This document shows positions 1-37,271 of a stretch of 37,271 nucleotides of DNA, in pieces. Positions within the stretch are counted from its first letter, which is position 1; every line of letters starts with the position of its first letter. The stretch spans positions 6,179-43,449 of the forward strand of contig PKTG01000097.1 in the NCBI GenBank assembly GCA_002869225.1, given 5' to 3'. The stretch comes from Candidatus Muiribacterium halophilum (GTDB taxonomy: Bacteria > Muiribacteriota > Muiribacteriia > Muiribacteriales > Muiribacteriaceae). Below the pieces are notes generated by a model. The model worked only from the letters and a program-made list of their open reading frames with translations. It had not been told where the DNA came from and did not search any database. The position numbers were made by a program, and so were the translations under genes.

Positions 1-70
1 TGACGGAGACATAGCCTTAGCTACGTTGAGTAAAGTGGAGTTGGAAGACGTTGAAAAGAAGATTAAGTAG
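1..70 (+). CDS. C-terminal end of an unidentified protein (partial)
   Basis: Only frame 2 is open from the left edge; it gives the last 22 residues (DGDIALATLSKVELEDVEKK plus IK) and ends in TAG at 68-70. The tail is charged and helical. The remainder of the gene lies outside the window and I do not recognise the family from this fragment. A terminator hairpin starts within the stop codon, which supports this being a true gene end. It converges with the minus-strand gene that ends at 75. Confidence 0.55.
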   Translation, partial: DGDIALATLSKVELEDVEKKIK

Positions 71-90
71 GTTATCAGAACCTCTTTTTT
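69..90 (+). terminator. Rho-independent terminator for the upstream gene
   Basis: AGGTT (69-73) and AACCT (79-83) form a 5-bp stem with a 5-base loop, followed by CTTTTTT (84-90). It sits immediately after the TAG stop of the partial plus-strand gene and overlaps the 3' end of the convergent minus-strand gene. The stem is short, so strength is uncertain. Confidence 0.55.
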
Positions 91-647
91 AAAGGTATAG
101 TGATAATATCGATCTGATAAACTGGTATCTCAAATACATCCACAGTAACGTATAGAACGATGTAAACCCTTTCATTATATAATATTTTTGATACTACAGC
201 ATAATACTGCTTACTTCTTTGTCCGCGATTAAACTCCTTAAACAGTGAAAGTTCAGGGTATACTACATCGTACCAACGCGTTTCGGGATTATCTAATTTT
301 CTTCCAATCTCCGAAAAAAGTATCTTCCAGTCTTCTTTTATGAACTTTTCCATATAATGAAAGAAGATCTTTGATGGAAGTAAATAAACTTTTGATCTAT
401 ATGTGTATCTTTTTCGTTTTCCGGATAGTTTTAATATTGAAGATGGAATATCATCTCTGTTTAAAACACCAGTTGCTATTATATAATCTCCTGTCTTATT
501 TTCACTAAAAGCGGTTATGAAAGAATCCTGATATCTTTTTATATAAATACTATCTTCACCTAGAAAATCCTCCGTCTTAAGTTCAAGACTCAAGACAGAG
601 GATGTAAAAAATATTATAAAAAATAAGTTGATTAAAGTTTTTCTCAT
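75..647 (-). CDS. Secreted protein of unknown function (190 aa)
   Basis: The N-terminus is a clear signal peptide (MRKT followed by a hydrophobic stretch to about residue 20, LELKTEDF after it), so the product is probably exported to the periplasm or outer membrane. The mature part is basic and rich in aromatic residues with alternating hydrophobic pattern near the C-terminus (residues about 148-185), which looks like beta strands. I see no catalytic motif and do not recognise the family. It is translationally coupled to the upstream phospholipase-D-like gene: the TAA of that gene and this ATG overlap as TAATG at 645-649, so the two are probably made together. Ends in TGA. Confidence 0.7.
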   Translation of the reverse strand: MRKTLINLFFIIFFTSSVLSLELKTEDFLGEDSIYIKRYQDSFITAFSENKTGDYIIATGVLNRDDIPSSILKLSGKRKRYTYRSKVYLLPSKIFFHYMEKFIKEDWKILFSEIGRKLDNPETRWYDVVYPELSLFKEFNRGQRSKQYYAVVSKILYNERVYIVLYVTVDVFEIPVYQIDIITIPLKKRF

Positions 648-2236
648 TAGTCTGAAAGGCTATAACCCCATTTATTATCTTTTCTATGTCTAACTATTAA
701 TGTTGCATTTGTTAATTCAGAAAGAGCTTTTTCAAGTTTTTTAGAGGACATCTTACAATTCTTTTTAAGTGTGTCTTTTTCTATGAAACCTGCTTTTTCA
801 ATAAGTTTTCTTATTTTTTGATTATCTTTATCTTCAAGAGTTCTTATTATCATTCTTGATACTTTTCTTCCATAATTACCATCAACAGATTGTGGAGTGT
901 TGATAACCGGTTTAATTAACGCTGGTTTAACTGATGAGTTCCAAATTGTATCGTATTCAGCTAAAAATCTATCTATTATATCTGAATGATTCCTGTATGG
1001 TCTTTCAAATATCATTATATTCTCAAAATTTCTTGTTTCAGCTGAGGCAGACCAGTTATAACTTCCAGCTGCAAGTTTCTGTTTGTTTACAACAAGAAAC
1101 TTATGATGAAGTAAAAGATTTCTCGTGTGTGATATCTCAACTTCTTTTTTTTCATTGTTGAAAGCAAAAGCATTTGCTCTCCATTTGTATCTTATCTCAA
1201 GATTCTCAAGTTTGTTTTCTTTTTTTTGTTTTTCAAGCCATGGACCCATGACGCTAATGTGTTCTTCAGAAGTACCCATCTGTGTCATATCAAGGAGGAC
1301 TCTAAATATTGATTTCGGTCTGCTTTTTGCAGTCCTTATAATTGCATCGGCAAGATCTCTGTGTGTAAAAGAAAACATTGCTATATCTAAAGAACCCCCA
1401 CTCCACCAGGTTTCTCTGATTAGTTTTTCAAGTTCTTCGTCTATACGATAATTTTTATCTTCTGTAATTGGTTCGGAGTTAAAAACAACTCTTACATCAC
1501 CAGCTACCGGATATGCAGGGACATATTTTTCACTTTTACATCTTCCGAATGCTTCGCTGCCATATTCGTTCCAAAGTCTTGCAAATTCTTCCTGAAACTG
1601 TCTCGCGACATTTGGAGAATCATAGAAGAATATTCTGTTTTCTGCATATAACTGATCTGAACCGTAGGAAATATTTGAACTTCCTGCAAAACACTCATAA
1701 GGTATTTTTGACTGCGGAGTATAAAATACTCCAAACTTCTCATGCATTGTTCCGTAGATCTTATCACCACTTCTTAAAGTAAGGCATCTTCCTCTGTCTA
1801 CCATTGATTGTGTATGTATTTCTTTTATCTGAAAATCAAAAGATTTACCTTCTTTTTTGTATTTTTCAGAAGCTTCTGATACTTTTTCTATCAGATCTTT
1901 TCTCTGTGAAACCGTCCATGAAGCACATGCATCTAAAATCAATTTCACTTCTATGTTTCTTTCTCCAGCACATTTAATAAGTTCATCAAGTATATCACCG
2001 GTTGAAAGTGCATACATACATATTTTTATTTTTCCGCCATCTTTTGTTTCCATTATCATTTTAAGTACACCGTTTTCAAGTGTAGCATCAACTTTTTTGT
2101 TATTTGGTAAAGTAATGTTCCTTTCTTTGTTTATCTTTGCAAAACCGCCATCAGGTGCAAAATAAGCATTGATGTCGCCTGCAATAGAAAGTATTGAAAA
2201 CAGTACTAATAAAACAAACATTATTATTTTTTTCAT
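647..2236 (-). CDS. Secreted phospholipase D-like/nuclease-like protein (529 aa)
   Basis: A PLD-superfamily protein with a signal peptide (residues 1-19). Two PLD half-sites are visible: HEK at 165-167 followed by GSSNIS at 185-190, and HHKFLVVN at 377-384 followed by GSYNWS at 391-396. The HxK pairs are kept, but the Asp of each HKD motif is Tyr in the first site and Asn in the second, a pattern also met in Nuc/mitochondrial PLD-type relatives. The family cleaves phosphodiesters (phospholipids or nucleic acid); which substrate applies here cannot be told. After the second site about 75 residues (455-529) resemble a winged-helix fold, unusual for an exported PLD. A good ribosome site (GGGGAG) lies 5 bases upstream of the ATG. 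It leads a two-gene unit with the secreted protein downstream. Confidence 0.85.
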   Translation of the reverse strand: MKKIIMFVLLVLFSILSIAGDINAYFAPDGGFAKINKERNITLPNNKKVDATLENGVLKMIMETKDGGKIKICMYALSTGDILDELIKCAGERNIEVKLILDACASWTVSQRKDLIEKVSEASEKYKKEGKSFDFQIKEIHTQSMVDRGRCLTLRSGDKIYGTMHEKFGVFYTPQSKIPYECFAGSSNISYGSDQLYAENRIFFYDSPNVARQFQEEFARLWNEYGSEAFGRCKSEKYVPAYPVAGDVRVVFNSEPITEDKNYRIDEELEKLIRETWWSGGSLDIAMFSFTHRDLADAIIRTAKSRPKSIFRVLLDMTQMGTSEEHISVMGPWLEKQKKENKLENLEIRYKWRANAFAFNNEKKEVEISHTRNLLLHHKFLVVNKQKLAAGSYNWSASAETRNFENIMIFERPYRNHSDIIDRFLAEYDTIWNSSVKPALIKPVINTPQSVDGNYGRKVSRMIIRTLEDKDNQKIRKLIEKAGFIEKDTLKKNCKMSSKKLEKALSELTNATLIVRHRKDNKWGYSLSD

Positions 2237-2329
2237 TTTTTCTCCCCAGTATTTTTAATAACTGATTCCACTTAAAATATGAAAATCATTAATATATAAT
2301 AACAGAAAATCACTTAGCTTAAAATATGA

Positions 2330-2348
2330 TATAATCTGTAAATAGGAG
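2330..2348 (+). promoter_or_regulatory. -10 element and ribosome site of tspO
   Basis: TATAAT at 2330-2335 would place the transcript start near 2342, leaving a leader of only about 13 bases that contains AGGAG (2344-2348) before the ATG at 2355. No convincing -35 hexamer is visible. Confidence 0.5.
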
Positions 2349-2354
2349 AATCTT

Positions 2355-2831
2355 ATGAATAAAAAAAACACCTTGAGGCTTATATTATCTATCATAATTT
2401 GTAATCTCGCCGGTATTTTTGGTGCTGTCTTTACCAAAAAATCTGTTAGCACATGGTATACTACTTTGGAAAAACCATCTTTTAATCCTCCGGGTTGGGT
2501 CTTTGGTCCTGTATGGACTGTTATTTATATAATGATGGGAATATCTCTCTTTTATATATGGGATTCAAAAGATAACAAACTCAAAAAAAAGACTCTTATA
2601 TTATTCTATATTCAACTACTATTAAACGGACTATGGTCCTTTCTTTTTTTTGGGCTTAGATCTCCATTTTATGCTTTTATAGATATCATACTTCTTCTTA
2701 TTTTCATTTTCCTTACTATCGCTTATTCATTCAAGATATCAAGAAAAATATCATACCTGTTACTTCCTTATTTATTATGGGTATGCTTCGCTACGTTGTT
2801 AAATTATAAGATATTAGTGCTCAATACTTGA
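2355..2831 (+). CDS. tspO: TspO/MBR family membrane protein
   Basis: A 158-residue five-helix membrane protein of the tryptophan-rich sensory protein (translocator/peripheral benzodiazepine receptor) family, which binds tetrapyrroles and cholesterol-like ligands and acts in stress or porphyrin-related regulation. The family signature is present: WYTTLEKPSFNPPGWVFGPVWT (W34 onward), the second motif LLNGLWSFLFFG around residues 89-100, and WVCFATLLNY near the end. Length is normal. It is divergent from the minus-strand PLD unit and followed after about 90 bases by gcvT, with which there is no obvious functional link. Ends in TGA. Confidence 0.93.
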   Translation: MNKKNTLRLILSIIICNLAGIFGAVFTKKSVSTWYTTLEKPSFNPPGWVFGPVWTVIYIMMGISLFYIWDSKDNKLKKKTLILFYIQLLLNGLWSFLFFGLRSPFYAFIDIILLLIFIFLTIAYSFKISRKISYLLLPYLLWVCFATLLNYKILVLNT

Positions 2832-2860
2832 AATCCTAATTCCGTAGATTTATAATTCAC

Positions 2861-2889
2861 ATAAACCCGAACAAGATTGGTTTATTTTA
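2861..2889 (+). terminator. Possible weak terminator after tspO
   Basis: ATAAACC (2861-2867) pairs with GGTTTAT (2879-2885) around an 11-base loop and is followed by TTTAA. AT-rich and with a poor T-run, so only a candidate. I looked in this 5' region of gcvT for a glycine riboswitch and did not see one. Confidence 0.3.
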
Positions 2890-2920
2890 AGGGGAAAATA
2901 CAGTTTTATGGGAGTGTTAT

Positions 2921-4045
2921 ATGAGAACACCTTTTTATGATTGTCATGTGAAATACGGCGGAAAGATCGTAGAGTTTTGTGGTTATGAACTTCCTATTCA
3001 ATTCGAAGGGATCATTAAAGAACATAACAGAGTAAGAGAAAATGCTGGTCTTTTTGATGTATCTCATATGGGTGAATTTTTTCTCGAAGGTAAAGGCGCT
3101 ATTGAGTTTGCAGATAAGATAGTACCAAACAGGGTGTCAGAACTTGTCGATGGTCAAGCTCTTTATACTCCTCTTTGTAGAGAAGATGGTACAACTGTAG
3201 ATGATCTTCTAGTATACAGAATGGATGCTGAAAATGTACTCCTTGTAGTAAATGCAGCTAATATAGATAAAGATTTTGCTCATATTTCATCGATTGATAG
3301 ACCGGAAAGTGTGAAACTAACAAACAGGTCTAAAGATTTTGCTCAACTTGCAATACAGGGTCCGAAAGCTCCTTATATAGTTCAGAAACTTATAGAAGAA
3401 GGAAGAAACGTTGATAACATTGGTTTTTTCCATTTTGAAAGATGTTTGTTTGCAGGAGTTCAGGCTATTGTATCAAGAACCGGTTATACTGGTGAATATG
3501 GATTTGAGATATATTTTGACTCACTCGATAAAGCGCATGATGTTTGGGAAAGCATAATGGAAGCTGGTAAAGAATATTATGTTCAGCCAATAGGTCTTGG
3601 TGCAAGGGATACACTCAGATTTGAGGGTTGTCTTATGCTTTATGGTAATGATCTTAATGATACTACTACTCCACTTGATGCTAAATTGAACTGGACTATT
3701 GACTGGAACTCGGATTTTATAGGTAAAGCTGCTCTTCTAAAACAGAAGGAAGAAGGTTACAGCAGAAGACTTGCAGGACTTGAGATAATAGATAAAGGAA
3801 TAGCAAGACATGATTATGAAGTATATTCACTTGATGAGAAAAAGATAGGAGTGATCACTTCAGGAACAAAATGTCCTACATTAAACAAGATAATGGCTAT
3901 GGCTTATATAGAAAGCCCGCTATGGAAAAAAGGTAATGAGGTATTAGTAAAAGTAAGGAACAAATTTATAAAAGCCAAGACTGTGAAGATGCCATTTTAT
4001 AAAAAACCGGCATTGACTATGGTAAATAAAGAACGCGAAGCGTAA
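2921..4045 (+). CDS. gcvT: Aminomethyltransferase, glycine cleavage T-protein
   Basis: T-protein takes the aminomethyl group from lipoylated GcvH and transfers the methylene to tetrahydrofolate, releasing ammonia. The 374-residue product has the usual length and recognisable motifs: FEGIIKEHNRVRENAGLFDVSHMGE near the N-terminus, SRTGYTGEYGFEIYF around residues 185-200, and GLGARDTLRFEG near 225. The ATG is preceded by GGGAG. It is separated from the rest of the glycine cleavage genes (gcvH-gcvPA-gcvPB) by about 410 bp of repeat-rich DNA, so an ancestral operon may have been split by repeat insertion. The C-terminal codons and the TAA run directly into the first heptamer of the repeat array, so the last few residues (EREA) may derive from the repeat. 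Confidence 0.95.
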   Translation: MRTPFYDCHVKYGGKIVEFCGYELPIQFEGIIKEHNRVRENAGLFDVSHMGEFFLEGKGAIEFADKIVPNRVSELVDGQALYTPLCREDGTTVDDLLVYRMDAENVLLVVNAANIDKDFAHISSIDRPESVKLTNRSKDFAQLAIQGPKAPYIVQKLIEEGRNVDNIGFFHFERCLFAGVQAIVSRTGYTGEYGFEIYFDSLDKAHDVWESIMEAGKEYYVQPIGLGARDTLRFEGCLMLYGNDLNDTTTPLDAKLNWTIDWNSDFIGKAALLKQKEEGYSRRLAGLEIIDKGIARHDYEVYSLDEKKIGVITSGTKCPTLNKIMAMAYIESPLWKKGNEVLVKVRNKFIKAKTVKMPFYKKPALTMVNKEREA

Positions 4046-4346
4046 TGCGTAAAGCGTAATGGGTAATAATTGAGTCGAGGGTCAAAAACCCTTTGCAAAG
4101 CAAAGCACAGCCTGAAAGGCTCATCTTGAGCGGAGCGATACATCAGCAGCATAGCTGCTAAACTGCTGTGAAACAGGAAACGGTGGAACAGTAAACAGTT
4201 AAAATTGTGAGAAGTGAAAAGTTAGCGAGTCTAATGACTCTAGTAATAAGATAAAAGTAGAAAATATAAAAACAAAGAAACATGGGGTTTGGGATTTGGT
4301 GTTTTGGATTTGGGGTGGTTATGATTTTCCCAAAAACCAAAATCCA
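4042..4346 (+). repeat. Degenerate 7-bp tandem repeat tract with small hairpins
   Basis: This intergenic stretch is built of successive, unrelated 7-bp repeats: GTAATGC/GTAAAGC/GTAATGG/GTAATAA at 4042-4069, then (after hairpins) GAAACAG/GAAACGG/TGGAACA/GTAAACA from about 4169, AGTGAAA-type units near 4211, and GGGGTTT/GGGATTT/GGTGTTT/TGGATTT/GGGGTGG at 4284-4318. In between sit short inverted repeats: AGGGT/ACCCT (4078-4092), AGCCT-GAA-AGGCT (4109-4121), AGCAGC-ATA-GCTGCT (4145-4159), and GAGTC-TAAT-GACTC (4227-4240). A 23-base segment (4224-4246) is identical to one at 21957-21979. No convincing gene lies inside. Confidence 0.75.
4078..4095 (+). terminator. Possible terminator after gcvT
   Basis: AGGGT and ACCCT flank a CAAAA loop and are followed by TTG; a 5-bp hairpin with a very short T-run about 30 bases after the gcvT stop. 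It may only be one of the local hairpin repeats. Confidence 0.3.
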
Positions 4347-4388
4347 GTTTCATACCAAGTCCCGATTATTAAGTTGGATTAAGAATAT

Positions 4389-4417
4389 TTGACTTTTTAT
4401 TAAAAGCTGTGTTTAAT
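4389..4417 (+). promoter_or_regulatory. Putative sigma-70-type promoter of the gcvH operon
   Basis: TTGACT at 4389-4394 and TTTAAT at 4412-4417 are separated by 17 bases. A start near 4424 would give a leader of about 36 bases carrying the strong ribosome site AAGGGGGG just before the gcvH ATG at 4460. It is placed after the repeat tract, so gcvH and the genes behind it can be transcribed independently of gcvT. Confidence 0.5.
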
Positions 4418-4459
4418 AAATTTGAAATCAAGATAATACCTTAAATCAAGGGGGGAAAT

Positions 4460-4849
4460 ATGGCAGGAACACTATTTACAAAAACTCATGAATGGGTAAA
4501 GCTTAATGGGGATATTGCAACAGTTGGACTATCTGATTATGCTCAGGGTGAACTTGGAGATATCGTTTTCGTTGAGATGCCTGAAGTAGATGAAGAAGTT
4601 GATGCTGAAGATTCTATAGGAAGTATAGAATCTGTTAAGACTGTTTCAGATTATTATGCACCACTAACAGGTCAGATAACTGAGCTTAACGAAACACTTG
4701 AGGATACTCCTGAACTTCTAAACGAAGAACCTATGACAGATGGTTGGATCTTCAAGATGAAGATCTCAGATAAAGATGAGATAGAAGATCTTATGGATGA
4801 AAAAGATTATAAGGATTATTTAAGGGAACTTCAGGAAGAGGGGGAATAA
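4460..4849 (+). CDS. gcvH: Glycine cleavage system H-protein
   Basis: H-protein carries the lipoyl arm that shuttles the aminomethyl group between the P, T and L proteins. The 129-residue length is standard. The lipoylation site is in ESVKTVSD, with the modified lysine at K60; the N-terminal FTKTHEWVKL and the GELGDIVFVEMPEVDEEV block are family hallmarks. The start is fixed by a strong GGGGGG-type ribosome site. Four bases separate its TAA from gcvPA. No lipoate ligase or lipoamide dehydrogenase is in the window. Confidence 0.96.
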   Translation: MAGTLFTKTHEWVKLNGDIATVGLSDYAQGELGDIVFVEMPEVDEEVDAEDSIGSIESVKTVSDYYAPLTGQITELNETLEDTPELLNEEPMTDGWIFKMKISDKDEIEDLMDEKDYKDYLRELQEEGE

Positions 4850-4853
4850 CCCT

Positions 4854-6194
4854 ATGGACTTCTTTTCCCATTCTGAAGATGATGTAAAGAAATTGATGGG
4901 GGAACTGGGAGTCGGACATATTGATGAACTTTTCAAAGATATTGATCCTGAAAAGTTAAATCCAACTCTGGACCTTCCTGTTCCTATGACAGAAAAGGAA
5001 GTAGCTGAGCTTTTAAAGGAAAAAGCTTCTAAAAACTGTGCTGGAGATTGTATATCTCTTGCCGGTGGTGGAGTGTATGATACATATATACCAGCGGTAG
5101 TCGATGAACTTGCAGCAAGAGGTGAGTTTTATACTGCTTATACTCCTTATCAGGCTGAGGTAAGTCAGGGAACGCTTCAGGTAATATTTGAATTTCAATC
5201 AATGATCTGTTCTCTTACTGGAATGGAAGCTGCTAATGCTTCTATGTATGATGGGGCATCCGCTTTGGCTGAAGCTGTACTTATGGCTTTTCGGCAGAAA
5301 AAGAAAGCGAATAACGTTTATATTGCAAAAAGCATAAATCCATTTTATAAAAAAGTTATAAAGACCTATCTTTCAGGATTTGATTATAGTATCAATGAGA
5401 TCCCTTTTAAAGAAAACGGCCTTTTAGATATCGATTTTTTGAAAAGTCAGGATCTAAATGAAACATGTGCTATCGTAGTATCAAATCCAAATTTCTTTGG
5501 ACTTTTTGAAAGTGGACTTGAAGAACTCAATGATATAAAAAAAGAAAACAAACTTCTTCTAATTGCACAGCAAAACCTTCTTTAACAGAGTCTTCTTAAA
5601 GGTGGAGATGAACTCGGCTTTGATATAGTAGCAGGTGAAGCTCAGAACATGGGAAATTATCCAGGTTTTGGTGGACCGCTTCTTGGTTTCTTAGCAACAA
5701 CTAAAAAACTTTTAAGAAAACTACCTGGAAGAATAGTTGGACTTTCTGAAGATGTTGATGGTAAAAAGGCTTATGTACTTACTCTTCAGGCACGTGAGCA
5801 GCATATAAGAAGACAGACTGCTACATCGAATATATGTTCCAATGAGGCATTATGTGCCACAAGATCTACTATTTATATGGCACTTCTTGGAAAGCAGGGA
5901 CTAAGTCAGTTAGCTCTTTATAACATGGAAAGAACGGAAAGACTTATAGAAATATTTAAAAGATTTGGTTTTAAAGAAAGATTCCAAACTCCTTATTTTA
6001 ACGAAAATGTACTTTATCATGAAAAGATAGATGAGACTTTTGAAAGACTTACTGAAAAAGGACTTGTTTGTGGAATACTTCTTAAGGATCATCTTGGAGA
6101 TGATTTCAAAAATTGTATCCTGATCTGTGGTACTGAAAAACTTACAGATAAAAAATTGGAAAAGGTTTCTAGTATTCTTAAGGAGGTACTCTAA
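4854..6194 (+). CDS. gcvPA: Glycine dehydrogenase (decarboxylating) subunit 1, with an in-frame TAA
   Basis: The N-terminal-half subunit of the split P-protein; with GcvPB it forms the PLP enzyme that decarboxylates glycine. The reading frame is interrupted once, by TAA at 5583-5585 (codon 244). Both sides are excellent GcvPA sequence in the same frame: before it, [14 protein letters not shown] and [10 protein letters not shown]; after it, [30 protein letters not shown] and [19 protein letters not shown]. The stop falls where homologues have roughly DPxSLxLLKPPGE; here the flanks read QNLL, stop, QSLLKGG. Ignoring the stop the length (446 codons) is normal for the family and there is no frameshift. 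The ATG at 5649 could not restart a working subunit. It overlaps gcvPB by one base (TAATG). Could be a readthrough gene, a fresh pseudogene or a base error. Confidence 0.85.
5583..5585 (+). other. In-frame TAA inside gcvPA
   Basis: TAA codon 244 of the gcvPA frame, followed by CAG. The upstream context is CTT CTT. Homologous protein continues in the same frame for 202 more codons with no second stop until the natural TAA at 6192-6194. Confidence 0.9.
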
Positions 6195-7660
6195 TGGATA
6201 AAGTTGAAAAGACTATTTTTGAGTTTTCCTCAAAAGGTGCTGGTACCTATAAGACTGTTGAAAGAGATCTTTCTGCTTTTGAAAAAAGAATACCTGCATC
6301 TTTGAGAAGAGCTGATCTTGATTTTCCTGAAGTATCAGAACCTGAGGTCTTAAGGCATTATTTCAGACTGTCCAGGAAAAACTTCTCAGTAGATGAAGGT
6401 TTTTATCCACTTGGTTCCTGTACTATGAAATATAATCCAAAGATAAACGAGAGACTTGCTTCCAATCCTGCTTTTACAGATGTGCATCCATTGATGCCGG
6501 TTGAAAAAGTTCAGGGATGTCTTGAGATAATGAACGAACTATCAGAGTATCTTTGTGAGATAGTCGGAATGGATTCATGTACTTTATCTCCAGTTGCAGG
6601 TTCACATGGAGAGTTCACAGGACTCAAGATAATCAAAGAATATCATAAAAAGATGGGAAACGATCACAAGGATGTTATCATTCTTCCTGACTCAGCTCAT
6701 GGAACAAATCCGGCTAGTGCTTCAATGTGTGGTTTTAAAGTTGTTGAAGTCCCATCTGATAAAGATGGTGGAATAGATCTTGAGAGACTTAAGGAACTGG
6801 TTGATGACAATGTTGCAGGTTTTATGGTGACTAATCCAAGTACTTTAGGTCTTTATGATAAAAACATACAGGAGATCGCAAAGGTATTTCATGAAAAAGA
6901 TGCACTTCTTTATTATGATGGAGCAAACCTTAATGCGATTATGGGAAAAGTCAAACCTGGAGATATGGGATTTGATATAGTTCATCTTAACCTTCATAAG
7001 ACTTTTTCTACACCTCATGGTGGAGGTGGACCAGGAGCTGGACCTGTTGGAGTAAAGAAAAGACTACATAGTTTCCTTCCTGGACCTTTAGTTGAAAAAA
7101 AAGGTGAAAAATATGTGTTTGCGGATGAACCGGTTCATACTATTGGAAGATTACATTCGTTTTACGGAAATTTTTTGATTCTTGTTAGAGCTTATATATA
7201 TATAAGGATGCTTGGTGAAAAAGGTCTTAGAAAGACCTCGGAAAGAGCTGTTCTTAATGCAAATTACATGATGAACAAACTAAAGAAAGTACTTAAACTC
7301 GACTATGACAGAACATGTATGCATGAGTTTGTCTTGTCAGCAAAAGCTTTAAAGAAAGAGACGGGTGTCTCAGCAATGGATATAGCAAAAAGACTTCTTG
7401 ATTTTGGATATCATGCACCTACAATGTATTTTCCTCTTATTGTTGAGGAAGCTCTTATGATAGAACCTACAGAGACAGAGACAAAAGAAAGTATTGATGA
7501 TTTTTGTAAAGCTATTGAAAAAATAGTTGAGGAAAGCAGAAAGGACCCTGAGATTCTTCATAATGCTCCAATAAACACTCCGGTTAGAAGAGTTGATGAT
7601 GTTCAGGCTGCAAGAAAACCAAGGACAAATCATTATTTAGACTGCAGGTCTGATGTTTAA
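6194..7660 (+). CDS. gcvPB: Glycine dehydrogenase (decarboxylating) subunit 2
   Basis: The catalytic C-terminal-half subunit of glycine decarboxylase. The PLP-binding lysine is K269 in [17 protein letters not shown] (266-280), preceded by the cofactor-binding [10 protein letters not shown] (167-176) and YDGANLNAI (241-249). Length of 488 is normal. It starts at the A shared with the gcvPA stop and its own TAA overlaps the start of the next gene (ATG at 7653), so the block is tightly coupled. Intact, unlike its partner gcvPA, which argues that the complex is or was recently in use. Confidence 0.95.
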
Positions 7661-8543
7661 AATAACTGTACCATGTTCGTTAAGGATCGGGCCGGGGATC
7701 GATACTTTTGCCCTGGCCGTCGATCGTTTCATAGAGATAATACTAATAGATGTTGATCGTGAAGAAAAAAATGGAAGCGTTACAATAGACCGCGATAGTA
7801 CACCTTTTGTTGATAGAGAGAATCTGAAACTTATAACAAATAAGATATTCCGACATATGAGTCGAGTGTTCTCATTTCCAAGATACGATATAAAGGTGAA
7901 ATTTCTTTCCGAAAAAGCATATCTTTCATGTCTTAATCAGAACGAGGCTATACTTATTGGTATTGTAAGTATATTAAATCTTGTCTATAACCTTAATCTT
8001 ACAGAGGAACGTATACTTTCTATCGCAAATGAGACGGGATTTAGATTAGAATGTGCGACGGCTTCGTTTATGGGAAATCTTGCTATTGTTGACAGGGAAA
8101 GAAATAATTTTCTTACAATCGACTGGCCATCTGAGTGGAAGATATCTCTCGTTAAACCATCAGAACCAAAATGGATCAAAAAGCTTCCAAAAATAAGTAG
8201 AGAGATAGCAGATGATATGGTCTCAAAAGCGTCATTTTTCACAATAGCTGTCTTGAATTCAAATTCAGAACTTCTAGCTGCTTCTCTTCAAGATCAGTTT
8301 CTTTATAATATTCATAGAGGAAGAATACCTTATCTTGATAAATTACTTCTGACAGGGAAAAACTGCAATGTTCACGGACTATCACTTTTAAGAAAAGAGG
8401 CTGGAATAATAATAATAGCTGATCAGATTCCAAGAAAAAGATGTTCATCGAGAATATATCAGCTTTTATCCACTGCCAATACAGAATATATTGAAGAGGA
8501 ATTTGGGGTAGAAGGCGCAGGTATTGCAATATGCAAAGATTGA
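7653..8543 (+). CDS. thrB: Homoserine-kinase-like GHMP protein with degenerate active-site motifs
   Basis: The first GHMP motif is clear ([23 protein letters not shown], compare VPATSANLGPGFD in ThrB), the 296-residue length fits, and the gene lies directly before lysC and asd, so homology to homoserine kinase is likely. However, the glycine-rich ATP loop expected as PxGxGLGSSAA is here [15 protein letters not shown] (about residues 90-104), the GHPDN segment is replaced by [10 protein letters not shown], and the C-terminal SGAGPT motif is replaced by SLLRKEAG. The protein is open over its full length and sits in frame in the operon, so it is not simple decay. It may be a pseudokinase, or have a changed role. 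It overlaps gcvPB by 8 bases and lysC by 13. Confidence 0.65.
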
Positions 8544-9754
8544 TACAGGTAAGAAAATTCGGTGGATCTTCACTTGCTAATCAGACTCTTGTCAAAAGAG
8601 CCTGTTTACTTATAAAGGAAGCTCTTGATGAGAATGATGGACTGTCGATAATAGTTGTTGTATCAGCTCAGGGGAACCAGACAGACGAACTTTTCTCAAA
8701 GACACGGATGTATTTCCCGGAAAAAGGATGTGAGACTCAGAAAGCTCTTTTTGTATCTACCGGAGAACTTCAGAGTGCATCTCTTTTTTCTATGATGATG
8801 GATAGTATTTGTGTAAGTTCTAAAGTTGCTCTTGTGAATAATATTCCAATAGAGACAAACGGAGAAAGTCTGGATTCTAGAATAGTCAGTATCGGAAAAG
8901 ATTATCTTAGCCAACTGATCGAAAAATATAGAGTAGTTATAGTCCCTGGTTATCAGGGTATAAATTCCTCTAATGAGATAACCGTTCTCGGTAGAGGTGG
9001 TTCGGATACTTCTGCAGTCGCCATTGCTGGTAGTCTTGAACTTGATGAATGTCTTATCTTTAGTGATGTAGATGGAATATATACTGCTGATCCTAGAATA
9101 ATATCAAATGCAAAGCATATAAGCTCAATATGTTATGATGAGATGAAAGAGATGGCTTTATCCGGTGCACAGGTAATTCATTATAGAGCCGTAGAGATTG
9201 CAAGAAGATACAATGTTAAGGTAAAATGTTTATCAGCTTTTAAAAAAGGAAAAGAGACTGTAGTCTGCAAAGAGACATCTATGGAAAAACATCATATAAC
9301 AGGAATCGTCCATAATCTTGATGAAGCAAGGGTCGATATAAAAGGAAAGAGTGCAAAGAATACGATAATATCAGATATATTCAAACTTCTTTCCAATATT
9401 AATATTCCTGTTGATATGCTTAGTCAGATATCATCAGGAGATGGTATAACCATCTCTTTTACTATCCCTCGTTCGAACATTGTACAGGCAAAAAACCTTC
9501 TTGAGCAGGAAAAGGATAGAATAGGTTTTGATGAGATGAATATCAATCTTGATGTCGCAAAGATATCTGTTATTGGGAACGGACTGAGGAACAATACTCA
9601 GGTGGCGACCAGGATACTTGATGTGATGAGAGATGAAGGTATGAAAATATATATGATGTCATATTCTGATCTTAGGATAAGTACTGTTATTCCTTCAGAT
9701 GAGTTTCGTAGAGTTCTCAGTAGGCTTCATGAGGTCTTTTTTGAGGAGAATTGA
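8531..9754 (+). CDS. lysC: Aspartate kinase
   Basis: Phosphorylates aspartate, the first step to lysine, threonine and methionine. The N-terminal VRKFGGSSLA is the kinase signature; FVSTGELQSASLFS, VPGYQGI and LGRGGSDTSAVAIA (about residues 155-168) complete the catalytic domain, and FSDVDGIYTADPRI follows. The C-terminal third carries two ACT-type regulatory segments (around ISSGDGITISF and MSYSDLRISTVI), implying feedback control. At 407 residues it is the monofunctional type. It overlaps the ThrB-like gene by 13 bases and asd by one base (TGATG). Confidence 0.93.
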   Translation: MQRLIQVRKFGGSSLANQTLVKRACLLIKEALDENDGLSIIVVVSAQGNQTDELFSKTRMYFPEKGCETQKALFVSTGELQSASLFSMMMDSICVSSKVALVNNIPIETNGESLDSRIVSIGKDYLSQLIEKYRVVIVPGYQGINSSNEITVLGRGGSDTSAVAIAGSLELDECLIFSDVDGIYTADPRIISNAKHISSICYDEMKEMALSGAQVIHYRAVEIARRYNVKVKCLSAFKKGKETVVCKETSMEKHHITGIVHNLDEARVDIKGKSAKNTIISDIFKLLSNINIPVDMLSQISSGDGITISFTIPRSNIVQAKNLLEQEKDRIGFDEMNINLDVAKISVIGNGLRNNTQVATRILDVMRDEGMKIYMMSYSDLRISTVIPSDEFRRVLSRLHEVFFEEN

Positions 9755-10707
9755 TGAATATCGCTGTTGTAGGCGCATCTGGCATTGTTGGAAGAGAATT
9801 TCTGAAGTTAATATGTCAGAGAGGTTTAGCTTATAATAAGATATATCTTTTTTCTAGTGATAGATCAGCAGGAAAAAAGATATTTATAAATGGAAAAGAC
9901 CATGAGTTTATAAGTCTTTCTAAAGCTAATATTCCGGATGATGTTGATATTGCTTTTTTTTCAGCTGGTTCTTCTGTTAGTCTTAAATATGTTCCTTTAT
10001 TTGCTGAAAAGGGGACGGTTGTAATCGATAATTCATCTGCTTTCAGAATGAAGGATAATATTCCGTTAGTAGTTCCTGAAATAAATTTCAATGCTATTAA
10101 AGAAGATGATAAAATAATAGCTAATCCTAATTGTTCTACCATACAATTTGTTCTTGTGCTCGATCTGCTTAAGATCCTGAGACCAAAGAGTATATATATA
10201 TCTACTTATCAGTCTGTATCAGGTGCTGGTCTTAAGGCTCTTGAGGATGTCCTTCTTGATAAAAGTGATTTTTTTGAACAAGGTATAAACAGGAATGTAA
10301 TACCTGAAATAGGTGAGTTTAATGATCTTGGAGAGACTACTGAAGAGGAAAAGATAAGAAAAGAGACTGTTAAGATACTCGAGATCCCCCTTAAGATAAA
10401 TTCATTTGCTGTTAGAGTTCCAACTTTGTTCTGTCATAGTGAATCTGTGATCATTGAATTTGAAAGTGAAGTGAATATAGATGATATCAAATCTTTACTG
10501 GAACAAAGTGAAGTTGTTGTGTATGATGAGAAGATGAACTTAAGTCTTGATATAGCTGGAAGTGATAAGACATTTGTCTCAAGATTACATCAGATAAAAG
10601 AATATAGAGATTCTATAAATATGTGGATAAGTGCAGATAATATTCGTACGGGTGCAGCTTTAAACGCTGTAAAGATAGCTGAGAGGATAATCAATGAGAA
10701 GTTTTGA
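9754..10707 (+). CDS. asd: Aspartate-semialdehyde dehydrogenase
   Basis: Reduces aspartyl phosphate made by LysC to aspartate semialdehyde with NADPH. MNIAVVGASGIVGREF is the nucleotide-binding start; the catalytic cysteine is C127 in NPNCST; SVSGAGLKAL and RVPTLFCHSE carry the substrate Arg and catalytic His regions (the usual Gly before His-Ser is Cys here). I place the start at the ATG at 9754, preceded by GAGGAG and overlapping the lysC stop, rather than the TTG three bases earlier. 317 residues, normal length. It overlaps lptD by 14 bases. Confidence 0.93.
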   Translation: MNIAVVGASGIVGREFLKLICQRGLAYNKIYLFSSDRSAGKKIFINGKDHEFISLSKANIPDDVDIAFFSAGSSVSLKYVPLFAEKGTVVIDNSSAFRMKDNIPLVVPEINFNAIKEDDKIIANPNCSTIQFVLVLDLLKILRPKSIYISTYQSVSGAGLKALEDVLLDKSDFFEQGINRNVIPEIGEFNDLGETTEEEKIRKETVKILEIPLKINSFAVRVPTLFCHSESVIIEFESEVNIDDIKSLLEQSEVVVYDEKMNLSLDIAGSDKTFVSRLHQIKEYRDSINMWISADNIRTGAALNAVKIAERIINEKF

Positions 10708-12709
10708 TAAAAAGCAACTTTTTTTAATGATGATATTATTTCTCTTTGTTATCTCTTATGCTGCAAAAGAAAATAAAGTAGTCGTTTACGGTGGAGTAAT
10801 TGAATATAAGACTGATGAAGAGATGATATATGTGAGAGATGGTGCTCATATTTTTTACTCTGATATAGAGATATTTGCTGATAATATTCAGGTAGATGTT
10901 GAAAATGATAAGGTGTTTGCTTTAGGAAACGTAATATTCTGGCAGGGTCAGGATAAGACTATGGGGGAATATCTTGAATATGATAATAAGACGGGAAAAG
11001 GTTATATAGAGAATGCAAAACTGGTAAGACAGCAGAGTATTATGTATGCTGATTCTATCGAACTCTCGGTAAGAAAAATATCTGGAAAGAATATAATCTG
11101 GACTACCTGTGAGCTCGATCATCCTCATTATTATCTAAAAGCAAAGAGTATTGATATCTTTCCTGATCAGGTCATGTATGCACACGATATGAAATATGTG
11201 ATACATGGAGATACCATAATAAAACAGAAAGTATATAAAATAGATATAAAACCTCTTCAGGAAGATTTTAAATATCGATATGGATATTCTGACTCAAAAG
11301 GTGTATGGGTTAACGCAAAGTATAACTATCTTCTCACCCCGATAGCTACAGGCTGGCTTACATGGGATTATACTCAAAGAATATCGGATACGATCTCGAC
11401 AACAAATACATGGAAGCTAAACAATAAGAGAGATTCTTTAGGAATAAATACTTCAAACTATTCTACAAAGGATGGTAAAAACTCGACAGCAAACTATAGG
11501 ATGAACTATAGAGGGAGAAGTGGTATAGCAAATTATACTTTCTCAGGCACTTTCTTTTCAAGAGATAATTCCCTGACAGCAAAGAACGATGAACTGAATT
11601 ACAACGTGACTTTAGGGCTTAGAATGCCAAGAAATAATTTGCTTGAACTAAGCAATATTAACATATACTGGAAAGAAAGAAGAGACCCTGATGGAAGTTC
11701 TTACCCTCAGGATGATAAGATCAGAGTACTTGATAAGATACCTGAGATAAATTTGACAACAAACAGGATAACCCTTCCAGGTAAAATTTTTAATGTAAAT
11801 ATGAACCTTTTGTGGGGAAAATATTTTGAAGGTGGACCAACTGAGGTCTATGCAAGAAAACAGGATGAGAAGATAAATATATCGTCAAACTCTTATGAGA
11901 TATGGAAACTTGGTAGACTTAATTTATCTGGAAACATAAATCATTCAAGAGATTCAAAAGGAAATGATCAAAAGACCTATTATACTGGTGTATCTTTAAA
12001 TAAGACTTTTTTTAAAGGTATGTCGTGGTCGAATAAATGGGATAGAAGAGATAATTTTGGTACAAGTGCTTTCTCATACTCCACAAGACCAGGCTCTCTG
12101 ACTTATCGAAGTACACTTGCATATAGAGGTAAGAAGATATCAAGTACACTTTTATCATTTAACTATGATCTTAAAGCTGATAAATTTCTCTCAGGAATAT
12201 ATTCGGACCTAAGATTGAATCTAAATAAATTTGAATATTATCTTAAACTAAATTATGCGCTTAATAATCAGACTTTAGGTGATCTCAAGAATCCTGATCC
12301 TACTTTTAGTGATAATTACAATAGGCTTTCTTATAATTTTGATAAGGATACCTATTTAAGATTTACAGTGCCATATAATAGGACAACAGGAAAATATACA
12401 AGTCATTACATTGAAGGAAAATTCAAGCTTCCTAATTTTTATATAGGACATAACTTTATTGAAGGCAAAAGGATAACTGCTAATCTTACATGGAGAAGAG
12501 ATCTTATAACTAAGTCTACAAAAGCTCTTTCAATGGATTTTACGATTGATTTACATTGCTGGGAGGGCGTGATAAAATGGGACAGAAATCGTAAGGAAGG
12601 TTGGCTTGAATTTTATGTTAAGACCGATCCTGGAAACAAACATCGAATATTTTATGATGCTGAAGAAGGAAAGGTGAAACCAATACTAAAAAGAATCGAT
12701 ACTGATTGA
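10694..12709 (+). CDS. lptD: LPS-assembly protein LptD/OstA-like outer-membrane protein
   Basis: LptD is the outer-membrane barrel that inserts lipopolysaccharide. The 671-residue product has a signal peptide (to about residue 23), an LptA/OstA-like N-terminal domain (about 27-165, with ADNIQVDVENDKVFALGNV) and the typical junction TTCELDHPHYYLKAK at 137-151. The remainder is a long series of alternating aromatic beta strands ending in a strand-rich C-terminus. It is shorter than proteobacterial LptD. Its presence is the best evidence that the host is diderm. It overlaps asd and is followed by a lipoprotein gene; no LptE is recognised, though that lipoprotein occupies the spot where one might be. 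Confidence 0.88.
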   Translation: MRSFDKKQLFLMMILFLFVISYAAKENKVVVYGGVIEYKTDEEMIYVRDGAHIFYSDIEIFADNIQVDVENDKVFALGNVIFWQGQDKTMGEYLEYDNKTGKGYIENAKLVRQQSIMYADSIELSVRKISGKNIIWTTCELDHPHYYLKAKSIDIFPDQVMYAHDMKYVIHGDTIIKQKVYKIDIKPLQEDFKYRYGYSDSKGVWVNAKYNYLLTPIATGWLTWDYTQRISDTISTTNTWKLNNKRDSLGINTSNYSTKDGKNSTANYRMNYRGRSGIANYTFSGTFFSRDNSLTAKNDELNYNVTLGLRMPRNNLLELSNINIYWKERRDPDGSSYPQDDKIRVLDKIPEINLTTNRITLPGKIFNVNMNLLWGKYFEGGPTEVYARKQDEKINISSNSYEIWKLGRLNLSGNINHSRDSKGNDQKTYYTGVSLNKTFFKGMSWSNKWDRRDNFGTSAFSYSTRPGSLTYRSTLAYRGKKISSTLLSFNYDLKADKFLSGIYSDLRLNLNKFEYYLKLNYALNNQTLGDLKNPDPTFSDNYNRLSYNFDKDTYLRFTVPYNRTTGKYTSHYIEGKFKLPNFYIGHNFIEGKRITANLTWRRDLITKSTKALSMDFTIDLHCWEGVIKWDRNRKEGWLEFYVKTDPGNKHRIFYDAEEGKVKPILKRIDTD

Positions 12710-12720
12710 TGAGGGGAATT

Positions 12721-13824
12721 ATGATTAAAAAACTCTTTATTTTATTATGTGTTTGTACAATTGTCATGAATATAGGATGTGGAAAGTCAAAACAGGATGA
12801 AGTTAAAAAGCCTGTCATAAAGGAATGGAAACAGGTTGATTTTATTAATGATTTCTTTCCAAATGATATGATAGTTTTTAATAATAAATTTTATTTTGCA
12901 ACAGACAAAGGTTTATTTGAATCAAAAGATGGAAAAGATAGACAAATCGCTAAAATAGATATACTAAAGGAAAAAAAGGCTAAGATAAGAAACCTCGCTG
13001 TTAATAACAATATGCTATTTATTGGAACAGATAGAGGTATAGGAATGCTTTCAAATACTTTTAAATTTCAGATAATGGGAATTGTAAATCAGATACTTCC
13101 GATAGAATCGGGTAAACTTGCTGTACTAGCTAACGATGGTATATACATTGTAAATAATTCTTTCAAAATTGAGATGCATTTTGACAGCGAGAACTCTTTC
13201 TTTGCTCAATATAAGGATAATGAGGATATATCTGAAAGACTTCTTAAGGTTAATAGTGGTGCTGAATTTGGTAAATATTATTATTTTGCAACTGACGAAG
13301 GTCTTGCTCAGGTTGGAAAAGATCTTCAAATGGCAAAAATATTTTTTGGAGATTATCTTGTGCCTTCCTTATCGGGAGAACTTATAAAGCATCAAGGAAA
13401 CTCACCACTACCTGGAAATATGATAAAAGATGTAAAGGTATGGAACTCAAAGATCTTACTTGCTACCAATGGCGGACTTAGTATATATGTTCCTGAATCA
13501 AATAACTGGCATAATCTTACATCTGATCATTATGAGAAGACAAAAAGAGGAAGTAAATGGCAGGAGATACTTGTACCTGGGAACACTGATATGATTGGTA
13601 ATTATGTCAATGATATAAATGTTTATGAAGATAAAGCTTTTATTTCAACTAATAAAGGTCTGAATCTCTTAAATCTCAAAACAAATAAGATCGAGAAGAA
13701 ACTACTTGAAGGAAGTATTAAATTTTCCTATCTAAAAGATGATACTCTTTTTGTTTCTTCAGATTTTGATGGATTATATATTTTCAGATTACAGGAGGTC
13801 ATAGATGAAAATAGCAATAGGTAA
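12721..13824 (+). CDS. Lipoprotein with beta-propeller-type repeats
   Basis: The start is set by GAGGGGAATT just before the ATG at 12721. The signal peptide ends in a lipobox (MNIGCGK, Cys at residue 20), so the protein is lipid-anchored. The mature part repeats a motif of the form (F/L)(F/I)ATDxGL about every 40-60 residues: FATDKGLF, FIGTDRGIG, FATDEGLA, LLATNGGLSI, FISTNKGLN, FVSSDFDGLY. This resembles the blades of two-component-regulator-type propellers, normally ligand- or protein-binding modules. Function unknown. It lies between lptD and rpiB and overlaps rpiB by 20 bases. Length 367 residues. Confidence 0.75.
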   Translation: MIKKLFILLCVCTIVMNIGCGKSKQDEVKKPVIKEWKQVDFINDFFPNDMIVFNNKFYFATDKGLFESKDGKDRQIAKIDILKEKKAKIRNLAVNNNMLFIGTDRGIGMLSNTFKFQIMGIVNQILPIESGKLAVLANDGIYIVNNSFKIEMHFDSENSFFAQYKDNEDISERLLKVNSGAEFGKYYYFATDEGLAQVGKDLQMAKIFFGDYLVPSLSGELIKHQGNSPLPGNMIKDVKVWNSKILLATNGGLSIYVPESNNWHNLTSDHYEKTKRGSKWQEILVPGNTDMIGNYVNDINVYEDKAFISTNKGLNLLNLKTNKIEKKLLEGSIKFSYLKDDTLFVSSDFDGLYIFRLQEVIDENSNR

Positions 13825-14245
13825 TGACCACGCAGCGGTAGAGTTAAAAAAGTGGATTATGGAAGAATTTTTAGATGTTGATTTTATCAATGTTGGAACT
13901 GATAAAGACGAAAGTGTTGATTATACAGATTATTCTTATGAGGTGTGTAAAAAGGTCAATGCAGGCGAAGCTGAGCTTGGAATACTAATTTGTGGAACCG
14001 GAACAGGAATGGCAATTTCTGCAAATAAAGTAAAAGGTATCCGTGCAGCGATGTGTTATAACGAGATGATGGCAGAGTATGCAAAAAGACATAACAATGC
14101 AAATGTACTCGCTATTGGTGCAAGAGTCATGGGAGATGAACTTGCTAAAAGAGTTGTAAGAATATTCTTAAATACTCCTTTTGATGGTGGAAGACATGAA
14201 AGACGTGTAAATAAAATAACAAAGATAGAGGAGGAAAATTTATGA
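13805..14245 (+). CDS. rpiB: Ribose-5-phosphate isomerase B
   Basis: Interconverts ribose 5-phosphate and ribulose 5-phosphate (pentose phosphate pathway). MKIAIGNDHAAVELK carries the family D8-H9 pair, and C63 in LICGTGTGMAISANK is the RpiB active-site cysteine with the phosphate-binding GTGTGM loop; RAAMCYNEMMAEYAKRHNNANVLAIGAR follows. 146 residues is normal. An AGGAGG ribosome site sits 7 bases upstream, inside the lipoprotein gene. Overlaps upp by 4 bases (ATGA). Supplying ribose phosphate next to a PRPP-using enzyme (upp) makes functional sense. Confidence 0.95.
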   Translation: MKIAIGNDHAAVELKKWIMEEFLDVDFINVGTDKDESVDYTDYSYEVCKKVNAGEAELGILICGTGTGMAISANKVKGIRAAMCYNEMMAEYAKRHNNANVLAIGARVMGDELAKRVVRIFLNTPFDGGRHERRVNKITKIEEENL

Positions 14246-14865
14246 TAACAGTTGTAGATCACTCTTTAATTAAACATAAGCTCGCTTATGTTAGGGATAA
14301 AAAGACAACAAATAAGGATTTTAGAGAACTTATATCGGAGATCGCTCTTCTTCTAACTTATGAAGCAACCAGAAAACTCTCTACTGTTAAAAAGACTGTT
14401 GAGACTCCTATTATGGAAGCTGAGTGTGAGGTAGTTAAAGGTAGAAAACCGGTTATTGTACCAATACTTAGAGCTGGTCTTGGTATGGTTGATGGGATTC
14501 TTAAAGTAATGCCTATGGCAAAGACAGGTCATATCGGGCTTTATAGAGATCCTGTAACTTATCAGCCAGTTGAATATTTTTGTAAGATGCCTGACTCACT
14601 TGAAGAAAGACAGATATTTCTTGTAGATCCTATGCTTGCCACGGGTGTTTCGGCTTCAGCAGCAATAGATATACTAAAGAAACATAATGCACAGAAAATA
14701 AAATTCTTATGTATACTATCATGTCCAGAGGGAGCAGCTTATCTTGAAGAAAAGCATCCTGATGTTGATATTTTTACTGCTGCTATGGATATTAAACTAA
14801 ACAACAAAAAATATATCCTTCCTGGACTTGGCGATGCAGGTGACAGGATATTTGTAACAATTTAA
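14242..14865 (+). CDS. upp: Uracil phosphoribosyltransferase
   Basis: Salvages uracil to UMP using PRPP. Family motifs: PIMEAECEVVKGRKPVIVPILRAGLGMVDGIL, the PRPP-binding loop VDPMLATGVSASAAI (about 131-145) and the C-terminal uracil-binding LPGLGDAGDR. 207 residues, normal length. Start overlaps the rpiB stop as ATGA and has GAGGAG upstream. Twelve bases separate it from the dCMP deaminase gene, giving a small pyrimidine salvage pair. Confidence 0.96.
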   Translation: MITVVDHSLIKHKLAYVRDKKTTNKDFRELISEIALLLTYEATRKLSTVKKTVETPIMEAECEVVKGRKPVIVPILRAGLGMVDGILKVMPMAKTGHIGLYRDPVTYQPVEYFCKMPDSLEERQIFLVDPMLATGVSASAAIDILKKHNAQKIKFLCILSCPEGAAYLEEKHPDVDIFTAAMDIKLNNKKYILPGLGDAGDRIFVTI

Positions 14866-14877
14866 CGGGAGATTTTT

Positions 14878-15342
14878 ATGAAAAAAGATAAAAGACCGGA
14901 TTGGAAACATTATTTTATGGATATCACAAACTTAGTATCCACAAGATCTACATGTCTAAGACGGGGAGTTGGTGCAATAATCGTTGAGAACAAACATATA
15001 CTTGCAACAGGTTACAATGGAGTTCCAAGAGGGATAACTCATTGTGAACAGACCGGATGTTTGAGAGAAAAACTAAATGTACCTTCTGGTCAGAGAGCTG
15101 AACTTTGCAGAGGTCTTCATGCTGAACAGAATGCTATAATTCAGGCAGCGACTCATGGTGTCAAAATAGAAGGAGCTGATCTTTACTGTACTCATCAGCC
15201 TTGTGTGATCTGTTCAAAGATGATAATCAATGCTGGAATCAAAAAGGTGTATATTGCGCATCCTTATCCTGATGAACTGGCTCAGGAGATGCTAAGTGAA
15301 GCTGGAATAACAGTAGAGGTGATAAATACAAAAGATGTTTGA
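14878..15342 (+). CDS. dCMP deaminase family protein
   Basis: Zinc-dependent deaminase of the dCMP/ComEB type, converting dCMP to dUMP as the precursor for thymidylate. Zinc ligands and the catalytic Glu are visible as HAE (81-83) and PCVIC (108-112); the family insert with [10 protein letters not shown] (about 56-65) is present. 154 residues, normal length. Preceded by upp and overlapping the WecA-type gene by 8 bases. Confidence 0.93.
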
Positions 15343-16225
15343 TCCGTATTTGATAAAAACTTTTTTATTGGTTTGTATACTGGAGACTATTTTATTTTTT
15401 ATTATTAAAAAAATAGGGGTATATGACCAGCCATCAGAAAGGAAGATGCATGAGAATCCCAAGCTTACTATGGGTGGTTTGTTATTCATCGTTCCGTTTA
15501 TACTAATTGGTGGTAAAGAAGAAGTATTTAGAAATGTATATACTGCAATAGCTTTTTTTCTGGTTATAGCTGTTGGAATATTTGATGATCTAAAAGGTGC
15601 TACAGCAAAGATGAAATTAGGTACACAGTTAATTGCAGGAGCGCTACTTTTTTTTGGAGGGTCAGGGTTTACATCATTTCTGGGTATTGAGAATATAGTT
15701 GTGCTTTTTCTGTTGACGATATTCTATTATGCCTCGTTTATAAACATAATAAACCTTGTTGATGGAGCTGATGGTTTAGCTGTACTACTTTCAACTGTTA
15801 TCTTTTCAGGTCTTTATTCTGTATCATTCTTAACACCTTCAGGTGTAATGATGTTTAATATTGTTATTTGTCTTCTTGTCTTTTTAATATTCAATATAAA
15901 AAATTCTATAATATTCATGGGAGACACTGGTTCTAACTTTCTTGGTTTTTTAATGGGGATGCTTTTTCTAAATGCTGGTTTTTCGGATTTTACAACAAAT
16001 AGATTCCTTCCGTTTATACTACTTATTGCATTACCTTTCTTTGATACTCTTTTTGCAATAATTCGCAGGATCAAAAATAAAAAATCTATTCTTGATGCGG
16101 ATAAAAAACACATACATCATATACTTATAAAGAAATATAATCTTAATAGAGCTCTGATAATAATAGTTTTGCTTCAGGTAATATTCAGCTTTTTGGGAAT
16201 AAGATTATATGGAGTCATGTTGTGA
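15335..16225 (+). CDS. WecA/TagO-type undecaprenyl-phosphate sugar-1-phosphate transferase
   Basis: A 296-residue multispanning MraY/WecA-family enzyme that loads a sugar 1-phosphate onto undecaprenyl phosphate, starting an envelope glycan. All key motifs are present: KLTMGGL (44-50), the DD pair at 84-85 in [21 protein letters not shown] (137-148), [11 protein letters not shown] (194-204), and [11 protein letters not shown] (254-264) with the histidine cluster of cytoplasmic loop 5. About ten hydrophobic segments. It lacks the C-terminal extension of enterobacterial WecA and is closer to the short Gram-positive/thermophile type. The next gene begins with GTG overlapping its TGA. Confidence 0.92.
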
Positions 16226-17970
16226 CAAGACGAGTGTTATCTTTTATTTTAATAGATCTAATAAGTTCTTTTATGAGTCTATTGATCAGTTTTATTGTAA
16301 TTGAAAAGACCTTTCCGAATATAAAAGATCTTTTGTTTTACAGTGGATATTGTGTTCTATTTTTATTTATTTTCAGGATGTATATTTTTGTTTCAAGACA
16401 TCTAAGGGTAAGAGCTTTCTTTTATTCAGCTCTTTCCAGTATTTTTGCTTCTATAAGTTATTATTTTTATCCAAAGACTTCAATAAGAGTGCTCTTTACA
16501 TCAGCTCTTATGTTTTTCTGTATTCTTCTTTTTACTCGAATAATGCCATTTTTAATTAGGAGAAATAATAAGAAAAAGAGATTGAAAAACATCCTTATTT
16601 ATGGAGCTGGAGAAGCCGGTATAATGATAGCTAAAGAAATCATCAAAGATAGATCGACAAATACAGAAGTGATAGGTTTTGTCGATGATGATGAAAGACT
16701 ATGGGGAAATTACATAGAAGGTTTAAGAGTGTATGGTGGAAGAGAGATCATAGAAAATACATATATAAGATATGATATTGATGAAGTTTTGGTAGCTTTA
16801 CCTTCTGCTCATGCAAAAGAGATAGAAGAAATAAGAGCTTTTTTAAAAGAAAAAAGTGTCAAAGCAAGAAACCTTCCTGCAGAATCTGAACTTGTGGATG
16901 GAAGTGTCTCATATAAAGAAGCAAGAGAATTTTCAATAGATGATGTGCTCAGAAAGGAACCTCACCCAAGAGACCTTGTCGCACTTGGTGCATTAATAGG
17001 TGGAAAAAAAGTTCTTATTACAGGTGCCGGTGGTTCAATAGGTTCAGAACTATCAAGACAGGTACTTCTCTTTAATCCAAAGAGACTTCTTGTTGCAGGA
17101 CATGGCGAGAATAGTATTTATCTTCTTAAAAACGAACTTAAAAGTTATGAGAATTTTGATTCTTTATTGATGGATATTCAGGATTATGAAAAAGTTGAAA
17201 AGGTAATAGAGGAGTTTAAACCGGATATAATATTTCATGCAGCTGCACATAAACATGTACCTCTTATGGAGGAAAATCCAGATGAGGGTGTAAAGAACAA
17301 TATCTTTGGTTCCTTTAATGTGTTTGAGATAGCGGGAAAGAACAGGGTGTCAAGACTTATCTTTATATCAACTGATAAAGCTGTAAATCCCAAGAGTGTT
17401 ATGGGAGCTACCAAAAGGGTTGCAGAAAAGATGATGATAGCCTTTTCAGAAAAATTTCCTGATACTATATATGCTTCTGTCAGATTTGGAAATGTAATTG
17501 GTTCAAGAGGCTCTGTTTTTCCGTTATTTAAGAAACAGATAAAAGAAGGTGGTCCTTTGACATTAACTCATCCTGAGGTTGAAAGGTTCTTTATGTCAAT
17601 ACCTGAAGCGGTTCAGCTGACGATGGAAGCTGCCTGTCTTGGTAAAGGTGGAGAGGTATTTATTCTTGATATGGGAGAACCTGTAAAGATACTAGATATT
17701 GCCGAGAAGATGATAAGACTTTCAGGTATGGAACCTGGCAAGGATATTAATATAAAGATAACAGGTCTAAGAGATGGTGAGAAGCTAACAGAAGAATTGT
17801 TTTATGGAAAAGAAGTCAGAATAAATACTCGAAATAAAAAGATTTTCATTGCAAAACATACCAAAGTTCCAATAGAATTTATTGAGACTGTGGAAAAGGA
17901 ATTTGTTGGTATAAATATGTTATCCGATGATGATATTAGAAAAAGACTCCGTAGTCTTGTTGAAGAATAA
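16222..17970 (+). CDS. CapD/FlaA1-type membrane-bound nucleotide-sugar 4,6-dehydratase
   Basis: A 582-residue polysaccharide-biosynthesis dehydratase of the CapD/PglF/WbpM group. Residues 1-112 have four membrane helices; ILIYGAGEAG (124-133) starts the first Rossmann unit; VLITGAGGSIGSE (264-276) starts the SDR catalytic unit, with FHAAAHKHVPLME (338-350) and the TDKAVNPKSVMGATK stretch (384-398) carrying the catalytic Thr/Asp/Lys and Met/Lys positions. The family typically makes UDP-4-keto-6-deoxy-GlcNAc from UDP-GlcNAc. The start is GTG at 16222, overlapping the WecA stop by 4 bases. Together with its neighbours it forms an envelope-glycan initiation module. Confidence 0.92.
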   Translation: MTRRVLSFILIDLISSFMSLLISFIVIEKTFPNIKDLLFYSGYCVLFLFIFRMYIFVSRHLRVRAFFYSALSSIFASISYYFYPKTSIRVLFTSALMFFCILLFTRIMPFLIRRNNKKKRLKNILIYGAGEAGIMIAKEIIKDRSTNTEVIGFVDDDERLWGNYIEGLRVYGGREIIENTYIRYDIDEVLVALPSAHAKEIEEIRAFLKEKSVKARNLPAESELVDGSVSYKEAREFSIDDVLRKEPHPRDLVALGALIGGKKVLITGAGGSIGSELSRQVLLFNPKRLLVAGHGENSIYLLKNELKSYENFDSLLMDIQDYEKVEKVIEEFKPDIIFHAAAHKHVPLMEENPDEGVKNNIFGSFNVFEIAGKNRVSRLIFISTDKAVNPKSVMGATKRVAEKMMIAFSEKFPDTIYASVRFGNVIGSRGSVFPLFKKQIKEGGPLTLTHPEVERFFMSIPEAVQLTMEAACLGKGGEVFILDMGEPVKILDIAEKMIRLSGMEPGKDINIKITGLRDGEKLTEELFYGKEVRINTRNKKIFIAKHTKVPIEFIETVEKEFVGINMLSDDDIRKRLRSLVEE

Positions 17971-17979
17971 AGGATTTTT

Positions 17980-19635
17980 ATGACTATCACATATATTTTT
18001 ATTTTCGCTCTATTACTAATGTTCTTTTTATCAAGATTTCTTGGTAAAGCTAATCTTCTTGTACTTCCATATTTTTTTATATGTATTGGCTTAATAACAT
18101 ATATGTATGAATTTAAAGACTTTTTACTTCCAGTACTTCTAGGTAGTATATTTTTCTTTTCGCTTGGAGTAGTTGTAAAAAGATATCATATTGATACTTT
18201 TCTGGAGATTCTCTTTCAGGTTCTGATAATCTCTTCGATTGTGTTTTTAGGGATGAAGATCTATTTTATCAGAAAACTTACTGGTGGCTTTTATTATTTT
18301 ACTGAGATAAGAGCTATTCTTTTTACCTTTTTCTGGATATTTATAAATATGAATGTGATGAAATTTATAAGAAAGACAGGTGAGCTTTTTCTTGGAATAG
18401 GTGTTTGTATAGTCATGGCTCTTTATATGCTTATTATAAATCAGAACATGCCAGTTGAGATAATGCTTTTTGCTCAATCTGTATTTTTTATATATTTATG
18501 GCTTCTTCTTTATAAGCTTATTTACAGGGAGAGTCTTTTTGATGATTCTATCTTTTACTTTCTATCTTTTTTAACGGTTAGTCTTTCTATTGTAGGAACA
18601 GCAAAAAGCGTAATGATATTTTCGGTTATCATTCCTGCTTTTATTGTTGGTATACCTTTGCTTTTCTTATTGTTTATGACAATACTTTCGTTTATTCGTT
18701 TTCAAAAAGGTGTAAGAGACCGTTTTTCATGGAAATTTTCTTATAACAGGATGATATTTTTCCTTTACCTGATCACTTTCTATGTTACCATACCTGTAAT
18801 ACTCTATTTTTCCAGAATAAGTATCGCAAAAAATGTTATAGTAAGTCTCCTTAGTTTTTCTATACTTTATCTTATTGGAAGGTCAGTCTTTTTTGGAGAA
18901 AAAAGATCCAAAGTCAAAAAAGCCATCTTTGGTGTTGATATAAAACCGGCTAGTCGAATCAAACTATTAAAAAGTGTTCATAACGTAATAAAGGGAAACG
19001 TACAAAACTATATCGTTACCCTTAATGCTTTGATGTTATACGAGGCTAAACAGGATGATTTTTATAGGGTTGTATTAAATTCTGCTGATTTTCAGACAGT
19101 AGACGGTGTTGGTGTATTATGGGCCATGGATTTTTTAGGTTATGAGAATATGGAGAAGGTTACAGGAATAGATTTTGTGAAAGATCTTGCCAGGCTATCT
19201 GCAAAATACGGTTATGGAATGTTTATGCTTGGAGCAGAACAGGACGTAGTTGAAACTGCTGCTAAAAACATGAAAAGAGATTTTGAAGGTGTAGTTATAA
19301 GTGGAGTAAGAAATGGGTATTTTGATTCAGAAAATGAATCAGAAGTAATTGAAAAGATAAATAGTTCAGGTGCAAAGATACTTCTTGTTGGAATGGGTGT
19401 ACCAAGGCAGGAAAAATGGATATTCTATAATCTTCATAAACTACCAAATGTAAGGATAGCTATTGGAGTTGGTGGAACGTTTGATGTATTATCCGGTAAA
19501 GTTAAAAGAGCACCAGGGTTGTTTCAGAAGGTTGGGCTTGAGTGGCTTTATAGAACGCTTAAAGAGCCAACAAGGTTTAGTAGAATACTAAAGCTACCAG
19601 CATTCGTCCTAAACGTCTTTAGAGAATACTTATAA
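17980..19635 (+). CDS. WecG/TagA/CpsF glycosyltransferase fused to a degenerate WecA-like membrane domain
   Basis: Residues about 318-551 are a complete WecG/TagA/CpsF glycosyltransferase (VTLNALMLYEAKQD, VDGVGVLWAMDFLG, GMFMLGAEQDVVE, LLVGMGVPRQEKW, GVGGTFDVLSGKVKRAPG, GLEWLYRTLKEPTR), which adds the second sugar to the lipid-linked carrier. Residues 1-315 contain about ten hydrophobic helices. Their pattern follows the MraY/WecA fold, but the acidic active-site motifs are absent: the DD position reads VVVKRYH, the NxxNxxDG position reads FINMNVMKF, and the VPxxD segment reads VGIPLLFLLF. I infer a catalytically dead transferase half. Normal WecG is about 240 residues. It is the last gene of the long run from gcvH; a heptamer repeat array begins six bases after its stop. 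Confidence 0.85.
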   Translation: MTITYIFIFALLLMFFLSRFLGKANLLVLPYFFICIGLITYMYEFKDFLLPVLLGSIFFFSLGVVVKRYHIDTFLEILFQVLIISSIVFLGMKIYFIRKLTGGFYYFTEIRAILFTFFWIFINMNVMKFIRKTGELFLGIGVCIVMALYMLIINQNMPVEIMLFAQSVFFIYLWLLLYKLIYRESLFDDSIFYFLSFLTVSLSIVGTAKSVMIFSVIIPAFIVGIPLLFLLFMTILSFIRFQKGVRDRFSWKFSYNRMIFFLYLITFYVTIPVILYFSRISIAKNVIVSLLSFSILYLIGRSVFFGEKRSKVKKAIFGVDIKPASRIKLLKSVHNVIKGNVQNYIVTLNALMLYEAKQDDFYRVVLNSADFQTVDGVGVLWAMDFLGYENMEKVTGIDFVKDLARLSAKYGYGMFMLGAEQDVVETAAKNMKRDFEGVVISGVRNGYFDSENESEVIEKINSSGAKILLVGMGVPRQEKWIFYNLHKLPNVRIAIGVGGTFDVLSGKVKRAPGLFQKVGLEWLYRTLKEPTRFSRILKLPAFVLNVFREYL

Positions 19636-19640
19636 TAACC

Positions 19641-19772
19641 GTAATGCGTAAAGCGTGATGGATAATGCGAAAAAACACGATATTTCGATAAACGATTTTA
19701 CGAAAAGTCGTTGAGTCGATAAATCGATAAGTCGGTTTTTTAATGATTCGTGAAAATGGGCTGTATTTTCAC
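19641..19772 (+). repeat. Second heptamer array and inverted repeats after the WecG gene
   Basis: GTAATGC, GTAAAGC, GTGATGG and ATAATGC follow one another at 19641-19668; the first 16 bases match 4042-4057. They are followed by TCGATAA-type repeats with 8-base spacing (to about 19733) ending in a T6 run, and by the perfect 8-bp inverted repeat GTGAAAAT (19750-19757)/ATTTTCAC (19765-19772). Any of these could act as a terminator; none is a classical one. Confidence 0.6.
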
Positions 19773-19875
19773 AGTCACAAGAATCTAAAAATCCTTTAAA
19801 AACCTTAGATATATGTTTTAATTTTCAAAGAATCTGTTTTATACTCCGCAGGTCCAGCTCCCTGCAATGTGCAAC

Positions 19876-20010
19876 TCAAAATTCCCAAGTGTAACAGAAC
19901 CAGAATTTTGATTTCCAATTTATGCCGCCACCCACTGAGAAATATTCTACATCTATACAAATATTATCCTTTATCAATATGTTTGATTTTAATATGAATT
20001 CAAGTAGAAT
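19876..20010 (-). pseudogene. C-terminal remnant of an outer-membrane beta-barrel protein
   Basis: A 44-codon minus-strand fragment with no start codon of its own. It reads through EYFSVGGGINWKSKFWF and finishes in YTWEF followed by TGA. Alternating aromatic residues and a terminal Phe are the standard C-terminal signal of outer-membrane barrel proteins. Upstream the frame is closed by TAA at 20011-20013, where the promoter and start of the plus-strand secreted-protein gene lie, so the rest of the gene is gone. The fragment is short, so the call is tentative. Confidence 0.35.
19983..20010 (+). promoter_or_regulatory. Putative promoter of the 20017 gene, leaderless spacing
   Basis: TTGATT (19983-19988), a 16-base spacer, and TAGAAT (20005-20010) are followed by exactly six bases before the ATG at 20017. 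Transcription would start on or next to the A of the ATG, and no ribosome site is visible. Confidence 0.5.
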
Positions 20011-20016
20011 TTAATT

Positions 20017-20838
20017 ATGAAAAAAATTCTCATCCTATTAATCATAATTTTTGTAATTAGTTTTATTCAATATCAATATGTAAATTCCGAAGATGATGAA
20101 TATTACAAAAATAGAATAAAAGACTTGTTAATTGAAATGGAATTAGTTGAAAATACAGAAAATATACTAAAAATAGATAAAAAAATTTTATTATAAAAAA
20201 GCATTAAGTTTGTATCTAACTTCATAAATAAGAATCAATCTTATTCGGCAGAGTTTGGTTTTAATAAAAAAGATAAAACAATAGTCTCGTTTTCTTCAGA
20301 TTATGAATTTTTAAAAGAAAAAACTAAAGTAAAAGACTCATTAGTATCGTTAAGTAAATATATATTAAGCACCTTAAGAAATGATTTTAAACTGTTTTTA
20401 GATCAAATCGAGTTTATAGAAGAAAATAATTATTTTTCAATTGTATTAATGAAAAATATTAATGGATTCCAGGTTTTATATGGCAAAAGAGTAGAGATCA
20501 CACTTGTTGATAAAGGAAGAATAGTTAGTTTAAATATTTTTGACGATGAAATGAAAATAAATAAACCAACGATGATAAAAAGAGAATTAGCGTTTGAAAA
20601 AATCAAGAGAAATCTTTTAGAAAAAAATGATATCGATGACTTTCAATTTGAAGATAAATACAAAGAATATACAGAATTTTTTTACATGGATATTTCCAGA
20701 CCTATATTTTTAAAAGTTAATGATATTATCAATGAATATAGATTATACTGGGTGTTTCCCGCTTTTTTTAAAGATAATAAAAAGGAAATAAAGATTTTTT
20801 TATATGATATAGAAAAAGGAATTATTTTAGAATATTAA
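20017..20838 (+). CDS. Exported protein of unknown function with an in-frame TAA
   Basis: The frame starts MKKILILLIIIFVISFIQYQ, a signal peptide or membrane anchor, and continues as a charged, Lys/Asn/Ile-rich protein of 273 codons to the TAA at 20836-20838. It is interrupted by one TAA at 20194-20196 (codon 60, between ATTTTATTA and AAAAGC), with no frameshift. The part after the stop (GFQVLYGKRVEITLVDKGRI, EYRLYWVFPAFF) looks like the YcdB/PepSY-type beta-alpha pattern of secreted proteins, but I would not assign a family. Codon use differs from neighbours: TTA and CAA dominate over the local CTT and CAG, suggesting acquisition from elsewhere. An internal ATG at 20449 would give only the last 129 residues. 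Confidence 0.6.
20194..20196 (+). other. In-frame TAA inside the 20017 gene
   Basis: TAA codon 60 of a 273-codon frame that otherwise runs from a signal peptide to a natural stop. Upstream codons are TTA TTA, downstream AAA AGC. Confidence 0.8.
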
Positions 20839-20849
20839 ATATAAATCTA

Positions 20850-21219
20850 GGGTGTGGGCGCGTGACATTTGACATTTTATATTCGCTGCTTCCTATTATG
20901 CAATTTTACTGATAATTAAAAAGTCGTTCGAAAAAATGTAAGAAAACACAAAAAGTCCTTCGAAAAATGCAAATTTTATTAATAAAATTTCAACATTTTG
21001 CAATATCTTTTTAATTTGATAAGAGAAAAAAGAAGTTATGAAGAATTTTACAATTTGGCAAGTGAAATTCGACAAAGGTCTAGCCAATAGTTAATTCAAG
21101 GAGAATCGCTTTGAAATAACAGCGAAGTGAAGGATTGAATCCTAATATCTAAAGGCTAAAAGAGTTTCTAAAACTATTACTGAAAAACAAGGTTTGTCAA
21201 ATGTCACGCTCCGACACCC
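20850..21219. mobile_element. 370-bp MITE-like element with 25-bp terminal inverted repeats
   Basis: The left end (20850-20874) and the reverse complement of the right end (21195-21219) match at 23 of 25 positions, both beginning GGGTGT and sharing GCGTGACATTTGACA at the inner side. No transposase is inside. The interior holds a perfect 20-bp palindrome (20971-20990), two near-identical 20-base direct repeats (20918-20938 and 20950-20969) and otherwise AT-rich DNA. It lies between two convergent genes, 11 bases after one stop and 15 bases from the other. I see no clear target duplication. I infer a non-autonomous transposon mobilised by an insertion sequence elsewhere in the genome. Confidence 0.75.
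20971..20990. repeat. Perfect 20-bp palindrome inside the MITE-like element
   Basis: AAATTTTATTAATAAAATTT is its own reverse complement. It is flanked by AAAATGC on the left and CATTTTGC on the right, extending the dyad imperfectly. It may be an internal structural element or the junction of a shortened transposon. Confidence 0.7.
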
Positions 21220-21234
21220 TTTATAACGACACCC

Positions 21235-21930
21235 CTATAAAATCAAAGGTACGAAGCGGAAAAGATCTTTTGATTTTGTGATAATTAACTCATTATCTTT
21301 TTTCTTAATGAAATACATTGGACCCTCTCTTTGTGGACAAATAAGCTTACCGTTTTCGGTAAGTCTATTAAAGGCGAATTCTTTTAATATCTCCAGCTTA
21401 TCTTCTTCTATTCCTGCTGTTATTATTATTCTGTCAAAAAAAGGCATATCATCAAAATCTTCTGAAAAAATATTTCCTGTGATGAATTCAATATTTTCAT
21501 ATCTATGTCTTTGCTGAGAATGCTTCATGAGGTTTTCAACATTATTTTTAGCTTTATGGGTCAAATCAGGTATTACTTCAAAAGAGTAGACTTGACCAGG
21601 ATCTACAAGATACGAAAGAAGAGCTGCGTTCCATCCGCTACCGCTACCTATTTCAAGAACTGTCATTCCTGATTCTATTGGATGTTTTAGAAGCATATAC
21701 ACAACAGTAGAAGGCTGACTAATCGTTTGTCCATGTTCAATCGGTAGAGCAGTATCCAGATATTCAAATCCAGGTTTATCTAAAAAAAATCTTCTATCGG
21801 TCTCTCTGATAGCTTCGATTATTCTATGGAAGTATTTCTGATGTTCTTTATCTCTTATAAGGTATACCGAGTTTCTTTTGATAGTATCCATTAAAGTATC
21901 AAGTGTAGGTGATTGATTAAATAGGACCAT
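21235..21930 (-). CDS. pcm: Protein-L-isoaspartate O-methyltransferase
   Basis: SAM-dependent repair enzyme that methylates isoaspartyl residues in damaged proteins. Residues 60-75 (ALPIEHGQTISQPSTV) carry the family signature GQTISQP, and VLEIGSGSGWNAALLSYL (from 91) is the SAM-binding motif I; DRIIITAGIE and RLTENGKLICPQREG follow. 231 residues is normal. The start at 21930 has no ribosome site but has a TATAAT exactly six bases upstream, which suggests a leaderless mRNA; an internal Met at residue 14 is the alternative. It ends in TAG, 15 bases from the right end of the MITE-like element. Placed beside the chaperonin operon, it fits a protein-quality theme. Confidence 0.92.
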   Translation of the reverse strand: MVLFNQSPTLDTLMDTIKRNSVYLIRDKEHQKYFHRIIEAIRETDRRFFLDKPGFEYLDTALPIEHGQTISQPSTVVYMLLKHPIESGMTVLEIGSGSGWNAALLSYLVDPGQVYSFEVIPDLTHKAKNNVENLMKHSQQRHRYENIEFITGNIFSEDFDDMPFFDRIIITAGIEEDKLEILKEFAFNRLTENGKLICPQREGPMYFIKKKDNELIITKSKDLFRFVPLIL

Positions 21931-21936
21931 AATATG

Positions 21937-21942
21937 ATTATA
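21937..21942 (-). promoter_or_regulatory. -10 element of pcm at leaderless spacing
   Basis: On the minus strand TATAAT is followed by six bases (CATATT) and then the ATG. A weak TAGACT lies 18 bases further upstream, overlapping the first hairpin repeat, so the repeat may have supplied part of the promoter. Confidence 0.45.
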
Positions 21943-21956
21943 TCAATAATCATGTA

Positions 21957-22150
21957 AGCGAGTCTAATGACTCTAGTAAGCAGTATTAAAATACTTAGTA
22001 AACAGAGCTTCAAAGCTCTTAGTTAGTTGAAAAATATTAAATTAGACCGAAGGTCACTTACTAACGAATTTAAAGAGTGCTTACAAGAACCGAAGGTTAG
22101 CTTACAAGGAATGAAAAAAGTCCGCTTACACAAAGTAGGAACCGGTGACC
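21957..22150. repeat. Cluster of short hairpin repeats with a conserved TTAGTAAGC-type linker
   Basis: At least five small inverted repeats stand in a row, each with different arms but the same linker: GAGTC-TAAT-GACTC (21960-21973), AGTAT-TAAA-ATACT (21982-21995), AGAGCTT-CA-AAGCTCT (22004-22019), GACC-GAA-GGTC (22045-22055), AACC-GAA-GGTT (22088-22098). The first three are followed by TAGTAAGC/TAGTAAAC/TAGTTAG; the later ones are preceded or followed by the reverse form (CTTACTAAC, GCTTACAA). The first unit is 23 bases identical to 4224-4246. This fills most of the pcm-groES gap; no gene lies in it. Confidence 0.7.
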
Positions 22151-22206
22151 TGAGCCTTGAAAAATCGCTTAAAAATCAACAATAGAAACAAAAACACTTA
22201 AAAAAC

Positions 22207-22234
22207 TTGAATTTTTACTTTAATTTTTTACAAT
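22207..22234 (+). promoter_or_regulatory. Promoter of groES-groEL
   Basis: TTGAAT (22207-22212), 16-base spacer, TACAAT (22229-22234). The predicted start falls at about 22241, at the left edge of the CIRCE-like operator, so repressor binding would block initiation or early elongation. Confidence 0.6.
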
Positions 22235-22238
22235 GGTA

Positions 22239-22265
22239 TTAGCAGCTGGTGTAAACGGCTGCTAA
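22239..22265 (+). promoter_or_regulatory. CIRCE-like HrcA operator with altered arms
   Basis: TTAGCAGCT, nine bases, GGCTGCTAA. Canonical CIRCE is TTAGCACTC-N9-GAGTGCTAA; the 9-9-9 geometry and outer TTAGCA/TGCTAA are kept, while the inner three bases of both arms differ, in mirror-image fashion at two of the three positions. It lies at the groES transcription start and hrcA is encoded just downstream of groEL, so HrcA autoregulation of the chaperonin operon is likely. Confidence 0.75.
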
Positions 22266-22310
22266 TAAATGAAATCAAAAAACAAAGAATAAAAAACAGG
22301 AGGAACAAAA

Positions 22311-22604
22311 ATGGCAAATCTCAAGCCTCTAAGTAACAAAGTAATCGTGGAAGTGAAGACTCCAGAAGAAAAGACTAAAAGCGGGATCGTACTTCCAGAC
22401 ACAGCATCAAAAGACAGACCTCAGGAAGGTAAAGTAATATCTGTAGGTCCTGGAAAGACTCTTGATAACGGAAACGTTGCAAAGATGCAGGTCAAAAAAG
22501 GCGACAAAATAATATTTTCAAAATACTCAGGAACTGAAGTAAAACTTGATGAAAAAGAATATCTTATACTTTCAGAAACTGATATTCTAGCGATCGTTAA
22601 ATAA
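22311..22604 (+). CDS. groES: Co-chaperonin GroES
   Basis: The 97-residue lid of the GroEL chamber. [45 protein letters not shown] covers the N-terminal strand and the mobile loop (about 17-33) that docks on Gro[30 protein letters not shown]-type core follows. The start is set by AGGAGGAACAAAA before the ATG. Thirty-six bases separate it from groEL, and the pair is controlled by the CIRCE-like site upstream. Confidence 0.97.
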
Positions 22605-22640
22605 TTAAAGGGATAAACAATACAAGGAGGAAATACTTAA

Positions 22641-24284
<1,644 letters not shown>

Positions 24285-24295
24285 GACAAATTATC

Positions 24296-24327
24296 AAAGG
24301 CGACAGCTACATGCTGTCGCCTTTTTT
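24296..24327 (+). terminator. Rho-independent terminator after groEL
   Basis: AAAGGCGACAGC and GCTGTCGCCTTT pair around a TACAT loop and run into a T6 tract. This is the strongest terminator in the window. hrcA begins ten bases later, so hrcA is transcribed either by readthrough or from a promoter within this short gap, keeping repressor levels below chaperonin levels. Confidence 0.92.
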
Positions 24328-24336
24328 GTATAAGGT

Positions 24337-25413
24337 ATGAAAATGAAAAAGCTTACAGATAGAAAAAAAATAATATTATCCAGTCTTATTCAGGAGTACA
24401 TAAAAACAGGTGATCCTGTATCTTCAAGGTCAGTTACAAAGAACGATAATGTCAGCTGTTCTTCCGCTACGGTAAGAAACGAACTTTCTGAACTTGAGGA
24501 TATGGGTTTACTTGAAAAGTCCCATTCATTTTCAGGTAGACTTCCTTCAGATGTTGGTTATAGATTTTTTGTTGATAATCTAATGGATAGTGTGGTTGAC
24601 CTATCCTTAAATGAAAAGGAGAGAATATCTTCTATTTACTCTTTAAGGAATTTAAACTCATCCAGATCTACTATGCTTAAGGATATATTTCTTTATGGTG
24701 TAAATGTACTAAATAATCTATGTGATCAGGCGGCTTTTATTTGTGAAGCAAGAAGCATTGAAAAGTCTGTTAAAGCTATTAAGATAATAAAGGTGTCTTC
24801 TCTTGTTTATACAGTTATCTTTCATCATGATAATAACGTAATCGAAAACAAATTATGGTTTCCTACAAATTTGATCACAGATGAAGGTCTGGAAACAATG
24901 AACAACGTGCTTCAGGATATAACATCAAAAGGATTTAAAGACCTTTCAAATGATGTAAAGAATTATTTTCAAAAGAATAAAGGTCTAAACCATCTTAGAG
25001 AAGGTATTATAGAGATAGTCGAACTCGTTCTTGATGGAGGTCGTGAATCGAATATTGATGATACTCTTTATATAGAAGGTATATCAAAACTTATTCAAAA
25101 GCCTGAGTTTGCATCTATGGAAAAAATCAGGTCGATAATACAGCTTTTTGAAAGTAAAGAACTTTTGAATCGTGAGATAAAAAAACTTCTTATTTTGAAA
25201 AAGATGAATATAAAGATAGGTTCAGAACTTGGAGTTGATGATCTTAATGACTTCTCGCTTATTAGTATACCTTATAGTGCTGGAGAAGATAAAAAAGGTG
25301 TCATAGGTATAATTGGTACAAAAAGGATGCAGTATGAGAGAATCGTTAAAATAGTTCGTGAGACTGCTGAAAAATTATCTAGTTTGCTAGTTGGGATCGA
25401 TCTTGATCTATGA
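24337..25413 (+). CDS. hrcA: Heat-inducible transcription repressor HrcA
   Basis: HrcA binds CIRCE and needs GroEL to fold into its active form, which makes it a heat sensor. The N-terminal winged helix is clear (LTDRKKIILSSLIQEYIKTGDPVSSRSV then CSSATVRNELSELEDMGLLEKSHSFSGRLPSDVGYRFFVD, about residues 5-77). The remainder is the GAF-like regulatory domain; ISIPYSAGEDKKGVIGIIGTKRMQYERIV near the end is typical. 358 residues, normal. Two in-frame ATGs (24337 and 24343) are possible starts; AAGG precedes the first. It overlaps the DnaJ-like gene by 4 bases (ATGA). Confidence 0.94.
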   Translation: MKMKKLTDRKKIILSSLIQEYIKTGDPVSSRSVTKNDNVSCSSATVRNELSELEDMGLLEKSHSFSGRLPSDVGYRFFVDNLMDSVVDLSLNEKERISSIYSLRNLNSSRSTMLKDIFLYGVNVLNNLCDQAAFICEARSIEKSVKAIKIIKVSSLVYTVIFHHDNNVIENKLWFPTNLITDEGLETMNNVLQDITSKGFKDLSNDVKNYFQKNKGLNHLREGIIEIVELVLDGGRESNIDDTLYIEGISKLIQKPEFASMEKIRSIIQLFESKELLNREIKKLLILKKMNIKIGSELGVDDLNDFSLISIPYSAGEDKKGVIGIIGTKRMQYERIVKIVRETAEKLSSLLVGIDLDL

Positions 25414-26012
25414 TAAAAAAAGCTTTTAAAGATCTCGGACTTGATCCATCAGCAAGTCTGGATGAAATAAAAAAGAAATATAGAAAACTTATGTTTAGAT
25501 TCCATCCGGATATCAATCCGAATGCAAATATAGAGACTTTTCATAAGATAACAGAATCCTATAATACATTAAGAGATTTTAAGGAAGGAAAACTTAGTCC
25601 CCTTTCGGATCTGAGACGTTCCTATGTGCATCTTATTAGAAAACTTGTTCCAGATGTATATGTGAGGATGTCTAAAGAGAATTTTAATAATGCAGATATA
25701 TTAAAATTTGATATTAACATCTATTGTGATAATTGTATTAGAGATTCGAAGATCCCATGCTTTAAATGTATGAAGAAAGGGTATTTGGATTTTAAAGTTG
25801 GAAAAGTAGTAAGAAAAAGAGAGTGTTCTAATTGTGCTGGACGAGGATTTTTATGGGAATGTGATAGATGTGGAGGTAAGGGGTTTTATAAAAAAAGTAT
25901 CGAGCTATCAAAAAATAAAGCTTTTAAAATAAAAGATGATCTTTATTTGTTAAAGGAAACTGGTAATGAATATAAAGGACATCGTTCTGATGTTTATATA
26001 ATTTTGTTATGA
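25410..26012 (+). CDS. Short DnaJ-like protein: J domain plus zinc-finger remnant
   Basis: J domain at residues 1-58 with the HPD motif at 32-34 (FRFHPDINPN), which stimulates DnaK ATPase. It lacks the Gly/Phe linker. Eight cysteines follow in four CxxC pairs (106-109, 117-120, 139-142, 151-154), the second two with the CxxCxGxG shape of the DnaJ zinc finger, the first two degenerate. The protein then ends at residue 200, so the two C-terminal substrate-binding domains and dimerisation helix of standard DnaJ (about 370 residues) are reduced to about 40 residues ending in HRSDVYIILL, which resembles the last strand of C-terminal domain 1. It is coupled to hrcA. Neither grpE nor dnaK is in the window. 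Confidence 0.85.
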   Translation: MIKKAFKDLGLDPSASLDEIKKKYRKLMFRFHPDINPNANIETFHKITESYNTLRDFKEGKLSPLSDLRRSYVHLIRKLVPDVYVRMSKENFNNADILKFDINIYCDNCIRDSKIPCFKCMKKGYLDFKVGKVVRKRECSNCAGRGFLWECDRCGGKGFYKKSIELSKNKAFKIKDDLYLLKETGNEYKGHRSDVYIILL

Positions 26013-26034
26013 CGTTAAGACGTTAGTGCGTTAA
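26011..26034 (+). repeat. 8-bp repeat array after the DnaJ-like gene
   Basis: GACGTTAA, GACGTTAG, TGCGTTAA in tandem, beginning within the stop codon of the DnaJ-like gene. It resembles in style the heptamer arrays that follow gcvT and the WecG fusion gene. Confidence 0.55.
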
Positions 26035-26046
26035 TCTAATAATGAT

Positions 26047-26172
26047 TCAATCTTTGTTTATTACTCTTTTTTCAATAATTCCATCAATTATAAAAAAAAT
26101 AGTATTTACAGCTGAGACCGCTGCAAACAACAGTAAAAATAATGATAATACAATTGTCATAAAAATATTCAT
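26047..26172 (-). CDS. Small single-span membrane protein (41 aa)
   Basis: A short frame on the minus strand reads MNIFMTIVLSLFLLFAAVSA and on through VNTIFFIIDGIIEKRVINKD to TGA. It has one strongly hydrophobic helix (residues 3-28) and a charged C-terminal tail. A ribosome site (TGAGGTAG) lies just before the ATG and TATAGT/TATAAA about 20 bases upstream. It fills the otherwise empty 270-bp gap before the cyclase gene. No family recognised. Confidence 0.5.
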   Translation of the reverse strand: MNIFMTIVLSLFLLLFAAVSAVNTIFFIIDGIIEKRVINKD

Positions 26173-26248
26173 CTATCTACCTCATTGTTTTTATACTATA
26201 TTTTTCGAAAAAAAACACTTTTTACATTAAAAAAATTTTGTACCGGTT

Positions 26249-26276
26249 TTGAGTTTTGAGTTTTTTTTGATAAAAT
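26249..26276 (+). promoter_or_regulatory. Promoter of the CHASE2 cyclase gene, leaderless spacing
   Basis: TTGAGT (26249-26254), 16-base spacer, TAAAAT (26271-26276), then exactly six bases to the ATG at 26283. No ribosome site is present. The gene begins ATGATG. Confidence 0.5.
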
Positions 26277-26282
26277 ATCTCG

Positions 26283-28415
26283 ATGATGAAAAAATTTTTA
26301 TATATATTACCAATAATAATTGTAATTTTAACTCTTGGTTTTAATGCCAAATTTGATAAGATGTTTGAGTCATTCGATGAATTTCTCGCAGACTATCCTA
26401 TGTATTTAGATGTTACAAAAAGAGATAAAGTTGAAAACTTCAAATCAGATTTTCAGTTAGTTCTTCTTGAACTTGATGAAAAATCCTATGATACTATCTC
26501 TGAGCAATATAGCAAATACGATAGTCTTTCTGCTCAAAAAAGAAGTGCTTTTGCAAAAGTAGTTAAATACATTTCTGAACAAGGTGTTAAGGCTATTGCT
26601 TTTGACTTTACATATGAGACTTTATCAGATCCTGAAGCGGATAAAGAGTTTATTGGTTCATTAAAAGCAGCACAGGAAAAAGGTGTTAAGATAATACTTG
26701 GTTCCAAGATGATGTTTGATGAGATCTCAAGTAAACCTGAGTTTGATACTCCTGCGATTAAAGGATTTGAATATGGTCTTATAAACAATGCACCTAATAA
26801 GAACAATATTATTAGAAAACCATTTCTATTTGTTAAATATAAAGATGAGATGCGCTATACGTTAGCTCTTAAGTTATACATGGAAATCAATAATATAAAA
26901 GAAGTCAAGTATGATGAACGTTATCTTTATCTTAATGATGATAAGAAGCTTCCTATTCAATATGCAAAAGGACAGGGGCTTGAGCTTGCTTATTATAATA
27001 TCTATTACACGATGAGATTTGGAGATTCTCATATATTTCCAATCAGTGCGATAATAGATGATAAACAAAGAAAAGAATACACAGAGGATAATTACTTTAT
27101 CTCTTATGATCTAAACAACAATGAAAGATCAGTATTTAAGGATGCGGTTGTATTTATAGGTACTTCAAGTCCGGATGATCAGGACTTTGTAACCTATTCA
27201 CTTTCGCAGTTTGAACAGGGAACAGCAATAGTACCTGGAGTTCATATTCATATGTCTTCTTTCTTCTCTATGTTATTTGGTCTTGACTATGATCAGATGA
27301 GAGAAAACACATTGTTCTATCTTACTGTTATTATTACTTTAATATTTTCGATATTATTTATTTTTATTGGTCCTTTAAAAGGGCTTTTGGCAATGATGTT
27401 TGGTGTATTTTTTACTAATGCGATATCCTGGCTTCTTTTTGTTGAAAAAGGATATCTTTTCTTACCTAGAAAACCAATCGTTGGTATAATAATAGGTTTT
27501 CTTATAATCGAATCATATAAGTTCTTCTTTGAATCCAGAGAGAAAAAGAAAATAAAGGGTGCTTTCTCTATGTATATCTCGCCAGCTCTTGTGCAGAACA
27601 TAGTTAAAAACCCAGATCAATTAAAACTTGGTGGAGAAGAAAAAGAACTTACGATACTTTTCTCAGACATAGCTAATTTTACTACCTTATCAGAAGCAAT
27701 TGGGGCGGTAAAACTAGTTTCTTTGCTTAATGAATATCTGACAGCTATGACTGACATAATAATGGAAGAAAGCGGAACGCTTGACAAATATATCGGTGAT
27801 GCTGTAATGGCATTCTGGGGTGCTCCAGTTGATGATGAAAAACACAGTGAGAAAGCATGTAGAGCAGCTATCAGAATGATTGAGACCCTTGAAAAACTGA
27901 AACAGGATTGGAAAGAGAGAGATTATCCTGAATTTGGTATAAGAATCGGTCTTAATACCGGAAATGCTATTGTCGGTAATATGGGTGCTAAAAAGCGTTT
28001 CAACTATACTGTTATGGGTGATACAGTGAATCTTGCTTCAAGACTTGAAGGTCTTAATAAAGCATATGGTTCAACTATAATGGTTAGTGAATCAACCTAC
28101 CTACAAAACAAGGATAAGTTTAAATTCAGAGAACTTGATCTTGTTAAGGTTAAAGGTAAGACCCAAGGTGTTAGAGTCTTCCAACTTCTTCATTTTGAGC
28201 CTGATGAAAACTATGAGAAGGGTGTTGCTATCTTTACAGAAGCTCTTGAGATATATAGAGCTGGTAATTTTGCAGCTGCACTTTCAAAGTTTAAGGCTGT
28301 TTATGAGTTCATCCCAGGGGATACTGTGACTGATACGTTTGTTAAGAGATGCGAACTTCTTTCACAGGAACCACCAGAAGAATGGGATGGAATCTGGACT
28401 ATGAAAACAAAATAA
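26283..28415 (+). CDS. CHASE2-domain adenylate/guanylate cyclase
   Basis: A 710-residue membrane sensor cyclase. After an N-terminal helix comes an extracytoplasmic CHASE2 sensor (about 35-335; FQLVLLELDEKSYDTIS, GVKAIAFDFTYE, VFIGTSSPDDQD), three membrane helices (about 343-413), then a class III cyclase domain (455-640). Metal-binding Asp residues are D462 (FSDIANFT) and D506, the substrate Lys is K502 (GTLDKYIGDAVMAFWGAP), and MGDTVNLASRLE (578-589) carries the transition-state region. The C-terminal 60 residues hold one TPR-like unit (FTEALEIYRAGNFAAALSKF). It probably makes cAMP in response to an unknown external signal; the purine specificity is not certain from sequence. Same strand as recJ, 18 bases away. 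Confidence 0.92.
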   Translation: MMKKFLYILPIIIVILTLGFNAKFDKMFESFDEFLADYPMYLDVTKRDKVENFKSDFQLVLLELDEKSYDTISEQYSKYDSLSAQKRSAFAKVVKYISEQGVKAIAFDFTYETLSDPEADKEFIGSLKAAQEKGVKIILGSKMMFDEISSKPEFDTPAIKGFEYGLINNAPNKNNIIRKPFLFVKYKDEMRYTLALKLYMEINNIKEVKYDERYLYLNDDKKLPIQYAKGQGLELAYYNIYYTMRFGDSHIFPISAIIDDKQRKEYTEDNYFISYDLNNNERSVFKDAVVFIGTSSPDDQDFVTYSLSQFEQGTAIVPGVHIHMSSFFSMLFGLDYDQMRENTLFYLTVIITLIFSILFIFIGPLKGLLAMMFGVFFTNAISWLLFVEKGYLFLPRKPIVGIIIGFLIIESYKFFFESREKKKIKGAFSMYISPALVQNIVKNPDQLKLGGEEKELTILFSDIANFTTLSEAIGAVKLVSLLNEYLTAMTDIIMEESGTLDKYIGDAVMAFWGAPVDDEKHSEKACRAAIRMIETLEKLKQDWKERDYPEFGIRIGLNTGNAIVGNMGAKKRFNYTVMGDTVNLASRLEGLNKAYGSTIMVSESTYLQNKDKFKFRELDLVKVKGKTQGVRVFQLLHFEPDENYEKGVAIFTEALEIYRAGNFAAALSKFKAVYEFIPGDTVTDTFVKRCELLSQEPPEEWDGIWTMKTK

Positions 28416-28433
28416 AAATAGACTGGAAGAAGT

Positions 28434-30434
28434 ATGAAGAAAATATGGAAGATAAAAGAGTATGATAATTCTATTATTGAAAAAATAACCTCTCATTTTA
28501 AAATATCTCCGATTATTGCAATAGTCCTTTATAATAGAGGTCTCAGAGATATTGATCAGATACAGAATTTTCTTTCCTACAATGAACACGAGTTTTATTC
28601 TCCATTTCTTTTTAAGGATGCTGAAATAGCTGTTGACCTTATAAAAGAGATTGTGGATAAAGGTGAAAAGATAGCTGTCTTTGGTGATTATGATGTTGAT
28701 GGAATAACAAGTGTTGCTATTTTTCATGAGTTTTTTACTGATCAGCTTAAATACGACAATGTAGAGTATATACTTCCTGAAAGGGAGATCGGATACGGCC
28801 TTAACTCAGCCTTTATAGACCGAATAGTAGATAAAGGTGTATCTTTGCTTATAACTGTTGATTGTGGTATTTGTAATGTGGACGAGATAAGAAGAGCAAG
28901 AGAAAAAGGTATAAAAGTCATAATAACTGATCATCATGAGATACCTGATGATATCCCTGAAGCAGAAGCTGTAATAAATCCTAAACTTCCAGATCAATAT
29001 CCCATTAGTTATCTTGCAGGTGTAGGTGTTGCTTTTAAAGTAATACAGGCATGTCTTGAGAGACTTGAACTTGATAAGGATTTTGTTGATAAGATAATCG
29101 ATCTTGTCGCACTTGGTACTATAGCTGATATTGTACCGGTACTGGATGAGAATAGACTCATAACAAAACTCGGTCTTGATAAGATGAAAAAACATAAAAG
29201 ACCTGGTATTGAAGCTATAATGAAATATGTATATGGAAATGATATAAACTCAAGGACAATAAGTTTTGGAATAGCACCTAGAATAAATGCAAGTGGTAGG
29301 ATAGGTAATCCCAAGGTCGCTCTTGATCTTCTGATCACAAAAGATAAACATGAAGCTCAGACACTTGCTAAAGAACTCAACGATCAGAATCGCAAGCGAC
29401 AGACTATTGAAATGGGTATAATGAAAAAAGCGGATCAACTTGTTAAAGAAGATCCACTTAATGAAAAAGTCATCATTCTCTCTTCGTATGATTGGAATAT
29501 AGGAGTGATTGGAGTTGTATCTTCAAAACTTAAAGATAATTATTTTCGACCAGCATTTCTTATAAGTATTGATAAGGAGTCAGGTATAGGAAAAGGTTCA
29601 GCAAGAAGTGTACAAGGATTTCATCTTGTAGAATCCCTTAATATGTGTTCGGATCTACTTATTGAATATGGTGGACATGAGTTTGCTGCAGGTTTTACGA
29701 TAAAAGAAGAGAATATACCGGCCTTTCATAAAAGACTTGTAGATATATTTGAGAATGAACAAGCGAAAGGAGATTCAGAGGGACCAACGATTGAAGTTGA
29801 TATGGAGGTAGAACCTCAGGATGTTAATATGCATCTATATGATGAACTTCGTCAGAAGTTATATCCATATGGAGAAAAGAATCCTTTCCCGCGTTTTGCA
29901 ATGAGAAATGTAAGTATCAAAAACCTTAATGTATTTTCAGGAAGACATCTTTCATTATGGCTTACAGATGGTTTTCATAATATAAAAGCAGTATGTTATA
30001 ATTTTTTAAAGGAATAACAGAAGAATCCGTTTGATAGAGGCGATAATATTGATGTTGTATTTACTTTAAAACTAACACATCTTAGAAATGAGAGTTTTAT
30101 TGAACTGCAACTAGCGGATATCTATGTTCCGGAAAAAGAGAAAAAAGAAAAAAAGAAAAAGAGCTTTAATACAAACAGACTTAGAGAAAGAGGAAACGAG
30201 TTTTTGTTTACAGGCTCATATGATAGAGCGATATCTTTTTACAGAAAGGCTTTAAAGGAAAACGATAGGGACTACAAACTTTTATTTAATATTGGTCTTG
30301 CTTATAGAAAAAAAGGTGATAAAGGAAAAGCTTTGTCTTATTTTAATAAAGCAAAAAAATATGTTGAAAGAAGTGATGAAGAGGTGTTTAATAAAATAAA
30401 TGCAAATCTGCAAAAATTAAGATCAGGAGAATAA
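28434..30434 (+). CDS. recJ: Single-strand-specific exonuclease RecJ fused to a TPR tail, with an in-frame TAA
   Basis: RecJ degrades single-stranded DNA 5' to 3' in recombination and repair. DHH domain: FGDYDVDGITS (DYDVDG at 85-90) and TDHHEIP (DHH at 166-168), both with full metal ligands; DHHA1: EYGGHEFAAGFTI; OB fold from about residue 500. The frame has one TAA at 30015-30017 (codon 528) in the middle of the OB fold, after NFLKE. The same frame continues with the rest of the fold (RGDNIDVVFTLKLTHLRN, IELQLADIYVP), a Lys/Glu linker, and about two TPR units (ERGNEFLFTGSYDRAISFYR, YKLLFNIGLAYRKKGDKGKA) to TAA at 30432-30434, 666 codons in all. Stopping at 527 would cut the OB fold in half. 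apt follows after three bases, as in other recJ-apt clusters. Confidence 0.85.
30015..30017 (+). other. In-frame TAA inside recJ
   Basis: TAA codon 528, preceded by AAG GAA and followed by CAG AAG. The OB-fold homology continues across it in the same frame. Confidence 0.9.
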
Positions 30435-30437
30435 AAA

Positions 30438-30950
30438 ATGAACTATGAAAAATTAATCAGAGATATACCGGATTTTCCAAAGAAAGGTATTGTATTTAAG
30501 GATATCACACCGGTATTAAAAGATCACAGTGCTTTTAAAAAGGTTGTTGAAGAGATGGCTGAGCCTTTCAAAGATTCAGGTATAGATTATGTAGTTGGTA
30601 TGGAATCAAGAGGATTTATTTTTGGTGTACCAGTGTCCCAGATACTTGGCGCGGGGTTTGTTCCTGTTAGAAAACCGGGTAAACTTCCAGCAAAGACAGC
30701 TTCGGAATCCTACGAACTTGAATATGGTAGTGACACTCTTGAGATTCATGAGGATGCTATTGAGGAAGGTAAAAAAGTGCTTATAGTTGATGACCTTCTT
30801 GCAACTGGTGGTACATGTGAAGCTACAATAAGATTGGTTGAAAAGATAGGTGGAAAAGTAGAAGGAACTTCTTTCTTTATTGAACTAGGTTTTATAAACG
30901 GAAGAGAAAAATTAAAAGGATACAAAGTAAACTCACTTATAAATTATTAA
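30438..30950 (+). CDS. apt: Adenine phosphoribosyltransferase
   Basis: Converts adenine and PRPP to [25 protein letters not shown] at the N-terminus is diagnostic; the PRPP loop is [17 protein letters not shown] (about 113-129), and [10 protein letters not shown] (about 55-64) is the family motif. 170 residues, normal length. AGGAG lies 8 bases upstream of the ATG. Only one base separates its stop from the amidase ATG. Confidence 0.97.
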
Positions 30951-30951
30951 T

Positions 30952-32211
30952 ATGAAAAAGTACTTTTTGTTTTCTTTTTTGATTATTGGACTTATTATTT
31001 GCCAGGCTTCCGTTTCTGTGTTTAAAGCATGGGATTATTGGGATGGTCCTGGATTTTTAAGGTTCACACTTATGTTCTCTGATGAGACTAATTATGAGAT
31101 AATCAGGATGGAGGATAAAAGACTTTTTGTTGTTGATATTCATGGTGATTTCAAAAGAGAGACTGATGTAGTCAGTATAGATAAGGGAAATGTCGAATCA
31201 GTAAGGATCGGTTCATATAAACCCGGTATAACCAGATTAGTCATAAAGCTTAAATATATCAATGAAGTCAAGGTATATCAGGCAAATAAGAAAAAAAACG
31301 ATCAGGCTTTAATTTTTGTTGATGTAGATGATTACTATGTGGCCAAGATTGATAAGAATAAGCAAAAGAAACAAAAACCATTTACCGTAGTATTAGATCC
31401 AGGCCACGGTGGAATGGACCCGGGAGCGATTAACACGGAATTTGGATTCAATGAGAAGGATATAGCCCTTGATGTATCAAAAAAGGTGAAGTGGATCTTT
31501 GATAATATGAAACAGAACAATATAAAATTGATTCTGACTAGAGATACCGATGTATTTCTACCGCTAAGAAGTAGAGCGAAAATAGCACAGAATCTCGAAG
31601 CTGATATCTTTATGAGTGTACATGCTGATTCTTCTTATAGAGAATCAGCAGTAGGAGCTAGTTTTTACTATCATTCAGAGACTTCTTCTTCTGTTGAGGC
31701 AAACTGGGTCGCTTATAAGGAAAATAAGGATTATTTTATTGAAGAATCATCAGAAGTATCCGATGTATCGGTCATACTGAAAGACTTGAAAGGAGCAAGT
31801 AGTCAGAAGAATTCGTCTATCCTTGCAGGTATTGTAAAGGATGGATTTGTTGAAAATGAGATTGATATTCATGGTCGTGGAGTCTTCTGTGCTTCATTTA
31901 CAGTTCTTGAATCTTCCTATTGTCCTTCAGCTCTAATTGAGATCGGATTTGTCTCAAATCCAGAAGAGAGTAAAAGACTTACTGGAAATATTTACAGGTA
32001 TGACTTGGCAAAGTCTATTGCTTCTGCTATAATTAAGTACTATGAATTCTCTAAAGAAAAGACTTTTGAGAATAAGAATTTTCCGAGTGTTGAAGTGGAT
32101 GAGAAGCTCGTGAATAGTTGTGATGCTAAATTAAATTTTTATTGTGTCAATAAAGATTATCTAAAACCGGTACATAAACAAGGAGGAAACAAAAGTGAAA
32201 ATAATAATTAG
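30952..32211 (+). CDS. AMIN-domain N-acetylmuramoyl-L-alanine amidase
   Basis: Periplasmic cell-wall amidase of the AmiA/B/C (Amidase_3) family, which cuts the peptide from muramic acid and helps daughter cells separate. Signal peptide 1-19; AMIN-type beta domain about 22-130 (targeting to septal peptidoglycan); catalytic domain from 145. Zinc ligands H152 (LDPGHGGMDPGA), E168 (NEKDIALD), H224 (SVHADSS) and the catalytic glutamate E330 (ALIEIGFVSNPEE) are all present. 419 residues. The last 40 residues include CxxN/Cys-rich segments of unclear role. No ribosome site; probably coupled to apt. Its 3' end contains the AGGAGG ribosome site and GTG start of hpf. Confidence 0.93.
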   Translation: MKKYFLFSFLIIGLIICQASVSVFKAWDYWDGPGFLRFTLMFSDETNYEIIRMEDKRLFVVDIHGDFKRETDVVSIDKGNVESVRIGSYKPGITRLVIKLKYINEVKVYQANKKKNDQALIFVDVDDYYVAKIDKNKQKKQKPFTVVLDPGHGGMDPGAINTEFGFNEKDIALDVSKKVKWIFDNMKQNNIKLILTRDTDVFLPLRSRAKIAQNLEADIFMSVHADSSYRESAVGASFYYHSETSSSVEANWVAYKENKDYFIEESSEVSDVSVILKDLKGASSQKNSSILAGIVKDGFVENEIDIHGRGVFCASFTVLESSYCPSALIEIGFVSNPEESKRLTGNIYRYDLAKSIASAIIKYYEFSKEKTFENKNFPSVEVDEKLVNSCDAKLNFYCVNKDYLKPVHKQGGNKSENNN

Positions 32212-32761
32212 TGGACAGAATTTTCATCTTTCAGAAGATCTAAAAGCACATACCGAGAAGAAGCTTTCAAATCTGAAAAAATATTTCGAACAGATCATTG
32301 AGACTGATGTAGTATTCCATGTTTCAGACGCTAAAGAAAAAGATAAAAAACATTCTGTAGAAGTTACTATCTGGGCAAATGGAACTACTATTCATGCCGA
32401 AGATCATGCACAGGATCTTAAATCATCTGTTGATATGGTTGTTGATAAACTCGAAAGACAGGTGAAAAAATATAAAGAAAAACTTAAAAAGAAATCAAGA
32501 AAGAAAATGTCAGTAGCAAAAGAAAAAGCTATAATGCATTCAATAGTAGGACTTGAAGAAGAAGAAGAAGAAAATGATACAACCAAGATCGTTAGAGCAA
32601 GAAAATATGCTCTTAAACCTTTATTTGTAGAAGAAGCTGCATTGCAGTTACAGGAATTTGGAAGAGAATTTCTTGTATTCACAAATGCTGAGACTGAACA
32701 GGTTAATGTTGTATACAAAAGAAAAGATGGAACTTTCGGACTTATTGAACCGGAATTTTAA
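32195..32761 (+). CDS. hpf: Ribosome hibernation promoting factor, long form
   Basis: Binds the small subunit and, in its long form, joins two ribosomes into inactive 100S dimers. N-terminal domain (1-100): IIISGQNFHLSEDLKAHTEKKLSNLKKYF then AEDHAQDLKSSVDMVVDKLERQVKKYKEKLKKK. C-terminal dimerisation domain (about 130-188): IVRARKYALKPLFVEEAALQLQEFGREFLVFTNAET and VVYKRKDGTFGLIEPEF. The start is GTG at 32195 with AGGAGG eight bases upstream, inside the amidase gene. The hpf-ptsN order is the same as in many bacteria. Confidence 0.95.
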   Translation: MKIIISGQNFHLSEDLKAHTEKKLSNLKKYFEQIIETDVVFHVSDAKEKDKKHSVEVTIWANGTTIHAEDHAQDLKSSVDMVVDKLERQVKKYKEKLKKKSRKKMSVAKEKAIMHSIVGLEEEEEENDTTKIVRARKYALKPLFVEEAALQLQEFGREFLVFTNAETEQVNVVYKRKDGTFGLIEPEF

Positions 32762-32774
32762 AAAATAGAAAATT

Positions 32775-33221
32775 ATGGATATTGAAAATTTATTAAAAGT
32801 AGAAAACGTACTACTGGAACCTAAAAGCAATAACAAAGATGATATTATTAAAGAACTTTGTAATTTCGCATATACTCATGGTATTGTCGGAAATGAAGAA
32901 GAGTTCTTTACAGTAATTGACAACAGGGAAAAGCTTGGAAGTACAGGTATTGGAAAAAACATAGCGATACCTCATGGTCGGTGTGACTGTGTAAAAAATC
33001 TTGCACTAGTCTTTGCCAGACATAAAGAGGGAATTTAATTTGAATCTCTTGATGGAACACCGGCCAAGATCTTTTTCCTTCTAGCTGCACCACTTGATGT
33101 AGAATCAAAATATCTTCAGGTACTTGCGCATCTTTCAAGACTTTTAAGAGAGAAGGATTTTAGAGAAAGACTTTTAGATGCAAAAGACCCCCAAGAGATA
33201 TTGGATATATTAAATACATAA
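32775..33221 (+). CDS. PTS fructose/nitrogen-type IIA (PtsN-like) protein with an in-frame TAA
   Basis: A mannitol/fructose-type EIIA phosphocarrier domain. The phospho-accepting histidine is H67 in IAIPHGRCD. One TAA interrupts the frame at 33036-33038 (codon 88), exactly where homologues read G(I/V)(D/E/other)F(D/E)SLDG: here HKEGI, stop, FESLDGTPAKIFFLLAAP. The frame then continues cleanly (LDVESKYLQVLAHLSRLLRE, FRERLLDAKDPQEILDIL) to TAA at 33219-33221, total 148 codons, a normal EIIA length. No frameshift. The final A of that stop is the A of the secA ATG. Next to hpf, so PtsN-type regulation is the likeliest role if the protein is made in full. Confidence 0.85.
33036..33038 (+). other. 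In-frame TAA inside the PTS IIA gene
   Basis: TAA codon 88, between GGA ATT and TTT GAA. It replaces a single variable residue within the conserved GI-x-FESLDG segment, so the alignment on both sides is tight and a frameshift can be excluded. Confidence 0.92.
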
Positions 33222-35719
33222 TGAGAAATTTCCTAAAAAAACTTTTTAATAAGAATGAACGTGAACTTGCTCGTATTCAGAAGATTGTTGAAGAAATAAA
33301 CAATCTTGAGGATAATTTTAAAAAATTATCTGATGAAGAGATGCGTGCGATGACTGATAAGTTTCGCGAAAGATTGAACAATGGTGAGGAACTTGATAGT
33401 CTCCTTCCTGAAGCTTTTGCTCTTGTCAGAGAAGCTGCTGTAAGAGTTCTTGAACAGAGACATTTTGATGTGCAGCTTGTTGGTGGTATTGTCCTTCATG
33501 AAGGAAAGATAGCCGAGATGAAAACGGGTGAAGGTAAGACTCTAGTTTCAACTCTTTCTGCTTATCTTAATGCTTTAAAAGGTCATGTTCATATTGTTAC
33601 GGTCAACGATTACCTTGCTGAAAGAGACTCAAAATGGATGGGTGAGGTACATCGATTTCTTGGACTATCTGTAGGGCTTATAAAAAGTGGTATGATGCCA
33701 ACAGACAAAAAAGTGGCATATTCATGTGATATTACCTATGGTACCAACAATGAGTTTGGATTTGATTATCTTAGAGATAATATGGAAGTATCTAGGGATG
33801 ATTGTGTTCAGGGAAAACTTCAGTTTGCAATAATCGATGAAGTTGACTCTATACTTATTGATGAAGCAAGGACACCACTCATTCTTTCTGGTATGCCAAA
33901 AAAATCCTCACATCTTTATTATAAGTTTGATGGAATAACAAGACAGCTATCTAACGAGAAACATTTTACTGTTGATGAGAAACATAGAAATGTAACGCCT
34001 ACCGAAGAAGGAATAAAAAAAGTCGAATCACTTCTTAATATTGATAATCTATACAGTACTGAAAACTATGATTATTCACATTATCTTTCTCAGGCGTTAA
34101 AAGCCCATCATCTTTTTAGAAGAGATAAAGATTATGTTGTTAAGGATGATGAAGTTATAATTGTAGATGATTTTACAGGTAGGTTGATGTTTGGTAGAAG
34201 ATACAGTGAAGGTCTTCATCAGGCAATCGAGGCAAAGGAAAGAGTCAAAATAAAAGATGAGAGTCAGACTCTTGCGACTATTACACTTCAGAACTTTTTT
34301 CTTATGTATGAAAAACTATCAGGCATGACAGGTACTGCAAAAACAGAGGAGAGAGAATTTATTGATATATATAATATGGAGGTCATAGTATTACCGACTA
34401 ACAGGCCTCTTGCTAGAATAGACTCTCCTGATGTCATATATAAGACTAAGATGGAAAAGTACGAGATGATATGTGAAAGGATCATTGGTCTTCATAAGAC
34501 TGGTCAACCTGTTCTTGTTGGTACAATTTCTATTGAAGTATCCGAACTTATAGCTGATCTTTTAAAGAAAAAAGGAGTTGCCTGTAATGTACTAAATGCC
34601 AAATATCATGAACAGGAAGCTGCAATAATATCCGAAGCTGGAAAACATGGTGCTATAACTATAGCAACAAATATGGCTGGTAGAGGTACAGATATTGTTC
34701 TGGATGATGAAGCAAAAGAAGCTGGTGGACTTTTTGTACTCGGTACTGAAAGGCATGAATCGAGAAGAATTGATAATCAGCTAAGAGGAAGATCAGGTAG
34801 ACAGGGAGATCCAGGACATAGTGAATTTATTCTTTCTCTTGAAGATGATCTTTTGAGATTATTTGGTTCTGATAAGATAAGGATGCTTTATGAGAAGTTC
34901 AACGTTCCTCAGTATGAACCTATCGCACATCCACTTTTATCTCAGGCTCTTGAAAGAGCACAGAAAAGAGTTGAGACTCAGAACTATAAGATAAGAAAAC
35001 ATGTACTTGAATATGATAACGTAATTAATGATCAGAGATCTATCATATATAAACAGCGAAGAGAAGTTATTGAAAATGAGGATCTTTCCGATACCATCAG
35101 AGAATTTATTGAGGATGTAATACCTCTTTATGCATATACTTACGTCAACAACCAATATACCTCGGAAAATTGGGATATTGTAAAACTTCAGGAAGAGCTT
35201 GAAAGAAATCTTGGTATAGAAATATCCAAAGATATCATTCAAAAAGATTCTGCAGAAGAAGCTGCTCAGTCTATACTTGAAGAAGCTTTCAGATATTATA
35301 ATAAAAAGACCGAATTTTATGGTGAAGAATTTATGAGGAGACTTGAGAAGGTAGCACTACTTCGAAGTGTTGATGATGAATGGCGAGAATATCTGGTCTC
35401 TATTGATTCCTTGAGAGAAGGAATAGGTCTCCGTGCCTACGGTCAGAAAGATCCTCTTGTAGAATACAAGATCGAGACCCATGCGATGTTTGATGGACTT
35501 ATTGCCAGGATAAAAGAGGAAACTGTTAAATTCCTTTTTAAAGTAGAGATAGCTAGAGAAAGAGAAGTAGAAGTAGAAAAAGTAGAGGCTCATGAAAATA
35601 GGTCTGATGACTCTGGTTCTAAAAACGCTCCTGTTGTTAGAGAAGGTAAGAAAATCGGTAGAAACGAACCTTGTCCATGCGGGAGTGGGAAGAAGTATAA
35701 AAGATGTTGCGGAAGATAA
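33221..35719 (+). CDS. secA: Preprotein translocase ATPase SecA
   Basis: Motor of the Sec export pathway, 832 residues. Walker A MKTGEGKT (100-107), DEAD-type box DEVD (206-209), TYGTNNEFGFDYLRDN (about 172-187), FTGRLMFGRRYSEGLHQAIEAKE, ATITLQNFF, GTERHESRRIDNQLRGRSGRQGDPG (helicase motifs V-VI), and the C-terminal SEC-C zinc motif CPCGSGKKYKRCC binding SecB/ribosomes. Start overlaps the stop of the PTS IIA gene by one base; 3' end overlaps the TPR gene by 16 bases. Complete and apparently normal. Confidence 0.97.
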   Translation: MRNFLKKLFNKNERELARIQKIVEEINNLEDNFKKLSDEEMRAMTDKFRERLNNGEELDSLLPEAFALVREAAVRVLEQRHFDVQLVGGIVLHEGKIAEMKTGEGKTLVSTLSAYLNALKGHVHIVTVNDYLAERDSKWMGEVHRFLGLSVGLIKSGMMPTDKKVAYSCDITYGTNNEFGFDYLRDNMEVSRDDCVQGKLQFAIIDEVDSILIDEARTPLILSGMPKKSSHLYYKFDGITRQLSNEKHFTVDEKHRNVTPTEEGIKKVESLLNIDNLYSTENYDYSHYLSQALKAHHLFRRDKDYVVKDDEVIIVDDFTGRLMFGRRYSEGLHQAIEAKERVKIKDESQTLATITLQNFFLMYEKLSGMTGTAKTEEREFIDIYNMEVIVLPTNRPLARIDSPDVIYKTKMEKYEMICERIIGLHKTGQPVLVGTISIEVSELIADLLKKKGVACNVLNAKYHEQEAAIISEAGKHGAITIATNMAGRGTDIVLDDEAKEAGGLFVLGTERHESRRIDNQLRGRSGRQGDPGHSEFILSLEDDLLRLFGSDKIRMLYEKFNVPQYEPIAHPLLSQALERAQKRVETQNYKIRKHVLEYDNVINDQRSIIYKQRREVIENEDLSDTIREFIEDVIPLYAYTYVNNQYTSENWDIVKLQEELERNLGIEISKDIIQKDSAEEAAQSILEEAFRYYNKKTEFYGEEFMRRLEKVALLRSVDDEWREYLVSIDSLREGIGLRAYGQKDPLVEYKIETHAMFDGLIARIKEETVKFLFKVEIAREREVEVEKVEAHENRSDDSGSKNAPVVREGKKIGRNEPCPCGSGKKYKRCCGR

Positions 35720-37271
35720 TATTTCTTTCAATCTTATTTCTATTTCTTGTACCAGTAATATCTTTTTCAGATGATTATACTCAGGATCAATATGATTCCT
35801 ATCAATGGTTTTTAAAAGGAAAATTTCTATTTAATCAGGAAAAATATGTTGAAGCATATTCTGCTTTAAAAAAAGCGGCAGAAATAGATCCGGAAAATAA
35901 AAAAGCGATTGATCTTATACAGAAAATAGAGGATATAGCTGAGATTCAGAAGATAAAAGTAAAAGAGGAAATTGAAAAGATCAGAGATGCTTCTGAAAAG
36001 ATCAAACAAGAGCTTCCAAAACCTGAAGTGATTGTTGAAAAGAAAGAGTATGCATGGGATGAATTTCACTTCAAGCTTGCAGAAAGATATATGGGTGAAA
36101 GTCAATATGATAAAGCTATAGAAGAGTTTCAAAGATCTTTAGAGGTTTTTCCTGATAATGTTCTTGCACACTATTATCTTTTTCTTATCTTTAGAACAAG
36201 GAAACAATATGATAAAGCTTTAGATAAAGTCTATGATATATCTGTTTTTACAAGGCCTTACGCTATATGGCAGGATATGAAGAATAAAGGTGAAGATACC
36301 CAAAATATTAGCAAAGTCATTGCTGAATTAGAACCATATTTTAAATATTTTCCGGGTCAGGATTTTCTTAAAAAATTCTCTGATGAGATGAGATGTATGA
36401 TATATGAGATGGAAGTAGAGAGTGCGTATGAAAAGGATAAAGACTTTTCCTCTGTTAGAAAATTTCTTGATAGAAGTTTTAATTATAGAATAATAAAAGA
36501 GCTTGATTATTTTAAAGAACCATTTCCTGAATTCTCAGTATCATCATTATTTGCAAGAGGATTACTGAAGAAAGAATATAAATGTCCTGCTGGCGGTGAA
36601 TATTTTGTTAAGAACGGTAGGGTTTACTGTTCTAAATGTGATCTGGAAAATCTTGATAAACAGGAAGAAAAGATCAAAGAGGATCAGATAATAATAGCTC
36701 AGGCTGATAGAACGAAGTTTCTTAAATATAGTAAGCTTGGTGATACCTTCTTTATGAAAGATAAATATGACCTTTCTCTCTTAAATTATAAAGAAGCATT
36801 ATCTTATTTTGATAGATCGCCAGCTGTAAAAAACAAGATTGGTGTTATTTTCAAGTTAAAAGGAAAGATGGATGAAGCAGAGAAATATTTTAGAGCGGCT
36901 CTTGCGGAACAGTATGACTTTATTCCTGCATTTGTAAACCTTGGTTCTGTACTTTATGACAAGGGCGAATATGAGAATGCGATAATAGAACTAAAAAAAG
37001 CTTTGCTTATAACAAGTTCAGACTTTAATGTTCACTATAATATGGGACTTAGTTATGAAAAATTAGGTAAGATCGAAGAAGCGCTTGCTTCCTTTAGAAA
37101 AGCTATATATATAAATGGATCGTTTCCTGACCCATATATACAGATGGCTATGATATATAAAGATAAAGGCGAAAACAAAAATGCCATAGAAGCCCTAAGA
37201 AAAGCTCGTGAACTGGTCAAAGAAGACTACGATATGTCAACCACAATAGATAAACTGATTGAATCACTCAA
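35704..37271 (+). CDS. Exported TPR-repeat protein (partial, runs off the window)
   Basis: The frame opens at ATG 35704, inside the end of secA, and stays open to the right edge (522 codons). MLRKIIFLSILFLFLVPVISFS is a signal peptide. TPR units follow at about 37-70 (KGKFLFNQEKYVEAYSALKK), about 117-155 (LAERYMGESQYDKAIEEFQR), and four or more between about 335 and 515 (LGDTFFMKDKYDLSLLNYKEA; FKLKGKMDEAEKYFRAAL; LGSVLYDKGEYENAIIELKKA; MGLSYEKLGKIEEALASFRKA). Between the TPR blocks lies CPAGGEYFVKNGRVYCSKC (C294, C309, C312), which resembles the C-terminal CPxGGxYxxxxGxVxCS motif of pseudopilins or a small metal site. Likely a periplasmic or outer-membrane scaffold; function unknown. Confidence 0.82.
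   Translation, partial: MLRKIIFLSILFLFLVPVISFSDDYTQDQYDSYQWFLKGKFLFNQEKYVEAYSALKKAAEIDPENKKAIDLIQKIEDIAEIQKIKVKEEIEKIRDASEKIKQELPKPEVIVEKKEYAWDEFHFKLAERYMGESQYDKAIEEFQRSLEVFPDNVLAHYYLFLIFRTRKQYDKALDKVYDISVFTRPYAIWQDMKNKGEDTQNISKVIAELEPYFKYFPGQDFLKKFSDEMRCMIYEMEVESAYEKDKDFSSVRKFLDRSFNYRIIKELDYFKEPFPEFSVSSLFARGLLKKEYKCPAGGEYFVKNGRVYCSKCDLENLDKQEEKIKEDQIIIAQADRTKFLKYSKLGDTFFMKDKYDLSLLNYKEALSYFDRSPAVKNKIGVIFKLKGKMDEAEKYFRAALAEQYDFIPAFVNLGSVLYDKGEYENAIIELKKALLITSSDFNVHYNMGLSYEKLGKIEEALASFRKAIYINGSFPDPYIQMAMIYKDKGENKNAIEALRKARELVKEDYDMSTTIDKLIESL

Follow-up and report, generated by a model that had tools for sequence, protein, structure and literature searches.

The window, the whole 37,271-nucleotide stretch that was analysed, is part of contig 119 of the draft genome of Candidatus Muiribacterium halophilum (2.93 Mb in 148 contigs, G+C 33%, completeness estimated at ~89%). 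Four genes of the window are each interrupted by one in-frame TAA codon, at positions 5583, 20194, 30015 and 33036, as the original prediction described. Each codon lies within one continuous gene whose frame is open on both sides of the TAA and runs to one natural stop, with no frameshift in any of the four. The interrupted genes and their internal stops are the following.

4854..6194, + strand: gcvPA (glycine cleavage P-protein, N-terminal half), one interruption; Pfam GDC-P; relatives uninterrupted
5583..5585, + strand: in-frame TAA of gcvPA; homologs carry Ser in 54/167 (the commonest residue) and Ala in 43/167
20017..20838, + strand: exported-protein gene, one interruption; open frame on either side
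20194..20196, + strand: in-frame TAA of the exported-protein gene; homologs searched, none found; replaced residue not inferable
28434..30434, + strand: recJ with a C-terminal TPR region, one interruption; Pfam DHH, DHHA1, RecJ_OB and TPR
30015..30017, + strand: in-frame TAA of recJ, within the RecJ OB domain; aligned with Phe/Tyr beside a gap, uncertain
32775..33221, + strand: PTS EIIA type 2 gene, one interruption; Pfam PTS_EIIA_2
33036..33038, + strand: in-frame TAA of the PTS IIA gene; homologs carry Asp (13), Glu (4) and Asn (3)

Three of the four proteins remain typical of their families beyond the TAA, and in each of them a Pfam domain crosses the stop. The GDC-P domain comprises residues 3-441 of the read-through gcvPA product and spans the stop at residue 244, RecJ_OB comprises residues 455-562 of read-through RecJ (stop at residue 528), and PTS_EIIA_2 comprises residues 6-147 of the read-through PTS IIA protein (stop at residue 88). 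The Pfam search matched no family to the product of the exported-protein gene (20017-20838). TAA is also the normal terminator of most genes of the window. The genomes available for comparison belong to the same phylum only and are distant (~45% identity). In these relatives gcvPA is uninterrupted, and recJ is uninterrupted at the position of the stop (~45% identity or less); thus, neither gene shows the conservation of the interruption expected of programmed readthrough. An Rfam search of the window gave no match, nor did a scan of viral contigs with a window protein.

The spacer between gcvT and gcvH (4046-4460) harbors two interspersed repeats. One, at ~4086-4163, is 94% identical to positions 215-292 of stretch L175 of the genome; the other, a G-rich/C-rich element at ~4280-4375, has ~30 relatives in 0.95 Mb. 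Families of such short, dispersed repeats are frequent in the genome.

Genome-wide distribution of internal stops

Stretches of the same draft genome totalling 946 kb, including the window (about a third of the genome), were scanned with a trained phase-specific Markov coding model, and stops were listed when both flanks carried a same-frame coding signal. A strict filter, which excludes stops with an ATG or RBS-motif start just downstream, retained 38 candidates (28 TAA, 7 TAG and 3 TGA) spread over many contigs; two relatives, filtered identically over 340 kb, gave 2. The filter misses true cases (LeuRS, one sigma-54 activator, FlgJ and V-ATPase A) and retains a few doubtful candidates close to gene ends; about 40 single stops within otherwise intact genes is a fair estimate for ~0.95 Mb. 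Against ~40 in 945 kb, the four stops in the 37 kb of the window are only mildly in excess (Poisson P = 0.08). The phenomenon proposed for four genes is therefore present in the window and is not specific to it, being genome-wide. The companion statement, that only TAA interrupts genes, describes the window (4/4) and fails elsewhere, as TAG or TGA interrupts the genes of UvrA, PheS, V-ATPase A and V-ATPase B. As a rule, one lesion is found per gene. A very long prepilin-like gene on contig 14, with an open frame of >3,000 codons in total, carries both a TAG (15243) and a TAA (9180).

Frameshift candidates, defined as a frame switch without a normal stop and start, occur at the control rate (19 in 946 kb, compared with 7 in 340 kb of the controls). 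The lesions thus consist entirely of substitutions, which sets them apart from gene decay and from uncorrected long-read errors, and the mixture of nonsense and frameshift changes that marks decaying pseudogenes was not observed. For leuS, pheS, dnaN, murG, infC, uvrA and mutL the interrupted copy is the only one found. Essential genes (leuS, pheS, dnaN, murG and infC) were thus found only in interrupted form, which indicates that the changes were not filtered by selection. With regard to gene copies, three intact endonuclease-I-type genes cluster on contig 17 (77800-81000), an interrupted copy lies on contig 54 and another copy on contig 116.

Residues replaced at the internal stops

Read-through segments were aligned with relatives and with solved structures. 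The internal stop of LeuRS takes the place of the Ser of the KMSKS motif in 10/10 homologs, and that of FlgH also replaces a Ser (10/10 homologs); in MutL, Ser is found in 4/7. The TGA of PheS corresponds to Gly in 7/8 homologs, the TGA of V-ATPase B to Gly among the alignments listed, and the TGA of V-ATPase A is likewise aligned with Gly. Glu is found at the stop of one sigma-54 activator, in three of four relatives and in solved structures among the matches listed, and at the stop of a cyclase family protein, in a homolog of 82% identity (Asp or Glu in others). The TAG of UvrA corresponds to Glu where the alignment to solved UvrA is best, and to Lys, Asp or Glu in relatives. Either Glu or Ser would fit the stops of IF-3, FlgJ and a HEAT protein, and alignment gave no clear replaced residue at the sites in recJ, NrdG, MurG, EndoI and RecG or at 20194. 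Every clear site is a single G:C to T:A step away from a sense codon (TCA or GAA to TAA, GAG to TAG, GGA to TGA). The stop of DnaN, which aligns with Lys or Arg and would need a change of another class, is a possible exception.

No one amino acid is consistently replaced, as would be expected of a reassigned or dual-use codon; rather, Ser, Glu and Gly occur at different sites. With such a mixture, a code change or a single suppressor tRNA fails to explain the set. Programmed bypassing and the insertion of a stop codon were also considered and were rejected, as the best-aligned sites show replacement of a residue.

Mutation class

From the codon usage of the genome, G:C to T:A changes are expected to yield stops in the proportions 59% TAA, 21% TAG and 20% TGA. 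The dominance of TAA follows from this mutation class together with the abundance of GAA and TCA codons in a genome of 33% G+C; at a TAA share of 59%, four TAA out of four in the window has a probability of ~12%. Somewhat fewer TGA stops occur than expected of the plain G:C to T:A class (3/38, P = 0.035), a deficit that a preference for G in GA dinucleotides would produce.

Substitutions of this class should also alter sense codons. Radical one-step differences were counted at alignment columns that do not vary among five or more other genomes from three families. Five of the seven such differences in this genome are G:C to T:A (two Asp to Tyr, three Arg to Leu). In the relatives, the corresponding count is four of 26 independent radical changes, where independence was judged by eye (Fisher P = 0.009). 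Three of the missense codons lie in the window.

3497..3499, + strand: gcvT codon TAT (Tyr); Asp in 63/63 compared genomes; G:C to T:A missense
28638..28640, + strand: recJ codon CTT (Leu); Arg in 9/9 compared genomes; G:C to T:A missense
34301..34303, + strand: secA codon CTT (Leu) in NFF-L-MY; Arg in 9/9 compared genomes; G:C to T:A missense

The recJ change lies in an interrupted gene, and those of GcvT and SecA lie in window proteins other than the four interrupted ones. Missense changes of the G:C to T:A class at invariant residues are therefore beyond what readthrough explains. Taken together, the lesions at the clear sites fall into the single class that a GC>TA mutator would leave. Stem mismatches of the G:C to T:A kind were seen in two of the 39 tRNAs, a U.C in tRNA-Ala(GGC) and a G.A in tRNA-Arg(TCT), and three A.C mismatches are of another kind, numbers too small to weigh. 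Near-identical repeats within the genome are too few and too diverged to provide an error spectrum. From the ~40 stops and the share of susceptible codons, the rate is estimated at ~1 change per 1,000 G:C pairs, which corresponds to about a thousand scattered G:C to T:A changes in the draft genome.

Decoding machinery

None of the 39 tRNAs found in the 89% complete assembly has a UUA or CUA anticodon. RF1 and RF2 are both present and uninterrupted, with the GGQ motif in each and SPF in RF2. Neither the UUA-anticodon tRNA nor the unusual release factor that the original prediction had proposed to look for was thus found in this assembly. Four tRNA-Ser genes (TGA, GCT, GGA and CGA) are clustered with a tRNA-Arg gene at positions 4774-5303 of stretch L165.

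Origin of the internal stops

The internal stops are best explained as scattered G:C to T:A transversions, and very probably these are damage or amplification errors in the consensus rather than mutations of the living lineage. 8-Oxoguanine-type damage (G>T / C>A) or amplification errors would have entered the draft consensus, for instance where the template had low coverage or had been amplified, and would have converted GAA and TCA to TAA, GAG to TAG and GGA to TGA, along with missense changes. Fixed mutations in a living lineage could not break essential genes, which places the origin most likely in the template or consensus. C>A/G>T changes without indels and without the imprint of selection are what oxidative or consensus artefacts would produce, and this is the pattern observed. 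Both the chemistry and an origin outside the cells, in the sample or during assembly, are inferred from this pattern. Oxidised guanine is a recognised cause of artefactual C>A/G>T mutations when DNA is prepared, and stochastically scattered changes of this kind are described as a mark of such oxidative damage (PMC6337315, citing Costello et al. 2013). The present changes resemble such 8-oxoG sequencing artefacts in class and in their stochastic scatter. In contrast to them, artefacts usually being rare in reads and voted out, the present changes sit in the consensus. It also speaks against an artefact that, for an assembly with contigs of 150 kb, a consensus error of 0.1% is unusual if the template was neither single-cell nor amplified.

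The same spectrum could arise in a living lineage in which oxidised guanine goes unrepaired for want of MutY/Fpg, so that true G:C to T:A changes, nonsense mutations among them, have built up. No change other than GC>TA was detected in mutY strains of P. aeruginosa, with 80% at GA dinucleotides (PMC3676378). The GC>TA spectrum and GA context of such GO-deficient (mutY/mutM) mutators are shared here, as the GA preference fits GAA, GAG and TCA as targets and the scarcity of TGA. In this genome Fpg was unmatched, the search for MutY gave only an Nth-like match that itself contains one TGA, and mutL, uvrA and recJ are among the interrupted genes. However, these absences weigh little in an assembly that is only 89% complete; about half of the relatives also lack Fpg, the MutY cut-off was passed by only 5 of 33, and the two scanned relatives are almost free of such lesions. 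Living mutators should carry no nonsense codons in leuS, pheS or dnaN. Here leuS, pheS, dnaN, murG and infC are interrupted with no intact copy found, changes that could not be fixed in a living lineage, and these interruptions favour an artefact over a mutator. A living mutator is accordingly unlikely, although it is the leading alternative to an artefact. Far less probable still is a deep-branching lineage that hypermutates GC>TA to an extreme degree and tolerates nonsense codons in essential genes by broad, low-level readthrough of all three stops.

Context-dependent readthrough, or a low-level suppressor tRNA decoding TAA inside genes, would account for single TAA codons in genes that are otherwise intact and for the dominance of TAA. 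Such decoding is very improbable given the mixed replaced residues, the TAG and TGA codons that also occur inside genes, the missense changes of the same class, the tRNA and release factor complement, and the loss of an active-site Ser from LeuRS. Dual-meaning codes, in which UAA is both stop and sense, exist in Blastocrithidia and some ciliates. TAA here likewise both terminates genes and occurs within them, but there is no consistent amino acid and no cognate tRNA, and TAG, TGA and missense positions are affected as well. Ordinary gene decay would be consistent with single nonsense changes in individual genes, but it hardly fits frameshifts that are not in excess, lesions that number one per gene as a rule, and essential genes among those affected; we regard it as scarcely credible. 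Among the explanations listed by the original prediction, consensus base errors or nonsense mutations of one class thus remain, and readthrough and a suppressor tRNA do not. Its expectation for ordinary decay or assembly error, namely intact relatives with equal numbers of TAG/TGA and frameshift lesions, was borne out in part: relatives are intact and TAG and TGA do occur, whereas frameshifts show no excess and TAA dominates.

Implications

The four interrupted genes were observed correctly, but the evidence does not support reading them as recoding; their stops belong to a genome-wide G:C to T:A substitution noise in this draft sequence. Stop-codon recoding can thus be mimicked by substitutions of the damage type in a draft genome: low-GC genomes are rich in GAA, TCA and GAG codons, so that G>T / C>A errors appear in them chiefly as TAA codons within genes. 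Before recoding is claimed, surveys of alternative codes or pseudogenes should ask which residues were replaced, whether other stop codons are affected, whether missense changes of that class occur and whether essential genes are hit. Protein predictions from this assembly should be read with about one damaged site per few kilobases in mind.

Follow-up and report, generated by a model that had tools for sequence, protein, structure and literature searches.

The window analysed here is the whole 37,271-nucleotide stretch of a contig of Candidatus Muiribacterium halophilum. Between two of its genes that diverge, PCMT (21235-21930, minus strand) and groES (22311, plus strand), lies a row of short hairpins. 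A CIRCE-like inverted repeat, TATTAGCAGC-N11-GCTGCTAATA, is also present before groES at 22237-22267, with hrcA at 24337; the usual CIRCE arms are TTAGCACTC, and those at 22237-22267 differ from them. The row comprises seven hairpins (21960-22123), three and then four, separated by 8-nt linkers of the TAGTAAGC type whose orientation flips midway. An earlier note, made from the letters of this DNA, had described successive inverted repeats with the same linker running first in one orientation and then in the other. This is what we find, although it counted five hairpins where we count seven, two of the last four (H3 and H1) being poor. The slot names R1-R3 and H1-H4 are our own.

We place the whole element at 21952-22131, with its first and last linkers as bounds, on the basis of an architecture that it shares with 11 other copies; its sense, on the plus strand, is set by the H4/H3 module of those copies. 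All parts are given here as read on that strand. The element opens with the linker ATGTAAGC (21952-21959), the first strand of a predicted spine, which pairs with a 3' linker in minimum-energy folds. Hairpin R3 (GAGTC-TAAT-GACTC, 21960-21973) is followed by the linker TAGTAAGC (21974-21981), hairpin R2 (AGTAT-TAAA-ATACT, 21982-21995), the linker TAGTAAAC (21996-22003) and hairpin R1 (AGAGCT-TCAA-AGCTCT, 22004-22019), so that each of the first three hairpins is preceded by a linker. The centre, TAGTTAGTTGAAAAATATTAAATTA (22020-22044), is degenerate in this copy; most other copies have TAGTGAGAAGTGAGAGGTTTAAATTCACTA. Beyond it stands H4 (GACC-GAA-GGTC, 22045-22055), which of all the family's hairpins is the best conserved, and from here the linkers, lying among and after the last four hairpins, take the 3'-side orientation: ACTTACTA (22056-22063), the weak hairpin H3 ACGAATTTAAAGAGT (22064-22078; ACAAAGT in most copies), GCTTACAA (22079-22086), hairpin H2 (AACC-GAA-GGTT, 22088-22098), GCTTACAA again (22100-22107), the weak hairpin H1 GGAATGAAAAAAGTCC (22108-22123) and the last linker GCTTACAC (22124-22131).

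A partial copy, AGTTAGC followed by GAGTCTAATGACTC and TAGTAA and preceded by GTGAGAAGTGAAA, lies on the plus strand at 4220-4246, between gcvT and gcvH. The 23-base identity that the note had reported there is exact, AGCGAGTCTAATGACTCTAGTAA recurring at 4224-4246, and it includes an identical copy of hairpin R3 at 4227-4240. The two further hairpins that it had likened to the row, at 4109-4121 and 4145-4159, do exist; they are not members of the family, however, because the linker, which is the family's own criterion, is absent from both.

The setting of the window copy, between divergent PCMT and groES and beside the CIRCE-like repeat, could point to a protein-binding regulatory array for groES-groEL or for PCMT. 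Eleven other copies nevertheless adjoin unrelated genes, mostly on the downstream side, and the CIRCE-like repeat is separate and of other sequence. We therefore consider a regulatory array very improbable.

A dispersed family of fixed architecture behind stop codons

The row is one copy of a repeat of ~130-190 bases that occurs some twelve times in the genome, usually right after a stop codon. Covariance model R1, which covers three slots, finds 12 copies in this genome with a best E of about 1e-19, and matches the window at 22038-22107 on the minus strand (G000:C119:28216-28285) with 75.7 bits; the earlier suggestion of a dispersed repeat family is borne out. A genome-wide linker search, proposed in the same note, which would have counted a lack of linker enrichment elsewhere as a refutation, upheld the family, with 12 matches for GTAAGC-N6..18-TAGTAAGC compared with 0 for the reversed pattern. 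The genome is 89% complete and in 148 contigs, and one copy ends close to a contig edge. Among 39 other genomes of the phylum, none of them from the same family, covariance model R1 found 0 copies, and the few linker matches in phylum relatives are, by eye, not hairpins. Rfam gave nothing at the gathering threshold in the window, five loci searched with a limit of E 0.5 gave nothing either, and searching the literature for strings of the element's sequence returned only unrelated primers and the like. As far as our literature search reached there is no paper describing the family, and in that sense it is, as was supposed, undescribed.

Read in context, the units stand in a fixed order and are not free-standing. 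The sense consensus of the 5' part is CAGTGAGC-hairpin R2-TAGTGAGC-hairpin R1-TTAGTGAGAAGTGAGAGGTTTAAATTCACTA-GACCGAAGGTC-GCTTACTA-ACAAAGT, and that of the 3' part, from the same ACAAAGT onwards, is ACAAAGT-GCTTACTA-hairpin H2-GCTTACTA-hairpin H1-GCTTACAA. The 5' linkers are of the AGTGAGC type, the consensus centre is AGTGAGAAGTGAGAGG, followed by the GACC hairpin, and the constant tag of the family can be written (T)AGTRAGC / GCTTACTA. Each element switches orientation once, in its middle. The 5'-side and 3'-side linkers are reverse complements of each other, as are the first linker and the last. The idea that the linkers supply stop codons in every frame was dropped, since units whose length is a multiple of three are not avoided.

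The sense strand of the element matches the direction of the nearest upstream gene in 10 of the 12 copies (one-sided binomial, about 0.02). For 8 or 9 of these ten co-directional copies the first linker begins about 2-36 nt past the stop codon, the nearer stop for copy C115 having been read by eye past an apparent frameshift. (The gene upstream of C115 seems to be broken by a single frameshift near its end, whether an assembly error or real.) The upstream genes are unrelated, encoding among others a dodecin, MscS, a carbamoyltransferase, a HAD hydrolase and a 5'-nucleotidase, and they keep their C-terminal domains, implying that the element sits behind genes without truncating them. Copy C16 has lost its 5' half; directly 3' of C16 and of C113 there is a terminator-like hairpin with a T run, as in an intrinsic terminator. 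MITEs are bounded by terminal inverted repeats and a target-site duplication; no such duplication is evident by eye at the copies. The position rule is broken by copy C112 and by the window copy, which may have been displaced or have decayed.

Two heptamer arrays in the window obey the same rule, being placed at or just past a stop codon. In one, GCGTAAT-GCGTAAA-GCGTAAT (4040-4061), the TAA of gcvT (4043-4045) falls inside the first heptamer; the other, CGTAATG-CGTAAAG-CGTGATG (19640-19661), begins a few bases past a WecG-like gene that ends at 19635.

Covariation of the hairpin arms

The earlier note held that the arms vary in sequence and yet stay self-complementary. A linker-only search of the genome, GTAAGC-N8..20-TAGTAA, is blind to the arms and returned 16 places, at each of which Watson-Crick pairs were scored between the four outer positions on either side of the spacer. 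These spacers, chosen by their linkers, form 44 of 64 possible outer pairs. Shuffled spacers gave a mean of 20.0 and a maximum of 36 in 20,000 trials, and arms swapped between places a mean of 21.1 and a maximum of 40 in as many. The self-complementarity thus survives the comparison with shuffled DNA on which the note had made it depend, not one trial in 20,000 being as good. Chance hairpins of AT-rich DNA might be expected in an AT-rich region such as this one, and some single matches are indeed chance, such as that at C114:21867, a linker match that coincides with a gene's first codons and was rejected. With pairing that no shuffle or swap equalled, and covariance matches down to E of about 1e-19 that share a common architecture, we regard chance as practically out of the question for the family.

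MAFFT put the arms out of register, both in the full elements and in the R2 hairpins, and pairing was therefore tested slot by slot, by script, with the 5' arms set against 3' arms from other copies in the same slot as the control. Slots were assigned by hand, with hairpin positions taken from the linkers, which makes the following figures less blind than those of the linker-only test. Own arms form 39 of 40 pairs in slot R2 (19.1 when swapped), 36 of 36 in R1 (18.7), 36 of 40 in H2 (30.9) and 24 of 28 in H1 (16.5). For the conserved slot H4 the difference between own and swapped arms is not significant, and the slot is uninformative.

The slots also differ in how their arms have changed. In each of R1 and R2 there are 9-10 distinct hairpins with, between them, 6 different 4-nt arms; the whole hairpin changes from copy to copy, and its pairing is Watson-Crick and almost perfect. 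Only H4 is conserved. In the arms of H1-H4, read on the sense strand, G.U pairs number about 10 and A.C oppositions about 3, a count that leaves out the mis-split copy C14 and two long R1 inserts. This excess is suggestive, and only suggestive, of stepwise selection at the level of RNA. The state of R1 and R2 would fit single template-switch events, as the inverted templating suggested in the note might leave them, and that of H1-H4 would fit selection on RNA.

In copies G000:C104 and G000:C112 slot R1 holds a long nested hairpin (AACACCGGGTCTGGCTGACCCC...), with letters similar to those of the GGGGTCAGACC inverted repeats found around a Y1 transposase gene of the same genome.

The same design in a Clostridia genome

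When the linker-only pattern was run over GTDB genome contigs and the matches were ranked by arm complementarity, there were many single, chance-like matches, and among the matches listed those with the highest complementarity came almost all from one unrelated metagenome-assembled genome, Clostridia bacterium RGIG7378 (JAFYSJ contigs, G057). In that genome CTAGTRARC-N8..16-CTAGT has 170 matches, compared with 0 for the control. Own arms form 118 of 125 pairs, as against 87.5 for swapped arms, whose maximum in 2,000 trials was 102. Where the upstream gene is in view, 8 of 11 arrays follow a co-directional gene, and in one array the TAG of a linker doubles as the stop codon of the gene. Six of 7 arrays are more stable when the linker strand is folded.

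Like the Muiribacterium element, these arrays have TAGTRARC linkers between hairpins whose arms vary and covary. They differ from it in their arms, which are GC-rich and use a small alphabet (49 spacer types in the 151 units sampled), and in running mostly in one orientation. The likeness of the linker letters does not imply common descent, because the search pattern came from the Muiribacterium genome. The only other genome of the same order that was examined has no arrays, and 391 genomes of the class gave two single, chance-like matches and no arrays.

The bacterial palindromic repeats known to us take their names from a stem sequence that they keep. In the present design it is the shape that is kept; the stem sequence is free and the linker is constant, which means that similarity searches relying on conserved stems would miss such a family; a search by linker alone at once gave a second and massive case. 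The many paired copies within one genome are, moreover, a natural test of whether compensatory change proceeds by single pairs through G.U or by whole arms in one template switch.

Folding, origin and relation to known repeats

In predicted single-strand folds linkers pair with linkers, and the hairpins are side branches along a chain of junctions. Over 21950-22132 the plus strand folded as DNA has a z-score of -4.2 and the minus strand folded as RNA one of -3.3. Of ten copies folded on both strands, nine are more stable in the sense (for example -45.9 versus -31.0 and -42.8 versus -29.0 kcal/mol) and one shows a tie; the gain comes mainly from long-range linker pairs (copy C73, -22.3 versus -9.6 kcal/mol). 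Scored against dinucleotide shuffles, the sense strand averages a z of about -3.2 and the complement one of about -1.9, the sense being better in 8 of 10. At the same position of the spine the 5' linkers have G or A and the 3' linkers U, and the sense strand folds better because it has G.U there where its complement has A.C. In the window copy, the centre of which has decayed, the two strands are equally stable (-44.8 versus -44.3). The asymmetry between strands in the other modelled folds argues for RNA rather than DNA as the folding molecule, though on its own not strongly.

What, then, is this element? As the best explanation, to which we give about an even chance, the row in the window belongs to a dispersed family of structured, non-coding repeats, most copies of which form part of the 3' untranslated region of the gene before them. 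The element would be transcribed together with that gene. Its 5' linkers would pair with its 3' linkers, one G.U being tolerated, to make a spine from which pairs of hairpins project at every junction like the ribs of a fishbone, and selection, or repair, would hold the ribs paired while their sequence drifts free. By analogy with REP and BIME elements, for which there is precedent in the protection of mRNA ends (PMC3733652), the compact fold may protect or insulate the 3' end of the message, and the element may have spread as a non-autonomous repeat. The earlier reading was in these terms partly right; it did not foresee a long element of fixed architecture, the complementarity of the linkers or the position after stop codons.

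It has also to be considered that the hairpins are a mutational by-product with scarcely any function or none. Template switching during replication, within single-stranded stretches, would then go on writing short and perfectly paired hairpins into the gaps between repeats that are conserved. One switch of template is enough to produce an RNA hairpin or to maintain it (PMC8794818), and such a process would account for the wholesale replacement and nearly perfect Watson-Crick pairing of R1 and R2, as well as for the variety of spacers in the Clostridia arrays. It leaves unexplained the fixed order of the slots, the reverse-complementary linkers, the folding asymmetry and the position after stop codons, and the G.U pairs in H1-H4 count against it; we judge it distinctly unlikely. 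Somewhat less doubtful, though still speculative, is a combination in which the ribs are rewritten by templated hairpin-copying and the spine is selected as RNA. The module would then be a self-renewing 3'-UTR structure that spreads behind stop codons, its design having arisen in, or been passed on to, at least two phyla.

The repeat could instead be mobile at the level of DNA, REP/BIME- or MITE-like, and be moved as a single strand by a Y1 transposase (RAYT/TnpA-REP) or another transposase that reads hairpins. The linker would then be the recognised tag and the position behind genes would reflect tolerance of insertion. REP and BIME elements of the GTAG and CGTC super-families are short palindromes of intergenic DNA, flanked by a constant tag that stays unpaired, which occur singly or in mosaics of both orientations, with spacers that may pair, and for which roles in mRNA stabilisation and termination have been proposed (PMC3733652, PMC2817692, PMC8266576). 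Our element likewise has short hairpins beside a constant tag, both orientations within one element and dispersed copies, and the genome encodes one intact Y1_Tnp gene. That gene, however, is bordered by GGGGTCAGACC inverted repeats and not by our element, although a second gene could have been missed or left unassembled in a genome that is 89% complete. No copy carries a GTAG or CGTC tag. REP families are defined by a common stem, whereas the stems here differ from copy to copy within one genome, and the tag is reverse-complementary between the two halves and able to form a spine. The switch of orientation in mid-element recalls a BIME, but the units are not REPs. Finally, the better folding of one strand is not something that DNA hairpins demand. 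Mobility of this kind is possible, but we think it rather unlikely. Returning to the structured 3'-UTR repeat, we conclude that, as far as the analogy extends, it is probably REP/BIME-like in effect, yet not a REP.

The Y1_Tnp gene itself (G000:C17:6557-6886; L238 901-1878, minus strand) has 325 codons and GGGGTCAGACCTTGTTATT / AACAAGGTCTGACCCC ends, and sits behind an ABC-F-like gene.

Other known repeats differ more plainly. CRISPR arrays have repeats of about 23-50 nt and unique, non-palindromic spacers, whereas the linkers here are of 8 nt, the spacers are palindromes of 7-18 nt and the orientation flips; the element is not a CRISPR array. Heptamer direct repeats such as TAACTGA in Beggiatoaceae are found ahead of start codons, with no hairpin separating one unit from the next (PMC4679880). 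Like the present element they are short, constant, intergenic units that occur sporadically across phyla, and the centre of our element has AGTGAGA heptamers. Among organelle hairpin repeats we know of no fishbone with paired linkers. Organelle double-hairpin elements and the RHE of sponge mitochondria, as presented in the part of the source available to us (PMC2800124), are also dispersed intergenic hairpin repeats, but they are organellar.

Viral matches with TAGTGAGC-ACTWACTWAC repeats were set aside as a different tandem repeat. Tandem TTAGTGAGC-ACTAACTAACNAGGT, or similar, occurs in many IMG/VR contigs, and again has linker letters in common but is a different repeat. G-rich runs of the GGTTTGGGATTTGG type followed by CCCAAAAACCAAAATCC occur at two intergenic places, one of them at 4285-4360 of the window.
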